Below are positions 1-64,000 of a stretch of 64,000 nucleotides of DNA, piece after piece (positions within the stretch are counted from its first letter, which is position 1; each line of letters starts with the position of its first letter). The notes below the pieces were generated by a model. That model ran no database searches. It was not told the origin of the DNA and saw only the letters and a program-made list of their open reading frames with translations. Source of the DNA: Arthrobacter tumbae (GTDB lineage Bacteria > Actinomycetota > Actinomycetes > Actinomycetales > Micrococcaceae); assembly GCF_016907495.1 (NCBI RefSeq), contig NZ_JAFBCC010000001.1:744001-808000 (forward strand), written 5' to 3'. The translations under genes and the position numbers were made by a program.

Positions 1-276
1 GGAGAGCAGATCTTCTACCAGTGCTCACCCAATGGGGGCCGGAACGGGCTTGTCCCCGCCAGCCTCTACGCGTGGTGGCGCATCGAGCACGGCATCAGCC
101 TGCAGGAAATGGTGACCTTCACCGGTGCGCCATGGCTCCTCGATCCCGCGCTAACAGAAGCACCCAGTAAAGGGCAGGAACTGGCCGCCCTTCCGCCGGC
201 CGAACGGGAAACCTGGTTTGAGGAGAACACCCCATACCTCACCGACTGCGCGCATGAGAAGGTGGTGTGGCCGTGA
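1..276 (+). CDS. Hypothetical protein, 3' part only
   Basis: The frame is open from the first base and ends in TGA at 274-276, giving at least 91 residues of the C-terminal part of a protein that begins before the window. The fragment is soluble, rich in Trp and Glu, with a Cys near each end (QCSP and DCAHEK). I recognise no family. Its stop codon overlaps a GTG start of the membrane protein that follows (GTGA, 273-276), so the two are probably translated together and may act together at the membrane. Confidence 0.65.
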   Translation, partial: GEQIFYQCSPNGGRNGLVPASLYAWWRIEHGISLQEMVTFTGAPWLLDPALTEAPSKGQELAALPPAERETWFEENTPYLTDCAHEKVVWP

Positions 277-914
277 GACCCACACCAACACCGGCGCTCC
301 TGCTTCACCATCGCGGCATCGACAAGGGCTGGGGACTGTGGTGGCTACTCGCCTGGGCGGCAGCGGTAGCCAGCTCCCTAGTCACCATCCCTCGCATAGA
401 TCCCGGCGTATCTTCGGCAAGTAGCGCCCTCGAACAACTCGGCGCCATCGGACTCTGCCTACCGTTGGTGCTGGTAGGTGTCCTCGTGCAGGACCGCACA
501 GCATGGCTCACAACAACAGCCCCGCGCAGCCCAGTCCTCATGCGGCTGGGTAACCTCGGACTCATCACAGGTGTAAGCCTCATCTCCGCCATGACCGCAG
601 CCGCGCTCTACCCGAACGACATCCGCTGGCTAAGGATCGTCAGTCTCTTCGCACTCCTCCTAGCCCTCACCCTGATCACCGGCGTCCTCATAGGTGGCGT
701 GTGGGCTGCTTTTCTCGCCCCCGCATTCGTCATCCTGAACACGATTCCCGGTCTCATCCCTTGGGAATGGAACATCGTCTACAACCCTGCAACTGATCCA
801 GTCCTTATACCCACGGCCGCAATCTCACTGGCAACAGCCTTCATAGTGGCCGCCACTTCGGCGGCAGTTCAGCGCAGCTTAGTACAGAGACCTGACCGAG
901 AAGATGCGCGGTGA
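273..914 (+). CDS. Multi-pass membrane protein, unknown function
   Basis: About 213 residues with five or six hydrophobic segments (roughly residues 20-40, 58-78, 92-115, 125-165 and 185-205). The GTG at 273 is preferred because it gives a 4-base overlap with the upstream stop; an in-frame GTG at 267 is also possible. The layout resembles a permease-like partner of a soluble protein, but no family motif is visible. Its TGA stop (912-914) lies inside a copy of the island-wide 13-base repeat (908-920). Function unknown. Confidence 0.75.
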   Translation: MRPTPTPALLLHHRGIDKGWGLWWLLAWAAAVASSLVTIPRIDPGVSSASSALEQLGAIGLCLPLVLVGVLVQDRTAWLTTTAPRSPVLMRLGNLGLITGVSLISAMTAAALYPNDIRWLRIVSLFALLLALTLITGVLIGGVWAAFLAPAFVILNTIPGLIPWEWNIVYNPATDPVLIPTAAISLATAFIVAATSAAVQRSLVQRPDREDAR

Positions 915-920
915 CGGATC
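908..920 (+). repeat. Cassette-boundary repeat, copy 1
   Basis: GCGGTGACGGATC, one mismatch to the consensus GCGGTGAGGGATC. It overlaps the stop codon of the membrane protein gene (TGA at 912-914) and is followed by CCG, as in the copies at 2955 and 7015. Confidence 0.6.
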
Positions 921-1041
921 CCGTTGTCCCAGGTGTCACGGGTGGATCACAGTTCGACTGGTCGTGGCGAAATTCAGTACTAGCGCGAGTAGCCTTCGGA
1001 AATAGCCTGAAAAGGTCTGCTAAGCCTCAGGGGGACGGCTT

Positions 1042-1575
1042 ATGAACTTGTTTGGTTTGCGCAGTGGCGAAGAACGCTTTGAGGAGTTCGGCGTTCCGCT
1101 GCTGAGCCTCATGCCCAACACCCGATTTGTGCTCGACAGGATCAACTGGCAGGGAACGGACACTGACCCGACCGACGTTTCGGAGGTGTCCTACATAGAT
1201 TCCCTGCGGTCTGACCTCTCGGTCAGGACCTCAATTCGCACCTACAAGAACGGGGAAGTGGTTCGAAGTGTCGTCGACAACCGGACCGCCCTGCAAAGTC
1301 ATCTGGTCACGGCTTGCGTGAAGCAGATCCTTCCCACCGGCCGGTCTTCTCGAGAATTACCGCATCGCTTGGAGGAATTTAGTCGGCGTACTGCGCGGAT
1401 CAAGCTCCGCGACTCCACATTGCATATAGATGGGGAGGAAGTTGACACGCGAGTTGGCAGCTTCGACTTCCTCTCGGTGGCAGAGGTCGTCCTCGATGAC
1501 AGGGTTGCGACACTAATCGGTCCAAATGGCTTCCTTGAAACCCCGATGGGATCCAAGTCATTGCCCAGACAATGA
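1042..1575 (+). CDS. Hypothetical protein (177 aa)
   Basis: A soluble 177-residue protein starting at ATG 1042, with a purine-rich ribosome site (AGGGGGA) about eight bases upstream. No signal peptide or membrane segment is visible. The sequence is acidic to neutral with an Arg-rich middle and a beta-rich C-terminal half. No family recognised. It sits alone between boundary repeats at 908 and 1637, which makes it a one-gene segment. High third-position GC supports real coding. Confidence 0.7.
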   Translation: MNLFGLRSGEERFEEFGVPLLSLMPNTRFVLDRINWQGTDTDPTDVSEVSYIDSLRSDLSVRTSIRTYKNGEVVRSVVDNRTALQSHLVTACVKQILPTGRSSRELPHRLEEFSRRTARIKLRDSTLHIDGEEVDTRVGSFDFLSVAEVVLDDRVATLIGPNGFLETPMGSKSLPRQ

Positions 1576-1618
1576 CGAGATCAACACTCTGATCGTCAGC
1601 TGAACCAAGCAACCTCGT

Positions 1619-1647
1619 GATCCCTCCCCCCTGAACGCTGAGGGATC
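1619..1647 (+). repeat. Cassette-boundary repeat, copy 2, with inverted partner
   Basis: GCTGAGGGATC (1637-1647) is preceded by the inverted 8-mer GATCCCTC (1619-1626). The 8-bp arms are separated by 13 bases, so the site can fold into a small hairpin. It lies 45-60 bases after the stop of the preceding gene. Confidence 0.7.
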
Positions 1648-1688
1648 GCCTGCGACAGGCGAATGCAGGTTCAAGTTACAAAAGGACT

Positions 1689-2171
1689 ATGACTAAGGCA
1701 GCGACGATCAAACCTAGAAGCATTGTGCTAAGGAGGTACATCCACCAGTTCTTGGAACCGACTGGACGAAGTCGCTGGCTCTCGACCGACTCGGTCAGGC
1801 CCAAGAAGTCCGTGGCTCGCCGAATCCGTCCGGGTTTAGAGCTCATATCCGGAGGCTACATCACTGATTGGTCGCGGCGCCCGCATTTCTTCGACCAGAT
1901 TGGTGTTGATGCCTCCTACTCTCAAGGCAACGTCGCGCTTCAATCCGACAGCAGTGACCAGGAGTTGAGAGAGTCACTTCGGAGTTCGAAACAGGCCCGC
2001 GGTAGAAACAGCACGGTCAGGGATCCGCGCTGGGTGCAGCAGCATCGAAAGGGATCCGCTACTCCGAAACGTTGCCGAAGGTATCAAGTCCGCTCTGTCA
2101 ACGCGGTTAAATTGTGTGGAAGTATGCGGGTATGCGGTGGACTGGGGATGCTGAACGCGGGGCGTGGATAG
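1689..2171 (+). CDS. Doubtful ORF, possibly a degraded gene
   Basis: An open frame of 160 codons starting at ATG 1689. Up to about 1980 the third positions are GC-rich and the sequence looks coding; after that it turns Arg/Ser-rich and overlaps the better-supported downstream gene by 58 bases. No family recognised. Likely either a remnant whose true C-terminus is lost, or chance. Without it, 1576-2113 would hold only the repeat at 1619-1647. Confidence 0.3.
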   Translation: MTKAATIKPRSIVLRRYIHQFLEPTGRSRWLSTDSVRPKKSVARRIRPGLELISGGYITDWSRRPHFFDQIGVDASYSQGNVALQSDSSDQELRESLRSSKQARGRNSTVRDPRWVQQHRKGSATPKRCRRYQVRSVNAVKLCGSMRVCGGLGMLNAGRG

Positions 2172-2896
2172 GGGAACTTCTCAAGGGACCTCTCGGTTCA
2201 GTGGCCAGTATCGTCCCCTCGGGTTTCAAAGCCTACGCTCGCATTCTGCACCCGGTGAGCGTCACCCGGCATAACCCTAAAGGCGAGAACAACCCGCGCG
2301 ATGACTACCCGACAGAGGAGTGGTCGTGGGCACGGATCGCAGCCCACACAGGAACGATCATCCACCCGAAGGTCCAGTGGATCCGAGTAGCTGGCCATCA
2401 ATACAGCTCACTGCCGCTGCCAGGGAACAGGAGCGCTGAGCCTCCGCCACTTGGATGGCTGAATCCCCGGCTCCTCGCTGAAATCATGCGCACCGCAACT
2501 GCACACACCAGCACCACCGACGACATCACCGCCGCTGTGTGGACTGGCTGGGGCTTCCAGTCCAACACCCTGGCCCGCGGCCCGTTCCTTGAACTGCCGG
2601 GCCGCCAGTACGTCTTACTGGCAACGAGCACGGAGGAGCTGGCGAATCCGCTCTGGCCTTGGGAGGCTGAAATCGGTTGGGGCGAGGGCTTCAGCGGACC
2701 TATGCCGCAACTCATTTGGCCGGAGGACCGCGCTTGGGCCATCACATCCGAGATCGATTTCGACTCCACGCTCATTGGTGGTTCGTTCGAGTTCATCAAT
2801 CAAGTTATGGAGATTCCAGCCGTAGAAGCGGAGCGCGTAGAACCGACAACGGACCTCACCTGGGACGCAGACGACGTCAACCGGCCGACCTCCTGA
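2114..2896 (+). CDS. Conserved hypothetical protein
   Basis: About 260 residues from GTG 2114; ATG 2132 is an equally plausible start, with GGAAG nine bases before it. The protein is soluble and Trp-rich, with the phrases KAYARILHPV near residue 40 and HPKVQW near residue 90. I associate this pattern with an uncharacterised protein family common in actinobacteria, from memory only. The C-terminal third has GFSGPMPQLIWPEDRAW-type sequence followed by an acidic stretch. Function unknown. It is followed at once by the best-formed boundary repeat. Confidence 0.75.
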   Translation: MWKYAGMRWTGDAERGAWIGELLKGPLGSVASIVPSGFKAYARILHPVSVTRHNPKGENNPRDDYPTEEWSWARIAAHTGTIIHPKVQWIRVAGHQYSSLPLPGNRSAEPPPLGWLNPRLLAEIMRTATAHTSTTDDITAAVWTGWGFQSNTLARGPFLELPGRQYVLLATSTEELANPLWPWEAEIGWGEGFSGPMPQLIWPEDRAWAITSEIDFDSTLIGGSFEFINQVMEIPAVEAERVEPTTDLTWDADDVNRPTS

Positions 2897-2929
2897 CCGC
2901 CACGTCGAATTGCCGAGTTCTCGGGAGTC

Positions 2930-2967
2930 GATCCCTCACCGCCGGAGATAGAGCGCGGTGAGGGATC
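2930..2967 (+). repeat. Cassette-boundary repeat, copy 3, perfect inverted pair
   Basis: GATCCCTCACCGC (2930-2942) and GCGGTGAGGGATC (2955-2967) are perfect 13-bp inverted arms around a 12-base loop. There is no T-run, so an ordinary intrinsic terminator is unlikely. This is the clearest example of the whole site and may show its complete form. Confidence 0.85.
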
Positions 2968-3041
2968 CCGGCGGGAGACCATCGCCGGGTTCGGCGGGTT
3001 GGGCTATCGACGATTATTGGAAGCAAAGCTAGCGTGGCGGT

Positions 3042-3275
3042 ATGGCGTCTTTAGTCTCTGCCCCTGCAGACCTCGTGATTGCATCTGTGGAAGGTATTTC
3101 AGTTCGCTTCGCAGGTATCACGATGCAACCGATAATCCCTGGATCAAGGGCACCGGGGCGTAGACAAGGCGGTATAAAAGTTTCCCTCGCAGGTGCCCGG
3201 GGTGAAGAGACGATCAAGAGAGGCATCCAGCGAGCTCAAGCGATGGAGGGTTGGTACGAGATCCTCAAAACCTAG
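3042..3275 (+). CDS. Possible small hypothetical protein
   Basis: A 77-residue frame from ATG 3042 with no membrane segment and no clear ribosome site. The sequence GIQRAQAMEGWYEILKT at the end looks protein-like, but no family is recognised. It may be a fragment of a larger gene together with the next ORF. Low confidence. Confidence 0.3.
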   Translation: MASLVSAPADLVIASVEGISVRFAGITMQPIIPGSRAPGRRQGGIKVSLAGARGEETIKRGIQRAQAMEGWYEILKT

Positions 3276-3305
3276 GGCAGAGAAGCGGCCGGACATCCCC
3301 CGCCC

Positions 3306-3527
3306 ATGCCGGCAGTACCTGTCTTCGAACAAATCACCACGCAGATCTCCGACGAGCTGGGAACCGAGTACAAGCAGGTCGGTGGCCAAGTAGCAGGCGA
3401 CGGTACGGAGTGGTACGCAATCTGGACCTATCAGCCAGAACCGCCGGAAGATGCCCGCGAACTCACCATCCAATTCACCTCGGAGGGCACCGATGCCAGT
3501 ACGGAATGCAGGATCTCGCTTCGCTAG
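3306..3527 (+). CDS. Possible small hypothetical protein
   Basis: A 73-residue acidic frame from ATG 3306 with a plausible globular composition (TEWYAIWTYQPEPPEDAREL). No signal peptide or family motif. It precedes the 451-residue hypothetical gene by 100 bases in the same segment. Could be a genuine small protein or the tail of a decayed one. Confidence 0.35.
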   Translation: MPAVPVFEQITTQISDELGTEYKQVGGQVAGDGTEWYAIWTYQPEPPEDARELTIQFTSEGTDASTECRISLR

Positions 3528-3627
3528 CTCGAAGGCCGTAGCTGGCAGCCGTATTCCTTCTGCACGGTGGGCGATGGGTCCTGGCGTTGGTCCGGATGTG
3601 TTGTTAGTGCCGTTGTAGCATTGGCGC

Positions 3628-4983
3628 GTGTCTACGCCCCGGAACCCGCTCGTGCCTCTCGGCGCCGTCGTTATTGGTCGGACCGTGATCGTGCCCGATG
3701 CGGAAAGGCCCGTCGCGGCAATTATTGACGAGGATTCAACTGTCCGGTGGGTCACCTGGCCTGAGGCTCCCTTGCCCGACCGTGCGGTCGGTGAGGTGCA
3801 ACTCTTGCCCACGTCCAAGGGGGCGTGGGTGATCTATCAGGCTGAGGATACAGAAGGCCCCGATTATCTGGTGCAGCGAACGGCTGTCTCCGTCACCCCG
3901 AACGGTGTCACCGCGGCATGCGATCTTGGGCAGGGCCGGCCGGTGGGTGTTGATGCCGACGGTCTGTGGGTCGGTGATCCACGGGACGCATCGGCATGGA
4001 TGGAATCGCCTGATTCCGCAGAGACCGCGAAGGATCCGGTTGGGGCGGAAGAGCTCACTACTGAGGGGATGGAGTGGGTTCCGTCGGAACCGTTCTGGCC
4101 CGGCGAAGCAGGGAGCGAGGGCACGGCTCCGATCTCGACGCCCATCCTTGAACATGCCGGCGGCGCAAGCGATGCAGGACAGCGGACCGGGTACCTAACT
4201 CATATCCGCGCTGCTGGCGATGATGACACGTCGGTTGGTGAGCCGGGTCCTCCATTGCCGACTCCTGAAACTGAGCTCGTGCGGATCAGTACTGACGGTA
4301 AACGGACCGTGATTCAGGTTGATCACCTCGTGCACCGTGTAGATGTCTCCCGGGACACGTTGACGCTCCAGTACTTTCCTACCGGACCGCGGCAGGTCCC
4401 ACTCGGCAATGATCTTGGCTGGGATGTCGTGTATGAACCCGAACAGGTCGCCATCGACATCGCAGACGGGCTACCCGAGAGAATCGAGACCGAGCAGCTC
4501 CCGTCGAAACCTGCACCACAGGATGAGGGTGAGTGGGGACAAGACTATGGGCGGCACCACGTTACCGCCGCTCAGTGGCAGGACCGCTTCGAGCTAGACG
4601 GCGTCCAGGGCGCTGCATGGCCCCTCCGTAACCTTCGTGAGGAAGCGCGCGCTGGCGCTATCTCCAAACTCCGGGAGCAGTTTGAAACCCTCGCGAGACC
4701 CAGCATCGTGTGGACGTATGACCATCCGTCACTCCGGCTCGGGCGCAGCGACTACCGGAACGTGAGTGTCACGGAAGAAGAAGCCTGGCCGGCTACCGAG
4801 ATCGTCGTGTCATTCGAGCACATCACCGTGCCGAATCTTCGCTTGCGTAGACGTTACCGCGTATTCAACGATGCCGGGCGTCCTCGCGAATGGGCGTACG
4901 CCACCGTTCACCTCGACGAGGACCTCCACACCGGGAACATCCCACCCCGCTCCGCCGCAACCAACGGTGTCCTCGACTTCTAA
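3628..4983 (+). CDS. Hypothetical protein (451 aa)
   Basis: A GTG-initiated 451-residue soluble protein. The N-terminal 120 residues look beta-rich. An acidic, Ser/Gly/Pro-rich stretch (about residues 125-215) looks like a linker, and the C-terminal part (about 300-430) is mixed alpha/beta with an Arg-rich segment (LRLRRRYRVF). No signal peptide or transmembrane segment. I recognise no family. Codon use is GC-rich and consistent throughout, so it is very likely a real gene. It ends 20 bases before boundary repeat copy 4 and converges on the next gene. Confidence 0.75.
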   Translation: MSTPRNPLVPLGAVVIGRTVIVPDAERPVAAIIDEDSTVRWVTWPEAPLPDRAVGEVQLLPTSKGAWVIYQAEDTEGPDYLVQRTAVSVTPNGVTAACDLGQGRPVGVDADGLWVGDPRDASAWMESPDSAETAKDPVGAEELTTEGMEWVPSEPFWPGEAGSEGTAPISTPILEHAGGASDAGQRTGYLTHIRAAGDDDTSVGEPGPPLPTPETELVRISTDGKRTVIQVDHLVHRVDVSRDTLTLQYFPTGPRQVPLGNDLGWDVVYEPEQVAIDIADGLPERIETEQLPSKPAPQDEGEWGQDYGRHHVTAAQWQDRFELDGVQGAAWPLRNLREEARAGAISKLREQFETLARPSIVWTYDHPSLRLGRSDYRNVSVTEEEAWPATEIVVSFEHITVPNLRLRRRYRVFNDAGRPREWAYATVHLDEDLHTGNIPPRSAATNGVLDF

Positions 4984-5002
4984 TACCAACTGAGAACCAG
5001 CA

Positions 5003-5014
5003 CGGTGAGGGATC
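5003..5014 (+). repeat. Cassette-boundary repeat, copy 4
   Basis: CGGTGAGGGATC, exact core, located in the 33-base gap between two convergent stop codons (4983 and 5017). Confidence 0.8.
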
Positions 5015-5016
5015 GG

Positions 5017-5565
5017 CTATCCCAACGCTTCTCGTGGATAGGCAGCATCCTGGATTTCCTCGACGATCACTGATGCGGCCTGACCGGGCGTGAGTTCAGT
5101 CGTATCGATGATTCGCGCTTCATTTCGCAGCCAGCCTTGGAAGGCCTTTTCGTAGGGAGCGAGGTATCTGAAACGAAATGAAGAGGGACCCATCTCGGAG
5201 TCATTCTGGATTCGCCCCCTGAGAGTGTCTTGATCGGCGTGGAGCACGAAGTGGTGCACCGGAATGCTGTAGGAGGCTAAGCCTTGGCTGATTTCTCGCC
5301 AGTAAGCCTCGACGAGCACAGTCATCGGCATCACAAGAGTGCCGCCGGTGTAGTCAAGGATGCGCTGAGCCGTCTCGACCACGAGCTGCCGCCACGGCCG
5401 CCAGTTCTGGAAGTTATCTGTCGCAGGTAGCCCTGGACGGACGTCCATTAGCGTTTCTCCGACCTTTTCCGCGTCGAACACACGTGAATCTGGAATCAAC
5501 TGCTGCACGAGATCAGCCGTGGTCGTCTTCCCGACTCCATGCGTGCCATTCAGCCATACAATCAT
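5017..5565 (-). CDS. P-loop ATPase/kinase-like protein (TmrB-like)
   Basis: A 182-residue protein with a Walker A loop GTHGVGKTT at residues 7-15 directly after the first beta strand, then a compact alpha/beta fold. The size and the N-terminal IVWLNGTHGVGKT pattern match small AAA-type nucleotide kinases that include the tunicamycin-resistance protein TmrB; that assignment is by pattern only. It probably phosphorylates or binds a small molecule in the cytoplasm. Genes of this type are frequent in mobile cassettes. Its stop is three bases from boundary repeat copy 4, and a second - strand gene lies 61 bases upstream. Confidence 0.75.
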   Translation of the reverse strand: MIVWLNGTHGVGKTTTADLVQQLIPDSRVFDAEKVGETLMDVRPGLPATDNFQNWRPWRQLVVETAQRILDYTGGTLVMPMTVLVEAYWREISQGLASYSIPVHHFVLHADQDTLRGRIQNDSEMGPSSFRFRYLAPYEKAFQGWLRNEARIIDTTELTPGQAASVIVEEIQDAAYPREALG

Positions 5566-5626
5566 TTGCCCATGCTATTCGTACCGTCCCCGTGTGCCCG
5601 CTCAAGGATGGGATGCGTCCCGTGGT

Positions 5627-5998
5627 TTAGAGAGATGGAATAAGCGGGCCTGCATGGCCGGCAACAAGTTTCCAGGTTTTCTCGTATACCCACACTTGAG
5701 TCATGGGCATACGGTATTGGTTCCGTCCGTCGCTGTTCGACACATCGTCCTTCACAATGCAGGTAAGTACCGCCGCCGTGCCCAATATCGTGATCTCCGG
5801 CTCTTCGAGAGTCTGAGCGTGCCAATTGTTTTGGCCCTCAACTTTGGACTCAAGGTAGGCATCGCGGTCAAAATGATCTCCTTTGTGCGACGTCCATCGA
5901 AACTGCGGGTGTAATAGGCGGCGTAACTGCTTACCGTCGCGTCTTCTCAGAGCGTCGGCTCGCGCCAGGGCAGCGTCCAGTACTTCCTGATTGAGCAT
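5627..5998 (-). CDS. NTF2-like (SnoaL/DUF4440-type) protein
   Basis: A 123-residue protein starting at ATG 5998. It has the layout of the NTF2-like superfamily: an N-terminal helical pair, then LHPQFRWTSHKGDHFDRDAYL around residues 28-48, then a four-strand sheet containing MTQVWVYEKTWKLVAGHAG near the end. Members are small enzymes or ligand-binding proteins; the substrate is unknown. It is transcribed towards the TmrB-like gene and away from the phosphotransferase-like gene. Confidence 0.75.
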   Translation of the reverse strand: MLNQEVLDAALARADALRRRDGKQLRRLLHPQFRWTSHKGDHFDRDAYLESKVEGQNNWHAQTLEEPEITILGTAAVLTCIVKDDVSNSDGRNQYRMPMTQVWVYEKTWKLVAGHAGPLIPSL

Positions 5999-6083
5999 GC
6001 ACTCAGTGTGTCAGCCATGAAGCACCTACGAAACGGGTAATGGTGCCCATTGGAAGATCCCTGCGTCCTGTCTATCTCCTAGA

Positions 6084-6944
6084 GTGTCTTTGATGACGAG
6101 ATGGGATGGGACGCATCTGAGTGAGGACCAATCGGGGCTTGTAGTCCGTGAGCTCGGGGATCCCGTATTGCTGAGGGACTTGTCCTGGGACCTGGCGGCC
6201 ACGAAGGTTCTTCATGTGCGTGCGCGCGGTGAAGATTTTGTCGTGAAAGCTGCACCGCCGGAGCACCATCACATCAACCGGGAAATTACAGCGCACGAGA
6301 CCTTCACTGAAGCACTCGTTCGCAGCAACCGTACGTCTCAGCTGGTTGCTGCCCATCGAGCAGCGAATCTGTTGATAACCACCTACCAACCCGGAACACT
6401 GGTCGAGGGGACACCCTACGAGCTCGATTTGGGAGTCCACGCCCAGGCAGGTTCGGTTCTTCGTGCTTTCCATGAGCAAAGCGCACTGATCAGCGATGAG
6501 TACGAGTTGCGTGCCACGGATAAGACGGTCGCATGGCTGGACAAAGAACACCGCATCGCGTCGACGGTGGAGGCCGAGGTGCGGCAGATTCTCGCAGCGT
6601 ACCGTCCAGCACCGATCATGATCGTCCCGACGCACGGTGACTGGCAGCCGCGCAACTGGCTGATGGAAGATGGCGATATACGGGTCATTGATTTCGGCCG
6701 CTTCGATCTCCGACCGCCGGCTACCGACTTATGCCGGCTCGCTGCCCAGCAGTGGAAGGAGGCCCCCGGGCTAGAGGCTGCATTCCTTGATGGGTATGGG
6801 AGCGACCCGCGTCGGGGCGTGATCTGGGTGATGGAATTGCTGCGAGAAGCTGTCGGCACCGCGGTTTGGGCGTATCAAATGGGCGATACCGACTTCGAAG
6901 CACAAGGCCATCGCATGTTGGAAGAAGCGATCACTCATTTCTAA
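6084..6944 (+). CDS. Aminoglycoside phosphotransferase-family kinase
   Basis: About 286 residues, GTG start at 6084 (ATG 6093 possible). The APH/choline-kinase fold is shown by the catalytic loop HGDWQPRNWL near residue 185, followed by the metal-binding IDFGRFD near residue 202, with an N-terminal lobe containing FVVKAAPPE (ATP-binding Lys). The family phosphorylates small hydroxylated molecules such as aminoglycosides or macrolides. Resistance is possible but the substrate cannot be told from sequence. The family is typical of mobile cassettes. Boundary repeat copy 5 follows 70 bases after the stop. Confidence 0.85.
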   Translation: MSLMTRWDGTHLSEDQSGLVVRELGDPVLLRDLSWDLAATKVLHVRARGEDFVVKAAPPEHHHINREITAHETFTEALVRSNRTSQLVAAHRAANLLITTYQPGTLVEGTPYELDLGVHAQAGSVLRAFHEQSALISDEYELRATDKTVAWLDKEHRIASTVEAEVRQILAAYRPAPIMIVPTHGDWQPRNWLMEDGDIRVIDFGRFDLRPPATDLCRLAAQQWKEAPGLEAAFLDGYGSDPRRGVIWVMELLREAVGTAVWAYQMGDTDFEAQGHRMLEEAITHF

Positions 6945-7014
6945 AGGCAGGCAGCAGCTGCAGCCGAACCGCAAAGCCAAGACGACGCCGCCGTCCGTAG
7001 CCCCGAAAGGAGGT

Positions 7015-7027
7015 GCGGTGAGGGATC
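7015..7027 (+). repeat. Cassette-boundary repeat, copy 5
   Basis: GCGGTGAGGGATC, full 13-base consensus, followed by CCG, in the gap after the phosphotransferase-like gene. Confidence 0.8.
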
Positions 7028-7087
7028 CCGCTCGCAAGTGTTGAAGGCGAATCTAGACTCGCCACATGGATCCCATCGAGCTCACGA

Positions 7088-7360
7088 TTGATCAAGATCT
7101 TCCGCATCAGTGAGAGGAGGCAAGTTTCTGGTGCTGTGAGTTATGACTTCGAGTGGCTCAATGGTCCGAATGACGGCACCTACGGCTTCACGATTGGCAG
7201 TGTCGCCCCTGGAGCTGCGGTCGAGCCGAGTATGTCACATGACCAGCTCGCTCAGGAAGCGCGAGCATTCATTCAGGGGTTCTACGAGCCGGGAGGGGTC
7301 GGTGAGGCGGATTTCCGCGATCACATGCCAGCCAAGGGTTGCGACAACGGTGACCGCTGA
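7088..7360 (+). CDS. Small hypothetical protein
   Basis: A 90-residue frame with a TTG start at 7088. The segment SYDFEWLNGPNDGTYGFTIG (about residues 17-36) has the look of a conserved beta-rich domain. An ATG-initiated alternative frame at 7066 ends after 15 codons, so either TTG is the true start or the 5' end carries a frameshift. The TGA stop lies inside boundary repeat copy 6. With copy 5 upstream, this makes the smallest one-gene segment (about 340 bases). No family identified. Confidence 0.6.
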   Translation: MIKIFRISERRQVSGAVSYDFEWLNGPNDGTYGFTIGSVAPGAAVEPSMSHDQLAQEARAFIQGFYEPGGVGEADFRDHMPAKGCDNGDR

Positions 7361-7366
7361 GGGATC
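7356..7366 (+). repeat. Cassette-boundary repeat, copy 6
   Basis: GCTGAGGGATC, the same variant as copies 2 and 14. The preceding gene's stop codon TGA (7358-7360) is part of the repeat. Confidence 0.75.
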
Positions 7367-7400
7367 GCCACCGAATGAAGCTGGGAGATGAGGTCAACGC

Positions 7401-7562
7401 GTGAAGATCTGGAAGAAGGTGCTCATCGGCTTCGTCATGAGTATGGCCGCTGCCGCTGCTCTACTAATTCTCTTACCCAAGTCTCCGTACATCGCCTCGA
7501 TTCCTGGAACTGCCTTCATCGCTTATGTCTGCCTTCTCACATATAAAGCCAGCAGAAACTAA
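7401..7562 (+). CDS. Small membrane protein (53 aa)
   Basis: A GTG-initiated 53-residue protein with GAGG seven bases upstream. Two hydrophobic segments (about residues 6-25 and 30-47) are separated by a short loop with KSPY, and basic residues lie at both ends (MKIWKK, YKASRN). Likely a two-pass inner membrane protein with both ends in the cytoplasm. Function unknown; similar tiny membrane proteins recur in this island. Confidence 0.6.
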   Translation: MKIWKKVLIGFVMSMAAAAALLILLPKSPYIASIPGTAFIAYVCLLTYKASRN

Positions 7563-7611
7563 GCCAGCTCAACGATGAGCCGCAGACGCGATGCGCAACT
7601 TACGGGGAACG

Positions 7612-7875
7612 TCAGCTAGGGATACCGCTGTCGCCTGCATGCGATTCCTCGCGTTTGAACTTCCGATACCTGAACAGCGTCATCACAACCACAACGGTCG
7701 CGAGTACCGGAGTTACGGGCAGGAACGGTCCGGAAGAATCCGCCGCATAAGAAGCAATTGCAATCACCCAGAGTCCAGCCGCAATCACTGTGACGACAAC
7801 AGCAGCCCACCCGACCTGACGGGCAGTGACCCTAGGGCCATCGCTCTTTCGAGACTTGCCCATTCCTTCACTCAT
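7612..7875 (-). CDS. Small membrane protein (87 aa)
   Basis: I take ATG 7875 as the start because the sequence from there reads MSEGMGKSRKS and then two transmembrane segments (about residues 17-38 and 47-66). The frame stays open upstream to 7980, but that extension looks non-coding. The C-terminus is basic then acidic (RYRKFKREESHAG). No family recognised. The gene is transcribed towards the 53-residue membrane protein gene; boundary repeat copy 7 lies behind its 5' end. Confidence 0.6.
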   Translation of the reverse strand: MSEGMGKSRKSDGPRVTARQVGWAAVVVTVIAAGLWVIAIASYAADSSGPFLPVTPVLATVVVVMTLFRYRKFKREESHAGDSGIPS

Positions 7876-7999
7876 TTCCAGACCCCATAATCTTCTAACC
7901 TGCAGCACGCCTAGGAGGCACAGCCTACCGACGATGTCGGCAACAACCTGGAGCACCACCACGAAGGAACCTGTCAGCACATAGCCGGTCGAGAAGAGC

Positions 8000-8011
8000 G
8001 CGGTGAGGGAT
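8000..8011 (+). repeat. Cassette-boundary repeat, copy 7
   Basis: GCGGTGAGGGAT followed by GG: consensus except that the last base of GGATC is changed. Intergenic, 36 bases from the stop of the acetyltransferase gene. Confidence 0.65.
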
Positions 8012-8046
8012 GGCGACTGGAATATATTGTCCGATGATGAACGGCT

Positions 8047-8646
8047 TCATCCAACTTTGTACTTGAACCCTCGATGCGATGCGACGAAGCCCAATTGCTC
8101 ATAGAAACGGTGGGCGTCCTGGCGTGCCTCGTCAGAGGTGAGCTGTACGAGGGACGCCTCCACAGCGGGTGCTGCAGTTCCAGTCACCCAGCGCATCATG
8201 GTTGATCCAATACCACTTGACCGGTGATCGCTGCGGACGCGGACGGCTTCGATCAGAAGCCGAGTCGATCCGCGTCGGGCCATGCCGGGTATTCGTGTGA
8301 GCTGCATCGTTGCCAGAGGCTCGTCGGTCTCGCTCACCACCACGAGTAGGTCGTTGGAGGGGTCTGTGATGATCGCGGTCAGTGCAGAGAGGTAGGAGGC
8401 GGCGTCGGCTTCATTGGCTTTATCACCCCTCGTTGCGCTAATTGGGTCGTCCGCGAGAAGAAGCATCAGCGCACCCAGGTCGTGTTCTGTGGCTCGGCGC
8501 AGGGTGAACTCCTGTGCCTTGGCGCTGAGGCTGACGGGTAAGTTCAGAGTACGAATCACTCCCGCAGTCTCCCATCTATAGCCTGCGCGATGTTCGATGG
8601 AGGATCTAAGGAATCTTGCATAGGCGCGGCTGGCTACCACGGACAC
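8047..8646 (-). CDS. GNAT-family N-acetyltransferase
   Basis: The C-terminal 150 residues have GNAT features: the acetyl-CoA loop VRSDHRSSGIGSTMMRWV (motif A, the Q/RxxGxG/A type), then DEARQDAHRFYEQLGF (motif B), which is the typical end of the domain. The frame allows 199 residues, but a GTG at 8559 reading VIRTLNLPVS is a more natural start, giving about 170 residues. It transfers an acetyl group to an unknown amine; small-molecule detoxification is possible. It follows the RraB-like gene by 12 bases. Confidence 0.8.
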   Translation of the reverse strand: MSVVASRAYARFLRSSIEHRAGYRWETAGVIRTLNLPVSLSAKAQEFTLRRATEHDLGALMLLLADDPISATRGDKANEADAASYLSALTAIITDPSNDLLVVVSETDEPLATMQLTRIPGMARRGSTRLLIEAVRVRSDHRSSGIGSTMMRWVTGTAAPAVEASLVQLTSDEARQDAHRFYEQLGFVASHRGFKYKVG

Positions 8647-8658
8647 AAAGTCCGAACG

Positions 8659-9066
8659 TCACCCGTGTTCGAATAGCCGTTTATATCCGAAGAGGAGTCC
8701 AGCTGTGAGCGGGCGAGGAAGACTGTCCACCAAGTCAGCGCCCCAACCGTCGTACTCACCACCGTTTCGATCAACTGCGGCGAAGACAGTCTTGGTGAAT
8801 TGCTCCACAGTGTCAGGATCGAGGGCCGTCGTTTTGTCTGCTTCCAGTAAGAATTGGTCGTTGACGGCCGATACTACGGTGCGATATCCCTCGGCCATCA
8901 ATTCTTTGCCCGCTTCTAGAGCTGCCTCCTTCGTCGGGAAGACACCGTCATGCGCTACCTCGCGAGGTACGTCGAGATGGTCACCCTGTTTCCTGCGGTC
9001 CCTCAACTGTTCCACCGAGGATGAAAGATGGCTGGCTAGCCGGTCAGAAGCACTGGTCATGGGCAC
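8659..9066 (-). CDS. RraB-like (ribonuclease E inhibitor-fold) protein
   Basis: A 135-residue protein whose middle and end match the RraB fold: FPTKEAALEAGKELMAEGY (alpha/beta unit), FLLEADKTTALDPDTVEQF and the hallmark GGEYDGWGADL near residue 105. In E. coli RraB modulates RNase E; actinobacterial relatives are uncharacterised and many act in unknown contexts. ATG 9066 or ATG 9060 may be the start. It lies directly upstream of the GNAT gene on the same strand, so the two probably form an operon. Confidence 0.75.
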   Translation of the reverse strand: MPMTSASDRLASHLSSSVEQLRDRRKQGDHLDVPREVAHDGVFPTKEAALEAGKELMAEGYRTVVSAVNDQFLLEADKTTALDPDTVEQFTKTVFAAVDRNGGEYDGWGADLVDSLPRPLTAGLLFGYKRLFEHG

Positions 9067-9198
9067 ATGCTATTGGAAGAATCCGCGTTCCTGCTTCTGG
9101 AGCGTGTAGCGATGGCCGGGACGGCTCGAAGGCGCGATGAGGGGTCCGAGATGGCTGCGGAGCCGTCTCCGTTATCTCGACCCTGAAAGACTCTGATC

Positions 9199-9639
9199 AT
9201 GACTCGGGACATCAAGACCATGCTCGATCGCGTCGTGGCCGAGGTATTCAACGCAGGCTTTGTCGTTGTTAACCGCAGCTCAGACGATTCTGCCTCCTCC
9301 ACCAGTGTCCAAGTGAGCAGCAGTTCCCATCCGGAGCGTAGTGCAGTCATTCGAGTCGACCCGGTGTGGGTGGAGGGCTTTGTCCCAGAACTGAATGTTC
9401 AGACGGCCCTGCTAGTAGACGACTATGGAGAAGAAGACGACGACGAGTTGGGGGCATACAGGGAGGCCGAACTAACGAAGCTTTGTCGCGTCATGCGCGC
9501 ATACCTTTTAGGAGGTGGGCAGGTAACAACGCGGCGTCGTCTGTTCGGTCGCGGTAGCACCTTCATCCTCAAAATCGAGGCGGACGGCTTCGAATGGCGC
9601 CTGGGTCAAAACCACTGGGCTGGTCCTAAACCGATTTGA
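9199..9639 (+). CDS. Hypothetical protein (146 aa)
   Basis: A soluble 146-residue protein from ATG 9199. It contains a Ser-rich stretch (about residues 28-46), an acidic patch YGEEDDDELG and a C-terminal Gly/Arg-rich part ending GQNHWAGPKPI. No family recognised. High GC at third positions supports coding. It is a one-gene segment before boundary repeat copy 8. The 223 bases after it hold that repeat, plus a degenerate direct repeat (GGGTCAAAACCACTG at 9606 and GGGTCGAAACCACTG about 65 bases later). Confidence 0.65.
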   Translation: MTRDIKTMLDRVVAEVFNAGFVVVNRSSDDSASSTSVQVSSSSHPERSAVIRVDPVWVEGFVPELNVQTALLVDDYGEEDDDELGAYREAELTKLCRVMRAYLLGGGQVTTRRRLFGRGSTFILKIEADGFEWRLGQNHWAGPKPI

Positions 9640-9700
9640 GCACTCCGCTTGGCCCAAAGCACCGCGTTGGGTCGAAACCACTGCTTGAGTACGGTGCGCC

Positions 9701-9712
9701 CGGTGAGGGATC
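9701..9712 (+). repeat. Cassette-boundary repeat, copy 8
   Basis: CGGTGAGGGATC, exact core, intergenic, 61 bases after the preceding stop. Confidence 0.8.
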
Positions 9713-9862
9713 GTGTGTATGCGCCCGCACAGGAACGATGTTGCGTCATGGACTTCCTAGCCCTATCTGCCAACGCTGTACTAGGCAACACTGGAGTCCA
9801 ACCGCTTAGTTGAACATAACGGCGGCGGCACAGCTGCGGCTCACACTCCTACAGGAGGTATT

Positions 9863-10123
9863 TTGCAACCGTTCAATGATCCGGCGAAACCGCCAGGTAT
9901 CGTTCCGTCAACTTCAGACGCTGACAGTCACTCTCGTAACAGGGCTCCCGTAGTCCTCCTCGCCTTATTGGTGCCCGCTGTGCTGGTCGCCCTGTTCCGA
10001 CTACTCAATGACCAGATCGGGCTTGGGGGCGCTGCGGCAATAACCGCAGTTGCTTCAATAACCGTCGGCGTCATCGTCGCTCTACTCATGAGGAGCAAGA
10101 CAAAGAACGTGAATAAGGACTAG
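9863..10123 (+). CDS. Small membrane protein (86 aa)
   Basis: A TTG start is fixed by a perfect AGGAGG at 9853-9858, four bases before the start codon. The N-terminal 30 residues are polar and Pro/Ser/Asp-rich; two transmembrane segments follow (about residues 31-49 and 55-75), and the C-terminus is basic (MRSKTKNVNKD). A two-pass membrane protein of unknown function, in the segment between repeat copies 8 and 9. Confidence 0.7.
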   Translation: MQPFNDPAKPPGIVPSTSDADSHSRNRAPVVLLALLVPAVLVALFRLLNDQIGLGGAAAITAVASITVGVIVALLMRSKTKNVNKD

Positions 10124-10143
10124 TGCATCATCCTCCTTGCCAC

Positions 10144-10611
10144 TCATGCGGACGCTTTGCTTGCACTCCGGAAGGGTGCGGTGAGGGATCCAATTTGTTG
10201 AGAACTACCTCTCAATGTTGCTCTAACGCTTCGAATGTGAGGAAGCCTGCACTTTCTGCACTTCAGCTTTGAGCTTGCGGTAGTGCGCCAGATAGTTCTC
10301 ATCCAGGCGATGACAGCCAGTACCGACAAGACTGAGAGTACGGCCAGGGCTCGGTCGCGGGTGTAGGGACGAACACCCGCATCAGGGTCAAACCGTGAAG
10401 GCAGCCAGAGGTACTCCGGTGCGTCGATCACACCGGCCAGCCAAAACACTGGGACGACCGCAATAGCGGTGAGCAGTAGCGAGATTGCAATGCGCCAATG
10501 AAGGCCTTCCTCTAGGCGGATCCGCCGTTTTCTGGCTTCCTTGGCTGCCCGTTGTTTCCGGATTCGGCCGGCATTTTTCCGGCCGATCCCTTTCCGTGAG
10601 TGTGCGGTCAT
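10144..10611 (-). CDS. Membrane protein with basic N-terminus; 3' end runs through a repeat
   Basis: A 155-residue frame from ATG 10611. The first 35 residues are strongly basic (Arg/Lys-rich), followed by two transmembrane segments (about 40-62 and 88-107) and a basic tail with CRKCRLPH. The last 25 codons are read through boundary repeat copy 9 (10178-10190), giving the peptide GSLTAP. The native C-terminus may therefore have been replaced when the repeat or neighbouring segment arrived. It is 15 bases downstream of another - strand membrane protein gene. Confidence 0.6.
   Translation of the reverse strand: MTAHSRKGIGRKNAGRIRKQRAAKEARKRRIRLEEGLHWRIAISLLLTAIAVVPVFWLAGVIDAPEYLWLPSRFDPDAGVRPYTRDRALAVLSVLSVLAVIAWMRTIWRTTASSKLKCRKCRLPHIRSVRATLRGSSQQIGSLTAPFRSASKASA
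10178..10190 (+). repeat. Cassette-boundary repeat, copy 9
   Basis: GCGGTGAGGGATC, full consensus. It lies within the 3' end of the - strand membrane protein frame and 55 bases after the + strand gene ending at 10123. Confidence 0.8.
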
Positions 10612-10626
10612 TTGCGGCGCTGTTCG

Positions 10627-11049
10627 TTAGGGTTTCCGCGGCGCGCGCTTCGAGAGTCGCCCTGCAGAGCCCTTTTTGTTCTGGTTTCGCTTGGCGCGTC
10701 TTTCTCGCTGTTCAGCGAGCCTTCCCTCCGTAGAAGTCCTTTTGAAAGCGCGCACGGCACGGCGTGTCAGAGCGACGGTCACAACCGCAAATATCAGTCC
10801 AAAGACAAGGCTCACCAGAAGGATGAACCATCCCGTGTCAGCGGCGTACTCCAGAGTGTCCGGGCCACGGCGCCCTGGAAGAGTCACCTCGTCAGGCTCT
10901 GTGGTTGTGCCAGTAATCCAGCCGACGGCTGCAATGGCGGACCCAGCACAGACGACACACAGGACGGCACTCAAGAGCGCCTGAAGCACGGCTGTAAATC
11001 CGCGGCTGTCGAGGTCAGCCCGTGTAGGGGTAGGGTCCAGCAACTTCAC
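10627..11049 (-). CDS. Membrane protein (140 aa)
   Basis: From ATG 11049: two or three hydrophobic segments (about residues 20-47 and 72-95) and a long basic tail (RLAEQRERRAKRNQNKKGS) that should face the cytoplasm. It has no recognised family. It is followed after 15 bases by the other membrane protein gene on the same strand, so the pair probably forms a two-gene unit. Confidence 0.65.
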   Translation of the reverse strand: MKLLDPTPTRADLDSRGFTAVLQALLSAVLCVVCAGSAIAAVGWITGTTTEPDEVTLPGRRGPDTLEYAADTGWFILLVSLVFGLIFAVVTVALTRRAVRAFKRTSTEGRLAEQRERRAKRNQNKKGSAGRLSKRAPRKP

Positions 11050-11124
11050 GCTTCGACCTCCGAAAGTCCAGACTGCATCCGATCAGATTAGATCACTTCC
11101 GCGGCGGTGCCCGCCCAAGAAAGC

Positions 11125-11144
11125 GCACTGTGGAGGATCCGTCA
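11125..11144 (+). repeat. Variant boundary repeat, left copy
   Basis: GCACTGTGGAGGATCCGTCA matches the copy at 11693-11712 in 17 of 20 positions, in direct orientation. The core GTGGAGGATC resembles the island motif GTGAGGGATC with two changes. Together the two copies bracket the lipoprotein gene. Confidence 0.5.
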
Positions 11145-11179
11145 GAAAATGAGCTCGGCCAAGCTTCTACAAGCTGCGC

Positions 11180-11590
11180 TCATGCCGAGTAGACGCGAAA
11201 TGTGGTGTCTGTTCTGCAGGATTCAGGGAGTGATTCCGTGAGTTCGGAGTCTTGGCTGTATCCGCCACCGAGGGAGACTTCGTCCCCCAGTGTCACGGTG
11301 GCGAAGCCCATGTCGATGGCCCCTGCCTCGTTGAAATGCGTCCCGGCAGGGAACTCGATGTTCAATATCGTTCCGTCGGAAGCATGTCCCTGCAGGCAGT
11401 CATCCTCCCCAACTAGGAGAACGCCGCGAAATAGCGCCTCGGGCCCCGATTTACCGTCTCGCTTCGAGTCAGAGATGAGAAGAATCACGGCGTCCGATTC
11501 ATTCGTTCCCGCCACGTGTTCTGAGGTGCACCCGCTAACGGTAAGGGCGCAGAGAATTGCGAGTGTGAGCGGCTGTCGACGAGCTTCCAT
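11180..11590 (-). CDS. Small lipoprotein (136 aa)
   Basis: ATG 11590 gives a clear lipoprotein signal: MEARRQPLTLAILCALTVSGC, with Cys21 as the lipidated residue. The mature part is about 115 residues, acidic, with two Cys (DDCLQ and ESCRT) and a Tyr-Ser end. The frame stays open upstream but that extension does not look coding. Probably anchored to the outer face of the membrane. No family recognised. The gene is exactly bracketed by a 20-base direct repeat (11125 and 11693). Confidence 0.7.
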   Translation of the reverse strand: MEARRQPLTLAILCALTVSGCTSEHVAGTNESDAVILLISDSKRDGKSGPEALFRGVLLVGEDDCLQGHASDGTILNIEFPAGTHFNEAGAIDMGFATVTLGDEVSLGGGYSQDSELTESLPESCRTDTTFRVYSA

Positions 11591-11692
11591 GAGCGATCTA
11601 CAACGATGCATTTGCAGTACTGCCAGTGCACCACAAGACAGCCCTGTCTCAAGCTGAATGCACGTAACAGTATGCGGAAGCTGCGAGAAGTG

Positions 11693-11712
11693 GCACGGTG
11701 GAGGATCGATCA
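11693..11712 (+). repeat. Variant boundary repeat, right copy
   Basis: GCACGGTGGAGGATCGATCA, direct partner of 11125-11144 (17 of 20 identical). The 568-base spacing defines a one-gene segment. Confidence 0.5.
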
Positions 11713-11822
11713 TACGGGCGTCGAATTCTCCTCATAGGAAAGTGTCGGCACGCGCCGGGGGCTGTGGTGCGGAAGTGTTAGTAGAGTCAGTCTCTAGCGT
11801 TCGTTGAATTTGGGGGAGTGCA

Positions 11823-12347
11823 ATGAAACTAGTCCGAGTCCGTGCTGCTGGTGTGCTGATGACGTTTTTGTTCCTGGCCGGTTGTGCGGCGCCGTCCGCG
11901 TCTGAAGTGGAGACGGTTGTCGGCGCTTCCACAGCCGATGCCAATGAAATGATCGGTGCCGCTGAGATGCCCGAAGCGAGGCGACAGGCGATCGAACAGT
12001 TCCCCGAGGAGCTACCAGCTGGGTACGTCTGGCCCGCCGGGAATGCGGTGGCACCAGCTGCCGCAGGGCAAGACGTGGTTGCTGAAGTGGGTGTGGCAGA
12101 TACGAGCATTGCTGAGTTCTGGTTGTGCGCATGGACAGCGGAGTACATCGAAGCTTCCGATACTGGCGATACCGCAGATGCACACTCAGCGTTGAGCGAG
12201 ATTGAAAAGTACACATCCTTGCCCGCTGTCGTGGCTCACCATCAGAATCCCGAAGTCTTCGACTCCGCAGTGGTCGATACCGCATACGAGGGCGACTCCA
12301 CGAATCTACGCAACTTCTTCAAATCATGTGGAGTTCTCAACCACTGA
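11823..12347 (+). CDS. Lipoprotein (174 aa)
   Basis: ATG 11823 starts a signal peptide with lipobox LAGC (Cys at about residue 21), followed by a Ser/Ala/Glu-rich spacer and a mostly helical domain containing FWLCAWTAEYIEA and ending FFKSCGVLNH. The two Cys could form a disulfide outside the cell. GGGGG about eight bases upstream is the ribosome site. No family recognised. It lies 35 bases before the DUF4232-like gene and is probably co-transcribed with it. Confidence 0.75.
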   Translation: MKLVRVRAAGVLMTFLFLAGCAAPSASEVETVVGASTADANEMIGAAEMPEARRQAIEQFPEELPAGYVWPAGNAVAPAAAGQDVVAEVGVADTSIAEFWLCAWTAEYIEASDTGDTADAHSALSEIEKYTSLPAVVAHHQNPEVFDSAVVDTAYEGDSTNLRNFFKSCGVLNH

Positions 12348-12382
12348 CTGGAAAAGCCGCAGGACAGGGATAAGGGAGAAGC

Positions 12383-13744
12383 TTGAGAGAACAACCGAAA
12401 CCACGGACAGGCCGCACTAGGATCCTTACCTCAGCCGCTCTTCTACTCGCACTTCTTGGACTCACCATCATTTGGGCTACTCAGCAGACAGCGAGCTCTG
12501 AACAAGGACCGGAACAGGCCGGATCAAGCTCTCCCGTATTGACGGAGATTGCGCAGGTTTTCGAGGAACAGCTCGCCGGCTTCCGGGCAGGCTCCACGTC
12601 CGGATTCGTTGATTACCTGGCGGCGGTCCGACCGGCCGCATTAGAAAGTGAAGGCTGGCCTGAGGCGGACTACGCCCTGTTCGGTGTGCCGCGCACGGCT
12701 GACTCCGATGCAAAAGCAGCCGGCATCGCGGTGTGGGCTGGGAATCGGGGACCGGCATCCGGAAACCCGGTGATCTGCGCCGAAATCAGCATCCATCGCG
12801 ACGAGGCGCGGATTCACATCGAACAGACACGCTGCCCAGAAAAGATGCCCTCAAAAACAGGGCAGGTCGATGCACCTCAGAAAAGAGCTGAAGTGCTGGG
12901 CCTGGTACTGGAGACTCGGAACGACCTAGTAAGGGGTGATTCAGCGAACGAAGGAACACCGATGACGCAGGTCCTCCCGGCTGATCCTCAACGCGCCACC
13001 GGTCCGTGTTCCGCGAACGATCTGCGGGCAACCTTCGACTCAGGAAATGCGGCTGGAAATACTGACAACTTCGTCGTCCGCGTGCAAAACGTGGCTGAAA
13101 ACCCATGTGAGCTCTCCGAAGCCACCGGCATCAACATCGACCTCGGCCGCAAAGCTCTTCAACCCTTGTGGGACCAAGCTAAATCCGCCGTGACACTGCA
13201 GCCTTGGGAGTCTGCGATGACTGCGATCTCTTACAGACCCCACCAAATCTTCCCTGCCCACCAGATTATTACCTTGCAATTGCAGGGCGGGGAGGTTCTT
13301 CTGAGACCGCCCGCTGGCCACTCCGGAGCGACCCTCGCAGTCGCGGAATCGAGCGAGATCAGTGCAACGTCCTGGGAAGTGCTGGGCTATGGAGTTGATC
13401 GAGCGCATTGGGAAAACGGTTCTGCCGCTGTCGACATCGCATCCGCGTGTCAGAATCAACAACTCGCCACAACGACGCCTCAGCCCTATCTTGCGTCAGG
13501 GCAAGACCAGCCAAGCGAGCTGCCATACCGCCTGCTGAACATCAGTACCAGTACCTGCCGCATAGATAAGGGCAGGGTCGACGGTCTCGACCAAGTGCCG
13601 CCCCTAACAATCGCATCCACTGCTGTACTGAAGCCGGGAACTGCCATCGATGTGCCTGCCGAAAGCGGCGCACCGGACTTATCCGGCACATTGATCATTG
13701 ACGGAGCTCAGATACAGGAAGCCGATCCGAACAAGCGTCCTTGA
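12383..13744 (+). CDS. Membrane-anchored protein with DUF4232-like domains
   Basis: 453 residues from a TTG start, with a single N-terminal transmembrane segment (about residues 13-33), so most of the protein is extracytoplasmic. Two related beta-rich units with paired cysteines, C-N-L-x-A ... VQNVAENPCELSEATG (about 210-255) and C-x-N-x-x-L-A ... LNISTSTCRIDKG (about 350-395), resemble the Cys-paired pattern of DUF4232. That is a pattern call without a search. A preceding region (about 50-190) may be another domain. Likely a cell-envelope protein expressed with the upstream lipoprotein. Confidence 0.7.
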   Translation: MREQPKPRTGRTRILTSAALLLALLGLTIIWATQQTASSEQGPEQAGSSSPVLTEIAQVFEEQLAGFRAGSTSGFVDYLAAVRPAALESEGWPEADYALFGVPRTADSDAKAAGIAVWAGNRGPASGNPVICAEISIHRDEARIHIEQTRCPEKMPSKTGQVDAPQKRAEVLGLVLETRNDLVRGDSANEGTPMTQVLPADPQRATGPCSANDLRATFDSGNAAGNTDNFVVRVQNVAENPCELSEATGINIDLGRKALQPLWDQAKSAVTLQPWESAMTAISYRPHQIFPAHQIITLQLQGGEVLLRPPAGHSGATLAVAESSEISATSWEVLGYGVDRAHWENGSAAVDIASACQNQQLATTTPQPYLASGQDQPSELPYRLLNISTSTCRIDKGRVDGLDQVPPLTIASTAVLKPGTAIDVPAESGAPDLSGTLIIDGAQIQEADPNKRP

Positions 13745-13778
13745 GCTACACGCTGAAGCCCCGAACCTCATACGCATC

Positions 13779-13812
13779 GATCCCTCACCGAAACAGCGAA
13801 CGGTAAGGGATC
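13779..13812 (+). repeat. Cassette-boundary repeat, copy 11, with inverted partner
   Basis: GATCCCTCACCG (13779-13790) and CGGTAAGGGATC (13801-13812) form 12-base arms with one mismatch around a 10-base loop. The site directly follows the stop of the DUF4232-like gene. Confidence 0.75.
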
Positions 13813-13854
13813 GGCTCAGCCCCGACGGTCCCTTCCATGCAATCACCCCGCCGG

Positions 13855-14057
13855 TTACAGATTGCGTGCATCCTTCAATAGCTTTAGGGCCTCTTTGGGT
13901 CGACTCCATGGATGTCCCTCAACTCATCAAGGTTGGCGGGCAGGTCCGGCAGCGAGTTGTAACCAGCGTCGATGAGGGCGCCGGTTGCTGGCCGACCGAT
14001 TTTTATCCCGTCGAATGTCGGGCCTCGGTCATGGGAAGCACCGCTGTTGTCGGTCAT
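13855..14057 (-). pseudogene. Helix-hairpin-helix protein, frameshifted near its C-terminus
   Basis: From ATG 14057 (GGAG six bases upstream) the protein reads MTDNSGASHDRG then KIGRPATGALIDAGYNSLPDL and IHGVDPK, a typical helix-hairpin-helix DNA-binding unit. The frame then stops at 13884. One missing base near 13893 would restore PKEALKLLKDARNL with a stop at 13855-13857, which is the normal end of this family. It is therefore either a recent one-base deletion or a sequencing error. The IS21 element lies 47 bases behind its start. Confidence 0.65.
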
Positions 14058-14103
14058 ACCGTCTCCTTCATTTGTGGTCGGGATGCAGGAGCGGAGCAAT
14101 TTC

Positions 14104-14109
14104 GCGGTA
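14104..14109. repeat. Target-site duplication of the IS21 element (left copy)
   Basis: GCGGTA, identical to 16798-16803 on the other side of the element. A 6-bp duplication fits the 4-8 bp range of IS21-family transposition. Confidence 0.7.
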
Positions 14110-14116
14110 TGTCAAT

Positions 14117-14206
14117 GGCCATTAGTTTCTGCCCACGGGCGGCCAGTAAAAGTGCCCGCTGGTGGCCAGTAAAACTGCCCTGTGATGGCCAACAGATCTG
14201 CCCACT
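14117..14206. repeat. IS21 end: multiple terminal repeats (istB side)
   Basis: Four related units begin with GGCC at 14117, 14141, 14164 and 14187; the third reads GGCCAGTAAAACTGCCC. These are the presumed IstA-binding sites at the downstream end of the element. Confidence 0.8.
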
Positions 14207-14241
14207 GAGTGGTTCGGCGGGGTTGGCCATTTTTGGGGCGG

Positions 14242-15030
14242 TTAGTTCAGGGCTGTGACCCCCTTACCGGCGAGGGCTTGGGTGAGGCGGATCGAATCGC
14301 CGCTTGTTTGGCAGACGTGGGCGTGATGCAGGAGCCGGTCCACGGTGGCGGTGGCGAGGGTTTTGGGCATGAGCTCATCGAAACCGGCGGGGTGGAGGTT
14401 GGAGCTGATCGCAATGGAGCGCTTCTCGTAGGCTGCGTCCACGACCCGGTAGAGACCTTCGGCGGCGTCCGTGGCCACCGGCAACAGCCCGATGTCATCA
14501 ATGACCACGAGCTCGGCGCGGAGGATCCGGGACACGGCCCTGGTGACGCTGTCATCGGTGCGGTGCGCCCGGATCAGGACGCCGAGGTCTTCGAGCCGGA
14601 ACCAGGCCACGCGCATCCCGGCTTCCACGGCTTGCTGGCCGAGTGCTTCGAGGAAGAACGTTTTCCCGGTTCCGGAGGGCCCGCAGACGACCAGGTTTTC
14701 CCGCCGGGTGACCCATTCCAGGGTCCGTAGCGCGTGTTGGGTGGGGGCGGGGATGGAAGACGCGTCGGGGTCCCAGGCGTCGAAGGTTTTCCCGGTGGGG
14801 AATCCTGCTGCTTTGCGCCGGTTGGCGAGCATGGACCGTGCCCGTCCGGCGGTTTCCTCCGTGAAGAGGGCCTTGATGACCTCGACCGGCTCCCAACGCT
14901 GCGCTTTAGCGGTGGTGATCAGTTCCGGTGCCAGGGCGCGGGCGTGCGGCATCTTCAACTGACGCATCAGCGCTTCAAGGTCCGCAGGCAGGGGCGGTGC
15001 GGTGGTGTTGGTTGTGGTGACCGGGCTCAT
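14242..15030 (-). CDS. istB: IS21-family helper ATPase IstB
   Basis: A 262-residue AAA+ ATPase with Walker A GPSGTGKT at about residues 116-123, Walker B LVVIDDIGLL near 175 and the downstream sensor region SIAISSNLHP. IstB forms ATP-dependent oligomers on target DNA, bends it and recruits the IstA transposase. Its start overlaps the istA stop by four bases (15027-15030), the standard IS21 arrangement for translational coupling. Length is normal for the family. Confidence 0.93.
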   Translation of the reverse strand: MSPVTTTNTTAPPLPADLEALMRQLKMPHARALAPELITTAKAQRWEPVEVIKALFTEETAGRARSMLANRRKAAGFPTGKTFDAWDPDASSIPAPTQHALRTLEWVTRRENLVVCGPSGTGKTFFLEALGQQAVEAGMRVAWFRLEDLGVLIRAHRTDDSVTRAVSRILRAELVVIDDIGLLPVATDAAEGLYRVVDAAYEKRSIAISSNLHPAGFDELMPKTLATATVDRLLHHAHVCQTSGDSIRLTQALAGKGVTALN

Positions 15031-16598
15031 CGGGCGTCCTCCGCTGTGGTATCTGCGGTAATGGTGGTGTCGCTGGTAGGGGTGGTGGTGTGGTTCGGGG
15101 CGGGGTTGCCGATCGCCGCCCAGGCACTCGTTCCTTGAGTCAGCGAGGTGGTTTCATTCGCGGCGTGCGTGGTGGTGCGTTGGGTGGTGGCATTGAGGAT
15201 CGAGGCCAGGTCACCGTGGGCGAACCGGCCATGCAGCGCGGCGGTCCCGAGAGCCCGGTCCACGGCTGCGGTGCCGGCGATCTTCGCCAGGGTGACGGCT
15301 TCGGCCATTTTCACGTTCATCCGCTGCGCGCCGGTGGCGGCTGCTTCGATGAGCCAGGTCCGGGCGCCTTCCCCGAGGGCCAGGAACTCGGCCTCGTCAG
15401 CGGTGCGGGCCTTGACCGTGTAATCGCCCGGGATGCGGGTCCTGGTGCCGGGGAAATGCTCATCACAGATGGCCGGGCTGCCCGGGCGGGTACGGCGGTG
15501 TCGGGCGACTTCGACCGGACCGGCTGGCCCGTGGTGGACGATGATGATCTGCTCGCCGGGCCCGGTGCCGTGGGCGCGGACGAACACGCGGGCGCCGAGC
15601 AGGTGCGCGGGCACCGAGTACTGCCCGTTTTCGAAGGTCACCATGGGGGTGTTCTCCGGGACGGTGCGGGCGAGCCCGAACGCGACCGTATGCGCAGCAC
15701 CCGGGATCCGGTGCAACCGGGGTTGTTCCTCGGTGAGCATGGTCGCGGGTTTGCGCCGGGTAATCCGGTGTTCGCGCTGGTTCACATGATCCATGAACGC
15801 TTCGCACGCCTCCTCCAACTCGGTGAAAGTGCTGTAGTCGGTGCGGAGGTTGGTGTCTTTGGGTACGAGGTCGGCTTTGGCGAGTTTCACCGCGGCTTCG
15901 ACCCCGCCCTTGCTTGCCGGGTCCGCGGGCTGGCAGGTCAGCACCGTTACGCCGTAATGCCGGGCGAAGTCCAGGGTCTGCTGGTTCCTCACCGGGACCC
16001 CGGCGACATGGGCGGTGGTCACGGATTTCTCGTTATCGGTGAGCACATACGTCGGTGCCCCGCCCAGGATCCGGAAGCACCGGTCCAGGGCGGCGAACAC
16101 GCTCGGCGCGGTCCGGTCCTTGAGCGGAATCACGATCCGGAACCGGGACCAGGCCAGCCAGGCGACGAACAGGACGGTCTTCACCCCTCCGATGCGCGGG
16201 CCGTCGCCGAAGTCGTACTGCAACCACATCCCCGGCTCGGTGATCCACGGCCGGTGGACCCGGACGTGTCCGAGCCGCCACGCGGCTTTGACCTGAGCGA
16301 TGGCCCGCCGGGTGGAGCGCTCAGAGCCTTCATAGCCGAGGGCTACGAGCTTGTCGTGGGCTTTATCGGCGCGGATCCGGCCGTTGGATGTTTGGACCCA
16401 CTCCTCGATTTTGGGCAGGAACGGGTCGGTGACCCGGTCCCGGGCAGCGGGTTCGGCGATCGGGCGGCCGGCGTCGCGTGCCGCGACATGCTTGGCAACA
16501 GTGTGGTGCGAGCAGCCCGTGAGCTCCGCTGTTGCGCGCAGCGACCCGGTCAGGTCGTAGGCAGCAAGAATTTCCATGATTTCTCCGTCAGACTTCAT
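15027..16598 (-). CDS. istA: IS21-family transposase IstA
   Basis: 523 residues. An N-terminal helix-turn-helix (about 15-40, SLRATAELTGCSHHTVAKHV) is followed by a DDE catalytic core: Asp in LQYDFGDG (about 128), Asp in VLTDNEKS (about 188) and Glu in KGGVEAAVKLA (about 234). The C-terminal part has the beta-barrel-like and helical extensions usual for IstA. It cuts and joins the element's ends and works with IstB. Full length for the family and uninterrupted. Confidence 0.93.
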   Translation of the reverse strand: MKSDGEIMEILAAYDLTGSLRATAELTGCSHHTVAKHVAARDAGRPIAEPAARDRVTDPFLPKIEEWVQTSNGRIRADKAHDKLVALGYEGSERSTRRAIAQVKAAWRLGHVRVHRPWITEPGMWLQYDFGDGPRIGGVKTVLFVAWLAWSRFRIVIPLKDRTAPSVFAALDRCFRILGGAPTYVLTDNEKSVTTAHVAGVPVRNQQTLDFARHYGVTVLTCQPADPASKGGVEAAVKLAKADLVPKDTNLRTDYSTFTELEEACEAFMDHVNQREHRITRRKPATMLTEEQPRLHRIPGAAHTVAFGLARTVPENTPMVTFENGQYSVPAHLLGARVFVRAHGTGPGEQIIIVHHGPAGPVEVARHRRTRPGSPAICDEHFPGTRTRIPGDYTVKARTADEAEFLALGEGARTWLIEAAATGAQRMNVKMAEAVTLAKIAGTAAVDRALGTAALHGRFAHGDLASILNATTQRTTTHAANETTSLTQGTSAWAAIGNPAPNHTTTPTSDTTITADTTAEDAR

Positions 16599-16703
16599 AC
16601 AAGGGGTCTCTTCCTCGGTCAGGTTTGATGCGATTCGACACCGTCATCAAACCCCGGGAAGAGGCCCCGTACCGCTTAAGACGCGGTAGGAACAGTAAGG
16701 AAG

Positions 16704-16795
16704 TGGGCAGATCTCATGGCCACCGGTGGGCAGTTTTACTGGCCGTCAGTGGGCACTTTCGTGGCCGCCTATGGGCAGTTTTTCATGGCCGCTAA
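16704..16795. repeat. IS21 end: multiple terminal repeats (istA side)
   Basis: Inverted counterparts of the units at 14117-14206, for example GGGCAGTTTTACTGGCC and GGGCAGTTTTTCATGGCC, lying upstream of istA and probably overlapping its promoter. Confidence 0.8.
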
Positions 16796-16797
16796 CA

Positions 16798-16803
16798 GCG
16801 GTA
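16798..16803. repeat. Target-site duplication of the IS21 element (right copy)
   Basis: GCGGTA, matching 14104-14109. Confidence 0.7.
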
Positions 16804-16871
16804 ACCGTCCAGCGCCGGGGTCACTGCACCGGCGACGTTCGCACACAATGACAGAACAAGGCGTGCGCTGA

Positions 16872-17030
16872 CTATTTCTTGGACCCTTGGTCGACGCCCT
16901 CGTGGGACGACCGCAAGCCGTGTTTCACGGCTAATCGAATGATCCAGTACAGGACAAAGGCAACAACTGCGATCAAAAGAATCCACAGAACGAGCATGAC
17001 AATAACGAAATCGATCTCACCAACCTGCAC
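16872..17030 (-). CDS. Small single-pass membrane protein (52 aa)
   Basis: A GTG start at 17030 is supported by GGGGGA eight bases upstream. The product begins VQVGEIDFVIVMLVLWILLI, so one long hydrophobic helix (about residues 7-30) is followed by a short basic/acidic tail ending HEGVDQGSKK. A small membrane peptide of unknown role. The IS21 element lies just beyond its stop. Confidence 0.6.
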   Translation of the reverse strand: MQVGEIDFVIVMLVLWILLIAVVAFVLYWIIRLAVKHGLRSSHEGVDQGSKK

Positions 17031-17092
17031 TAGCTTCCCCCAAAGACGAGACTGAGATGATCGCTACAGACTACCCAAGCCCAGTGCTCGAA

Positions 17093-17104
17093 CGGTGAGG
17101 GATC
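17093..17104 (+). repeat. Cassette-boundary repeat, copy 12
   Basis: CGGTGAGGGATC followed by GG. The context CGAACGGTGAGGGATCGG nearly equals that of copy 11 (GCGAACGGTAAGGGATCGG), so similarity here extends beyond the core. It lies 10 bases from the stop of the next - strand gene. Confidence 0.8.
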
Positions 17105-17114
17105 GGACACGGAC

Positions 17115-17402
17115 TTACTCACGCGGGCTCTTCTTGTCATCGGAGTCTGAGGAAGGCGTTTCTTCGCCATCATCATCAAAGTAGTAGTACGTCGTCTCGG
17201 AGGCTTTCTTGCCCAACAGTTTCTCGCGATGTCTCTCGGTTTCTTCCGAGTACTTGGCACTCCATTCAAAGCCCAAGTCGCATACAAAGACAACGGCTAG
17301 CCCGAGCGAAACCCCGATGAGTACATCCCAGTTTTTCAGGAAGAAGCTGATTACCCCAGCCTCGAGGAGCAGACCAACGGCGGCGTATATGTACAGTTTC
17401 AC
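17115..17402 (-). CDS. Small membrane protein (95 aa)
   Basis: From ATG 17402: two closely spaced transmembrane segments (about residues 4-21 and 26-45), then a charged cytoplasmic tail rich in Glu/Lys with YYYFDDDGEETPSSDSDDKK. The hairpin topology and the acidic tail are the only recognisable features. It is the only gene between repeat copies 12 and 13. Confidence 0.65.
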   Translation of the reverse strand: MKLYIYAAVGLLLEAGVISFFLKNWDVLIGVSLGLAVVFVCDLGFEWSAKYSEETERHREKLLGKKASETTYYYFDDDGEETPSSDSDDKKSPRE

Positions 17403-17499
17403 TCGGCCTCGATCCGAAAGCTGCTTCTTCCCACAATGCAGTTTCTACAGCACCACTTTGGACCGTTGAGCCTCGAAGGATCTATGGATCACCTCGGTT

Positions 17500-17511
17500 C
17501 GGTGAGCGATC
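17500..17511 (+). repeat. Cassette-boundary repeat, copy 13 (one mismatch)
   Basis: CGGTGAGCGATC, one mismatch in the core, located between divergent genes, 38 bases before the ATG at 17549. Confidence 0.55.
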
Positions 17512-17548
17512 GGTTCTCGACTGCGGGTGGGGATGTAAGGATGAGCTG

Positions 17549-18616
17549 ATGAACACTCCTTCACAGTTGCTTCTCGATGGGCCTCGCGGGAGACGTCTGT
17601 GTTTGGAGCTCGCGATGGAGCTAGACCCTGACATCAGGCAGAGCGCTTTCCGGCTGGCGCACAGCCTCGATCCGGCAAGCGGAACATCAAGGGTCCTGAT
17701 AGCAGCCGATACTGGGCAACCCGCCGCACCGTTCCTCAACTGGTCCCCGGCCGAGCTGGCAGCAGCAATCGTTTCACTCGACTTGGCTCATATCGGTGCT
17801 GGTGCGCTCAACGCCGCTCTGCAACGGTCAGTAGAGGCGGCGCGGTACTGGCAGGAACCAGACGGAGAAGACATACTCGCTGGACTTCCTGAAGTACGCG
17901 AAGCCTTCGCACCTATCGCGGATAAGATCTTGGCCCTGCCGTCGATGCAATGGCTCCGCGAGCCACGCCACATCGAACAATGGGCCATCGACTGGCGATC
18001 AGCTGACGACCCGGCCCCGTTGCCGCGTGCACCCCGGCAAGCACTATCGAAATGGGCGCAGGACGAGCGTGCGGAAGAACTGCGTGCCTCTCGGGACCGC
18101 CCGCAAGATCCACACGCCAACTGGTCCGGAACCTGGTGGTCAGTACCGCGCGGCACCATCAGCACTGTGGGGCAGATCCCGGCAGGTTTGAGCCTCATCG
18201 AGGATTCTTTGGGATGGGAGCAGGCAACCGTTATCGCTGTCCGCGGGATTGGCGCAACGTATGAGATCCGCACCGCAGATGACTGGGTAGCACTGTGCCG
18301 GAAGTACCCGCTGGAAGGTACCGCCTCACGCCGACACGACTGGTACCGGACAACTGGTCGGAACGGCCGCTGGGTCCTCCCGGACTGGGAGCGAGTGGCC
18401 GATGAATGGGACGCCGTGCACCTGACAGGCTTGGGTTACCTCAGCAGCGCTGGCCGGGCCCTTCCCGTTGATTCCGACACGTCATCGGTTATCGCCGGCT
18501 GGGACCCAGACCGCACATTCTGGCTCACAGACGTGGCTCGAGAATGGGAGACACCACGGCAGGCATGGCACCGCCCCTCACCTCAAGAAGAGTCCTGGAC
18601 GCAACTTCCGACATAA
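17549..18616 (+). CDS. Conserved hypothetical protein (355 aa)
   Basis: A soluble Trp-rich protein from ATG 17549. The C-terminal third has a strongly patterned segment, RKYPLEGTASRRHDWYRTTG then GRWVLPDWERVADEWDAVHL and LTGLGYLSSAGRALPV, ending with AGWDPDRTFWL. I recall this as an uncharacterised domain widespread in actinobacteria, often near secreted-toxin or immunity genes; no function is established and no search was possible. The N-terminal half is helical. It fills exactly the segment between repeat copies 13 and 14. Confidence 0.8.
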   Translation: MNTPSQLLLDGPRGRRLCLELAMELDPDIRQSAFRLAHSLDPASGTSRVLIAADTGQPAAPFLNWSPAELAAAIVSLDLAHIGAGALNAALQRSVEAARYWQEPDGEDILAGLPEVREAFAPIADKILALPSMQWLREPRHIEQWAIDWRSADDPAPLPRAPRQALSKWAQDERAEELRASRDRPQDPHANWSGTWWSVPRGTISTVGQIPAGLSLIEDSLGWEQATVIAVRGIGATYEIRTADDWVALCRKYPLEGTASRRHDWYRTTGRNGRWVLPDWERVADEWDAVHLTGLGYLSSAGRALPVDSDTSSVIAGWDPDRTFWLTDVAREWETPRQAWHRPSPQEESWTQLPT

Positions 18617-18637
18617 CCGAGGCGCGACGGTATGCCC

Positions 18638-18648
18638 GCTGAGGGATC
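18638..18648 (+). repeat. Cassette-boundary repeat, copy 14
   Basis: GCTGAGGGATC, 21 bases after the preceding stop. Same variant as copies 2 and 6. The following 197 bases up to 18845 hold no gene that I can support. Confidence 0.75.
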
Positions 18649-18845
18649 CGCTCGTCTCGGGTTGCCCGACTGTAACGGTGACGTTGCGTATCTCCGGTTT
18701 CCTCGGCGTTGAGAGGTCCGGTTGGTAGCGTGACGTCATGGGGATTCGCACTCGGTCGGCCAGCTCACTGGCTTGAAGCCTTGGTGATTGTGCCTTTTAT
18801 ATAGAGAGCGTCCCCTTTGTGATCGTAGGCGACTAGGAGAGTGCG

Positions 18846-19034
18846 ATGGCTAGGTCAGTGCGAATCATTGGTTTGGTGGTGATGGTTGTATCTTTGGCCG
18901 TCCTAGCAGTTTGGCAGTGGCTTCCAGCCCTGTTCTTCTTTCCGGCAGGGGCCGCCATGCTGCTATGGAATGGTCACGAGTTCTCACTTCATCCGAACAC
19001 GAGCGGTTCTTCTAACGAGTCACCGCGAAGTTGA
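18846..19034 (+). CDS. Small two-pass membrane protein (62 aa)
   Basis: ATG 18846 with GGAGAG six bases upstream. Two adjacent hydrophobic helices (about residues 7-23 and 26-43) precede a polar Ser-rich tail. Function unknown. The next gene begins within a few bases of its stop, so they are probably co-expressed. Confidence 0.6.
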   Translation: MARSVRIIGLVVMVVSLAVLAVWQWLPALFFFPAGAAMLLWNGHEFSLHPNTSGSSNESPRS

Positions 19035-19051
19035 ACGCGGTAAGGCCAGTC

Positions 19052-19330
19052 ATGTGGGACAGCACAATCGCCGTTTCGTCCGGATCGCCAGCTATCGGAG
19101 GGATCATCGGATTCGCGATACTCCTGATTATCATCGGGGGCATCCTCGTCAGGTTGGTCATCGCCATATTTCGCCGGGGAAAGAACGAAGTCAAGAAGGA
19201 TGTACTCGGGCCGGTCTTCAAGTCCGGTGGAGTCCAGTCCGAACTCTATGGCTTCAAACCGACGGAAGCTCAAGACTTGCAGCCAAAAAAACGCCGCTCC
19301 GAATCTAACGACTCAGGCCGAAGGACGTAG
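19052..19330 (+). CDS. Small membrane protein (92 aa)
   Basis: ATG 19052 with TAAGG upstream; a TTG at 19031 that overlaps the previous stop is an alternative. One long hydrophobic segment (about residues 15-39) follows a short Ser/Gly-rich N-terminus, and a basic cytoplasmic tail follows (FRRGKNEVKKDV ... LQPKKRR). Probably a single-pass protein. Function unknown; last gene before the final boundary repeat. Confidence 0.6.
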   Translation: MWDSTIAVSSGSPAIGGIIGFAILLIIIGGILVRLVIAIFRRGKNEVKKDVLGPVFKSGGVQSELYGFKPTEAQDLQPKKRRSESNDSGRRT

Positions 19331-19384
19331 CCTGCGGATGCTCGTGCCGGTTTCGCACTCTCCCGGCCGACGCAGGGTGAGTGG

Positions 19385-19395
19385 GGTGAGGGATC
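19385..19395 (+). repeat. Cassette-boundary repeat, copy 15 (last)
   Basis: GGTGAGGGATC, exact 11-base core, between the convergent ends of the membrane protein gene (19330) and the DUF4166 gene (19422). No further exact copy was found to the end of the window. Confidence 0.75.
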
Positions 19396-19421
19396 GACTC
19401 GTACGGGAAAAGGCCTCGGCG

Positions 19422-20102
19422 TTAATTGCGGATCTCTTCTCTGACCGGTTGGAGGTGTTCTGGGAACCCTCCCTCGATCAGTGTCGGGTAGGTGCACGTG
19501 AATTCGCCCTGGTATCCGAATAAGAACCCGAAGATGGGGTTCCATACCTGCATCTGAATAGTAAAAACTTCTCGGGCGTCGTCGTAGCCCTCGTAGAGGT
19601 CTGCGGTGCCGGTAAGGCTCGTCGGAATTCTGAAACCCAGGACTCCCTCGTAGAAGTGTTGAGCAGTGGACTGCAGATGCAGTGATCCGCCTGCTGTCAC
19701 ATCGAGCAGTAGGTCTGTGGCCAGATGCTGGTGGGTCCCCAGGTAGTCCACGATCAGCCCTGATTCCGGGTTGTAAATCATGGTCGCGTCGAATCGGCGC
19801 TGCTTAGACTCTGAGATTTTGAGCGTTCTCACGAATGTGACTGTCGGCCGGCCGAAACCGTCCACGTAGGGGTAGTTCTCGATCGTGAAGGAGATGTCGT
19901 TGCCCTGCTCCGGAAACAGGATGTTCCGGTATGCGCCCAGGCGTAGGAAGGGGCTCGTCCACCATGCCCGACGCATTCGGGAGAATGTTCCGGATCCCAC
20001 GCATGCGAAGCCAGCTTCAGCGTCGACCCTGAATCGCTGCTGGAGCATGGGGTGTAGACGGTCGAATTCCTTCCCGAGCGCTAATTCAAAGATTGAACTC
20101 AC
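19422..20102 (-). CDS. DUF4166 domain-containing protein
   Basis: I start it at GTG 20102, which overlaps the upstream stop by four bases (GTGA); the longer open frame upstream lies over another gene. The 226 residues begin VSSIFELALGKEFDRLHPMLQQRF and contain the pattern of DUF4166 (LHPMLQQRF, then the beta-rich FTIENYPYVDGFGRPTV and the end GFPEHLQPVREEI). This domain often accompanies SRPBCC or oxidoreductase genes and its function is unknown. Translation is probably coupled to the frameshifted SRPBCC gene. Confidence 0.75.
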   Translation of the reverse strand: MSSIFELALGKEFDRLHPMLQQRFRVDAEAGFACVGSGTFSRMRRAWWTSPFLRLGAYRNILFPEQGNDISFTIENYPYVDGFGRPTVTFVRTLKISESKQRRFDATMIYNPESGLIVDYLGTHQHLATDLLLDVTAGGSLHLQSTAQHFYEGVLGFRIPTSLTGTADLYEGYDDAREVFTIQMQVWNPIFGFLFGYQGEFTCTYPTLIEGGFPEHLQPVREEIRN

Positions 20103-20943
20103 AGCTTGCTCCTTCCGCGCACTGTGTTTGCCTTCGCTGGAGGCTCCAGGTCGGCAAGAGCCGCCGGCGCCAGAGCGGCACCCGCATCGGGTGCTTGGCG
20201 TAAGCATCGCCCCGCCCTTGGGACTGTCGTGTGTGCTGGTGTTAACCAGGCGGCCAGCGCTACCCCCACGCCCACTACTTTCGCCGCGACAGAAACTCGC
20301 CCTTCCAAAGGGTGAAGTGTGAGGATGCCGGCCGTAAGGAGGCCGCAGGCTCGGGCTGCTGCGTCGATGATCCAGCGTCTGCGGGACTTCTGAGGTTCCA
20401 GGCCTGATTCTGCCCATATCCGCAGACGGTCAAAGCTCAACGCTGTCGCCCAACCCAGCGCCGGACGGGTGAAAGGAGTGTCCAGAAGCCTCCCGAGGGC
20501 ACCCACCCCCGGCTGATAGTTGTACCCCGTGATGAAGCGCAGTCCGTCATCGGTGGGAATGTACCGCCAGTAACCCGAGCCCTGCCCGATGGGTGAGAGC
20601 GCGTCCTCGGTGTCGAACTTCAACACCGAGGTTGCTTGGCCATCGGCGCGATACCTGTGCCCCAGCGACGTCCCGGTGCCATGAATCGTATGGAAGGGAA
20701 GGTGGAATTCGTAGCGGAAACGGTTGTCCCCAGGGCGCTGCGGTCGATCGGAACTATCCGCGAAAACCGCAGATCCCATCGCGGATGCGAATCGGAATCC
20801 TGACTTAGCTGCCATACCCGTTCCATTGATGACCGGATGGCGATTTCAACGTAAATCGGCTTGCCCTTTTCAGCTGCCGGAGCAGTCAACGTGTTCCCCA
20901 CTCCAGAAGCATAAGTTGCGGACACAACATAGAGCAGCAGCAC
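20099..20943 (-). pseudogene. SRPBCC-family protein with C-terminal membrane part, frameshifted
   Basis: Two overlapping frames together make one SRPBCC protein. The 5' frame (20943 downwards) reads KGKPIYVEIAIRSSMERVW then HPRWDLRFSRI, the normal N-terminus. The 3' frame continues RFRYEFHLPF, then SGYWRYIPTDDGLRF and GWATALSFDRLRIWAE, with a hydrophobic C-terminal segment. The switch lies near 20755-20765 and needs one inserted base, so this is an indel or a sequencing error. Family members bind hydrophobic ligands. The start is unclear, with several in-frame TTG/GTG codons. Confidence 0.7.
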
Positions 20944-20996
20944 ACCTGCACGCTCCCGTCCGCGAGGGTCCTTGACGGTGCTGCTAGCCTCCTTGC

Positions 20997-22559
20997 ATGG
21001 GGAATGATGCGGCGAAGTTCGTCAGTAATTTCGGCGCCATGGTCAGGCTTGTGCAGTCGGCGCAACCTACCTCCGAGAATGGTCGGGAATTGGTCAATGC
21101 CTTGGCTGCCCACCTCGGCGTTCCACCGTCGTCCCTTCCTCTGGTCGTTGAGGAAGTGCCTGTTCACCGGTTGGTGGACGCGGATATCATCCTCGCCTCG
21201 CTCGTGGGTGAGAACAGCACGCTGACTGGCATCGGCGGCGGTGACCAGCGGCACCATATGTCCTTGAGCGACATGGTCCAGCAGTCCGACATGTATCCAA
21301 ACTTTCCGCTCTCGCAGCCTGACTACGCTAATCTGCCAGTCGGTCCTGACGAGCAACGACAGACTGTTGCGCTCGGTCTGCGCCTCTTTCACCACAACGG
21401 CGAACCGATCGCACTCCTGCAGCGCAAGGCGGAACCCCGATATGGCCGGCAGTTCGCTTCACTGGAAGTGCTCTGTGCGGATGCGGCGGTCACAGCGGAT
21501 TTTCTCGCCGTATTTCGGCGCCGCATGCAGAGCGAAAGCATCCTGAAAGGACAAATACTGTCCTTCACTGTCGAGGAGTTCGGTCCCAGTAGCGCGGGCG
21601 TAACATTCCACCGGCGGCCGGATCTGACGAGGGCCCAGATCGTGTTGCCTGACGGTCTCCTCGCCAGGATTAGCGAGCATGCCCTCGGAATTGCCGCTCA
21701 TAAGAAGGAACTGGTCGCAGCCGGACAACATCTCAAGCGGGGGATCCTGCTGTACGGTCCGCCCGGTACCGGCAAGACACACACTGTCCGTTACTTATTG
21801 GGCGCCAGCCCGGGGACAACGGCCATCATCTTGTCCGGAGGCACGCTCGCCCATGTGGGTGAGGCAGCCCGGATGGCACGAGCTCTTCAACCGTCCATCG
21901 TGGTGCTTGAAGATTGTGACCTCATTGCGGAAGACCGCAGCTTCGGCCATGGCCCGCAACCCCTGCTCTTCGAAGTGCTGGATGCCATGGACGGCCTCGA
22001 TGATGATGCGGACGTCACGTTCGTGCTCACGACCAATCGTGTGGTCATGCTCGAACGCGCTCTTGCGCAGCGTCCCGGCCGTGTGGACCTTGCTGTCGAG
22101 ATTCCGCTTCCAGATGAGGGTGAACGCGCCGCCCTGTTGCAGCTTTACGCACCGCGGGAAACGTTCAGCCCGGAAGCGGTCCACGCGGCAGCAGTAGGAA
22201 CTGAGGGAACGACGGCCTCTTTCACGAAAGAACTCGTTCGCCGTGCCGTGCTTGCTGCAGCGTCTGATGCGACCCCCTTGAGCGACGCTCACCTACTAGT
22301 CGCGGTGAATGAGTTGATGGCAGACAGTGCCGTCCTCACCCGCAGCCTGCTGGGTAGCAACTCTCAACTGGCCAAAGACGGACCGGGGCAAGATAGCAGT
22401 TCGTCCTTCGGGTATCGTCCTCATGCGGAGCACTATTCCGGGTCCTTTGCGCCGGCGTATAGCTCAACCATGTCTGTGACTTTTGACGACCATCAAGATG
22501 CAACGGAGGCTCATCACCCACAACCTGATGTCGTCGACCGCAAGAGCGAGGATTCGTGA
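20997..22559 (+). CDS. AAA+ ATPase of the CDC48/FtsH-like class
   Basis: 520 residues. After a roughly 230-residue N-terminal region without a known fold comes one AAA+ domain: Walker A GPPGTGKT (about 253-260), Walker B IVVLEDCDLIAED (about 300-312), a sensor segment VTFVLTTNRV and the arginine-finger region AQRPGRVDLAVEI. The last 70 residues are Ser/His/Asp-rich and probably disordered. Such proteins use ATP to remodel or unfold partners; there is no protease domain here. The stop overlaps the methyltransferase start by four bases, so the two are coupled. Confidence 0.85.
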   Translation: MGNDAAKFVSNFGAMVRLVQSAQPTSENGRELVNALAAHLGVPPSSLPLVVEEVPVHRLVDADIILASLVGENSTLTGIGGGDQRHHMSLSDMVQQSDMYPNFPLSQPDYANLPVGPDEQRQTVALGLRLFHHNGEPIALLQRKAEPRYGRQFASLEVLCADAAVTADFLAVFRRRMQSESILKGQILSFTVEEFGPSSAGVTFHRRPDLTRAQIVLPDGLLARISEHALGIAAHKKELVAAGQHLKRGILLYGPPGTGKTHTVRYLLGASPGTTAIILSGGTLAHVGEAARMARALQPSIVVLEDCDLIAEDRSFGHGPQPLLFEVLDAMDGLDDDADVTFVLTTNRVVMLERALAQRPGRVDLAVEIPLPDEGERAALLQLYAPRETFSPEAVHAAAVGTEGTTASFTKELVRRAVLAAASDATPLSDAHLLVAVNELMADSAVLTRSLLGSNSQLAKDGPGQDSSSSFGYRPHAEHYSGSFAPAYSSTMSVTFDDHQDATEAHHPQPDVVDRKSEDS

Positions 22560-23263
22560 AAGCCGACCTCTATGACAGTTTCGCCGAGAGCTACTCGATG
22601 GAAAACGAGTCCAGCCTCCTCAACGCCTACTACGAACGGCCGGCGATGATTGACCTCGCCGGCGACGTCGACGGCCACCGGATCCTTGATGCAGGGTGCG
22701 GCTCCGGGCCGCTGTCCGCGGAGCTGAGCGCGAAGGGCGCCATTCTGACCGGTTTCGATTCCAGCTCCGCGATGCTCGAACTGGCACGGCAGCGCTTGGG
22801 CAGGACAGCGGACCTGTGCCTGGCCGACCTTAGTAAGCCGCTTCCTTACGCCGATGATTCTTTCGACGATGTTGTCTCGTCCTTGGTTCTGCACTATCTG
22901 GAGGACTGGTCAGCACCGCTTGCCGAACTGCGACGAGTGCTGAAGCCCGGGGGTCGCCTGATCCTGTCGGTCAACCACCCCACGGTGAGCGTGGTCACCC
23001 ACCCAACCGAGGACTACTTCGCCATCCGGGAGTACTCGGAGGACTATGAGTTCAATGGCGAGCCTGCGGTCCTGACCTTCTGGCACCGGCCACTCCACGC
23101 GATGATCAACGCCTTCACATCGGCGGGATACCGTATAGCCCGTGTGAGCGAACCAGAGCCGTCTCCCGACACTCCACGCGAACTCCTTCCGCCGCGCATC
23201 CTCAATGGCGAGAAGACGGCGTTCTTGTCTTTCATCTTCTTTGTCCTCGAAGCTGGCGACTGA
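22556..23263 (+). CDS. Class I SAM-dependent methyltransferase
   Basis: 235 residues from GTG 22556. The SAM-binding motif I is ILDAGCGSGPLS (about residues 42-53), then an acidic strand end TGFDSSSAM, motif II/III DDSFDDVVSSLVLHYLEDW and LRRVLKPGGRLILS (post-motif), all typical of the Methyltransf_11/25 group. It should methylate a small molecule. It overlaps the AAA+ gene by four bases and lies four bases before the epimerase gene, so the three form one operon. Confidence 0.88.
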   Translation: MKADLYDSFAESYSMENESSLLNAYYERPAMIDLAGDVDGHRILDAGCGSGPLSAELSAKGAILTGFDSSSAMLELARQRLGRTADLCLADLSKPLPYADDSFDDVVSSLVLHYLEDWSAPLAELRRVLKPGGRLILSVNHPTVSVVTHPTEDYFAIREYSEDYEFNGEPAVLTFWHRPLHAMINAFTSAGYRIARVSEPEPSPDTPRELLPPRILNGEKTAFLSFIFFVLEAGD

Positions 23264-23267
23264 CCAC

Positions 23268-24293
23268 ATGCGAAACGTCCTGGTGCTCGGGGGAACTGCG
23301 TGGCTTGGGTTCGAAATTGCCGAGCAATTGCTGGCCAGCGGCGACGCGGTCACGTGCATTGCGCGCGGCGAGTCCGGCCGACCACCTGCCGGAGCCGCCT
23401 TCGTCCAGTCCGATCGACGATCACCGGATGCCTACGCGGCGGTAGCCAGTCAGTCCTGGGACGAAGTCATAGAGCTGTCCTACGAACCCGCCTTGGTGCA
23501 GGGGGCACTCGACGCCCTTGCCGACAGTGCGAAGCACTGGACCCTGGTCTCCTCGGTCTCCGTCTACGCCACGAACACCGACGCGGGTGCGGACGAGTCC
23601 GCACCTCTACTCAAGCCGGTGGACCTGAATGACTATGGTCAAGCGAAAGTCGCCGCTGAGCAAGCCTCTCAGAAAGCCCTGGGCAACCGGCTCCTCATTG
23701 TCAGGCCGGGATTGGTCGCCGGCCCTGGAGACGGCAGCGACAGATTCAGTTACTGGGCCGGACGCTTCGCTCTCGCAGGCGAAGGGCCGGTGCTCTCCCC
23801 CATCGCTGATGATCGAGTGGTGCAGGTGATTGATGTCGAGGACCTTGCCATTTTCATCGCACAGTCCGGCAAGGGCGGCATCGCCGGGGTCATCAACGCG
23901 ACCGGCAATCAGCATGCTCTCGCAGATGTGCTTGCGCTTTGTGCGGATGTTGCCGGCTTCACCGGTGAGCTGGTGCGTGCTTCCGATGAATGGCTCATTG
24001 ACCACGACGTCCGGTTCTGGGCCGGCCCCCGCTCGCTACCCCTATGGGTTCCCAAGGCCGACAGCGCATTCGCACAACGGGACAACACTGCCTTCCACGC
24101 TGCAGGCGGCGAGCTGAGGGCACTCCGTCAAACCGTGCAAAGCACACTGGATGCCGAGCGAAACCTCGGCCTTGCCCGTGAACGCAGGTCCGGATTGAGC
24201 CGATCGGAAGAACTCGAGCTGCTAGGGCAGCTTAGCGAGGCTAGCCCAGGCCGAAATCACAGATCTTGGGATCACAACGCCGAGGAAGAGTGA
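23268..24293 (+). CDS. NAD-dependent epimerase/reductase
   Basis: ATG 23268 begins MRNVLVLGGTAWLGFEIAEQ, a Rossmann GxxxxxG nucleotide-binding start. YGQAKVAAEQ (about residue 125) supplies the catalytic Tyr-x-x-x-Lys of extended short-chain dehydrogenases, and RPGLVAGPGDGSDRFSYW follows as in isoflavone-reductase-like epimerases. 341 residues, normal length. The substrate is unknown. Third gene of the operon with the AAA+ ATPase and the methyltransferase; a nested stem-loop follows its stop. Confidence 0.85.
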   Translation: MRNVLVLGGTAWLGFEIAEQLLASGDAVTCIARGESGRPPAGAAFVQSDRRSPDAYAAVASQSWDEVIELSYEPALVQGALDALADSAKHWTLVSSVSVYATNTDAGADESAPLLKPVDLNDYGQAKVAAEQASQKALGNRLLIVRPGLVAGPGDGSDRFSYWAGRFALAGEGPVLSPIADDRVVQVIDVEDLAIFIAQSGKGGIAGVINATGNQHALADVLALCADVAGFTGELVRASDEWLIDHDVRFWAGPRSLPLWVPKADSAFAQRDNTAFHAAGGELRALRQTVQSTLDAERNLGLARERRSGLSRSEELELLGQLSEASPGRNHRSWDHNAEEE

Positions 24294-24302
24294 TGGCCGG
24301 GC

Positions 24303-24369
24303 GTCTGCCGTACTGGAGGTGACATCCCGTTCTGAATGTCACCATCCCCCATAAGGCCCCCCGGCAGAC
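24303..24369 (+). terminator. Nested stem-loop after the AAA-methyltransferase-epimerase operon
   Basis: Inner arms GGTGACAT (24318-24325) and ATGTCACC (24336-24343) pair perfectly around 10 bases; outer arms GTCTGCCG (24303-24310) and CGGCAGAC (24362-24369) also pair perfectly. No T-run. Its position ten bases after the stop suggests a terminator or mRNA-stabilising structure. The stretch 24370-24490 is AT-richer and has no gene I can support. Confidence 0.5.
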
Positions 24370-24490
24370 TGCTCCGGCCACCTGTCCCAGTAAATGCCAC
24401 GAAAGGACAAATGTCGGCTCTTCTGTGCGGATTACGCAGTATTGATTTCAAACCGTTGCATAACTAATTGCTTTTGCGTACTGATTTCGA

Positions 24491-25087
24491 CTAGTCGCGG
24501 ACCAGCACCAGTTCGTCCAGCGGCAAGCGCGTGCGCGGAGCCGTCTCACGTTCCGCAAGTGCTTCGACCAGTCGGTCAGCCTCGTCAACAACTCCCACGG
24601 CGGTCACGGTGACCGGCTTCAAATTCTCCGCCAGACCGAACGCAGCAGCGACCTGGTCCCAGTCGACCCCCGCCATCTGGTGGGTGTAAAGACCCTCATG
24701 ATGTGCCTGAACCGAGAGGTGGGCCACTGACTGCCCCAAGTCATACTCTGCCCACTGCCGCGGCTCGCCTTCGACCGTGGAGGTCTCCGCGATGGCCACG
24801 ATCAGCGCGGACGAGTTCCCTGCCCACGCGGCATTAAATCCCATCAAGGCGCTGACGATTGCATCAAACGTCTTGCTGCCGCGACGGCCCACAATGAAGC
24901 GGCGGGGCTGCGTGTTCGCGGCCGACGGCGCCCAGCGTGCTGCCTCAAGGAGAGCGGTAAGCTGCTCGTCCGTGAGAGTGGCGGCCGGGTCAAATGAGCG
25001 CGGGCTCCAGCGCTCGTCGAGCAGTGGAACCAGGGGGACACTGGTCTCTGCATTGCGGACGGTGGAATCGAGTGTTGTCGAGGTCAT
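24491..25087 (-). CDS. Nitroreductase-family protein
   Basis: From ATG 25087, 198 residues with the nitroreductase fold: LLDERWSPRSFDP (FMN-binding start), LLEAARWAPSAANTQPRRFIV (second FMN segment) and HEGLYTHQMAGVD near residue 130. Members use FMN and NAD(P)H to reduce nitro groups, quinones or halogenated compounds in the cytoplasm. It lies downstream of the paa enoyl-CoA hydratase gene on the same strand with a 68-base gap, so it could belong to the same transcript; a direct role in phenylacetate breakdown is not established. Confidence 0.85.
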   Translation of the reverse strand: MTSTTLDSTVRNAETSVPLVPLLDERWSPRSFDPAATLTDEQLTALLEAARWAPSAANTQPRRFIVGRRGSKTFDAIVSALMGFNAAWAGNSSALIVAIAETSTVEGEPRQWAEYDLGQSVAHLSVQAHHEGLYTHQMAGVDWDQVAAAFGLAENLKPVTVTAVGVVDEADRLVEALAERETAPRTRLPLDELVLVRD

Positions 25088-25155
25088 GCTTGCGACAACC
25101 AGTTGGGTTCCGGCGAGATTCCAGAATCTGCTGTGACGTGGGACTCCTGCCGCCC

Positions 25156-25935
25156 TCAGCCCTTGAAGATGGGCGCCCTCTTCTCCTGGAATGCCCGGAA
25201 TCCTTCGGCGTAGTCCGGGCTGCTGCACAGCTCGCCCTGGACGGTGTTCTCGTCAGCGACCGACTCCCACAAGCCAAGCCGCCGGTCACGAATGGATGCG
25301 ACCAGTTCCTTCGACGCGCGGAATGCGCCCGTAGCGCCCTGGGCAACCCGCTCCACCGTGGACCTTGTGGCCGGCAGCAGCTCCTCCGCGGGAAAGGCCC
25401 GACTGAAGAGCCCGGCTGCGACGGCATCAGCGCCGCTCATCAGGTCGGCTGTGTAGATGAGGTCCAGCGTGCGGTGTGCGCCAAGCCTCTCCGTGAACAG
25501 CCAGTGCCCGCCCGAATCCAGTGTTGCGCCCAGTTTGGCGAACGGGGATCCGATCTTCGCTGAGTTGGCAACGTACACCACGTCGGTTGCAATCAGCAAT
25601 CCAAGACCAACTCCAAGGCAGGCGCCGTGTGCGGCTGCGAATGTAGGAGCGGGAAAAGCTGCCATCTTCTTGAGCAGCGGGGTGACCAGTCCGTCCAGGT
25701 AGGCAACGGCGTCGTCGGTTTCCGGGGCCACCTGCGAAATATCGCGCCCGGCGCAAAAAGCCCTTCCTTCGCCCCGCAGCAGCAGCGCGCGGACCCGGCC
25801 TTCCGCGGCAGCGGAGGCGGCGTCGTCGTACACTTTTGACAGCTCCGCGAGGCCCTCCTCGTTGAGGGAGTTCAGCTTCTCGGGCGCGTTCAAAACTATC
25901 TCGGCGACCTTGCCGTCGATGGACAGATCAATCAT
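25156..25935 (-). CDS. paaG: Enoyl-CoA hydratase/isomerase, PaaG-like
   Basis: 259 residues of the crotonase family, ATG 25935 with GGGAGG six bases upstream. Oxyanion-hole segments FCAGRDISQV (about residue 61) and HGACLGVGLGLLIATDVVYV (about 104) are present, and KLGATLDSGGHWLF supplies the region of the catalytic Asp (AxxDxG, as in PaaG isomerases). In the pathway PaaG isomerises ring-epoxide-CoA to oxepin-CoA. Location just downstream of paaABCDE supports this role; a paaB-type hydratase role remains possible. Confidence 0.72.
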   Translation of the reverse strand: MIDLSIDGKVAEIVLNAPEKLNSLNEEGLAELSKVYDDAASAAAEGRVRALLLRGEGRAFCAGRDISQVAPETDDAVAYLDGLVTPLLKKMAAFPAPTFAAAHGACLGVGLGLLIATDVVYVANSAKIGSPFAKLGATLDSGGHWLFTERLGAHRTLDLIYTADLMSGADAVAAGLFSRAFPAEELLPATRSTVERVAQGATGAFRASKELVASIRDRRLGLWESVADENTVQGELCSSPDYAEGFRAFQEKRAPIFKG

Positions 25936-25957
25936 GGGGTACCTCCCTCTTCTTCAG

Positions 25958-26018
25958 AGTTTTTGTCGCCTAGTTGCCGCTAAAACCGTGCGAAGGCAGC
26001 AACTAGGCGACAAAAACT
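25958..26018 (-). terminator. 20-bp perfect palindrome between paaE and the hydratase gene
   Basis: AGTTTTTGTCGCCTAGTTGC (25958-25977) and its exact reverse complement (25999-26018) flank a 21-base loop. On either strand the right arm ends in CAAAAACT or AGTTTTTG, so the stem carries A/T-rich ends as in bidirectional terminators. It lies eight bases after the paaE stop and 22 bases before the next start, so it may reduce read-through into the hydratase gene. Confidence 0.65.
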
Positions 26019-26025
26019 TCGTGGG

Positions 26026-27186
26026 TCAGGCGTCGTAGTCGACGGTGACTTCGGGACTGGTTGGCCGTGACTGGCACGTCAGCACGTAGCCGTTCGCCAG
26101 TTCATCCGGCTCCAGCGCGTAGTTCTCCTCCATGTCCACGGTTCCGCTGACCACCTTGGCCCGGCAGGTACCGCACACTCCCCCGGCGCACGCGAACGGT
26201 ACATCGGGGCGGACGCGAAGCGCAGCGTTGAGGATGGATTCGCGTGCATGGGTGGGGCTGGAGACGGTGCCCTGCAGGCCATCAAGGTTGAAGTTGATGG
26301 AGTAGGAATCGGCATTCTCGTCGTCCTTCACCGGCCGGCCGATCTGGCCCTCGGGCTTGGTCGGCTCACCGGTAGTGAACAGCTCGAACCGTATCTTCTC
26401 CGGTGCGACCCCGCGCTCGGCGAGGGTGTCGCGGCACAGCTGGACGAGTTCGAAGGGACCGCACAGGAACCACTCGTCCACCTCTTCGGTGCGGATGACG
26501 CTGGTGAGCATGGTCTGCAGCTTTTCCGCGTCGATCCGCCCGCTCAGGAGCGGGGAGATGCGCTGTTCGCGGGAAAGCACATGGTGCAGCGCAAACCGTG
26601 CGGGGTACCGGTCCTTCAGGTCAGCGAGTTCCTCGAGGAACATCACATCCATCGCGGCCTTGTTGGCGTAGATGAGGTCGAACCGGGTTGCAGGGTTGGC
26701 GGCGAGTACCGACCGCGCAATGGCAATGACCGGCGTGATGCCCGAACCGGCGGCGACCGCAACGAAGGAGTGCTCGGTGGTGGTGTCGATGCTCTCGGGA
26801 CTGTTGAGCCCGGTCATGGGATGCTTTGAGATGAACTGGCCCATGGGGCTCATGACGTCCAGCTTGTCGCCTGCCTTGAGGAACTCGTTGGCCCAGGTGG
26901 AGAAGGTGCCGCCGAGGTCCTTTTTGATGGCGACGCGGATCTCACCCGGTTGCGGCTCGGCGCAGATGGAGTAGCTGCGCCGCACCTCTTTCGGCTCACC
27001 GTCGATGTCCATGGTGGTTCGCAGCGCCACGTACTGGCCGGGCACGTAGTCGAACCGGCCGCTCAGCTCCTCCGGAACGGCGAAGGTCACCTCGATGGCG
27101 TCCTCGGTGAGCCGGCGCACCTCCGCAACCGTCAGTTCATGGAAAGCGGTGCGCCGCTTCGTGGACGGCGCTAGTTTCACTGCCAT
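26026..27186 (-). CDS. paaE: Phenylacetyl-CoA epoxidase reductase PaaE
   Basis: 386 residues from ATG 27186, which overlaps the paaD stop by one base. The N-terminal two thirds form a ferredoxin-NADP reductase module: FDYVPGQYVAL and RRSYSICA bind FAD, and AVAAGSGITPVIAI and WFLCGPFELV bind NADPH. The C-terminal plant-type 2Fe-2S domain has CAGGVCGTC plus a fourth Cys in VLTCQ. It passes electrons from NADPH to the PaaA di-iron centre. Last gene of the paaABCDE operon. Confidence 0.95.
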   Translation of the reverse strand: MAVKLAPSTKRRTAFHELTVAEVRRLTEDAIEVTFAVPEELSGRFDYVPGQYVALRTTMDIDGEPKEVRRSYSICAEPQPGEIRVAIKKDLGGTFSTWANEFLKAGDKLDVMSPMGQFISKHPMTGLNSPESIDTTTEHSFVAVAAGSGITPVIAIARSVLAANPATRFDLIYANKAAMDVMFLEELADLKDRYPARFALHHVLSREQRISPLLSGRIDAEKLQTMLTSVIRTEEVDEWFLCGPFELVQLCRDTLAERGVAPEKIRFELFTTGEPTKPEGQIGRPVKDDENADSYSINFNLDGLQGTVSSPTHARESILNAALRVRPDVPFACAGGVCGTCRAKVVSGTVDMEENYALEPDELANGYVLTCQSRPTSPEVTVDYDA

Positions 27187-27683
27187 TAGTGGACCTTGAA
27201 GTAGTCGAAGGGCTCCCTGCAGTCCTGGCAAACATAGAGCGCCTTGCAGGACGTGGAACCGAAACGGGTGAGCTCGCGGGTGTTCAGTGATGAGCACTGC
27301 GGGCATTTGACGCTCAGGCCCACGCTGACTTTTCCTGCGGCGGCTTTCCCCGTGGGCGGCGCGATGCCGTACTCCTCGAGCTTCGCCTTGCCGGCTGCGC
27401 TCATCCAGTCGGTGGTCCAGGCCGGCGACAGCACCAGATTGACCTGCACGTTGGCGTGGCCCTGTAGCGCGAGGGCGGTGATGATGTCGTCGCGAATCGC
27501 GTCCATGGCCGGGCACCCCGAGTAGGTGGGGGTGATCGTGACGGTGATGGCGCCGTCGTCGTCGATGGTCACCGCGCGAAGGACACCGAGATCCTCAATG
27601 GTGAGTACAGGAATCTCAGGGTCCGCCACTGTTGCGGCGACCTCCCAGACAGTCTGTTCGAGGGTGAGCGTTGCGGTCACCAT
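27186..27683 (-). CDS. paaD: Phenylacetate degradation protein PaaD
   Basis: 165 residues. The N-terminal MIP18/DUF59 domain contains DPEIPVLTIEDLGVLRAV and TPTYSGCPAMDAI; the C-terminal metal-binding knuckle has CPQCSS and CQDC. PaaD is thought to help mature the iron centre of the epoxidase. It overlaps paaC by seven bases at its start and paaE by one base at its stop. Confidence 0.94.
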   Translation of the reverse strand: MVTATLTLEQTVWEVAATVADPEIPVLTIEDLGVLRAVTIDDDGAITVTITPTYSGCPAMDAIRDDIITALALQGHANVQVNLVLSPAWTTDWMSAAGKAKLEEYGIAPPTGKAAAGKVSVGLSVKCPQCSSLNTRELTRFGSTSCKALYVCQDCREPFDYFKVH

Positions 27684-28501
27684 GTCGCTCCCGGATGTTC
27701 GCGGGCCAGGACCTGCATTTCGGCGAGGATGTACCCGAGGTGTTCGCTGTGGCGCCCGTGGCGTCCGCCGCCCACGGCGAACGGGACGGCAGGCACCTCA
27801 AGCTCGGCTTCGGCGAAGAGGGACTCGATGTCTGCATCGAAGGCCGGGCGGAGGTCGGAAGGACGCACGGCGACGCCGTCGAGGCCGGTCACAAGGTCAT
27901 CATCCTCGAAGAGCTCGCCCACGTACGGCCACGTGAGGAGGATTCCCTCGATAATGCGGCGGCGCGACTCATCGGTTCCCAGCGCCAGCCGCAGCACCCA
28001 CTGGCGGGCGTGATCCCGGTGGTAATCGACTTCCTTGACAGCCTTGGCCGCGATGGCAGCCAACGTCGCATCGGTGGAATTCATCAACCGGGCGTAGAGG
28101 GTGAACTGGTACTGCGAAATCACCAGCTGCCGCGCAATGGTCCGCGCGAAATCGCCGTTGGGCTGCTCCACGAGGTGGGAGGAACGGAACTCGTCCTCGC
28201 CGCGGAAGTACGCGAGATCATCCTCAGTCTTGCCCCACGCATGCCCGGCGTAGGCGAGGAATGAGCGCGCATGTCCCATCTGGTCCAGCGCGATATTGCC
28301 CAGAGCCACATCCTCCTCGAGCTCCGGCGCGCGCGAAATCCACCAGCCCAGGCGCTGCGCAAGAATCAGGGCGTCATCTCCAAGGCGCAGCGCATACTCT
28401 CCCACGGCTTCACTGGGCTTCGCATCCGACGCCGCGATGTCCTCCGGCCGGAGCGCGTTGCCCGGAGTGATGCGGGTGGCGCTCGCATTCGACTCGCTCA
28501 C
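27677..28501 (-). CDS. paaC: Phenylacetyl-CoA epoxidase structural subunit PaaC
   Basis: 274 residues, ferritin-like and all-helical: YALRLGDDALILAQRLGWWI, LEEDVALGNIALDQMGHARSF and the late FEDDDLVTG. PaaC has the four-helix fold of PaaA but lacks catalytic iron and forms the PaaA-PaaC core of the ring 1,2-epoxidase. It overlaps paaB by four bases (ATGA) and paaD by seven. Confidence 0.94.
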   Translation of the reverse strand: MSESNASATRITPGNALRPEDIAASDAKPSEAVGEYALRLGDDALILAQRLGWWISRAPELEEDVALGNIALDQMGHARSFLAYAGHAWGKTEDDLAYFRGEDEFRSSHLVEQPNGDFARTIARQLVISQYQFTLYARLMNSTDATLAAIAAKAVKEVDYHRDHARQWVLRLALGTDESRRRIIEGILLTWPYVGELFEDDDLVTGLDGVAVRPSDLRPAFDADIESLFAEAELEVPAVPFAVGGGRHGRHSEHLGYILAEMQVLAREHPGATW

Positions 28502-28851
28502 AGGTGCTTCACCCCTTCGCTCTTGGTGTAGTACGTGGCATGCCGGTAGTCCTTGCCCTGCGGCGACTCGAAGAACTGCCCCTTGGCATCCGGATCGCTG
28601 GAAATGATTGACGACGCCGGCACCACCCAGAGGCTCACACCCTCGTTGCGCCGGGTGTACAGATCGCGTGCGTTGCGGACAGCCATGTCCGCATCAGGCG
28701 CGTGCAGCGAGCCGGCATGCACGTGGCTGAGCCCGCGCGAGGACCGGACGAACACTTCCCACAGCGGCCACGGCTCGGCCGCCGGGTGACCGGGCTGCTC
28801 CGCGCTGGGAGCCTTGGAGCCGTCGTCGCCCGTTGTTGATCCGCCGACCAT
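28498..28851 (-). CDS. paaB: Phenylacetyl-CoA epoxidase subunit PaaB
   Basis: 117 residues; the first 25 are a Ser/Gly/Pro-rich tail longer than in enteric PaaB. The core WPLWEVFVRSSRGLSHVHAG, then NARDLYTRRNEGVSLWVVPA is diagnostic. PaaB bridges PaaA-PaaC pairs in the epoxidase complex. It starts directly after the paaA stop and overlaps paaC by four bases. Confidence 0.94.
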   Translation of the reverse strand: MVGGSTTGDDGSKAPSAEQPGHPAAEPWPLWEVFVRSSRGLSHVHAGSLHAPDADMAVRNARDLYTRRNEGVSLWVVPASSIISSDPDAKGQFFESPQGKDYRHATYYTKSEGVKHL

Positions 28852-29841
28852 CTATGCCGCCTCTACTGTCAGATCGCGCTGGTCAGCGCGCTTCGCCGCC
28901 TGCTTCGCGGCATAGGCCGCTGCTGCTTCGCGGACCCAGGCGCCGTCGTCGTGCGCTTCACGACGCCGTTCCAAACGCTGGGCGTTGCATGGTCCGCGGC
29001 CGGCGAGGACTTCCTTGAATTCGTTCCAGTCCAGCGGGCCGTGCTCCCACTTGCCGGTGGCCTCGTTGTAACGGATCTGGTCATCCGGCAGCGTCAGGCC
29101 GAGGGTCTTGATCTGTTCAACGATCATGCCAACGAAGCGCGAGCGCAGCTCATCGTTGGAGAACCGCTTGATGTTCCATGCCATGGACTGCTGCGAGTTC
29201 GGTGAATCCTCATCCGGAGGACCGAACATCATGAGGCTCGGGGCATACCAGCGGTTCACTGCATCCTGGGCCATCTGCTTCTGCGCTTCGGTTCCATTGG
29301 CGAGCTCGAGCAGGATCTCGAATCCCTGGCGCTGGTGGAAGGACTCTTCCTTGCAGATCCGGACCATCGCGCGCCCGTACGGGCCGTAGGAAGCACGGCA
29401 CAGCGGCACCTGGTTGGCGATAGCAGCGCCGTCGACCAGCCAGCCGATAGCACCCATGTCAGCCCAGGTGCGCGCGGGGTAATTGAAGATGCTTGAGTAG
29501 CGCGCCTTGCCGGCGATGAGGTCCGCCGTCATCGTGTCGCGGGACGTGCCGAGGGTTTCGGCGGCCGAGTACAGGTACAGGCCGTGCCCGGCTTCATCCT
29601 GCACCTTGGCCATGAGAATGGCCTTGCGCTTCAGGCTCGGGGCACGGGTGATCCAGTTGGCCTCCGGCTGCATGCCGATGATCTCGGAGTGCGCGTGCTG
29701 GGAGATCTGGCGGGTGAGGGTCTTGCGGTAAGCCTCGGGCATCCAGTCACGGGGCTCGATGCGGGAGTCATCGGCGATCAGCCGATCGAACTGTTCCTGC
29801 TCCGCTGTCAGATCCTGCGGAGTGTCAGTCGCGGTTGTCAT
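28852..29841 (-). CDS. paaA: Phenylacetyl-CoA 1,2-epoxidase catalytic subunit PaaA
   Basis: 329 residues from ATG 29841. The di-iron ligands are visible in [13 protein letters not shown] (E-x-x-H) and [16 protein letters not shown] (second E-x-x-H). It inserts one oxygen atom into the ring of phenylacetyl-CoA using O2 and electrons from PaaE. First gene of the operon paaABCDE. A PaaR-like operator lies 50-70 bases upstream, so expression should depend on phenylacetyl-CoA. Confidence 0.96.
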
Positions 29842-29890
29842 GATGGTCACCTCACTGTGCGAGGCCGGCCCATGTGCCAGCCCGAAATAA

Positions 29891-29910
29891 TTACCGACCG
29901 TTCGTTCAGG
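29891..29910 (-). promoter_or_regulatory. PaaR-type operator upstream of paaA
   Basis: TTACCGACCGTTCGTTCAGG, an imperfect palindrome of the ACCGAACGNNCGGT type found before other paa units in the window (40874, 42741, 48108, 55136). Probably covers the paaA promoter and binds the TetR-family protein encoded at 42772. Confidence 0.8.
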
Positions 29911-29959
29911 ATATCGGCGAGGCGAGTTCAGAGTCAACACCGGCGCAGTCCCGGGACGC

Positions 29960-30002
29960 GCGAAGGGCCGGAACAGCACGCTCTGCTGTTCCGGCCCTTC
30001 GC
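29960..30002 (-). terminator. Strong GC-rich terminator after pulA
   Basis: A perfect 19-bp stem (29960-29978 with 29984-30002; arm core GAAGGGCCGGAACAGCA) closes on a 5-base loop. It lies 14 bases after the pulA stop and separates pulA from the paaA promoter. Confidence 0.85.
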
Positions 30003-30015
30003 TGCCTGGTTGTTG

Positions 30016-33000
30016 CTACTTTGCCTCGAACACCGCCACCGTGAGCGGCGGGACGGTGAAGCTGCCCGCTGAGGGGTCGAAGGACGCACCCTTCACCACA
30101 TCATCCGAGCCGTCGCGCTGCACCGGATGCAGTCCGAAGGACTGCCCTTCCGCTGCGGGAACCGTTTGGGTAACGGTAGCGTCAGACGCATTGAAAACGA
30201 CGACGACGCCGGTCCGCTCGCTATCCATGTCCGGTCCGGTGGTGTCGTCAATATGCATCACGATCACGCCCGGAACCTGGTCGGGACCGCCCGTGGGGAA
30301 CGACACCTTCTGCTGGACCAGCTCGGCCGTGCCCAGGTGGAACAGCGGCGTGCTCTTGCGGATTTCCAGGAGGGACAGGGCCTGATCGCGAGCCGTTGCA
30401 ATGTCCTCCGGCGCGGGCTTGAGCGCAGGGTCCGCCAGCAGCGGCTTCATGAACTCATACTTGTCCGCGTTATCCGCACGCGGCGGCAGTCCACGGGCAA
30501 AGCCGTTGTCGGTGCCGGTGTGGTCCAGGAGGTTGAACCAGTCGCCGGAGTCGTAGCTGTTGCGGTCCAGCGACTTGCTGCGCAGGGCCTCTCCCCCGGC
30601 ATGCCAGAAGGAAATGCCCTGTCCGAAGGCCGTGGTGCTGAGTGAGAGCGTCTGGAACCGGATGCGGTCGGCCATGGACGTTCCGGGCGCCAGCTTGAAC
30701 GCGAGGCTGTCGAACAGTGTCTCGTTGTCGTGTGCCTCGACGTAGGTGATGGCTTCCTGCGGATCGGCGGTGTAGCCGGCGGGGCTGCCGTTGTAGTCGA
30801 CGTCGGCGCCGGTCACCTCCGCACCGGTGCGGTCAATGAACGTGTAGTCCCGCAGATTTCCGGTCAGCCCCACCTTGATCTGGTCCTGGTTGAGCAGCAG
30901 GCGGGCACGCTGCTCCTCGGGCGTGCCGTTGACCTCCGCGCCGTTGGGCTGGGTCCAGAGACCGGAGCCGAAACCCTGCACGCGGGGGTCCTCATCGAAT
31001 GGTCCGCCGCCGCGCACGGCGTCGCGAAGCCTGTCGTTGAAGGTTCCGATGCCCGTGCCGGCCATGTTCAGCTGGGTGGCCTGCTCGAAGCGCGCATTGT
31101 TGGCCACCTCGCCGAAGTTCCAGCCCTCACCGTAAACATAGATGCTCTTGCCGTCGACGCCGTCTTTCTTCAGAGTCAGTTCATCGAGGGCGGCGCGAAC
31201 ATCGAGCATGTTCTGCTTGCTGTGATGGCCCATCAGGTCAAACCGGAAGCCGTCCAGCTTGTAGGTGCGCGCGAGAGTCACAATGGAGTCCACCATGAGC
31301 TTGCCCATCATGGCGTTCTCGGTTGCCGTATTGGGGCAGCAGGTCGAGGTCTCGACAGCACCGCTGGTGGGGTTCAACCGGTGGTAGTACCCGGGCACGA
31401 TGCGGTCCAGATTGTTGGTCGAGGTCTGGCCCGCGCCTGCGGTGTGATTGTAGACGACGTCCTGAATCACCCTCAGGCCCGTACTGTTCAGGCCCGCCAC
31501 CATGTCGCGGAATTCGCGGATGCGGGTGGCGTCCTCGGGGTTGGTGGAGTATGAGCCTTCCGGCGTGGTGTAGTGCAGCGGGTCATAGCCCCAGTTGAAG
31601 CCGTCCTTGCCCGCGACGGCGGAGACACAGGCCTGCTGTTCCTCGCTGTCAGGAGCGAAACTTTCCAGATCACACTTCGGCTCGGCCTGGACGTCGCGGC
31701 GCTCCTCAATGGTTCCGATGTCGTTCACCGGCAGGAGGTGCACGGCGTTCAGCCCGGCGTCCGCCAGGTCTGCCAGCCGCTTCATTCCATCGCTGTCCGG
31801 TTCCGCGAAGGCTGCGTACGTGCCGCGGCGCCCGGCCGGCACCGTGGCGTCGGAGATCGAGAAGTCCCGGACGTGCAGCTCATACAGTGAAAGGTCTTCG
31901 GGCTGCGCAAGGGCTGGCTTCTCGATCGACTTCCAGCCGGGCGGCGCCAGCGCCGGATCCGCCAGGTCCACAATCAGGCTGCGCTCGGAATTGGTGGAGA
32001 GGCCCACACTGTAGGGGTCGGTGACGAGGTTGCGCTCCACTGCCCCCGTTTCCGGCACATACACCTCCACTTCGTAGAGGTAGTAGGCGTTTTTCCAGTC
32101 CTTCTCGCCGAGAAGGGACCACACGCCGTCGTGCCCTTCTTTCAGGGGAACAGTGGCTATGGCCTCGCCGCCGGATCCCTCGCGGTACAGGTGAAGTGTG
32201 ACCTGGCGGGCAGTCGGCGCCCACAGGTCGAAGCTCGGGCGCGGGCCCTTCCAGCTCAGACCGAGGGTGCGCTTGAGGGCCTTCGGGTACAGCGCATCCA
32301 GCACGCGCGGGATCTGCACGCCCGTGGCCTGCAGGACCGTTCCGTCGGCAGCGAGCTGCGCAACGAGCAGCTCGCCCTTGAGCAGGTCCTTCGCCTGGCG
32401 TGCGGCCTTCTTCGGAAGGGTCAGAGTGTCGAAGGATGCCAGGTGCGGAGACGTGGCTGCCAGCTCGGCGCCGAGTGAGTCGGAACTGCGTTCCAGGTCG
32501 ATGTACTTTCCATTCGGAATGGCGCCGTCAACCACTTCCAAACCGCCGTTGGGTCCGTAATAAAGGCGGTAGGACGCGCCTTCCGGGGCATCCGTCAGAT
32601 CCCACGCCAGAACATTCGGCGCCAGCCAGTGCGCTGCAGCGCCGGACACCAGCGAAGCCGGAACGTCGCTGGTCATCACATGGGTGCTGTGATCGTAAGT
32701 GAAGGTGATCTGCCCTCCCTGGGATGTCAGCGCGATATCGGCTCCACCCGCCGCGCCGCCGTCGCCGTAGTTCTCGGTCCAGGTGCCGTTGAGGGCTGCT
32801 TTGTAAGCGTAATCGCCGGCCGGAACATCGAACGTGCCGCTATAGGTGCCGGGCGAGCCTTCGACTTCGGTCAGGGCCGTGGCCGTGCACTCGGGCTGCC
32901 AGTCGCCGGGGCATCCGAGCTCGGACTGGAGCGAGCCCACGAGGGTGACGGACGCAGGCAGAGCGCTGTGGTCGGCGAGCGCCGGAACAGGCAGCAGACT

Positions 33001-33084
33001 GACGAGCAGCGGTACGGCAAGGACACCGGCGGCCAGCCCGGCGGCGCGCCGTCGGCCGTGGTGAACAGATGGTGGGGTGAGCAT
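30016..33084 (-). CDS. pulA: Secreted pullulanase-type alpha-1,6-glucosidase
   Basis: 1022 residues from ATG 33084 (AGGAGG seven bases upstream). A Sec signal peptide (about 1-37, ending PVPALA) is followed by an X25/CBM-like N-terminal domain, an intermediate CBM48-like domain ([16 protein letters not shown]) and a GH13 catalytic domain. The latter has the pullulanase motif [11 protein letters not shown], the nucleophile in [10 protein letters not shown] (about 610) and the acid/base Glu in [11 protein letters not shown] (about 650). The C-terminal beta domain has [11 protein letters not shown]. It cleaves alpha-1,6 branch points of pullulan or limit dextrin outside the cell. Divergent from a LacI-type regulator. 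Confidence 0.93.
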
Positions 33085-33172
33085 GGATCCTCCTCGACGT
33101 GCTTCAGTGCACGTGCGGTTTTGGTAGTAGGCGCTTCTCACCCTAGAAAGCAGTCGCCGACCGGTCAAGAGT

Positions 33173-33199
33173 TTGCTGAAAGTTTCATGAAAATTTTCA
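33173..33199. promoter_or_regulatory. Putative LacI-type operator between pulA and its regulator
   Basis: TTGCTGAAAGTTTCATGAAA followed by ATTTTCA contains the perfect 12-base palindrome TGAAAATTTTCA (33188-33199) and an overlapping AAGTTTCAT-type half-site pair. It sits in the divergent 146-base promoter region, so it probably controls both genes. Confidence 0.55.
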
Positions 33200-33230
33200 T
33201 CGAGCCGTTCCGGCCGGATACGATGGAAAA

Positions 33231-34262
33231 GTGACTCTTCCTCCACCGACCGACAAGCCCCGGCTGGAGGATGTAGCGCGCCATGCCGGAGTGAGCGTGC
33301 CTACGGTTTCGCGAGTGCTCAATGGGCGGAGCGGGGCGTCGAGGGAAACGCGCCAGGCCGTACTGACCGCCATGGATGACCTCGGCTATGAACGGCCCGA
33401 CCGCCTATCGGGCAGAGCCAAGGGGCAGATCGGCATTGTGGTGCCTGATTTGGTCAACCCGATCTTTCCCGCCTTCGCGGGCGCGATCAGCGCTCTGGTG
33501 GCTCCGAATGACTACATCCCCGCGCTCTGCACGCTGCCGGGCGGCGGGGTTCCCGAGGACGAGTACGTGTCCCTTCTCCTGGATCAGGGCGCCCGTGGCC
33601 TCATCTTCGTGTGCGCCGCCCACGCGGACGGCCGTGCAAGCGTTGAGCGGTATCAGCGGCTGCGTGCGCGCGGCATCCCCTTTGTGCTGATCAATGGAAC
33701 ACGGCCGGAGATTGATGCCCCGGCAATTGCCACTGACGATTCCATCGCCATCCAGACCGCCGTCCGCCACCTTGCCTCGCTGGGGCATCGGAACGTCGGC
33801 TTCGCCACCGGCCCGGAACACTTCATCCCCAGCCGCCGGAAGGCGGAAGGGTTCCGTGCCGGCGTGAAACAGCAACTCGGCCAGACCGATCCGTCGACAC
33901 ACACCGCCGTCACCATGTTCAGCATCGAGGGCGGCCACAGCGCCGCCGTCGAGCTGCTGGACTCCGGCCACACCGGCATTGTCTGCGCGTCCGACGTCAT
34001 GGCCCTCGGCGCAATTCGCGCCGCACGCTCGAGGGGGTTGCGCGTACCGGAGGACGTGTCGATCGTCGGATTCGATGACTCACCCCTGATGGCCTTCACC
34101 GACCCACCGCTGACCACCCTCCGGCAGCCCGTCTCAGCCATGGCCGAGGCCGCCGTCCAGGCTCTGCTCACGGAACTCTCCGGCGAACGCAGCAGCCGCA
34201 CCGAGGTCTTGTTCGAGTCGGACCTGATTGTCCGGGGATCCACCACGGCCGCTCCCGGCTGA
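33231..34262 (+). CDS. LacI-family transcriptional regulator
   Basis: 343 residues from GTG 33231. The N-terminal helix-turn-helix LEDVARHAGVSVPTVSRVLN (about residues 11-30) with hinge helix is followed by a periplasmic-binding-protein-like effector domain (IGIVVPDLVNPIFPAF ... VSIVGFDDSPLMAFTDPPLTT). It most likely senses maltodextrin or another glucan breakdown product and represses pulA, judged from the divergent arrangement and the shared palindrome. Confidence 0.9.
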   Translation: MTLPPPTDKPRLEDVARHAGVSVPTVSRVLNGRSGASRETRQAVLTAMDDLGYERPDRLSGRAKGQIGIVVPDLVNPIFPAFAGAISALVAPNDYIPALCTLPGGGVPEDEYVSLLLDQGARGLIFVCAAHADGRASVERYQRLRARGIPFVLINGTRPEIDAPAIATDDSIAIQTAVRHLASLGHRNVGFATGPEHFIPSRRKAEGFRAGVKQQLGQTDPSTHTAVTMFSIEGGHSAAVELLDSGHTGIVCASDVMALGAIRAARSRGLRVPEDVSIVGFDDSPLMAFTDPPLTTLRQPVSAMAEAAVQALLTELSGERSSRTEVLFESDLIVRGSTTAAPG

Positions 34263-34292
34263 CATTTCGCCTGACCTTTACAACCCGTACGA

Positions 34293-34333
34293 TTTCTCGC
34301 AGGTTTGCCTCGCGTCCTCCTCCAATCATCGGC
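34293..34333 (+). repeat. Dispersed 41-base intergenic repeat, copy A
   Basis: The stretch beginning ATTTCTCGCAGGTTTGCCTC matches the reverse complement of 55261-55301 in about 37 of 41 positions. It lies between the LacI gene stop and the oligopeptidase B start. No coding potential seen. Confidence 0.75.
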
Positions 34334-34436
34334 GTGTTCCGCGGCGACACGCACCTGCTCGGTCGAAACCTGCACGGAATCGTCGAGCGCAGGCGGCCCC
34401 GCCGGCAGGCGCACAAGGTTCTGGCAGGATGGAGCC

Positions 34437-36608
34437 ATGACTCTCACCCCTCCCGTTGCCAAGAAGGTCCCCACCGAGCGCACCCACCACGGCGAGACCG
34501 TGATTGACCCCTACGAGTGGATGCGCGCCAGGGACAGCGCCGAGGTCATCGGGCATCTCAAGGACGAGAACGCCTACACCGAGGCAGTCACCGCCGGGCA
34601 GGAACAGCTTCGCCAGGACATCTTCAGCGAAATCAAGAACCGCACGCAGGAAACGGATCTTTCCGTCCCCGCCCGCAAGAAGGACTGGTGGTACTACTCC
34701 CGCACCGAAGAGGGAAAGCAGTACAGCATCCACTGCCGGGTGAAGGCGGCAGATACCGGCAATGTTGCAAGGGACTGGACGCCGCCCGAGGTGGTGGCCG
34801 GCCGGCCCGTCGAAGGCGAACAGGTACTCATCGACAGCAACGCGGAGGCTGAAGGCAAGCCCTTCTTCTCACTGGGCGGCCTCACCGTCAGCGAGGACGG
34901 GAACCTGCTGGCCTTCAGCGTGGACAACGCCGGGGATGAACGTTTCACCCTGCGGATCAAGGACCTGTCCACCGGTCAGCTCCTGCCCGACGAGATCCCC
35001 AACGTCTTCTACGGCCTGGCGTTCTCACCGGACGGAACCCAGGTGTTCTACACCGTCGTCGATGACAGCTGGCGCCCCTACCAGGTGAAATCGCACCGGC
35101 TCGGCACCGCCGTCGGGCAGGACGAGCTGGTCTACCAGGAAGACGACGTCGCCATGTGGACCGGTTTCGACCTCTCCGCCGACCGCACGCAACTCCTCAT
35201 CGGCATCGGGTGCTCGGAATACAGCGAGTACCGCGTGCTGGACCTCGAGAACCAGGAGGCCGGCCTCACCACGCTGATTCCGCGCTCGGACCGCGTCCTC
35301 TATGAGCCGGAACCGCTGCGGATCGAGGGCCGCCTGCACTACCTGCTCACCCACGACCGCGGCGCGAAGAACTCGATGGTCAGCCTCGTGGACGCGGAGC
35401 AGTTCCAGCGCCCGCTCACCGAGCAGGAGTGGTTGCCGGTGATCAGGCACGACGACGCCGTCCGCGTCCACGGTGCCACCGTCACCGCGACGCACGTCCT
35501 GGTTTCGGTCCGCAAGGACACCACCATGCGCGTGCAGATCCTGCCCCGGGAAGGCCTCGGCACGCCGGCACAGCCGGTGCCGCTCGAGCCGGCCTTCGAC
35601 GAAGCCCTGTACACCTGCAACCTGGCCGGCGCCGAGTTTGAATCCCCCGTGATCCGGCTTTCCTACGCCTCCTACTTCACTCCGCCGCGGGTCTATGACT
35701 ACCTGCTCGACGGCGGTGTACTCACCCTGCGCAAGGAGACTGAAGTGCGCGGCGGGTACCGCTCGGAGGACTACGTCGCCGAGCGCCAGTGGGCGACGGC
35801 GGCGGACGGCACGCAGATCCCGCTCTCCGTCCTTCGGCGCCGGGACCTGCAGCAGGACGGCAGCAACCCGGCCGTTGTCTACGCCTATGGCAGCTACGAA
35901 ATCAGCATGGATCCGGCGTTCTCCATCTCGCGCCTGTCACTGCTTGACCGCGGAGTGATCTTCGTCGTCGCGCATATCCGCGGTGGCGGGGAGATGGGGC
36001 GCACCTGGTACGAGAAGGGGAAGAAGCTCGAGAAGAAGAACACCTTCACGGACTTCGTCGACGCAACCACTCATCTGGGCGAGTCAGGCTGGGTGGATTC
36101 GGGCAGGATTGCCGCTATCGGCGGTTCCGCCGGCGGGCTCCTGATGGGTGCCGTGGCCAACCTGGCTCCCGAGAAGTATCGCGCGATTGTGGCGCAGGTT
36201 CCGTTCGTGGATGCCCTGACCACCATTCTGGATCCCGAGCTTCCCCTGTCCGCACTGGAATGGGAGGAGTGGGGCAATCCCATCACGGACGCCGAAGTCT
36301 ACCGGTACATGAAGGAATACACCCCATACGAGAACATCCGCGCGGCCGCGTACCCGCGAATCGCTGCGGTGACCAGCTTCAACGACACCCGGGTGCTCTA
36401 CGTGGAGCCGGCCAAATGGGTGGCGAGGCTGCGCGAGGAATCGACCGGCAGTGAGCCGATTGTCCTCAAGACGGAGATGGACGGCGGCCACGGCGGCGCA
36501 AGCGGGCGGTACGAGCAGTGGAAGGACGTCGCCTGGGATTACGCGTTCGTGGCTGACGCATTGGGCGCCACCAGGGTGCTTTCGGGGGCGAGCAGTATCG
36601 CGGGGTGA
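34437..36608 (+). CDS. ptrB: Oligopeptidase B (S9A serine peptidase)
   Basis: 723 residues from ATG 34437 (GGAG before it); the open frame reaches upstream to 34305 but crosses the dispersed repeat. The N-terminal seven-bladed propeller is followed by an alpha/beta-hydrolase domain with the nucleophile in IGGSAGGLLMG (Ser about 563), Asp in SFNDTRVLY (about 649) and His in DGGHGGASGRY (about 684). It cleaves short peptides after basic residues, in the cytoplasm since no signal peptide is present. Full length for the family. Confidence 0.92.
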   Translation: MTLTPPVAKKVPTERTHHGETVIDPYEWMRARDSAEVIGHLKDENAYTEAVTAGQEQLRQDIFSEIKNRTQETDLSVPARKKDWWYYSRTEEGKQYSIHCRVKAADTGNVARDWTPPEVVAGRPVEGEQVLIDSNAEAEGKPFFSLGGLTVSEDGNLLAFSVDNAGDERFTLRIKDLSTGQLLPDEIPNVFYGLAFSPDGTQVFYTVVDDSWRPYQVKSHRLGTAVGQDELVYQEDDVAMWTGFDLSADRTQLLIGIGCSEYSEYRVLDLENQEAGLTTLIPRSDRVLYEPEPLRIEGRLHYLLTHDRGAKNSMVSLVDAEQFQRPLTEQEWLPVIRHDDAVRVHGATVTATHVLVSVRKDTTMRVQILPREGLGTPAQPVPLEPAFDEALYTCNLAGAEFESPVIRLSYASYFTPPRVYDYLLDGGVLTLRKETEVRGGYRSEDYVAERQWATAADGTQIPLSVLRRRDLQQDGSNPAVVYAYGSYEISMDPAFSISRLSLLDRGVIFVVAHIRGGGEMGRTWYEKGKKLEKKNTFTDFVDATTHLGESGWVDSGRIAAIGGSAGGLLMGAVANLAPEKYRAIVAQVPFVDALTTILDPELPLSALEWEEWGNPITDAEVYRYMKEYTPYENIRAAAYPRIAAVTSFNDTRVLYVEPAKWVARLREESTGSEPIVLKTEMDGGHGGASGRYEQWKDVAWDYAFVADALGATRVLSGASSIAG

Positions 36609-36749
36609 ATCGCCGGGATTTCCGGGTGCTGTTGCGATCCTTCAGCGCCAGGGCTCCGAACACCCCATATGGAAAATACAGACGTGGCAGGAGCTCTGGC
36701 CTGCGTCCCGCGGCGGACAACGGCAGCCCGGCGTCGGTATAGTTGACGG

Positions 36750-38063
36750 ATGGACAGCAAGGGTGCCGGATCGGCACATGCTGCGACGACGGTGGGAGAA
36801 CCCGACTCCCAACCCGACCTCGGCTTACCCCAGATCCTTGGCGGGCGGTACAGGCTTGACGCCCTCCTCGGTCAGGGAGGCATGGCCTCAGTGCACAAGG
36901 CGCGGGATGAAGTGCTTGACCGGGATGTGGCAGTCAAGGTGTTTCACACCGGGTCGATCAAACCCGAGGACGAGGCGCGCCAGCGGGCGGAAGCCCAGAT
37001 TCTCGCGGGGCTGAACCACCGCAACCTCGTTACCGTTTTCGATATCGGCACTGACACCTCGGACCTCCACCACCGCACCTTCCTGGTCATGGAGTTGATC
37101 ACGGGCCAGGATCTTCATCGGACACATTTCCATGCACCTCTCAGCGCCGAAGAGACGAAGGCCATGGGAAGGGGCGTGGCCCAGGCCCTGGCCTACATTC
37201 ACAGCCAGCGGGTGATTCACCGCGATGTGAAACCGGCCAACATCCTCCTCGGCACCAGCGGCAATCCACACCGCGCAGAGAACCCCAAACTCACAGATTT
37301 CGGCATAGCCCGCCTCGTGGAGGAAGCCCACCTGACTGCGACGGGTCAATCCGTCGGCACCGCCGCGTACTTCAGCCCCGAGCAGGCCGAAGGCCTTGCG
37401 GCCACGGCTGCCAGCGACATCTACTCCCTCGGGCTGGTGCTGCTTGAGTGCCTCACAGGCGAGACGCCCTTCCCCGGTCCGGCGGCGGCGTCAGCAGCCG
37501 CGCGTCTTCATCGCGATCCGGTGATCCCCGCATCGCCGGACAGCGACTGGGGTCGGCTGCTCAGGGACATGACGCATCGGAATCCGGCAGCCCGCCCGTC
37601 GGCGGAGGATGTTGCCCGCGCACTTAGTGCACCATCCATGACAGCGGGCGGAACGGCCGGGATTAAGAAGGACTCGACGGCAGCATCGCAACCCCCTACG
37701 GAGCCACAGGAGCACATCCCGCACCGGCCGGACCCGCAGCCGACTACGGCGCAACAACCGCTGCAAAATTGGCGCGGAGCTGCGCTGCAAACACCCAACG
37801 ACGACGGCGGCAAGGAGGGCGACGATGAGTGGCCGGTAAATGCCCACTCAACTGAGCCCGCAGCTCCGCAGAGGCGGAGAAAGCCCCGCGCGCTCCGATG
37901 GGCGCTGATCGCACTCGCAGCGGCCCTGACGCTCCTGATTGCAGTGGTCATCCTCGTACCCGTCCTGATGTCCGGAACTGACTCCGAGACCGTCAACTAC
38001 CCTCCGGCACCAGGAGAACTCGGTGTCCTCCTCGAAGAATTACAGGAAAGCGTGACCCCGTGA
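36750..38063 (+). CDS. Membrane Ser/Thr protein kinase
   Basis: 437 residues. The kinase domain spans about residues 28-290: LGQGGMASV (Gly loop), VAVKVF (Lys about 61), HRDVKPANIL (about 157) and TDFGIARL (about 183), with activation loop SVGTAAYFSPEQAEG. A Pro/Thr-rich juxtamembrane stretch, a basic patch and one transmembrane helix (about 382-405) lead to a short outer tail. PknB/PknA type without PASTA domains. It overlaps the lipoprotein gene by four bases, so that protein may be its partner. Confidence 0.92.
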   Translation: MDSKGAGSAHAATTVGEPDSQPDLGLPQILGGRYRLDALLGQGGMASVHKARDEVLDRDVAVKVFHTGSIKPEDEARQRAEAQILAGLNHRNLVTVFDIGTDTSDLHHRTFLVMELITGQDLHRTHFHAPLSAEETKAMGRGVAQALAYIHSQRVIHRDVKPANILLGTSGNPHRAENPKLTDFGIARLVEEAHLTATGQSVGTAAYFSPEQAEGLAATAASDIYSLGLVLLECLTGETPFPGPAAASAAARLHRDPVIPASPDSDWGRLLRDMTHRNPAARPSAEDVARALSAPSMTAGGTAGIKKDSTAASQPPTEPQEHIPHRPDPQPTTAQQPLQNWRGAALQTPNDDGGKEGDDEWPVNAHSTEPAAPQRRRKPRALRWALIALAAALTLLIAVVILVPVLMSGTDSETVNYPPAPGELGVLLEELQESVTP

Positions 38064-38812
38064 CCACGAAGAGAACTCGCCGGTACGCTGCAGCGGCAGC
38101 GCTGGCTGTGGCCCTGCTGAGCGGCTGCAGCCTCGCTCCGGACTACGGTGCTGCCGCCTCGCGGCAATTACAGGCCGACGTCCTGGAAGTTACGCAATTG
38201 TCTGTCGACGGCGATTTCACAGAGGCACAGGATGCGCTGGACAGTCTCAGCATGCGTCTGGCGACGCTTGGTTTCATCGGCGCGGTCGAGCCTGCACAAC
38301 AGCAACAGATCGAAGAAGCGATAGCCAATCTCCGGGCGTACTTCGAACGCGCATTGCGCGACCGCACACCCTCTGCTCCAGCCACGCCTCCAGAACCAGC
38401 GACGCCGACACCGGACCAATCACAAAGAGAACTCCAACCGGCGCCGCCCGCACCGGGCCCGGTACCGCCGCCCGCACCGGCTCCGGCTCCCGTTCCGGTT
38501 CCGGTTCCCGACACATCAAGTGCGCCCGAGCCGGATCCCGCACCCGCGCCTGACCCTGTCCCCGACCCAGCGCCGAGCCAGGTTCCCGAACCCGACCCCG
38601 AACCCACTGAGCCTGCCCCCGTTGAACCCCCTCTCCCAACGACGCCGGTGCCCGCTCCGACCCCTCCCGGCCCGTCAGCGCCGGCCGTGCCGGAACCTCC
38701 GCTTCCGTCCGCACCGGCCATCGGACCACCGACAAGTCCCGCTCCACCGGCAAGCCCTGAACCACCAGCGTCATCTGTTCCGTCAGCGCCGCCGGATTCA
38801 TCAGCCGCGTAG
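38060..38812 (+). CDS. Proline-rich lipoprotein coupled to the kinase
   Basis: 250 residues from GTG 38060 (GTGA overlap with the kinase stop). Lipobox LLSGC gives a lipidated Cys near residue 23. A helical domain of about 80 residues (LQADVLEVTQLSVDGDFTEA ... IANLRAYFERAL) is followed by about 140 residues of Pro/Ala/Glu repeats (for example PAPAPAPVPVPVP). The layout suggests a surface-anchored stalk through the cell wall. The coupling to the kinase suggests a sensor or regulated surface protein. Confidence 0.8.
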   Translation: MTTKRTRRYAAAAALAVALLSGCSLAPDYGAAASRQLQADVLEVTQLSVDGDFTEAQDALDSLSMRLATLGFIGAVEPAQQQQIEEAIANLRAYFERALRDRTPSAPATPPEPATPTPDQSQRELQPAPPAPGPVPPPAPAPAPVPVPVPDTSSAPEPDPAPAPDPVPDPAPSQVPEPDPEPTEPAPVEPPLPTTPVPAPTPPGPSAPAVPEPPLPSAPAIGPPTSPAPPASPEPPASSVPSAPPDSSAA

Positions 38813-38874
38813 GGCACGGCGAACGTTGCGCGTCCCCGTTCCCGCTTCGCCGGAGACACCGCCCCGGCGCACGA

Positions 38875-40737
38875 TCACTGGCCGAGGGGAAGGACGACGC
38901 CGCTGGCGGTCTCGTTGCGCGGTTCGGCTCCGATTCGGGCAACAGTGCCGTCCTCGGTGATCTCGAGGATGTTGGCGGTGCCGAAAATTCCCTGGCCTAC
39001 TGCGATGTTGTGTCCGCGTGAGCGCAATTCAGCGATGGCGGCGGGCGCGAAGCTTGTCTCCACGTGCAGGATGTTGTCCGCCGGGTAGGGGAAGATCGAT
39101 TGCGGGAATGACGTGCTGACGAAGCGGGGCTGTGCAACCGCTTCCTGCGGAGAAAGACCGAAAGCCACGACGTTCATGAACTGCTGGAGCTGCGCCTGCG
39201 GCTGGGTATCGACGCCGGTGTTCCCGCCCAGCAGGTACGGCCGGCCGTCGCGCATCACCATGTAGGGGTTGGACGTGTGCCGCACGGTCGCGCCCGGAGC
39301 GACCACATTCACGTTCTCCGGGTCCACTGACATGAACTTCATGCGCTCGTTGATGTGGATACCGGTCTCCCCCACCACGAGGAATTGCCCGCCGAGGCTG
39401 GTGGTGATGGCGGCGGCGTTGCCCTCGCTGTCCGTGACATGGAACGTGGTGGTGTCAGTTGATTGGCGGTCCAGACCCGCTGCAATCGGCCACTCCGCGG
39501 CCGTGTCCATATCGATTCGGGTGCGCTGGGCTACGGCGTAATCATCTGAGAGCAGTTCGTCCACCGGCACGTCGGTACGGTCAGGGTCGCCGACATACGC
39601 GAACCGGTCCGCATAGGCGAGCTTCACTGCTTCGACCTGCCGATGAATGACATCGGGATCGGAGGGCGACCTGCCCGACCAGTCCTCCGTCTTCAATATG
39701 TTCAGCGCCATCAGCATAGCGATGCCCTGGCTGTTGGGCGGGTTCTGCAGAACCTGCAGCCCACCGCCCCAGTCGATGGAAATCGGATCCACCTGCTCCG
39801 CCTCGTAGCCGGCGAAATCTTCCAGGGTGAAGTAGCCGCCGAACTCGTCGGAGTACTGCACGATCGCTTCGGCCAACGGTCCCCGGTAGAAATAGTCGCG
39901 GGCGGCCTGGATACCGGCCGCGTGGGATGCTGCCGCGTCGCCGGCGGTGGCGGCGCCGTCGTCGTAAGCGGTTGCAAGCGCTTCGAGGGTGTCGGCGAGG
40001 TCAGACTGGGTGACAGTCTGGCCTGTGGCAACGAGGCCGCCGCCGCGCAGGTACAGCTCGCTGAGCTTCGGAGAGTTCCGGATGTTCTGTTCCTGCAGGG
40101 TGAGCCAGAAGGTCATCTCGCTGCTGACGGGATAGCCGGCGCGCGCCGTTTCGATCGCAGGGGCCAGGACCTCCCGCAGCGGCAGGTTCCCGTGGTCCCG
40201 CAACCAGAGCATCCAGCCGTCCCAGGCACCGGGCAGGATGGCCTGGTGAATGCCATATTCACCGGCGCGGGGAGTGTAGTCCTCGAGCGTTGCCTTGCTG
40301 CCTACCGGCCCCACAGCGTTGAGGCTGGTGACGTCCTGAATGCCGGCGTCGTAATAGAGCGCCCAGGTGTCGCCGCCGAGCACGCTCGAATAGAAGGGTT
40401 CCACGACGCTCAGCACGGCGGCGACCGCGACTGCGGAGTCCGCTGCCGACCCGCCTGCGGTAAGGATCCTCGCGCCGGCGTCCGTAGCCAGCGAGTTCGA
40501 CGAGACGACGGCTTCGACGTGCTGATCCTGCGGCGGCTCCGGGCTGGTGGAGGACGGTGAGGGGCTGAGGAGGGACGGTGAAGGCGACGGCGTTGGCGTC
40601 TCAGGCGCTGGTAGGGAGGCTGGTTGGGAGGCTGGCGCTTCGGCGGCGGGAGACGGTGCTTCCTGAGCTGTGCAGGCTGTCAACGCCATTCCGGCGCAGA
40701 GGAGGGCGGCGAGGGACCGGCGAATCGAGTGTCGCAA
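38875..40737 (-). CDS. ggt: Gamma-glutamyltransferase, lipoprotein form
   Basis: 620 residues from a TTG start at 40737 (AAGGGG upstream). A lipoprotein signal (ALTAC, Cys about 22) and a Pro/Ser linker precede an Ntn-hydrolase. The autoprocessing Thr is in DTTTFHVTDSEGNAAA (about residue 430), and the beta subunit has the glycine pair region HTSNPYMVMRDGRPYLLGGN. It moves the gamma-glutamyl group of glutathione or gamma-glutamyl peptides, here outside the membrane. The closing VVLPLGQ is unremarkable. Confidence 0.9.
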   Translation of the reverse strand: MRHSIRRSLAALLCAGMALTACTAQEAPSPAAEAPASQPASLPAPETPTPSPSPSLLSPSPSSTSPEPPQDQHVEAVVSSNSLATDAGARILTAGGSAADSAVAVAAVLSVVEPFYSSVLGGDTWALYYDAGIQDVTSLNAVGPVGSKATLEDYTPRAGEYGIHQAILPGAWDGWMLWLRDHGNLPLREVLAPAIETARAGYPVSSEMTFWLTLQEQNIRNSPKLSELYLRGGGLVATGQTVTQSDLADTLEALATAYDDGAATAGDAAASHAAGIQAARDYFYRGPLAEAIVQYSDEFGGYFTLEDFAGYEAEQVDPISIDWGGGLQVLQNPPNSQGIAMLMALNILKTEDWSGRSPSDPDVIHRQVEAVKLAYADRFAYVGDPDRTDVPVDELLSDDYAVAQRTRIDMDTAAEWPIAAGLDRQSTDTTTFHVTDSEGNAAAITTSLGGQFLVVGETGIHINERMKFMSVDPENVNVVAPGATVRHTSNPYMVMRDGRPYLLGGNTGVDTQPQAQLQQFMNVVAFGLSPQEAVAQPRFVSTSFPQSIFPYPADNILHVETSFAPAAIAELRSRGHNIAVGQGIFGTANILEITEDGTVARIGAEPRNETASGVVLPLGQ

Positions 40738-40873
40738 GCGCGTACCCCTTTCGATTCAGGGACGCTGTGCCGAAAGACTAGCACCGTGACTCCGTTTCTT
40801 CACCTGTTTTCCACCGGCATCATGAACGCCACAATGCCTTCATCTGCTTGACAGTTACGGCGGTTCCGGTATT

Positions 40874-40893
40874 ACCTAATGAACGATCGGTAA
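40874..40893 (+). promoter_or_regulatory. PaaR-type operator upstream of paaI-paaK
   Basis: ACCTAATGAACGATCGGTAA, matching the reverse complement of the paaA site at most positions (GAACGATCGGTAA half strongest). It lies 20 bases before the paaI start. Confidence 0.75.
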
Positions 40894-40912
40894 ATAATTC
40901 TGAGAGGCCTGT

Positions 40913-41389
40913 ATGAAGGACACTGACGTCCGCCCTGCGCACCCTATCCTCGAACAGGATCACGCCTCCCACTGGCTGGGAATCGAAGTGCTCCGCCTCG
41001 CAGACGGGCATGCGACCATCACCATGCGTCTACGCGAGGAAATGCTCAACGGCTTTGGGATCGCGCACGGCGGCATGGTCTTTGCCTTCGCGGATTCCGC
41101 CTTCGCGCTGGCCTGCAATCCGCCCGGCGAGACGGAGACGATCACCGTTGCCTCCGGCGTCGACATCAACTTTCTTGCCCCCGCTTTCCCGGGCGATCTG
41201 CTGACCGCGGTCGCTGACCGAAAAGCCTCCGCCGGCCGGAGCGGCCTCTATGACATTTCCATCACTGCCGCGAACGACGACGGCGACACCCGCCTGATTG
41301 CCGAGTTCCGCGGCCGCTCGCGCACCGTTCCCAATAAGGCCGGCCGCGATGCTCCATCCACGAACCAGCCCGAGACGAGGACCTCATGA
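40913..41389 (+). CDS. paaI: Hydroxyphenylacetyl-CoA thioesterase PaaI
   Basis: 158 residues, hotdog fold. LNGFGIAHGGMVFAFADSAFA (about residues 44-64) carries the HGGxxxxxxD-type active-site motif of PaaI, and SGVDINFLAPAFPGDLL follows. It hydrolyses CoA esters that stall in the pathway, freeing CoA. ATG 40913 has GAGAGG five bases upstream. It overlaps paaK by four bases (ATGA), so the two are coupled. Confidence 0.9.
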   Translation: MKDTDVRPAHPILEQDHASHWLGIEVLRLADGHATITMRLREEMLNGFGIAHGGMVFAFADSAFALACNPPGETETITVASGVDINFLAPAFPGDLLTAVADRKASAGRSGLYDISITAANDDGDTRLIAEFRGRSRTVPNKAGRDAPSTNQPETRTS

Positions 41390-42717
41390 GCACTACGGCC
41401 ATCAAGGCGACGGCAGCGGATGCAGCCACCTTGGACCCGGAGGAAAGCTATGACCGGGGGCGCATCGAGGAACTCCAGCTCGAGCGGCTGCAGTGGACGG
41501 TGAAGTACGCCTACGAGAATGTGGACCTTTACCGCCGCAAGTTCGACGACGCCGGCATCCACCCTGAGGACCTTCGCGAACTCTCCGACCTGGCCAAGTT
41601 CCCCTACACCACCAAGGAAGACCTCCGGCAGACGTACCCCTTCGGGATGTTCGCGGTTCCGCAGGAGCGCGTGGCCCGCATTCACGCGTCGTCGGGCACC
41701 ACCGGGCGGCCCACGGTTGTTGGTTACACTTCCGGGGATCTCGACCGGTGGGCGTCGCTGGTTGCGCGGTGCCTGCGGGCCAGCGGTGTCAAGAAGGGCG
41801 ACAAGGTGCACAACGCCTACGGCTACGGGCTCTTCACGGGCGGACTGGGCGCACACTTCGGAGCGGAGAAACTTGGCTGCACCGTCATCCCGATCTCCGG
41901 CGGGCAGACCGAGCGCCAGGTGCAGCTCATCCAGGACTTCGAGCCGGATGCCATCCTCAGCACCCCCACCTACCTGCTCACCATCCTTGACGCGATGGTG
42001 GCCGCCGGCGTTGATCCGAAGGCTACGTCCCTCAAGACTGCCGTACTGGGTGCGGAGCCCTGGACTGACCGGATGCGTATCGAGCTTGAGCAGCGCATGG
42101 GATTCGACGCGTGTGACATCTATGGACTGTCCGAGGTGATGGGCCCCGGCGTCGCGGGTGAATGCGTCGAGACGAAGGACGGCTCGCACATCTGGGAGGA
42201 TCACTTCCGGCCAGAGATTATCGATCCTTTCACTGACGCAGTGCTCGACGACGGCCAGTCCGGTGAGCTTGTCTTCACCTCCCTCACCAAGGAGGCGCTG
42301 CCGATCATCCGGTACCGCACGCATGACCTGACCCGGCTGCTTCCCGGCACTGCCCGCCCCGGCATGCGCCGGATGGACCGGATCACCGGGCGCAGCGACG
42401 ACATGATCATCCTGCGCGGTGTGAACCTCTTCCCCACGCAGATCGAGGAGATCGCGCTCCGCATCCCTGCGCTCAGCCCGCATTTCCAGCTGGAGCTCAC
42501 TCGTCCCGAGGGACAGCGGATGGACCAGTTGACCATACGGATTGAGCCGCGGGAAGGCGTAAGCGCTGACGATGCTGCTGCGGCCGCGTCCGAGCTGAGC
42601 GCGCAGATCAAGATCCACATCGGTTCAAGCTGCGCGGTGTCCGTCGTCGAGAGCGGGTCCCTGGCGCGCTCGAGTGGGAAGCTGAAGCGGATCTACGACC
42701 TGCGGCCGAAGGTGTAG
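41386..42717 (+). CDS. paaK: Phenylacetate-CoA ligase PaaK
   Basis: 443 residues of the ANL superfamily. The AMP-binding loop is ASSGTTGRPTVVGY (about residue 101), then DIYGLSEVMGPGVA (about 248) and the hinge RSDDMIILRGVNLFPTQIEE. It activates phenylacetate with ATP and CoA, the entry step of the pathway and the source of the PaaR inducer. Normal length; coupled to paaI and followed 54 bases later by paaR. Confidence 0.95.
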   Translation: MSTTAIKATAADAATLDPEESYDRGRIEELQLERLQWTVKYAYENVDLYRRKFDDAGIHPEDLRELSDLAKFPYTTKEDLRQTYPFGMFAVPQERVARIHASSGTTGRPTVVGYTSGDLDRWASLVARCLRASGVKKGDKVHNAYGYGLFTGGLGAHFGAEKLGCTVIPISGGQTERQVQLIQDFEPDAILSTPTYLLTILDAMVAAGVDPKATSLKTAVLGAEPWTDRMRIELEQRMGFDACDIYGLSEVMGPGVAGECVETKDGSHIWEDHFRPEIIDPFTDAVLDDGQSGELVFTSLTKEALPIIRYRTHDLTRLLPGTARPGMRRMDRITGRSDDMIILRGVNLFPTQIEEIALRIPALSPHFQLELTRPEGQRMDQLTIRIEPREGVSADDAAAAASELSAQIKIHIGSSCAVSVVESGSLARSSGKLKRIYDLRPKV

Positions 42718-42740
42718 CGGCATGGTGCACAGCGTCCATT

Positions 42741-42759
42741 CTGACCGAACGTTCATGCG
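42741..42759 (+). promoter_or_regulatory. PaaR-type operator upstream of paaR
   Basis: CTGACCGAACGTTCATGCG contains the half-site ACCGAACGTTC; it lies 13 bases before the regulator's ATG, consistent with autoregulation. Confidence 0.65.
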
Positions 42760-42771
42760 AAAATAGCCGGT

Positions 42772-43377
42772 ATGCCCAGCTCACAGGCCGCTACCCGCCG
42801 CGGACGTCCCGGATACGATCAGCAGACTGTCCTCAACATCGCCGTCGATGTCTTCAACCGGCACGGCTACGAGGCCACGTCGATGGGCGTCCTTGCGGAG
42901 AACCTGGGCATCAGCAAATCGGCGATCTACCATCACGTGCCGTCGAAGGGCGATCTGCTGCGGCTCGCGCTGGACCATGCGCTCGGCGGCCTCGAAGCCG
43001 TACTGACGCACGCGAATGCAACGTCCGGCAAGGCGGACCAGCGGCTAGAGTACGTGCTGCGCGGCACCATTGCGGTGTTGACCGAGCGGCTTCCCTTCGT
43101 GACGCTCCTGCTGCGGCTGCGCGGCAATACGGAGGTTGAGCGCGAAGCCCTTGAGCGTCGTCGTGCGTTTGATCATCAGGTGGCGTCGCTGGTCGAGGCT
43201 GCGCGGTCCGAGGGCTCCATCCGCAAGGACATCGATCCGCGGACCACGACGAGGCTGCTGTTCGGCACAATCAACTCGGTGGTCGAGTGGTACAAGCCCG
43301 GGGGTCCGCTGACGCCCCAGAAGCTCGCCGACGACGTCATCGCCATGGTCTTTGAGGGGCTGCACCACCACGCCTGA
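42772..43377 (+). CDS. paaR: TetR-family repressor PaaR
   Basis: 201 residues. The N-terminal helix-turn-helix MGVLAENLGISKSAIYHHVP (about residues 39-58) is typical of TetR proteins, and the remainder is an all-helical ligand domain. Position directly after paaK, with matching operators at five places near paa genes, identifies it as the phenylacetyl-CoA-responsive repressor; ligand identity is by analogy with known PaaR proteins. Confidence 0.85.
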   Translation: MPSSQAATRRGRPGYDQQTVLNIAVDVFNRHGYEATSMGVLAENLGISKSAIYHHVPSKGDLLRLALDHALGGLEAVLTHANATSGKADQRLEYVLRGTIAVLTERLPFVTLLLRLRGNTEVEREALERRRAFDHQVASLVEAARSEGSIRKDIDPRTTTRLLFGTINSVVEWYKPGGPLTPQKLADDVIAMVFEGLHHHA

Positions 43378-43430
43378 GGCTCGTGCGGTAGGACCTTGAC
43401 TGATCGCCGACCTAAGCGGACCCTGATGCT

Positions 43431-44261
43431 ATGGTTGCGAAACTGTCCGGGGTAATGATGGGCCTCCTGTCAGAGCTGCGGTACGAACCCATTGCCAAGC
43501 GGATCCGCGGCCACGTCGATGGCACTGCCGTCGTCGATACTCACCGGGCACTGCTGGTCTGGGAACCGAAGCGGGTCACGCCGATCTTCGCCGTGCCCGA
43601 GGATGAGTTGAAAACCGAGTTGATCCCCGGCAACGCTGATCAAGCCGCCGCCAGGGAATATCCGATCGCCATCATGCTCGACGCTCCGCCGGCGCTTGAC
43701 CCCCGCACCTCATTCAGTCGCCACACGACGCCCGGCACCCCCTTGACGTTGCGAACGGGCAGCACCATTTTGCCAGGGGCAGCGTTCCGCCCCGATGACG
43801 GCGCTTTGGCAGGCTATGTCCTTCTCGACTTTGATGCGTTCAGCTGGTACGAGGACGACGAAGAGATTATCGGGCACCCACGCGACCCATTCCACCGCAT
43901 CGATGTCCGCCGATCTGCTGCACGGGTAAGCATCCAACTGGAGGGCATCACACTCGCGGAGACTGCTCAAGCCTGCCTGCTGTACGAAACGTTCCTACCA
44001 CCGCGTTTCTACCTGCCGCCGGAGGACGTGCGGCTCGACCTGATGGAAGCAAGCACGACGACGACGGTCTGCCCGTACAAGGGCAAGGCGAGCTACTACT
44101 CCTACCCTGAATCACCCAAGGGTCAGGACATCGCGTGGCAGTACGACTCGCGCTTTCCGGACGCAACACAGATCCACGGACTGGTGTGCTTCTTCGACGA
44201 AAAAGTGGACGTGACAGTGGACGGGCAATTGCAGCGAAAGAGCATCACGCCCTGGTCCTAG
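43431..44261 (+). CDS. DUF427 domain protein (two domains)
   Basis: 276 residues with two DUF427-type units. The first (about residues 15-60) has RIRGHVDGTAVVDTHRALLVWEP; the second has VRLDLMEASTTTTVCPYKGKASYYSY (about 195-220) and ends FDEKVDVTVDGQ. The domain is a small beta fold of unknown biochemical role, common in actinobacteria. The start ATG 43431 lies 53 bases after paaR; no PaaR site precedes it, so regulation may be separate. Confidence 0.85.
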   Translation: MVAKLSGVMMGLLSELRYEPIAKRIRGHVDGTAVVDTHRALLVWEPKRVTPIFAVPEDELKTELIPGNADQAAAREYPIAIMLDAPPALDPRTSFSRHTTPGTPLTLRTGSTILPGAAFRPDDGALAGYVLLDFDAFSWYEDDEEIIGHPRDPFHRIDVRRSAARVSIQLEGITLAETAQACLLYETFLPPRFYLPPEDVRLDLMEASTTTTVCPYKGKASYYSYPESPKGQDIAWQYDSRFPDATQIHGLVCFFDEKVDVTVDGQLQRKSITPWS

Positions 44262-44350
44262 CCTCCCTGATTCATCATCCCGATCGGTCTTTTATCTCTT
44301 GGGCTCTTGACTCCGGGCCCGGTCTCAACAAGGCTAGAGAAGCGGTCTCA

Positions 44351-44364
44351 AGAAAACGTTTTCT
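44351..44364 (+). promoter_or_regulatory. Palindromic operator upstream of pectate lyase
   Basis: AGAAAACGTTTTCT is a perfect 14-base palindrome of the kind bound by LacI-family regulators (AAAACGTTTT centre). It lies 67 bases before the pectate lyase start. No LacI gene adjoins it, so the regulator is elsewhere. Confidence 0.6.
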
Positions 44365-44430
44365 CGCGCGGAGGGAAGCTCTCCCCCGCTGATCCCGCAT
44401 GCCCACCGCTCACCTCAGAAGAAGGAATCA

Positions 44431-45894
44431 ATGACGATGCCTACCCAGATTCACGTTCGTCCCACGCCCAGGGTTGCCGCCCTCGGAGTGAGCATGCTCC
44501 TCGCTGGAACCTTGCTGACCACCGCCCCTTCTACCCCCGCCACCGCTGCAGATTCGCTCCTAGGAACAGAAGCCGCCACCCTCGGCTGGGCAACATCGAA
44601 CGGTGGAACGAATGGAGGTGCAGGGGCGCCGGATGAAAGCACTTACGTGGTGTCCGACCGTGCGGAACTTATCGATGCGCTGGACAACAACGGATTCCCC
44701 GACGCACCGAAGATCATTTACGTCGACGGCACTATCCATGGGAACGAGGCAGCAAACGGTGAGTTGCTTGAGGCAGCGGACTACGCACCGGGTTACGACA
44801 TACAGAAATATCTCAGCTGCTTCACCTCGGAGGGGTGGAGCGATTCAACTCACAATTATTGCGGTCCACAGCGCCGACTCCGTCAAACGGGCAGTAACAA
44901 TCTGAAGAGACAGATCGAGACCAAGATACCGAGTAACACGACACTTCTGGGCGTTGGCGAGAACTCAGGATTCACTTCCACCAACATCATGCTTCACGTC
45001 GACACGAATATCGTGATCAGGAACCTGACCTTCGAGGCTCCCGTGGACCATTTCACCTCCTGGGACCCAAACGACGGCGAGGAAGGCTCCTGGAACGCAC
45101 GGTTCGACGCAATGTCCTCAGTCACGGCCAGCAACATCTGGGTGGATCACGTAACCTTCACCGACGGACGCTTTCCTGACATCGCTGCCGCCGAAGGACC
45201 GAACGGAAAACCCATCAACTTCCATGACGGGCTCTTCGACATGAAGGACGGCACCGACTTCGTGTCGGTCACGAACAGCCGCTTCGAGAACCACGACAAA
45301 TCCATGCTCCTAGGCTCGGGCGATGACAACGCAGATACCGACGCCGGCCGCTTGAGAATCACCATCGCCCACAACCACTTCGACGGAACAGCTCAGCGGT
45401 CACCACGTGTCCGATACGGAGCTGTGCATGTTCTCAACAACTACTACTCGGGCAAGGTGAATGATCCGGTTTCGCCCCTTCAGTCAAGCGCGAACGGGGG
45501 CCACAGTTACTTCATCGGCTTGGGCTATGAATCCCGAATCGTCTCCGAGGGAAATGCCTTCGACTACGTAGGGCCGGGTGCCGACGAGTCGATCATTGTC
45601 GCGAACTGGAATGCAACCCGATTCGTCGATAGCGGCTCCTGGTTCAAGGGACAGCCAACGGACGTGAACGCGCTGGCATCCGCCGGTTACGACAGCACTT
45701 CGGCTACGGCAGTGGCAGAAGCGGACTCGAAGGGCGCCGAAGCGCCGGCCTGGGCACTTGCCGGATTCAGCACCGACGTGGGCTGGTCACCTTCGGCTGA
45801 GTACAGCTACGAAGCTGTGTCGAGCTACGCGGCAGTGAAATGGCACGGCAAGCATGCCACGGGAGCAGGAATCATCGACATAGCAGCTCCCTGA
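44431..45894 (+). CDS. Secreted pectate lyase (PL1)
   Basis: 487 residues; ATG 44431 with AGAAGGA upstream. A signal peptide (about 1-38, ending TPATAA) leads into a right-handed beta-helix. Motifs are TASNIWVDHVTFTDGR and DFVSVTNSRFENHDKSMLLG (about residues 275-295, with the calcium Asp residues), then QRSPRVRYGAVHVLNNYYSG with the catalytic Arg. It cuts polygalacturonate by beta-elimination outside the cell. Plant-material degradation fits the pullulanase in the same region. Confidence 0.93.
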   Translation: MTMPTQIHVRPTPRVAALGVSMLLAGTLLTTAPSTPATAADSLLGTEAATLGWATSNGGTNGGAGAPDESTYVVSDRAELIDALDNNGFPDAPKIIYVDGTIHGNEAANGELLEAADYAPGYDIQKYLSCFTSEGWSDSTHNYCGPQRRLRQTGSNNLKRQIETKIPSNTTLLGVGENSGFTSTNIMLHVDTNIVIRNLTFEAPVDHFTSWDPNDGEEGSWNARFDAMSSVTASNIWVDHVTFTDGRFPDIAAAEGPNGKPINFHDGLFDMKDGTDFVSVTNSRFENHDKSMLLGSGDDNADTDAGRLRITIAHNHFDGTAQRSPRVRYGAVHVLNNYYSGKVNDPVSPLQSSANGGHSYFIGLGYESRIVSEGNAFDYVGPGADESIIVANWNATRFVDSGSWFKGQPTDVNALASAGYDSTSATAVAEADSKGAEAPAWALAGFSTDVGWSPSAEYSYEAVSSYAAVKWHGKHATGAGIIDIAAP

Positions 45895-45979
45895 GATGAG
45901 TGTGCGGCGTGCGCGCCCGGTCGCCGAGTGCACGACCAGGCGCCACGCCGCATCCCACAGGCGCGTGGATAGCGCCCGG

Positions 45980-48064
45980 CTACTTCTCCACGAGGGTCAG
46001 GACGTCGTACGTCGCCACGATCTCGTCGTTCTGGTTGGTCAGCACCGCGTCCCAGGACACTTCGCCGTACTCCTCGTCCTCGCGCGGCGTGATGCGCTTG
46101 GCGGTGAGGGTCACGCGAATCGAGTCACCGGCAGCGACGGGCGTGATGAACCGCAGGTTCTCCAGGCCATAGTTCGCCAGCACGGGCCCCGGAGCAGGCT
46201 CGACAAACAGCCCGGCTCCCCAGGACAGCAGCAGGTACCCGTGCGCCACGATGCCCGGGAAGAAGGGGTTCGCCGCCGCCGCTTCCTCGTTGGTGTGCGC
46301 GTAGAACTTATCGCCTGTCTCGTTCGCAAACGCGGTGATGTCTTCCAGGGTCACCTGGCGCAGGTCGGAGCGCACAGAGTCGCCGATCCGCAGCGTCGCG
46401 AGGTTCTTCCGGAACGGGTGCTCGTCGTCGAAGTTCCGGTCAGCTCCGGTGTGCCAGACGCCGGTCACCGCGGTCAGCATGTTCGGCGACCCCTGCAGTG
46501 CCGTGCGCTGCATGTGGTGCAGCACGGAACGGATGCCGCCGAGTTCCTCCCCGCCGCCCGCGCGGCCCGGTCCGCCATGCACCAGGTGCGGCACGGGCGA
46601 ACCGTGTCCGGTGGAGGAACGCGCATCCTCACGGTTCAGCAGCAGCACACGGCCATGGTGAGCCGCGATACCCATCACCAACTCGCGCGCAATGGCTGGA
46701 TCGTTGGTGCAGACCGTCGCCACAAGCGAACCTTCACCCATGGCGGCCAGCCGTACGGCGTGTGCAGTGTCGTCATACCCCACCACCGACGCCACGGGGC
46801 CGAAGGCCTCCACCGTATGAAGTTCAACCGCGTCGGAGTTCTCCCAGGTCAGGAGCACCGGAGCCATGAACGCGCCGTCCTCGGCGACGTCCACGGTGCC
46901 GTCAGCGTGGGTCACACGCGGAGAGTCGAGGGTTCCGTAGGCAAGCTCGCCGCCCGCTGCAAGCATGGTTTCGACGGCGGCGCGGACGTCCCGCATTTGC
47001 CCGACCGAAGCGAGCGCACCCATGGTGACGCCCTCGGCGCGCGGATCACCCAGCGTGATGCGCTGCTCGATGCGGTCGCGGGCGGCAGCAACGACGTCGT
47101 TCACGAGGGCCTTCGGGACCAGCGTGCGGCGGATGCTGGTGCACTTCTGCCCCGCCTTGACCGTGATTTCGGTGACGAGTGACTTGATGAACGCGTCAAA
47201 CTCGGGAGTGCCGGGCACGGCATCCTCGCCAAGGATCGCGGCGTTGAGGGAGTCGGTCTCGGAGGAGAAACGCACGCCGCCCGTCGTCACGTTCTCGTGG
47301 GACTTCAGCTTGTTCGCCGTCGACGCGGAACCGGTGAACAGCACCAGATCGCGGTAATCAAGGTAATCGAGCACGTCCCGGGCAGGGCCGGAAATAAGCT
47401 GCAGCGACCCGGCGGGCAGGATGTTGGACTCGATGATGAGCTTCACGACCGCGGCCGTCAGGTAGCCGGTGGGCGTCGCCGGCTTCACAATCGTCGGCAC
47501 ACCGGCCAGGAACGCCGGCGCAAGCTTCTCCAGCAATCCCCATACCGGGAAATTGAAAGCATTGATCTGGACTGCCACGCCCGGAATGCGCGTGTAGATG
47601 TGTTCGCCAATGAAAGAGCCGTCCTTCGACAGCACCTCCACAGGACCGTCGATGACAACCTGCGAGTTGGGCAGCTCCCGCCGACCCTTGGAACCGAAGG
47701 TGAACAGGACGCCAATTCCGCCGTCGATATCGACCATTGAATCGACCTTCGTGGCGCCTGTCCGTGCCGATAGCTCATACAGGTGCTCCCGCTGCCCGTT
47801 CAGGAACTGGGCGAGCGCCTTGAGCTTCAGCGCGCGCTGATGAAACGTGAACTTTCCCAGCTCACCCTGGCCGGTGGTCCGGGCATAATCGACGACGTCG
47901 GCAACGTCCAGCCCGCTGGTGCTCACCATGGCAAGCAGTTCGCCGGTGCTGGCATCCCGTACTTCAGTAGCGTTGTCCTCGGACAACGTGTGCTGGTCAG
48001 GCGTCCACCAGGCGTCGCGGATGAAGCTGGGGACAATGTCCACGCTGAGGGCGGTCGAAGTCAT
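45980..48064 (-). CDS. paaZ: Bifunctional aldehyde dehydrogenase / oxepin-CoA hydrolase PaaZ
   Basis: 694 residues from ATG 48064. The N-terminal ALDH domain carries VQINAFNFPVWGLLEKLAP, VLFTGSASTANKL and the catalytic Cys in KAGQKCTSIRR (about 307). The C-terminal MaoC-like hydratase (from about 545) has FANETGDKFYAHTNEEAA and FPGIVAHGYLLLS. It opens the oxepin-CoA ring and oxidises the resulting semialdehyde. Divergent from a thioesterase gene with a shared PaaR-type site between. Confidence 0.95.
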   Translation of the reverse strand: MTSTALSVDIVPSFIRDAWWTPDQHTLSEDNATEVRDASTGELLAMVSTSGLDVADVVDYARTTGQGELGKFTFHQRALKLKALAQFLNGQREHLYELSARTGATKVDSMVDIDGGIGVLFTFGSKGRRELPNSQVVIDGPVEVLSKDGSFIGEHIYTRIPGVAVQINAFNFPVWGLLEKLAPAFLAGVPTIVKPATPTGYLTAAVVKLIIESNILPAGSLQLISGPARDVLDYLDYRDLVLFTGSASTANKLKSHENVTTGGVRFSSETDSLNAAILGEDAVPGTPEFDAFIKSLVTEITVKAGQKCTSIRRTLVPKALVNDVVAAARDRIEQRITLGDPRAEGVTMGALASVGQMRDVRAAVETMLAAGGELAYGTLDSPRVTHADGTVDVAEDGAFMAPVLLTWENSDAVELHTVEAFGPVASVVGYDDTAHAVRLAAMGEGSLVATVCTNDPAIARELVMGIAAHHGRVLLLNREDARSSTGHGSPVPHLVHGGPGRAGGGEELGGIRSVLHHMQRTALQGSPNMLTAVTGVWHTGADRNFDDEHPFRKNLATLRIGDSVRSDLRQVTLEDITAFANETGDKFYAHTNEEAAAANPFFPGIVAHGYLLLSWGAGLFVEPAPGPVLANYGLENLRFITPVAAGDSIRVTLTAKRITPREDEEYGEVSWDAVLTNQNDEIVATYDVLTLVEK

Positions 48065-48107
48065 CGTTGACCTTTCGCGTTTGGGAGCTCGAGGAATAGG
48101 GCAAACA

Positions 48108-48129
48108 TTACTGAACGGACGTTCGGTAA
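48108..48129. promoter_or_regulatory. PaaR-type operator between paaZ and the thioesterase gene
   Basis: TTACTGAACG then GACGTTCGGTAA: the best-conserved palindrome of the five, centred between divergent starts and able to control both. Confidence 0.82.
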
Positions 48130-48183
48130 TATGTCCAGAGTACATGAACGCACCATCCCTCCACACCCCACAAGGAGCCTTCA

Positions 48184-48582
48184 GTGACCGGCGAACCCTG
48201 GCAGATTACCCTCGGCGAACTCGACGAGAAGATGGGCGTGAAGATCCTCGAACAGTCGGTCGAGCGGGTCGTCGCGACGATGCCCGTGGAGGGTAACCGG
48301 CAGTCCTTCGGCCTCCTGCACGGTGGGGCATCGCTTGCGGTCGGTGAAGCCGTCGGCTCCTGGGCAGCCGTGATCCACGCAAGCACGCTGGGCAAGACTG
48401 CCGTGGGCGTGGACGTCTCCGCGACCCATCACAAGTCCGCGCGCAACGGCACCATCACCATCACCGCCACGCCCATCCATCTGGGGCGCACCCTCACCAC
48501 GCATGAAGTGCTGCTGACCAACGACGACGGCGGCCGCCTCTGCACCCTCCGCATCACCAACCTGCTGCTTGAGAAAAAATAG
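48184..48582 (+). CDS. Hotdog-fold thioesterase (second PaaI-like)
   Basis: 132 residues from GTG 48184 (AAGGAG seven bases upstream). The hotdog core has QSFGLLHGGASLAVGEAVGS (about residues 41-60), with HGG and Glu as in the 4-hydroxybenzoyl/1,4-dihydroxy-2-naphthoyl-CoA group, and GVDVSATHHKSARNG. It is probably a CoA thioesterase of the phenylacetate regulon because it shares the promoter region with paaZ; a menaquinone (MenI) role is a less likely alternative. Confidence 0.85.
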   Translation: MTGEPWQITLGELDEKMGVKILEQSVERVVATMPVEGNRQSFGLLHGGASLAVGEAVGSWAAVIHASTLGKTAVGVDVSATHHKSARNGTITITATPIHLGRTLTTHEVLLTNDDGGRLCTLRITNLLLEKK

Positions 48583-48585
48583 GCG

Positions 48586-49335
48586 TTACGAGGTCAACTT
48601 CGCCCGGACCGCCGCTATCTCCTCCCCTGACAAGCCGGCGTCCCTGAGATACGCCTCGGCGTCGAGGCTGTCCAGCAGCTCCAGCAGATGCGCCCGGGTG
48701 TGCATAACCCACTCGTGGAGTTGCTCAGGCGACTTCGGCGTCTCATGCGGCTTTTCGAGCCCAACGTTGTGCTCATTGATGCCATGCACGGCCAGCGCAT
48801 AGTCGTTGGCGATGTCCTCGTGCGCAACGCCCGCGAGCGCCAGCAGCACTGCGGTCACCATGCCGGTGCGGTCGCGTCCCGCTGCACAGTGCACGACGAC
48901 GGCGCCATCCGACTCCGCCACGGCCCGCACCACTGCGGCGATCTTCTCCGGCCACCGGCGCAGGTTTTCGCGGTAGTACTCGGGCGAGTTCAGATAGGGT
49001 CCGACCAGCTGCATGAACTCTTCATCTGACTGGTCCTCGGTGGGGCAGTTCACTACCCGGAACCGGTCCAGGACAGCGGTGTTCAGGACGGGATCCGCTT
49101 CCCGCCGTCCACGTTCGTCAGGGTTTCTGAGGTCAACCACGGTGCGAACGCCGTCGTCGTACGCCTGCTGCCAACCGGCGTCCGTGAGCCACTCATGGCG
49201 GCCCATCCGGTACAGCCGCCCAGCCCTGATGTCTGGGCTGACGCCGCCGAGGTCCCGTGCATTCACCGCCCCGTCCCAGGGCACGCTCCGGTGCTTGCCG
49301 TTTTGATGCAGGTGGTCCAGATCAATCGAAGCCAT
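48586..49335 (-). CDS. Tyrosine-protein phosphatase
   Basis: 249 residues with the P-loop signature VVHCAAGRDRTGMVTAVLL (Cys about 149, Arg six residues on), preceded by the N-terminal VNARDLGGVSPDIRAGRLYR typical of the PTP_LMW-unrelated Y_phosphatase3 group. Such enzymes dephosphorylate tyrosine or phosphoinositides. The stop lies four bases from the convergent thioesterase stop. No signal peptide. Confidence 0.88.
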   Translation of the reverse strand: MASIDLDHLHQNGKHRSVPWDGAVNARDLGGVSPDIRAGRLYRMGRHEWLTDAGWQQAYDDGVRTVVDLRNPDERGRREADPVLNTAVLDRFRVVNCPTEDQSDEEFMQLVGPYLNSPEYYRENLRRWPEKIAAVVRAVAESDGAVVVHCAAGRDRTGMVTAVLLALAGVAHEDIANDYALAVHGINEHNVGLEKPHETPKSPEQLHEWVMHTRAHLLELLDSLDAEAYLRDAGLSGEEIAAVRAKLTS

Positions 49336-49365
49336 GCCTCAGCGTAACAAGCAGCAAGAATGCCG

Positions 49366-50463
49366 TCAGGGCACCAATTCGTAGAAGCGAAAGAACCCGA
49401 AGCCCTCGATGGGCAGGGTCCGGATATCGTGGAATCCGGCCTCCAGAGCGTACTTCCGCAGGGTTACTGGGCGCATGACCGTTCCCGTGCCGGCGCTCTT
49501 GGGGTGAGCCATGCCGTCGGGCAGGCAGATCAGCAGGCTGTAGCCGTACATCAGCCGCTCAACCTCGTCTCCCGGTGCCGCGAAGGCGTCAGCCACAGCT
49601 TCATCCATGACGACGACGCTCCCGCCTTCACGAAGCGACTGGCGCGCCGCGGTCAACACCTCAACCGGATAAGGGAGGTCGTGAATGCACTCGAAGGCGA
49701 ACACCGCGTCGAACCGGTCTGAGGGCAGACCGGCTGCGTCGATGTGCTGAAACTCAACGGTGCTGCCTGATTCTGTTGCGTTGGCCCGTGCGAGGTCAAT
49801 CGACTCTGCGTCGATGTCGAAGCCGGTAACCGCCGCTGCCGGATACATCCTGGCAAGAGCGATCGTCGACCAACCGGCACCACAACCGATGTCCCCGATC
49901 ATTGTCCCTGCGCGTTCAAGCCGGGAGACGAGCTCTGGCGCCTGGTTCAGCGCGTTACCCAGTTCGCGCTCGAACCACGGGCGGTTCATGTCGGCCTGCG
50001 CCACGCGGGCGTCGTCACCGAACTCCGACCATCCCACTCCCGTTCCGGCACGGTACGCCTCCTGCAATGCGGGAAGCTGCACCGCGGCACCCGCCAGCAT
50101 CCGGGCGAGCGGCGCGAGGTAATTGAGGCTCTCGGTGTCTGTCAGCACCTCCGCGGTTCCAGGAGGGAGGCTGAAGCGGCAGGTGCCGCCGCCGTCGTCG
50201 TCCTTGTCGTTGCCTTTGTCGTTGTCGTCGTCCAGAGCGGTCAAGAGGCCGGTGACGGCCTGCTGCTCCAGCCATTCCCTGGCGTAGCGCTCCGAGGTCC
50301 CGGTGCGCTGCGCCAGTTCAGCGGACGACGCCGGGCCCTCACTCGCCAGGCTTCGGTACCAGCCCAGCCTGTCGCCCAGGTGAATGGAAAGGATGTCTAT
50401 GGTGCCGAGTGCTGCGTTGAAGATGCGCTCGGCGACGGCTTCGGCGTCCTGCTCAGGGGCCAT
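49366..50463 (-). CDS. Class I SAM-dependent methyltransferase with N-terminal helical domain
   Basis: ATG 50463 is preferred (GGAGG at good spacing), giving 365 residues. The first 100 residues look like a winged-helix dimerisation domain (AELAQRTGTSERYAREWLEQ) as in O-methyltransferase-like proteins. They are interrupted by an Asp/Asn/Lys-rich insert (DDDNDKGNDKDDDGGG). The Rossmann part has IGDIGCGAGWSTIALARMYP and FDAVFAFECIHDL. The substrate is unknown. Confidence 0.8.
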   Translation of the reverse strand: MAPEQDAEAVAERIFNAALGTIDILSIHLGDRLGWYRSLASEGPASSAELAQRTGTSERYAREWLEQQAVTGLLTALDDDNDKGNDKDDDGGGTCRFSLPPGTAEVLTDTESLNYLAPLARMLAGAAVQLPALQEAYRAGTGVGWSEFGDDARVAQADMNRPWFERELGNALNQAPELVSRLERAGTMIGDIGCGAGWSTIALARMYPAAAVTGFDIDAESIDLARANATESGSTVEFQHIDAAGLPSDRFDAVFAFECIHDLPYPVEVLTAARQSLREGGSVVVMDEAVADAFAAPGDEVERLMYGYSLLICLPDGMAHPKSAGTGTVMRPVTLRKYALEAGFHDIRTLPIEGFGFFRFYELVP

Positions 50464-50577
50464 CATTCCTCCACTTTTGGCATGCAGTGAGACCAAGAAT
50501 GGACCCCTCGCTGATTGCTGGCAAGGTGTGGCTGAAACCCTATGTTCGGCGCGGTCGATCAGGAGTATCTTGAGCCA

Positions 50578-51399
50578 ATGAAACTCTTTCGAATTGCAGG
50601 CACCGCTGTCATGACCGTTGGGCTGATGGTGCCGGTTTCGGCATCCGTCGCCGCTCCCCCATCACCGCTGAACTATGTCGCCGTGGGTGATTCCTATGCC
50701 GCGGGATTCGGGGCCGGCTCCTATGTCAACGAATGCGGGCAGTCCCCGCTTGGGCTTCCCGGCCTGCTTGATGAGCGCAAGCGGATCGAACTGACCGCTA
50801 ACGCGACCTGTTCCGGCGCCGAGGCGGCGGGCGCTCTCGGCGGCGTTCCCGATCTTCCCGAGCAGGTCGGAGGACTTGCAGCGGTGGGTGCCCTCGGTTC
50901 ACAGACGGACCTGATAACTGTTTCCGCGGGCGGCAATGATCTGGACTTCGGCGAAATAGTCCGGGTGTGTGCCACCCAGCCCCTCGCCGTGTGTGAAGGG
51001 CTTATCCAGACCCGCGTAATCGAAGCCAAGACAGTCGTGGCAGGCAATTTGGACACCCTCTACGAGCAGATCGCCGTCGCCGCACCCGAGGCGCAGGTCA
51101 TCGTCACCGGCTATCCACACCTCTTCTCGCCCGAATTCGGGAATGAACCGCTTCTCTCCCTCGAGGCGCAGGAGCTCTTCAACGACGGCACTGACGAGCT
51201 GAACGAGATCATCGAGGATCGCGCAGAAGAGGCGGAGTTTGAATTTGTCGACGTAACCAAGCGGTTCGACAAGCACGGTATCGGTTCACCGCAGCCGTGG
51301 ATCACGTTCACCGGGTTCACCGCCATCGACGATCTGCACCCCACCGCGAAGGGCTACAAGTCCGGTTACCTTCCGGAGGTTCGCAAGGCGATCGACTAA
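50578..51399 (+). CDS. Secreted SGNH/GDSL-type hydrolase
   Basis: 273 residues from ATG 50578. A signal peptide (about 1-28, ending ASVAA) precedes a GDSL hydrolase with block I VAVGDSYAAGFGAG, block III SAGGNDLDFGE and block V DDLHPTAKGYKSGY, giving the Ser-Asp-His triad. Likely a lipase or esterase outside the cell. Its stop codon overlaps that of the convergent gene (51396-51399). Confidence 0.88.
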   Translation: MKLFRIAGTAVMTVGLMVPVSASVAAPPSPLNYVAVGDSYAAGFGAGSYVNECGQSPLGLPGLLDERKRIELTANATCSGAEAAGALGGVPDLPEQVGGLAAVGALGSQTDLITVSAGGNDLDFGEIVRVCATQPLAVCEGLIQTRVIEAKTVVAGNLDTLYEQIAVAAPEAQVIVTGYPHLFSPEFGNEPLLSLEAQELFNDGTDELNEIIEDRAEEAEFEFVDVTKRFDKHGIGSPQPWITFTGFTAIDDLHPTAKGYKSGYLPEVRKAID

Positions 51400-52235
51400 T
51401 CCACAGTAATGATCGCCTGCACCGGCGTGTGGTCTGATGGCCACGCGCCGTTGTAGCGGGTGGTGTTGATTCCCGTTTCCACAACGGTGACCCCTGAGTT
51501 CACCATGACCCAGTCAATCCGCTTGCGCCCCTGCTTCGGCGCCCGGTAATGCGGGAACGTCCCCCACAGCTCAGTCAACCGATCCTTGGCCTCATCCCAC
51601 GCGTCCGCCAGCACTTCACCGCTGGTCATCGCCTCGTAGGGCTGCGATGCTGCACCGGTATTGAAGTCGCCCATCACGACGACGGCCCCCTCCGTCCGAG
51701 CGACGAGCGACCGGATGGCCTCCGCCGACCGCTGACGCGACTTCCTGGACATGTGGTCGAGGTGCGTGTTGACGGCAGTCAGTTCCTTGCCTGTTTCCCG
51801 GTCCCGGAAGCGTCCTGTGACGACGATACGCGGGATGAGGTTGCCCCAACCATTCGAGCCGGGGGTATCCGGCGTGCTGGACAGCGCGTCCTGGTCCCAC
51901 TCCAACAGTTCCAACCGGTCGGCGTCGTAAACAATGGGGCACTGTTCGCCGCCGCCGTCCGCGTTACGTCCGCGGCCGATACTGCTGTAGTGCTCGCCCA
52001 GACCCTCGCAGATCGCCGGCATCTGGTCCGGCAGGGCCTCCTGGACGCCGAGGATTGTGGGCTGCTCGGCGGCCAGAAGCCGGCGGACCAGCGGTTCGCG
52101 GCGGCCCCAGAAATCGTGGCTCCACGGGTTCACATGAGCGACCCGGCGCCGGATGTTGTAGGTCATGATGTGGAGTTGCGGCGGCTCAACAGGTCCGATC
52201 AGCGGCTTGTCTGCCAGCGTCGTCCGCTCACTCAT
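51396..52235 (-). CDS. Endonuclease/exonuclease/phosphatase-family protein
   Basis: 279 residues with the metal-dependent EEP fold: LHIMTYNIRRRV (Asn), PTILGVQEALPDQM (Glu), NTHLDHMSRKSRQRSAEAIR (His), VVMGDFNTGAAS (Asp/Asn) and the final WPSDHTPVQAII (Asp-His). Members cleave phosphodiesters in DNA or small molecules; no signal peptide is present. It lies 34 bases downstream of paaH on the same strand, possibly read through from the paa operon. Confidence 0.88.
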   Translation of the reverse strand: MSERTTLADKPLIGPVEPPQLHIMTYNIRRRVAHVNPWSHDFWGRREPLVRRLLAAEQPTILGVQEALPDQMPAICEGLGEHYSSIGRGRNADGGGEQCPIVYDADRLELLEWDQDALSSTPDTPGSNGWGNLIPRIVVTGRFRDRETGKELTAVNTHLDHMSRKSRQRSAEAIRSLVARTEGAVVVMGDFNTGAASQPYEAMTSGEVLADAWDEAKDRLTELWGTFPHYRAPKQGRKRIDWVMVNSGVTVVETGINTTRYNGAWPSDHTPVQAIITVD

Positions 52236-52269
52236 GAAAAAACCTTAGCCCTTTTGTGTGCGGCGTGGG

Positions 52270-53139
52270 CTATTCGTCCCAAGCGAAGAACCCCTGACCG
52301 GACTTACGCCCGAGCTCCCCGCGCGCGACCTTGTCCCGGAGGACCTGCGGCGGCGCGAAACGCTCCCCCAGCGTCGACTCCAGATATTCGGCGATCCCGA
52401 GCCGCACATCAAGCCCGACAATGTCCGTTGTCCGCAGCGGACCGACCGGATGCTTGTACCCGAGCACCATCGCCGTATCGATGTCCTCAGCGGACGCCAC
52501 GCCCTCCTCGACCATGCGCATCGCTTCCAGCGCAATAGCGACGCCAAGCCGCGAACTGGCGAAGCCGGGTGCATCCTTGACCACCACAGGAGTCTTGCCG
52601 AGGGCTTCGGCCCAGCCGCGGGCCTTGTCGGCCAGCTCGGTCGAGGTGGACGGCGCGAGCACAACCTCAATGAGCGTTGACGCCGGCACCGGGTTGAAGA
52701 AGTGCAGGCCGCAGAAGCGGTCCGGCCGCTGCAGGACGCCGGCCAGCTCGCCGACCGACAAGGAGGACGTATTCGTCGCGAGCCAGGCGCCGTCGTCGAG
52801 CTGTTCCTCCACACCACGCAGCGCGGCCGTTTTCAACGCAAGGTCCTCCGGCACGGCTTCAACAACCAGGCCGCAGGAGGCGAAAGCCTCGTAATCAGTG
52901 CTCACCCGCAGCCGCGCGGAGAGCGCATCCAGACTTTCCTGCGTGGTCCCCTTGGCAATGCTGCGGTCCAGCGCGGCAGTGATCCGTCCGCGGGCCGCCT
53001 CCGCCGCGTCGTCGTTCTGTTCAACGACGACGATGGCGGCACCCGCCACACAGAATGCGTGCGCGATTCCTGCGCCCATCCGCCCGCCGCCGAGGACGCC
53101 GACAGTCTCCGGAACGCGGTTGGTCCCCACTGTGCTCAC
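52270..53139 (-). CDS. paaH: 3-hydroxyacyl-CoA dehydrogenase PaaH
   Basis: 289 residues from GTG 53139 (four-base overlap with the hydratase stop). The N-terminal NAD-binding motif GVLGGGRMGAGIAHAF (about residues 13-28) and the catalytic His in FCGLHFFNPVP (about 143) are present, with the C-terminal helical domain. It oxidises 3-hydroxyadipyl-CoA in the beta-oxidation-like end of the pathway. Last gene of the thiolase-hydratase-dehydrogenase operon. Confidence 0.92.
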   Translation of the reverse strand: MSTVGTNRVPETVGVLGGGRMGAGIAHAFCVAGAAIVVVEQNDDAAEAARGRITAALDRSIAKGTTQESLDALSARLRVSTDYEAFASCGLVVEAVPEDLALKTAALRGVEEQLDDGAWLATNTSSLSVGELAGVLQRPDRFCGLHFFNPVPASTLIEVVLAPSTSTELADKARGWAEALGKTPVVVKDAPGFASSRLGVAIALEAMRMVEEGVASAEDIDTAMVLGYKHPVGPLRTTDIVGLDVRLGIAEYLESTLGERFAPPQVLRDKVARGELGRKSGQGFFAWDE

Positions 53140-53888
53140 TTTTTCTTCTCCCGGTCGGTTTCTTTCCTTGTCAGGAATGCCTGCATGCGCTCGAATTTTG
53201 CCTCGGACTCGAACAGGATTCCCTGTGCGAGCTGATCGATCACGGGGTGCGCCTCGGGTGGTGCGTGGAACACGCTCTTGGTGATGCGGGTAGCGAGCGG
53301 ATCCTGCCGCGCAATGCGGTCAGCCAGACGGTGGGCTGCCTGAAGTAGCTCCTCAGCCGGGTGGATTTCAGTGATGAGCCGGGCGGCGAGGGCCTCGTCG
53401 GCGTTCAACACACGGCCTGCGAGCAGGATCTCCTTGGCGAGGGGCTCACCGACAAGCTCACGCAAACGCCACGTCGCGCCGGCAGCCGGCAGGATGCCCA
53501 GGCCCGTTTCCGGGTTGCCGATCTTCAGCGCAGGTGTCCCGATCCGGAAGTCGGCGGCGAAGGCGAGTTCCGCGCCGCCGCCGAGCGCGTAGCCGTCCAG
53601 CGCCGCGATCACCGGCATCGGAAGTTTCGCGATCCGGGAGAAGAGTGTCGAGTTGATTCCGGCAAGGGCGTCGTCGCGCCGTCGTTCCTTCAGCTGTGCA
53701 ATGTCGGCGCCGGAGGCGAAGACGCCACCCGTTCCGGAAAGCACAAGGATCCGCGGGGTGCGCTCGAGGTCAGCGCACACCTCGTGAAGCTCGTCGACCA
53801 TCTGCTGGTCGATTGCGTTGCGGACCTCGGGGCGGTTGAGTTGGACGCTGAGGCGGTTCCCGCCGTCGTCGATTGTCAGGGTTTGCAC
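53136..53888 (-). CDS. paaF: Enoyl-CoA hydratase PaaF-like
   Basis: 250 residues from GTG 53888, overlapping the thiolase stop by one base. Crotonase family: FASGADIAQLKE (about residue 58) and DGYALGGGAELAFAADFRI (about 90) form the oxyanion hole, and Glu in NPETGLGILPAAGAT (about 122) is one catalytic residue. It should hydrate 2,3-dehydroadipyl-CoA. Coupled to PaaH and the thiolase. Confidence 0.88.
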   Translation of the reverse strand: MQTLTIDDGGNRLSVQLNRPEVRNAIDQQMVDELHEVCADLERTPRILVLSGTGGVFASGADIAQLKERRRDDALAGINSTLFSRIAKLPMPVIAALDGYALGGGAELAFAADFRIGTPALKIGNPETGLGILPAAGATWRLRELVGEPLAKEILLAGRVLNADEALAARLITEIHPAEELLQAAHRLADRIARQDPLATRITKSVFHAPPEAHPVIDQLAQGILFESEAKFERMQAFLTRKETDREKKK

Positions 53889-55099
53889 TACACACGCTCC
53901 AGGAGCAGGGCGGTTCCCTGACCGACACCGACGCACATGGTGGCGAGCCCCAGGCTTCCGCCTTCACGTTCCATCCGGCCCATGAGGGTGATGGCGATCC
54001 GCGATCCCGAGGAACCCAGCGGGTGTCCCAGGGCGATCGCTCCGCCGTCGCGGTTGACGATGTCCTCGTCGAGGCCGAGCCTGCGGATGGAGGCGAGGGA
54101 CTGCGTGGCGAAGGCTTCGTTGAGTTCTACGGCGTCGAGGTCACCGATGGAGCGGCCGGCGAGCTTGAGGACCTTCTGTGTGGCCGGAACAGGTCCGATA
54201 CCCATGATTTCCGGCGGCACTCCGGCGGACGCGCCCGTGACGATGCGGGCACGCGGGGTCAGGCCTAGCCTTGTAAGCGCGGCTTCGGATGCGATGATCA
54301 CAGCGGACGCGCCGTCGTTCAGCGAGCTCGAATTGCCCGCTGTCACCACGCCGCCCTTCGCGACGACCGGCTTCAGCCCCGCGAGCACCTCAAGCGTGGT
54401 GTCCGGCCTGGGCCCTTCGTCCGTATCAACGGTGACGTTCTTCTTGCGGTGTGTGGTGTTCACGGGGACGATCTCATCCGTGAAGTGCCCTGCCTCGATC
54501 GCGGCGATGGCCCGCTGGTGGGAACGGAGCGCGAAGGCGTCGGCGTCATCCCGGGTGATTCCGTCTACCCGGGCGACCTCCTCCGCCGTCTCCGGCATCG
54601 AGAATGTGGTCTTCTCCTGGGCCGCGAAGGTGGGGTTGGTGAAGCGCCAGCCGATCGAGGTGTCGAAAACGGCACCCGGCTTGGCGAACGCCGTCGTCGG
54701 CTTCTCCATGACCCACGGGGCGCGGCTCATGGACTCGACTCCACCGGCGATAACGACGTCGGCAGCTCCGGCCTTGATCATGTGGGAGGCCATGATGATC
54801 GCGGACAGTCCGGATGCGCAGAGCCGATTCACGGTGATGCCCGGGATGCTGTTGGGCAGGCCTGCGAGCAGGGTGGCCATGCGGGCGACGTTCCGGTTTT
54901 CCTCACCGGCGCCGTTTGCGTTGCCGAGGATGACCTCGTCGATCGTCTCGGGGTCCACCCCGGTGCGGTGGACCAGTTCGCGGAGGGTCAGCGCCGCCAG
55001 GTCATCGGGCCGGACCGCTGAAAGCGCTCCGCCGTACCGTCCCACCGGGGTGCGAACCCCGCCCACCAGAAAAGCCTCGGCCATGCCAGCCTCCGTCAT
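53888..55099 (-). CDS. paaJ: Thiolase, 3-oxoadipyl-CoA thiolase PaaJ-like
   Basis: 403 residues, with a possible start at ATG 55084 instead. Thiolase residues: Cys in NRLCASGLSAIIM (about 95), His in IALGHPLGSSGSR (about 358) and Cys in ATMCVGVGQG (about 390). In the operon with paaF and paaH it cleaves 3-oxoadipyl-CoA to acetyl-CoA and succinyl-CoA. A PaaR-type site lies 37-56 bases upstream. Confidence 0.92.
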   Translation of the reverse strand: MTEAGMAEAFLVGGVRTPVGRYGGALSAVRPDDLAALTLRELVHRTGVDPETIDEVILGNANGAGEENRNVARMATLLAGLPNSIPGITVNRLCASGLSAIIMASHMIKAGAADVVIAGGVESMSRAPWVMEKPTTAFAKPGAVFDTSIGWRFTNPTFAAQEKTTFSMPETAEEVARVDGITRDDADAFALRSHQRAIAAIEAGHFTDEIVPVNTTHRKKNVTVDTDEGPRPDTTLEVLAGLKPVVAKGGVVTAGNSSSLNDGASAVIIASEAALTRLGLTPRARIVTGASAGVPPEIMGIGPVPATQKVLKLAGRSIGDLDAVELNEAFATQSLASIRRLGLDEDIVNRDGGAIALGHPLGSSGSRIAITLMGRMEREGGSLGLATMCVGVGQGTALLLERV

Positions 55100-55135
55100 C
55101 GTCGTCGTCAGAGCGTTGCAGGAAGGGCGGCGTAA

Positions 55136-55155
55136 TTACCGACCGTTCGTTCTAT
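55136..55155 (-). promoter_or_regulatory. PaaR-type operator upstream of the thiolase operon
   Basis: TTACCGACCGTTCGTTCTAT, nearly identical to the paaA site (first 17 bases the same). Confidence 0.82.
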
Positions 55156-55213
55156 AAAGAATCGCACGGGGCGCCGGAGCGGTCAACCGGGGTTACGTGC
55201 GCCGGCCGTGCCG

Positions 55214-55300
55214 TTTCTCGCAGCTTTGCGGTGCAGAACCGCGTGTCGGCCGAGGAAACGCCACTGATTGTAGGAAGACGCGAGGCAAACCTGCGAGAAA
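55214..55300. repeat. Long hairpin including dispersed repeat copy B
   Basis: TTTCTCGCAGCTTTGC (55214-55229) pairs with GCAAACCTGCGAGAAA (55285-55300) with one mismatch, a 16-bp stem around about 55 bases. The right side (55261-55301) is the inverted copy of the 41-base element at 34293-34333. It follows the ABC-F stop by 25 bases on the - strand, so it may act as that gene's terminator. Confidence 0.7.
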
Positions 55301-55324
55301 TTGCTCGGCTACCGGCCGAAGCGG

Positions 55325-56950
55325 TCACGCCGCACGCAGTTGGACCACCTGCCCGGCGTCCAGCCGCAGTTCCGACCCGCCAAGACCCGCGAACCAGCGG
55401 CGCAGCGCCCGATCGTGGCTGACAATCACGAGGGTGCCTGCGAAGCCGGCGAGCGCTTCTTCCAGCTCCCCCACCAGCACCGGCGACAAGTGATTGGTGG
55501 GTTCGTCGAAAAGCAGCACGTCGTAATGGCCGACGAGCAGCCGTGCAAGGGCCAGCCGGCGGTACTGGCCGGCAGACAGTCCTCCAACCGGCACCGTGAA
55601 ATCGGCGGATCTGAACAGGCCAAGGTTCAGCAGCCTGTCGGCGAGCTCGTCAATGTCACCGCGGAGCCCAGCGGCGAAGGCGGGCAACAGCCGCTGGGAC
55701 GGGTTCTCCGGCGGGTCCAGTTCCTGCGGAAGGTAGCCGAGCCGTCCGCGGCACCGCACGGCTCCGGCGTCGACCTGCCCGGTACCGGCAATGGCGTTCA
55801 ACAGAGTCGTCTTTCCTGCTCCGTTCGGCCCGGTGATGAGCAGTCTCTCGCCCGCGGCCACCGTCAGTGAGTGGACGGCCAGACGGGCACCCACCCGCAG
55901 TCCGGACACTGTAATCACATCGCCGTGCAGGGACCGTCCGCCGAATCGGGCCGACAGCGCCAGGGGTTGCGGCGGCCGGTCAACCGGGTTCTCTTCAAGC
56001 CTCCGCAACCTCTCGAGGGCGTTCCGCTTTTGGCTTGTCACCGCTTCCTGGACGGTCCCCTGCTTGAAGTCATAACCCATTTTGTCGCCGTCGCGGACCC
56101 GTCCGTAGCCCATGCGCTGCTCAACCGCCGAGGCCTTGGAACGTTCTGCTTCCTGGGCATCCAGCCACTGCTGGTACTGCTGTTCCCAGCGGCGTCGCTC
56201 TGCTTCTTTCGCGTGCAGATAGCCCTCGTACCCGTTGCCATAACGCTGCAGCTTTCGCCGGTCAGCATCGAGCTCAACAATGTCGGTAGCGAAGGTGCGC
56301 AGGAAATCCCGGTCATGGGAAACAGCGATGACTGCACCAGGGTGCGAGGTGAGCCGTCGTTCGAGCCAGGCAACGGCGTCGTCGTCCAGGTGGTTGGTCG
56401 GTTCATCCAGCAGGAGGATCGCGGCCGGGTCAGCCAGCAGGCAGGCGAGCGCGAGCCGCTCCTGTTCCCCGCCCGAGAGAGAAGACAACGGCCGGGCACG
56501 GGTGATCTCCCCCAGCCCCAGGTGCGCCATGGCGGAGTCGACGCGGGCATCGACTTCGTAGCCGCCGTGAAGCGCGAACCGGGTCTGGAGGTCCCCGTAG
56601 CGGGCCAGTTCGGCAGGGTCAGCCGTGCCCAACTCCGCTTCACGGGACCGCAGCTCCGCCTCAAGAGCCCGGATGCAGGCGAGCGCCGTGTCGATGACCT
56701 GGCCAACCGTGTCCGACGCCGGGTGGTCCAGGGTCTGTGCCAGGTAGCCGATTGTTCCACTTGCTGTCATGGCTCCCGCATCAGGCTGTTCGCGCCCGGA
56801 CAGCAGGCGCAGCATCGTCGATTTCCCGGAACCGTTCTCACCGACGAGTGCGACGCGCTCACCACGGGTAAGGGTGAGGCTCACGTCGTCGAGCAGGAGT
56901 TGGTCGCCGTAACCGTGGGACACGTTGGAAAGATGGACGTGGTCCGTCAA
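55325..56950 (-). CDS. ABC-F ATPase, antibiotic-resistance type
   Basis: 541 residues from a TTG at 56950 (GAGG seven bases upstream). Two ABC domains: Walker A GENGSGKST (about 36) and GPNGAGKTT (about 365), signatures LSGGEQERLAL and LSAGQYRRLAL, Walker B LLLDEPTNHLDD. The linker GRVRDGDKMGYDFKQG then SQKRNALERLRRLEENP resembles actinomycete self-protection proteins such as TlrC and CarA. ABC-F proteins dislodge ribosome-bound antibiotics and have no membrane domain. A leader hairpin lies just upstream. Confidence 0.9.
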   Translation of the reverse strand: MTDHVHLSNVSHGYGDQLLLDDVSLTLTRGERVALVGENGSGKSTMLRLLSGREQPDAGAMTASGTIGYLAQTLDHPASDTVGQVIDTALACIRALEAELRSREAELGTADPAELARYGDLQTRFALHGGYEVDARVDSAMAHLGLGEITRARPLSSLSGGEQERLALACLLADPAAILLLDEPTNHLDDDAVAWLERRLTSHPGAVIAVSHDRDFLRTFATDIVELDADRRKLQRYGNGYEGYLHAKEAERRRWEQQYQQWLDAQEAERSKASAVEQRMGYGRVRDGDKMGYDFKQGTVQEAVTSQKRNALERLRRLEENPVDRPPQPLALSARFGGRSLHGDVITVSGLRVGARLAVHSLTVAAGERLLITGPNGAGKTTLLNAIAGTGQVDAGAVRCRGRLGYLPQELDPPENPSQRLLPAFAAGLRGDIDELADRLLNLGLFRSADFTVPVGGLSAGQYRRLALARLLVGHYDVLLFDEPTNHLSPVLVGELEEALAGFAGTLVIVSHDRALRRWFAGLGGSELRLDAGQVVQLRAA

Positions 56951-57006
56951 TGGATACCTCGCAAAGTCGATGAAGCGCCGGCGGAGCCGCCCCGGGATGT
57001 GCGCAT
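56947..57006 (-). CDS. Possible 19-residue leader peptide of the ABC-F gene
   Basis: ATG 57006 starts MRTSRGGSAGASSTLRGIH with its TGA overlapping the TTG of the ABC-F gene (TTGA, 56947-56950). Its start codon lies in the loop of the strong hairpin 56976-57028. There is no clear ribosome site. Leader peptides of this kind regulate several antibiotic-resistance genes by attenuation; here the role is inferred. Confidence 0.4.
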   Translation of the reverse strand: MRTSRGGSAGASSTLRGIH

Positions 57007-57028
57007 CGGGGCGGGCTCAACGCCGGCG
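56976..57028 (-). promoter_or_regulatory. Leader hairpin upstream of the ABC-F gene (candidate attenuator)
   Basis: CGCCGGCGGAGCCGCCCC (56976-56993) pairs with GGGGCGGGCTCAACGCCGGCG (57008-57028) with a one-base bulge and two extra bases, a roughly 18-bp GC stem. The loop (56994-57007) contains the leader ATG and can itself pair GATG with CATC. It ends 26 bases before the ABC-F start and could terminate transcription or hide the start region until translation of the leader stalls. Confidence 0.55.
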
Positions 57029-57153
57029 AGAAGACAGGTGCGGGTTAGAACCACATAGTAGACAGCCTGCCCCTGCTGCGGGATTTCGTCAACGGTTTCT
57101 TTGGCGGCCGCCGTAAATTCCTCGAGCGTCAGCCGGCGGTGGGTTCTTGAGGG

Positions 57154-57363
57154 TCAGTCCTCGAGGCGGAAGCCCAGCTTGACGGTGACCTGCCAGTCGG
57201 CGACGGCGCCATCCACCAGATGACCGCGGATTTCCTTGACCTCGAACCAGTCGAGGTTGCGGAGCGTTTTGGCGGCCTGGGTCACGGCGTTGTTGACTGC
57301 CGCGTCCACCCCGTCCGGCGACGTCCCGACAACCTCGGAAATGCTGTAAGTATGGTTCGCCAT
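57154..57363 (-). CDS. Dodecin
   Basis: 69 residues with the full dodecin pattern: YSISEVVGTSPDGVDAAVNN, LRNLDWFEVKEIRGHLVDG (Trp at the flavin site) and WQVTVKLGFRLED. Dodecin forms a 12-subunit shell that stores and quenches flavins. Monocistronic appearance; the ABC-F gene lies 203 bases downstream. Confidence 0.93.
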   Translation of the reverse strand: MANHTYSISEVVGTSPDGVDAAVNNAVTQAAKTLRNLDWFEVKEIRGHLVDGAVADWQVTVKLGFRLED

Positions 57364-57532
57364 GCTTCCTCCTGAAACGGGCGCCGGCGCGTCCGGCGGG
57401 TGGGTGCCACGCTAGTCCTCCCCACCGTCCCGGTCCAGCCCTTCAGGCGCGGGATGCCCTGGCCCTGATTTGCGGACCCAACCTGTCCGGAAAGCTCTGG
57501 ATTGGTTCGGCTGGCGCCCCTACGCTCGTTCC

Positions 57533-57970
57533 ATGACGTACAGCATCCAGATAGTGATTGACAGCGAAGATCCCCATACGCAGGCAGGCTGGTGGGCCGA
57601 GACCCTGGGCTGGAGCGTGGAGCCGACGGATCAGGACTTCATCGACAAAATGCTCGCCGAGGGTTATGCGCAGCAGAGCGACCTCATCGAGCACAACGGC
57701 ATCCGGGTCTGGAGCACCGGCGAGGCTATCCACCGGCCGGATGAGGAAGGTCAGACGGGACGGCAGCGCATTCTTTTCGTGCAGGTACCTGAGCCCAAGA
57801 CGGTCAAGAACCGCACGCACCTGGACATCCGTTTGGACGGTGATGACAAGGACGCCGTTCGCGCAGCACTGGAAAAGCGAGGCGCACGCTTCCTGCACCA
57901 GGGCAGCCAGGGTCCGCATGTCTGGTACACCATGGCGGATCCGGAGGGCAACGAGTTCTGCGTGAGCTAG
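57533..57970 (+). CDS. VOC-family (glyoxalase/bleomycin-resistance-like) protein
   Basis: 145 residues from ATG 57533. IQIVIDSEDPHTQAGWWAETLGW at the start and HVWYTMADPEGNEFCVS at the end are the usual first and last strands of a VOC fold; RTHLDIRLDG in the middle is the paired strand. Members are metal-dependent isomerases, dioxygenases or drug-binding proteins; the substrate cannot be told. It precedes menB by 50 bases and is not obviously coupled to it. Confidence 0.85.
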   Translation: MTYSIQIVIDSEDPHTQAGWWAETLGWSVEPTDQDFIDKMLAEGYAQQSDLIEHNGIRVWSTGEAIHRPDEEGQTGRQRILFVQVPEPKTVKNRTHLDIRLDGDDKDAVRAALEKRGARFLHQGSQGPHVWYTMADPEGNEFCVS

Positions 57971-58020
57971 CCTCCCAGCCACTTTGAAGTTCCCCCCGTC
58001 TCCAAAGCTAGACTCGATTG

Positions 58021-58992
58021 GTGACCACAGATCTCCCACCCCAGGTATCCGACGTCTTCGACCCTGCCCGCTGGCGGCTCGTGGAGGGGTTTGAGGATCT
58101 TCAGGACATCACGTATCACCGCCAGGTGGACCGCAGCCAGGTGGAGCACAGCCAGAACGACGACGCCCCGTTCCGCAATCTGCCCACCGTCCGGATCGCG
58201 TTCAACCGGCCGGAGGTCCGGAACGCCTTCCGCCCGGGCACGGTGGATGAGCTGTACCGCACGATGGACCACGCACGCATGACTCCGGACGTTGCAACGG
58301 TCCTCCTGACGGGCAACGGCCCTTCTCCCAAGGACGGCGGGCACTCCTTCTGCTCCGGCGGTGATCAACGGATCCGCGGGCGGGACGGCTACCGGTATGC
58401 GGAAGGTGAAACCAGGGAGACCATCGATCCCGCGAGGGCGGGCCGGCTCCACATCCTTGAAGTCCAGCGGCTGATGCGGACCATGCCCAAGGTGGTCATC
58501 GCCGTCGTCAATGGGTGGGCCGCAGGCGGCGGGCACAGCCTTCACGTGGTGTCGGACCTGACCATCGCCTCCCGCCAGCACGGCAGGTTCAAGCAGACCG
58601 ACGCCACAGTAGGCAGCTTCGATGCCGGGTACGGATCGGCGCTCCTCGCCCGCCAGATCGGCCAGAAGAAAGCCCGCGAGATCTTCTTCCTCGCCAGGGA
58701 GTACTCGGCGGAAGACATGGTTGCCATGGGCGCGGTGAACGAAGCCGTTGACCATGAGCGGCTCGAAGAGGTGGCCCTTCAATACGCCGCAGACATCGCC
58801 AACCAGAGTCCGCAGGCACTCCGCATGCTCAAGTTCGCGTTCAACCTGGCCGATGACGGCCTGGCCGGCCAACAGGTCTTCGCCGGCGAGGCCACCCGCA
58901 TGGCCTACATGACCGATGAGGCGGTCGAGGGCAAGGAAGCGTTCCTCGAGAAACGCAGCCCCGACTGGTCCAGCTTCCCCTACTACTTCTAG
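58021..58992 (+). CDS. menB: 1,4-Dihydroxy-2-naphthoyl-CoA synthase MenB
   Basis: GTG 58021 gives 323 residues; MenB of actinobacteria is longer than that of E. coli, as here. Crotonase motifs: FCSGGDQRIRGRDGY (about 113), VNGWAAGGGHSLHVVSDLTI (about 165) and TVGSFDAGYGSALLARQIG (about 200, with the Asp required for ring closure). It cyclises o-succinylbenzoyl-CoA in menaquinone synthesis. Followed six bases later by menE. Confidence 0.95.
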   Translation: MTTDLPPQVSDVFDPARWRLVEGFEDLQDITYHRQVDRSQVEHSQNDDAPFRNLPTVRIAFNRPEVRNAFRPGTVDELYRTMDHARMTPDVATVLLTGNGPSPKDGGHSFCSGGDQRIRGRDGYRYAEGETRETIDPARAGRLHILEVQRLMRTMPKVVIAVVNGWAAGGGHSLHVVSDLTIASRQHGRFKQTDATVGSFDAGYGSALLARQIGQKKAREIFFLAREYSAEDMVAMGAVNEAVDHERLEEVALQYAADIANQSPQALRMLKFAFNLADDGLAGQQVFAGEATRMAYMTDEAVEGKEAFLEKRSPDWSSFPYYF

Positions 58993-58998
58993 GCCCTC

Positions 58999-60132
58999 AT
59001 GGAACTCTTTCCCGTTCACACTCCGCCCGGCTTCGACCCACACTCACTGCTTTCTCCTCTCGCGGCGGCCCTTGCCGGTGAGGGACCAGCAGTAGCACCG
59101 CACTCCGACGAGCATCAGAGCTTCAACGGCGAGCTGCCCAACGATGAGATCGCCGCCGTGCTCAGCACCTCCGGCTCCACGGGCACCCCGAAACAGACCA
59201 TGCTCAGCGTCGATGCCCTCGCCGCCTCTGCCATGGGAACCGCCTACGCCCTGAAGTCCGAGGGCCAGTGGCTGCTCACCCTGCCCGTGCAGTATGTGGC
59301 CGGGTTCCAGGTGCTGGTGCGCTCGCTGTACGCGGGGACCCGGCCCTGGGCCATGGACCTGACGGAAGGCTTCAGCCCTGAGCGTTTCACCGAAGCTGCC
59401 GGCGAATTGACCGACAAAGTGCGCTTCACGTCCCTGGTGCCCACGCAGCTCCACCGCCTCCTTGAGGACCCGGCACCCGAAACCATCAAGGTGCTCCAGC
59501 GATTCAACGCAATCCTGCTCGGCGGCGCGGCCGTCACCGACGCCCTTCGGAACAAGGCCCGCGCACACGGGCTGAAGATCGTCCGCACCTACGGCATGAG
59601 TGAAACCTGCGGCGGGTGCGTGTACGACGGCGTTCCCCTCGAGGGCGTGCAGCTCACCAACGAGGACGGCCGGCTCTGGATCAGCGGCCCCGTTCTGGCC
59701 GACGGTTACCTGGGCCAGCCGGATCTCACCCGGGAGAAGTTTCCGTTCAACTCCGGCCGGCGCTGGTTCCGAACGGACGACGACGGCACCATCGACGGCG
59801 GCGTCCTCACCGTCCATGGGCGCGTGGACGACGTGATCATCACGGGCGGCCTCAAGGTGTCAGCCGTCGCGGTGTCCAGCGTCATCGAAGGCATGCCGGG
59901 CGTCAGCGAAGCACTGGTGCTGGGTGTTCCGCACCCGGAGTGGGGCGCTCAGGTGGCTGCCGCCGTCGTCGGCTCTGTCAATCCGGACGCAGTGCGCCGG
60001 CATGCGCAGGAGCATCTGGGGGCACACGCGGCCCCGAGGATCGTGCTGACGCTCGATAAACTTCCCATGCTGCCCAACGGCAAACCCGACCGGCTGGCCG
60101 TCCGCGCGCTGTTCGAGCAGTCCACGCTGTAG
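58999..60132 (+). CDS. menE: o-Succinylbenzoate-CoA ligase MenE
   Basis: 377 residues of the ANL family. AMP-binding loop LSTSGSTGTPKQT (about 52-64), then RTYGMSETCGGCVYDG (about 196) and HGRVDDVIITGGLKVS (hinge), with the catalytic Lys in MLPNGKPDRLAVR near the end. It makes o-succinylbenzoyl-CoA, the MenB substrate, so the gene order fits the pathway. Slightly shorter than MenE of Bacillus, usual for actinobacteria. Confidence 0.93.
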   Translation: MELFPVHTPPGFDPHSLLSPLAAALAGEGPAVAPHSDEHQSFNGELPNDEIAAVLSTSGSTGTPKQTMLSVDALAASAMGTAYALKSEGQWLLTLPVQYVAGFQVLVRSLYAGTRPWAMDLTEGFSPERFTEAAGELTDKVRFTSLVPTQLHRLLEDPAPETIKVLQRFNAILLGGAAVTDALRNKARAHGLKIVRTYGMSETCGGCVYDGVPLEGVQLTNEDGRLWISGPVLADGYLGQPDLTREKFPFNSGRRWFRTDDDGTIDGGVLTVHGRVDDVIITGGLKVSAVAVSSVIEGMPGVSEALVLGVPHPEWGAQVAAAVVGSVNPDAVRRHAQEHLGAHAAPRIVLTLDKLPMLPNGKPDRLAVRALFEQSTL

Positions 60133-60198
60133 CGAATCCGCCCGGCACGTCCAGGGCATCCAGTCGAGAACCAAAGATCAAATAACCGGAGGAACATC

Positions 60199-61083
60199 GT
60201 GGCAACAGCTGCGCAGTGGGTGGAGGGGGCGCGTCCCCGCACGCTTCCCATGGCGGTGGCGCCCGTCATCATCGGGTGCGCCGCAGCGTTCGACCTCGGC
60301 GCGTTCAAACCCGTCAATGCGCTGCTCGCGGCTGTTGTCGCCATCCTGCTGCAGGTGGGCGTGAACTACGCCAACGATTACTCCGACGGCATCCGCGGCA
60401 CAGACAATGACCGCGTCGGTCCGCTGAGGCTGACGGGTTTCGGGGTAGCGAAGCCGTGGCAGGTGAAGTGGGCGGCCTTCGGGTGCTTTGCGCTGGCGAT
60501 GGTCGCCGGCATTGCGCTGATTGTGCTCTCCCAGGCGTGGTTCCTGCTGCTCGTGGGACTCGGCTGCGTTGCTGCTGCCTGGGGTTACACCGGCGGGCGC
60601 AATCCCTACGGGTACATGGGTCTGGGTGACCTGTTTGTGTTCGTCTTCTTCGGACTGGTAGCAACCCTCGGCACCACCTACACGCAGGCGGGGCAGCTGA
60701 GCGGCCCGGCGTGGGTCGGAGCGGTCTGCACGGGGATTATTGCCATGGCGCTGCTGATGGCCAACAATGTGCGGGACATTCCCACGGACCGGGAGGCGGG
60801 CAAGCTCACCCTCGCTGTCCGCCTCGGCGATACCGCTGCCCGTATCAGCTACGTGATGATGCTTGCGGTGGCGCTGCTCCTGCCGCTGCTCCTGGTGTAC
60901 GACTACCCATGGGTGCTGCTGGTCCTGCTGCTGATCCCGCTGTGCCTGATGCCGAGCTGGCTGATGCTCAAGGGCAAGAAGCGCCGCAGCCTTATTCCGG
61001 TCCTGAAACAGACGAGCATCATCAACCTCGGCTTCAGCGCACTGTTCGGCGCCGGTGTGGTGCTCTCGGGGGTGCTGTCCTAG
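60199..61083 (+). CDS. menA: 1,4-Dihydroxy-2-naphthoate polyprenyltransferase MenA
   Basis: 294 residues from GTG 60199 (GGAGGA six bases upstream). An UbiA-family membrane prenyltransferase with about eight or nine helices; the first Asp-rich motif is NYANDYSDGIRGTDNDRVGP (about 58-77) and the second NNVRDIPTDREAGKLTLAVR (about 188-207). It attaches the isoprenoid chain to DHNA in the membrane. Third gene of the menB-menE-menA group. Confidence 0.95.
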   Translation: MATAAQWVEGARPRTLPMAVAPVIIGCAAAFDLGAFKPVNALLAAVVAILLQVGVNYANDYSDGIRGTDNDRVGPLRLTGFGVAKPWQVKWAAFGCFALAMVAGIALIVLSQAWFLLLVGLGCVAAAWGYTGGRNPYGYMGLGDLFVFVFFGLVATLGTTYTQAGQLSGPAWVGAVCTGIIAMALLMANNVRDIPTDREAGKLTLAVRLGDTAARISYVMMLAVALLLPLLLVYDYPWVLLVLLLIPLCLMPSWLMLKGKKRRSLIPVLKQTSIINLGFSALFGAGVVLSGVLS

Positions 61084-61110
61084 CTCTGCCCGGCTCAACT
61101 CTGCCCGGCG

Positions 61111-61134
61111 GGCCGGCCAGGTCCCGGGCCGGCC
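61111..61134. terminator. GC hairpin between menA and the DUF4229 gene
   Basis: GGCCGGCC (61111-61118) and GGCCGGCC (61127-61134) pair around eight bases, located between two convergent genes. No T-run, so a weak call. Confidence 0.45.
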
Positions 61135-61154
61135 TGGTCCTGGCGGTGTGGGCC

Positions 61155-61448
61155 CTACGCCTGGCGGCGGTCCGAATTCACGGCGGTGTTGGGATCGAAA
61201 CTGTCCTCGGCGTCCGCATCACGCAGTTCACTGGCTGAGCGAACCGGCGGCGCTCCGTCGCGGAAGCGGCGTTGCAGCGACGACGCCGCATCATTGCGCA
61301 GGTTGCGGAAAAACAGGTACGTGACGCACCACGCCAGGATTGCGCCGGCGATCACCGAGAAGATCGCGCCCAGGCCGAAGGAGTAGCAGATCACGGAGAA
61401 CACCGCGACAAAGCCGAGGCGGAGAGCGGTGAATTTGAGGAAAGGCAC
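61155..61448 (-). CDS. DUF4229 membrane protein
   Basis: 97 residues: two transmembrane helices (about 7-27 and 28-47) and a cytoplasmic tail rich in Arg/Asp (LFFRNLRNDAASSLQRRFRD). This matches DUF4229, a small actinobacterial membrane family often found beside men genes, as here. Function unknown. Divergent from the next gene with a 30-base gap. Confidence 0.85.
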   Translation of the reverse strand: MPFLKFTALRLGFVAVFSVICYSFGLGAIFSVIAGAILAWCVTYLFFRNLRNDAASSLQRRFRDGAPPVRSASELRDADAEDSFDPNTAVNSDRRQA

Positions 61449-61478
61449 GTCTCAAGTTTACTCGCCTACAATTGATGC

Positions 61479-61865
61479 ATGCCCCGCCTGTTGCTGTTCC
61501 TCGTGATCCTGGGGATCGCCGTCATCGTTTACGCCCTGTTCGACTGCATCATGAGCCGGGCAGAATCGGTGCGCAGCATCTCCAAACCCGCATGGTTCTT
61601 CACGATCCTCCTGGTTCCCCTCCTGGGCGCCGGTCTCTGGTTCCTTTTCGGGCGGCCCGGCAGGGAAGACCGCCCGAGCCAGCGGCTGAAGCGAGGGCCC
61701 ACCGCACCGGATGACGACCCCCAGTTCCTGCGCAACCTCGAAATCAGGCGACGCCAGGAAGCCCGCGACGCCGAACAGCGCAAGCGCGAGGCCGAGAAAC
61801 GGGCACGCGAGGCGGAGAAGAAGAAAAACGACGAGGGTACGGCCAACGACGGCAAGACCGCCTAG
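61479..61865 (+). CDS. PLD-nuclease N-terminal-type membrane protein
   Basis: 128 residues. Two transmembrane helices (about 3-23 and 40-59) with VYALFDCIMS and SKPAWFFTILLVPLLGAGLWF, the usual pattern of the PLDc_N domain as a stand-alone protein. A long charged coiled-coil tail (REKEAEKRAREAEKK-like repeats, about 85-115) lies in the cytoplasm. Function unknown; common near men genes in Micrococcaceae-type genomes from memory. Confidence 0.82.
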   Translation: MPRLLLFLVILGIAVIVYALFDCIMSRAESVRSISKPAWFFTILLVPLLGAGLWFLFGRPGREDRPSQRLKRGPTAPDDDPQFLRNLEIRRRQEARDAEQRKREAEKRAREAEKKKNDEGTANDGKTA

Positions 61866-62009
61866 CTACGTAGACGGTCCTGCGTGGCGCTGAGGTGATC
61901 CTTGTGGGACTCCTGACACGGTCAGCGGGTTGATGTTCCCTGACGATCGCGGCGCGTGCCGCCGGGATGGTCTCCCCTCAGCACTCTTATGTCACCCATT
62001 TGACGGCAT

Positions 62010-62027
62010 GTGCAAAGATTTGCACAA
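62010..62027 (+). promoter_or_regulatory. Palindromic operator upstream of the Lrp-type regulator
   Basis: TGTGCAAAGATTTGCACA: perfect 8-bp arms around a 2-base spacer, 100 bases before the regulator's ATG and next to a TTGACG (62001-62006) that may be the -35 box. Fits autoregulation by an Lrp/AsnC protein. Confidence 0.6.
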
Positions 62028-62127
62028 CAGCCCATCGTCGGAATAGTCGAAATGACTACCCCGGGGGATGTGGCTCCGACAATAGTGGTCAATCTGACCA
62101 GTCCCCGCCTGGAGAAGACGCCTACCC

Positions 62128-62610
62128 ATGAACAAGGAACCCCGCCACCCCAGAGATGGAATTGACCGGGCCGTGCTCGAGGCACTCGATGCCGAGCCCC
62201 GGATGACCATCCTCGCCATCGCCCAGCGGACGGGTCTGGCCCGCGGCACCGTCCAGGCGCGCCTCGACCGATTCGAGCGCGAAGGGGTACTGAGGGCGCA
62301 CAGCGTACGGATCGATCCGGAGGCACTCGGCATGGGCATTTCTGCGCATGTCGCTGCCGAGCTGGATCAGCACCGCATAGACCTGGCCGTTGAGGGTCTG
62401 CGCGCCATCCCGGAGGTCATCGAGTGCCTTGCGCCCGCCGGCGAAACCGACCTGCTGTGCCGCGTGGTGGCTCGGGATCCTGACGATCTGTACCGCGTGT
62501 CCGAGGAAATCCGCCTGTGTCCCGGGATCCTGCGGACCAGGACCAGCATGTTCCTGCGCCAACCCATCCCCTATCGGATGGCGCCTCTGCTGAGGGCCAT
62601 CGCGGGCTGA
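62128..62610 (+). CDS. Lrp/AsnC-family transcriptional regulator
   Basis: 160 residues: N-terminal helix-turn-helix MTILAIAQRTGLARGTVQAR (about residues 20-40), then an RAM/AsnC ligand-binding domain (ISAHVAAELDQHRID ... DLLCRVVARDPDDLYRV). Such regulators sense amino acids. The target is not evident; it converges on an ABC transporter operon. Confidence 0.9.
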   Translation: MNKEPRHPRDGIDRAVLEALDAEPRMTILAIAQRTGLARGTVQARLDRFEREGVLRAHSVRIDPEALGMGISAHVAAELDQHRIDLAVEGLRAIPEVIECLAPAGETDLLCRVVARDPDDLYRVSEEIRLCPGILRTRTSMFLRQPIPYRMAPLLRAIAG

Positions 62611-62636
62611 ATCGCCCCTACCCCGGCCGTTGAAGG

Positions 62637-62682
62637 GGCAGGACACACCCCTTATGGCTACCCATTCGGGGCGTGTCCTGCC
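62637..62682. terminator. Bidirectional terminator between convergent genes
   Basis: GGCAGGACACACCCC (62637-62651) pairs with GGGGCGTGTCCTGCC (62668-62682) with one mismatch around 16 bases, between the Lrp-type gene and the ABC ATPase gene. Confidence 0.75.
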
Positions 62683-62698
62683 GAATGAACGCCGGCGC

Positions 62699-63406
62699 TT
62701 AGGCGCGAACCGGAGCCAGGGAGTGCAGCACGCCGTCGGTCATGGTCACGACGGCATCGGTGAGCGGCACAAACTCCGTGTCGTGAGTGACCATCACGGT
62801 GGCCAGCTGCTGATCCCGGGTGACCTTGCACAGCAGCCGGACAATCGATTCGGAGCGTACCTTGTCCAGTGCTGCCGTCGGTTCATCCACCAGAAGGACG
62901 GTTGGCTCCCCCATCAGTGCCCGCGCGATATTCACCCGCTGGCGCTGTCCTCCGGAAAGCTGGTGCGGCCGCTGGTCGCCTGCGCCTGCGAGGCCGACGA
63001 CGTCGAGCAGTTCCAGCGCCCGGAGCCGCGCCGCCTTCGGCGCCCCACCGCGAAGGTGCTGACCGATGAGCAGCTGCTCCACCGCGGTGAGCGACGGCAG
63101 CAGGTTGGGTTGCTGGAAGACGATGCCCACTTCGTCGCGGCGCAGCGCCGTCCGCTCTTTGTCACTCAACTCCGTTACGTCTACGCCACCGATTCGAATG
63201 TCGCCGCTGGTGGGACGCACGAGGGTGGCCGCGACGGCGAGCAGGCTGGACTTGCCCGAGCCGGACGGTCCAACCACGGAGGTGACCGATCCGGAGTCAA
63301 CACTCAGGGTGACGCCATCAAGGGCAGTGATGGTGCCGGCGTCGCCGTCCGGATAGTGCAGTGAGACGTTGACGAGCTTCAAAGCGGGTACTGGGAACAT
63401 GCTCAT
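62699..63406 (-). CDS. ABC transporter ATP-binding protein (LolD/MacB type)
   Basis: 235 residues from ATG 63406 (AAGGA upstream; ATG 63421 also possible). Walker A GPSGSGKSS, Q-loop GIVFQQPNLLPSLTAVEQLL, signature LSGGQRQRVNIARALMG, Walker B VLLVDEPTAALD and switch His in VTHD. The type that pairs with FtsX-like permeases. The permease gene lies immediately upstream on the same strand. Confidence 0.92.
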   Translation of the reverse strand: MSMFPVPALKLVNVSLHYPDGDAGTITALDGVTLSVDSGSVTSVVGPSGSGKSSLLAVAATLVRPTSGDIRIGGVDVTELSDKERTALRRDEVGIVFQQPNLLPSLTAVEQLLIGQHLRGGAPKAARLRALELLDVVGLAGAGDQRPHQLSGGQRQRVNIARALMGEPTVLLVDEPTAALDKVRSESIVRLLCKVTRDQQLATVMVTHDTEFVPLTDAVVTMTDGVLHSLAPVRA

Positions 63407-63435
63407 GGAGTGTCCTTTCATGGAGGTTTCGGGGT

Positions 63436-64000
63436 CTAGTTGCCGCCGAGAGCCAGCAGCGGATCAATCCTCGTGACTCCGCGGACGGCGAGCGCCGATC
63501 CCGCCAGTCCGAGGAGCACAATGCCTGCAAAAGGCCCGACGACGGTCGCTGCGGAAATGAGGAACGGAGCCACCGCTGCGGCGAGGTAGCCGCCGCCCAG
63601 ACCGAGTGCCGCACCGGCTGCGGCTCCAATGACGAGCACGATCGCTGCCTGGCTGAGCGCGTCCCGCAGGATGTAGCCATTGGACCCTCCGAGGGCCTTG
63701 AGTACGGCGATGTCCCGGGTCCGCTGGATGGTCCACACGGTGAGGAAGGCAACGATCACCAGCGCAGAAATTCCGTAGAGGAAACCCTGCATCATGGTGA
63801 GTGAACCGTTCTCGGACCCGAAGGACGCCAGGGCGCCGTAGCTGCCGGTCCGGGTTGTGCTGACGGTTCCGGCCCCGGCGTCGATCTGTTCGCGGCTCTG
63901 CACCTCCGGCGCTTCGTCGGTGGAAGTTACCGCGAGCACCGTACCGACGACGTCCGGATCCGCCACGTGCGCGGTTGTCCGCCAGTCGGCCAGCGTCATC
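63436..64000 (-). CDS. ABC transporter permease, FtsX type, 3' part only
   Basis: At least 187 residues of the C-terminal end; the frame is open to the last base, so the gene begins beyond the window. Three transmembrane helices of the FtsX domain are visible (MMQGFLYGISALVIVAFLTV, then DIAVLKALGGSNGYILRDALSQAA and two final helices), ending RIDPLLALGGN, the classic MacB/FtsX end. Works with the ATPase encoded next to it. Confidence 0.9.
   Translation of the reverse strand, partial: MTLADWRTTAHVADPDVVGTVLAVTSTDEAPEVQSREQIDAGAGTVSTTRTGSYGALASFGSENGSLTMMQGFLYGISALVIVAFLTVWTIQRTRDIAVLKALGGSNGYILRDALSQAAIVLVIGAAAGAALGLGGGYLAAAVAPFLISAATVVGPFAGIVLLGLAGSALAVRGVTRIDPLLALGGN

Follow-up and report, generated by a model that had tools for sequence, protein, structure and literature searches.

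The textbook example of natural gene capture is the integron, built on a single unusual lineage of tyrosine recombinases. Its integrase gene is divergent from the cassette array, a special site adjoins it, and arrays are also found away from the recombinase. Genes bounded by short sites are known as well from the pdif modules (XerC/XerD), with dif-type 11-6-11 sites and tyrosine recombinases. Among the serine recombinases, SCC elements provide an example of recombinase-driven cargo insertion in which tandem stacking is possible, and DNA invertases and resolvases cut 26-bp sites of the layout 12-2-12 with a 2-nt stagger. Known serine recombinases require matching central dinucleotides. We know of no small serine recombinase that builds arrays of captured genes, and no description of such a system was found among the matches listed in the open-access full-text literature, a source whose scope leaves out preprints and most subscription papers.

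The window used in this work is the whole stretch of 64 kb from Arthrobacter tumbae, in which a sequence-only reading had listed copies of a directional repeat. All listed coordinates were recovered. The exact repeat GSTGAGGGATC is found ten times on the + strand (1637, 2957, 5004, 7017, 7356, 9702, 10180, 17094, 18638 and 19385) and twice on the - strand (2930 and 13779). Copies with one mismatch lie within the island at 910, 2015, 8002, 13802 and 17501 (+) and at 1619 (-); the + copy at 2015 had been overlooked, but the other four had been placed correctly. Allowing at most one mismatch, the window has 22 copies, against a chance mean of 3.48 for the window (sd 1.88, maximum 12 in 100 dinucleotide-preserving shuffles); 18 of the copies lie in 910-19395. 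The remaining 44 kb hold no exact copy, in agreement with the earlier claim, and the repeat is confirmed as genuine. Most island copies are single-armed and face one way whatever strand the genes occupy. Inverted pairs exist at three places (1619/1637, 2930/2957 and 13779/13802). The inverted partners reported at 1619, 2930 and 13779 are present, but in our view they do not form a separate class and are more aptly taken as half-sites facing the opposite way. The island is split further by weaker sites at 5596, 6045, 9132 and 11693; the first three are homology ends, and 11693 has only 16 bases in common with the end of a cassette in L012 (8330).

In the whole 3.70-Mb genome 33 exact copies were found, 26 of them in three clusters: the window itself (745.6-763.4 kb, 12 copies), a second array (1992.6-2005.9 kb, 9 copies) and a third array (2144.0-2150.9 kb, 5 copies). 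The other seven are scattered; elsewhere in the genus, 37 genomes have 2-14 exact copies apiece. Since the sites cluster, the motif does not show the genome-wide commonness that the sequence-only reading had named as speaking against its proposal. The near-zero counts of a reversed-motif control were not taken as background, because this control contains CTAG, which is rare in bacteria.

The repeat is the left half of a full site of 26 bp with the layout 12-2-12, GNNCGSTGAGGG-AT-CSNYTWNCGGNC. As first described the motif was correct but too short: G at -4 (33 of 36 sites) and C at -1 (34 of 36), neither part of the search pattern, are conserved too. The right half is decayed in the array sites of this genome and conserved in relatives. 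In 104 array sites of other genomes, chosen on the left half and AT alone, it reads C94, S100, C68-G80-G66 and C59, and the site is therefore taken as 12-2-12. A site model with the centre left free gave 349 hits in 53 loci, 215 with AT and 53 with AC, recombinase-adjacent sites included. A roughly palindromic core with a 2-nt centre is seen both in the 12-2-12 logos and in the homology breaks at the centre; cleavage is predicted.

Homologous segments common to arrays and species repeatedly start and stop at the centre of a site, and the DNA that flanks them is unrelated. Within the genome, window 17500-18648 and L012 3035-4183 are 95.6% identical, break at sites and have unrelated flanks, and three further cassette pairs (82-88%) are bounded by intact or decayed sites. 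Nine non-IS matches of the within-genome comparison involve arrays and four were examined base by base; two others lack a site at either end (L012/window with 253 bp, and L014/window with 215 bp, where the nearest site is 22 bp away), and the remaining three are under 78% identity. In the comparison across loci, 65 of the 434 homology-end positions have a site within 14 bp, against 5.2 expected. This set of 110 HSPs (at least 78% identity) excludes HSPs of the recombinase gene, those longer than 2600 or shorter than 120 bp, and L135/L136 pairs among themselves. Both partners have a site at 23 of 217 homology ends, and 78 of the 110 HSPs have neither end at a site. Near-identical pairs break at the centre or at most 3 bases from it at both ends (L022, 99.3%; L031/L112, 93.0%; L119/L140, 94.7%; L026/L122, 97.5%); in the duplicate with 98.4% identity (window 8000-9139), one end stops 4 bp short of the centre. 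The first cassette of L105 has a 97.3% copy just left of the window (genome 736806-737503).

Cassette gain or loss, which had been suggested as a check, was looked for between 151 loci (one genome per species) and not found. The 33 candidate insertions comprise 18 views of one insertion in L175, 3 of one in L227 and 12 others, and in none is the additional DNA bounded by sites on both sides. The earlier proposal of a cassette array, rearranged through site-specific recombination at sites other than attC, is supported by cassette-sized homologous units that end at sites, within the genome and between species. Cassettes with exact ends are found, and from the homology breaks we infer that they are exchanged. 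Judged from these sequence comparisons, the island segments are gene cassettes joined by site-specific recombination.

A cassette is 0.3-2 kb long and usually carries one or two genes on either strand (Table 1), with the conserved 12-bp half-site GNNCGSTGAGGG at its 3' end and the weaker half-site CSNYTWNCGGNC at its 5' end. The annotated cassettes of the island have no plasmid or transposon backbone, the later IS21 element aside. This element was ruled out as the shuffler, its three copies having differing 6-bp target duplications (gcggta, aacatt, caagac). A plasmid search with the cassettes of the window matched the IS21 element alone (13 records), and one with a segment of the second array gave four matches at 66-70%.

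Table 1. Sites and contents of the island, in window coordinates.
Feature	Position	Strand	Remarks
Recombination site, 12-2-12	906..931	+	centre AT 918-919
Recombination site	1633..1658	+	centre AT 1645-1646; opposite-facing half-site 1619-1629 (-)
Probable site, GCACGGTCAGGG AT	2011..2036	+	centre 2023-2024; no homology end found at site
Cassette: 260-aa protein, no Pfam match (2114-2896)	2024..2965	+	
Recombination site	2953..2978	+	centre AT 2965-2966; opposite-facing half-site 2930-2940 (-)
Cassette: 451-aa protein, no Pfam match (3628-4983)	2966..5012	+	
Recombination site	5000..5025	+	centre AT 5012-5013
Cassette: small AAA-domain (kinase-like) protein (5017-5565)	5013..5608	-	
Decayed site, GCCCGCTCAAGG AT	5596..5621	+	left end of DUF4440 cassette common to L012
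Cassette: DUF4440 protein (5627-5998)	5609..6057	-	86% copy in second array
Decayed site, GCCCATTGGAAG AT	6045..6070	+	right end of DUF4440 cassette common to L012
Cassette: APH-type phosphotransferase (6084-6944)	6058..7025	+	
Recombination site	7013..7038	+	centre AT 7025-7026
Recombination site	7352..7377	+	centre AT 7364-7365
Recombination site	7998..8023	+	centre AT 8010-8011; one end of 98.4% duplicated cassette (second copy at genome 2136673-2137812)
Cassette: GNAT acetyltransferase (8047-8646) and RraB-like protein (8659-9066)	8011..9144	-	98.4% copy at genome 2136673-2137812
Variant site, centre GT	9132..9157	+	other end of 98.4% duplicated cassette; homology ends 4 bp before centre
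Recombination site	9698..9723	+	centre AT 9710-9711
Recombination site	10176..10201	+	centre AT 10188-10189
Weak site, GCACGGTGGAGG AT	11693..11718	+	16 bases identical to cassette end at L012 8330
Cassette (perhaps two): 174-aa protein, 453-aa DUF4232 protein	11706..13810	+	
Recombination site	13798..13823	+	centre AT 13810-13811; opposite-facing half-site 13779-13789 (-)
IS21-family element (istA, istB) inserted in array	14110..16797	-	not the shuffling enzyme
Recombination site	17090..17115	+	centre AT 17102-17103
Recombination site	17497..17522	+	centre AT 17509-17510; left end of 355-aa-protein cassette common to L012
Cassette: 355-aa protein, no Pfam match	17510..18646	+	95.6% copy at genome 1993035-1994183, flanks unrelated
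Recombination site	18634..18659	+	centre AT 18646-18647; right end of 355-aa-protein cassette common to L012
Last cassette: 99-aa ORF, no Pfam match (19031-19330)	18647..19393	+	
Final site of array	19381..19406	+	centre AT 19393-19394

That no recombinase gene is visible holds for the window, but a strong candidate is present elsewhere in the genome and beside arrays in relatives, where the gene is divergent from the array. The likely enzyme is this candidate small serine recombinase of about 195 aa, encoded in this genome at G000:C1:2174590-2175156, some 21 kb beyond the point where the third array has its last strong site. For the G032 protein, 84% identical to that of this genome, a PDB search gave the DNA invertases 4m6f and 3uj3 as the nearest solved structures (DNA invertase E 2.2e-31), followed by gamma-delta resolvase. 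The G032 protein also matches Resolvase (PF00239, E 5.9e-40) and a C-terminal HTH (PF02796, E 1.4e-5). Site density is 2.16 per 20 kb near the recombinase and 0.60 in controls; with the centre left free it is 7.1 and 1.3, from a model partly trained on these loci. L147, which holds a close relative of the recombinase, was dropped from the controls of the centre-free comparison and retained in those of the other. Around 12 other serine recombinases 9 sites of at least 13 bits were found in 240 kb (0.75 per 20 kb), and seven random places gave 1 site in 140 kb. The recombinase gene and an exact 15-base site lie on one contig, at most 14 kb apart, in at least 12 genomes. Within the genus, site number and recombinase presence are only weakly correlated: among the matches listed, the mean is 2.1 sites in 14 other genomes with the recombinase and 1.5 in 23 without. 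Because this difference is weak, per-genome site counts were rejected as proof of the enzyme link.

In many relatives a full site precedes the recombinase gene by about 120-150 bp, and variable DNA begins there. A strict pattern of centre plus right half was found 60-190 bp upstream in 38 of 103 distinct recombinase loci, of which 37 were kept after removal of L229 (a misplaced match). The left half of these upstream sites, outside the pattern, agrees with the array half-site. Of the other 66 loci, 18 score above the 1% level of 1320 control windows, so that a recognisable site, a putative insertion site by the recombinase where variable DNA begins, is present in 55 of the 103 upstream regions and absent from 48. 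Of 193 recombinase pairs, 89 lose their homology 140-149 bp upstream, which is the outer end of the upstream site. Among the 37 recombinase-adjacent sites 32 have an AC centre, whereas in arrays it is mostly AT. Two species, L026 (with a fragmented gene) and L122, share a 1.64-kb cassette that in each starts right at the site adjoining the recombinase. The recombinase of this genome has no intact site directly upstream (absent or decayed), and a weak TT-centred site beside it (L093 15711) is the end of homology with L106. A half-site match in reverse orientation, in most cases weak, is present 20-33 bp upstream of the start in 30 of 46 recombinase rows.

We consider it probable that the island is a gene-cassette array whose sites are cut and rejoined by a stand-alone small serine recombinase. 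Two cassette ends joined across the central AT would recreate the 26-bp site, and the enzyme described above would cut and rejoin such sites. Cassettes may be mobilised through excised circles or inversion, and could then insert beside the recombinase or into existing arrays. We infer this enzyme as the joiner, circles as the intermediate, and the direction of growth. Counting against this explanation are the lack of site-bounded insertions among the 33 candidates, the AC/AT difference between centres, the weak correlation within the genus, the 78 HSPs with neither end at a site, the duplicate that stops 4 bp short of the centre and the 48 upstream regions with no recognisable site. In this genome the missing intact site directly upstream of the recombinase, its distance from the third array and the decayed right halves of the array sites also count against it.

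It is rather unlikely that the array was built by another recombinase and that the nearby small serine recombinase is a plasmid-type resolvase with a similar site. This would fit the presence of sites in genomes without a close recombinase, the AC/AT difference between centres, the abundance of further small serine recombinases (G193, for example, has 29 resolvase-family matches) and the frequency of the family on plasmids (448 records with E no higher than 1e-60). However, the adjacent site equals the array sites in left half, right half and spacing, one cassette is joined to it in two species, and sites are less dense at the 12 other serine recombinases. The reverse-facing half-site upstream of the gene, as in a resolvase res region, and plasmid p3132-53, which carries the gene and one site with no second site in the 28 kb seen, would suit sites that are relics of res sites (sub-site I) from repeatedly integrated plasmids or transposons, the array being a by-product of cointegrate resolution with no gene capture. 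We regard this as improbable, given that the cassettes are of single-gene size, that the annotated ones lack such a backbone except for IS21, and that some units common to different species have exact ends.

A true integron, with a tyrosine integrase and unusual attC sites, would share the divergent recombinase gene of relatives, the mostly one-facing sites and the cassette-like content. It was rejected and is very improbable: the GTTRRRY core of attC is absent from the site logos (36, 37 and 104 sites), there is no room for attC because a cassette end falls about 20 bp after a stop codon, and no integron integrase was found. Three tyrosine recombinases were detected in this genome, none of them within an array; they score as XerC/XerD-like and reach 108, 91.9 and 43.1 bits (partial sequences) with integrase_gron, far below its cut-off of 265. 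We give still less credence to a regulator-binding site or terminator merely lying between genes. The three inverted pairs would agree with it, but it is already contradicted by the homology breaks at the motif, and most island copies have a single arm and a common direction, whichever strand the genes are on.

Having preferred a cassette array served by a small serine recombinase, we note that the system looks like an independently invented counterpart of integron gene capture. We lean slightly towards a second, independently evolved integron in Actinomycetota, where a small serine recombinase with a res-like site by its own gene would collect, store and reshuffle single-gene cassettes bounded by 12-bp half-sites, and would spread them among Micrococcaceae and perhaps wider via plasmid-borne copies of the enzyme. 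If true, cassette arrays evolved more than once, part of the single-gene accessory islands in soil Actinomycetota could be explained, and a simple 26-bp-site cassette system could serve genome engineering. How gene capture can be supported by an enzyme of the resolvase type, which ordinarily does no more than excise or invert, also becomes testable.

With pdif modules the locus shares genes between short recombinase sites, but those modules have dif-type sites and tyrosine recombinases. Serine-recombinase-driven cargo insertion and tandem stacking are common to SCC (ccr). However, Ccr models cover 442-558 positions and each SCC has its own ccr, whereas here an enzyme of 195 aa would serve recombinase-free cassettes; the CcrA, CcrB and CcrC models gave 26.1, 32.6 and 24.2 bits against cut-offs of 700, 900 and 900. 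Closer in enzyme are the Gin/Hin invertases and the Tn3/gamma-delta resolvase, with the same family, the same order of Resolvase and HTH, a 26-bp 12-2-12 site and weak res-like repeats by the gene, although their known members invert or resolve one segment. In organisation the likeness is to the integron (chromosomal or CALIN-type): a divergent recombinase gene, small cassettes, a special adjoining site and arrays away from the recombinase, here with a serine instead of a tyrosine recombinase, 12-2-12 sites instead of attC with GTTRRRY, and cassette genes on both strands.

The sequence-only reading had described a directional repeat dividing the island at the left of the window into cassette-like segments, and the motif GSTGAGGGATC was found at every coordinate it had listed. 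Allowing one mismatch, the window holds 22 copies; shuffled sequence gives 3.48 on average (sd 1.88), and none of 100 shuffles reached as high a count. The whole 3.70-Mb genome, a single contig of which the window is positions 744,001-808,000, carries 33 exact copies falling mainly into three clusters, referred to here as arrays 1 to 3 (see table). Elsewhere in the genus, each of the 37 remaining genomes has 2-14 exact copies. In arrays 1 and 2 the exact copies lie on the + strand as far as 2,000,825, save for two exact inverted partners in the window, and those from 2,000,832 onward, with all of array 3, lie on the - strand. The two directions meet head-to-head at 2,000,825/832, forming a perfect 26-bp palindrome, GTGCGGTGAGGG-AT-CCCTCACCGCAC. 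A series of motif copies at 324-bp spacing in another genome, G234, is a tandem DNA repeat carrying the motif and probably has no relation to cassettes.

An alignment of 36 sites from the three arrays, variant copies included, has G at position -4 in 33 and C at -1 in 34, and little conservation beyond these positions and the motif. Loci from related genomes contain many overlapping, opposite-facing motif pairs which are full palindromes. Sites in 53 loci of other genomes were picked by the left half and AT alone (n = 104), and their right half is conserved at positions 15 (C94), 16 (C67/G33), 22 (C68), 23 (G80), 24 (G66) and 26 (C59); in the own genome (n = 37) this conservation is limited to the first one or two positions. 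Since the right half is also conserved in relatives, the site is, as judged from the alignments, 26 bp long, GNNCGSTGAGGG-AT-CSNYTWNCGGNC, in a 12-2-12 layout. DNA-invertase core sites have this layout. Some sites form close pairs with the same orientation, spaced 26-35 bp and with AC as the centre of the second; these look like cassettes of which just two half-sites are left.

Comparing the three arrays among themselves gave nine matches outside insertion sequences (IS), and the four that were inspected at base level all have sites at their ends. One of these, at 95.6% identity with both flanks unrelated, runs from the base preceding the first motif copy to the second copy's last base. The ends of another, inverted match (86% identity) reveal two decayed sites, so that a 2-kb stretch consists of three cassettes with one gene each; the remaining two pairs have 82% and 88% identity. 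A duplicate of a window segment with GNAT and RraB-like genes is a misfit at one end, four bases short of the site centre. We also collected 110 pairwise homology segments (at least 78% identity) from the arrays and recombinase neighbourhoods, with the recombinase genes left out. Within 14 bp of a site lie 65 of 434 end positions, against 5.2 expected; sites are present in both partners at 23 of 217 segment ends, and 78 of the 110 segments have no end at any site. In the sharpest pairs (see table) both ends fall at, or up to 3 bases from, the central dinucleotide.

Matches to a 6.4-kb piece of array 1 occur in 16 of the 38 genomes of the genus, own included. Each lies within a single cassette, covering all or part of it, and in no genome were matches to two neighbouring cassettes found together. 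Among eleven matching loci taken from elsewhere than the window region (L249-L259), a strong site is present no more than about 100 bp from a homology end in L249, L250, L256 and L257, and in none of the other seven. None of 33 candidate insertions, sought between loci, was bounded by sites.

The window cassettes use both strands and encode GNAT acetyltransferase, RraB-like, DUF4440, AAA-domain, APH-type phosphotransferase and DUF4232 products, many genes being without a Pfam match. Each array carries a nearly identical IS21-family element; the three 6-bp target duplications differ, so the copies are independent insertions. Gene pairs resembling ECF sigma and anti-sigma factors, as read by eye, recur in arrays of three genomes. 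Similar proteins of ~303 aa, which we take to resemble a predicted nucleotide-binding/TIR-type defence protein, are encoded by the second gene beside the recombinase in the own genome and by the first in the species of L132, hinting that defence genes are carried in cassettes.

Coordinates of features in the window, the genome and the compared loci (L, extracted locus; L012, array 2; L014, array 3; L093, own recombinase locus)
Feature	Location	Remark
Array 1	window 910-19395	12 exact copies
Array 2	1992.6-2005.9 kb	9 exact copies
Array 3	2144.0-2150.9 kb	5 exact copies
Rest of genome		7 exact copies
Motif series	G234:C1:2383720-2388091	six copies on one strand, four then two, spacing exactly 324 bp
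Match of arrays 1 and 2	window 17500-18648; L012 3035-4183	95.6%
Inverted match of arrays 1 and 2	window 5598-6025	86%
Decayed sites	window 5596; 6045
Duplicated segment	window 8000-9139; genome 2136673-2137812	98.4%
Sharp pair	L022	538 bp, 99.3%
Sharp pair	L031/L112	343 bp, 93.0%
Sharp pair	L119/L140	358 bp, 94.7%
Sharp pair	L026/L122	1642 bp, 97.5%
IS21-family element	window 14110-16797; L012 4387-7074; L014 3319-6005
Sigma/anti-sigma-like pairs	L014 9305-10893; L021 13256-14793; L028 6532-7883
~303-aa protein	L132 ~10,970-11,880; L093 ~14,700-15,610
Close site pairs	L028 3280/3315; L029 6076/6110, 7839/7865
Transposase elements	L175 8100-9966; L227 ~2610-4870	584 and 582 aa
Sites on pAO1	L246 7752-10056	several 12-2-12 matches

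A candidate enzyme was found in a related genome (G032), in which 7 kb hold five sites of one orientation and the sole resolvase-family match lies ~5 kb from these sites. It is a protein of 195 aa with Resolvase (PF00239) and HTH domains, and its nearest PDB structures are the DNA invertases 4m6f (E 2.2e-31) and 3uj3 (E 1.9e-30), followed by gamma-delta resolvase. The own genome has a gene 84% identical to it at 2,174,590, ~21 kb past the last strong site of array 3 (2,153,220). Relatives (E <= 1e-60) were found in 124 of 395 family genomes and in 448 plasmid records, and the 80 loci kept come from Arthrobacter, Pseudarthrobacter, Kocuria, Microbacterium, Cryobacterium, Nocardioides and other genera. 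Across the genomes of the genus the number of sites correlates weakly with presence of the enzyme, with a mean of 2.1 sites with the recombinase (n = 14) versus 1.5 without (n = 23). Site density per 20 kb is 2.16 in 45 recombinase loci (853,746 bp) versus 0.60 in 20 controls (400,000 bp), one of which, L147, contains a close relative of the recombinase; a centre-free model, whose training drew in part on these loci, gives 7.1 versus 1.3. On the conjugative plasmid pAO1 of Paenarthrobacter nicotinovorans, site matches with AC, AT and other centres precede a recombinase gene; other genes of the plasmid include one for a further recombinase, those for a Mu-type transposase and its ATPase, and Pycsar and Abi genes.

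A strict centre and right-half pattern was scanned 60-190 bp upstream of the recombinase in 103 distinct regions. It matched in 38, of which 37 were used, one misplaced match being dropped. The centre lies 120-150 bp upstream in 36 and at 62 bp in one, and the left half, absent from the search pattern, reads GCNCGGTGANSG. These centres are AC in 32 and AT in 5, unlike the array sites, where AT predominates. With a model built from the adjacent sites, 18 of 66 held-out regions passed the 1% threshold set by 1320 random windows, 8 of them outscoring every control. Sequence comparison also places a variable edge here: in 89 of 193 pairs (at least 78% identity), similarity around the gene breaks off 140-149 bp upstream, at the outer end of the adjacent site. 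In the other pairs it mostly ends closer in, with 28 pairs at 70-79 bp and 17 at 30-39 bp; in five it continues beyond 180 bp, at least two of these being the same contig twice. The cassette shared by L026 and L122 starts at the recombinase-adjacent site in both, the L026 recombinase being fragmented. The first cassette beside the L105 recombinase has a 97.3% copy at genome 736806-737503, just left of the window; their similarity begins two bases ahead of a TT, which is read as the site centre in both, though the strict pattern chose another register in L105. In the scanned region upstream of the own recombinase an intact adjacent site was not found; similarity to L106 (85%) ends at a weak TT-centred site nearby (L093 15711).

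An extra reverse-facing half-site match, mostly weak, is seen 20-33 bp upstream of the recombinase start (30 of 46 rows), an arrangement like that of a resolvase res region. Two related but different transposase elements, IS30-like by eye and with ~5-bp overlaps, are located between recombinase start and upstream site in L175 and L227, so insertions may be targeted to this res-like region.

The proposed mechanism is a cassette exchange by the serine recombinase, which would make a double-strand cleavage around the AT centre, followed by a swap of half-sites. Cassettes would move as circles or invert, and the site beside the recombinase gene would serve as insertion point. The break positions and the variable edge next to the recombinase are observed; the part played by the enzyme, the circles and the direction are proposed. 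The known resolvases and invertases to which the enzyme is related need accessory sites or proteins, and the array sites here are naked.

Three tyrosine recombinases were found in the own genome, all XerC/XerD-like or far under the integron cut-off. The literature matches listed, mostly open-access papers with preprints excluded, contain no description of a serine-recombinase gene-cassette array. The array resembles an integron in its way of working but differs from one in two defining points, integrase type and site type, and it is unlike SCC in enzyme size. No known kind of gene-cassette array with this enzyme class was found, so this one would be of a new kind, provided that the link to the enzyme is correct.
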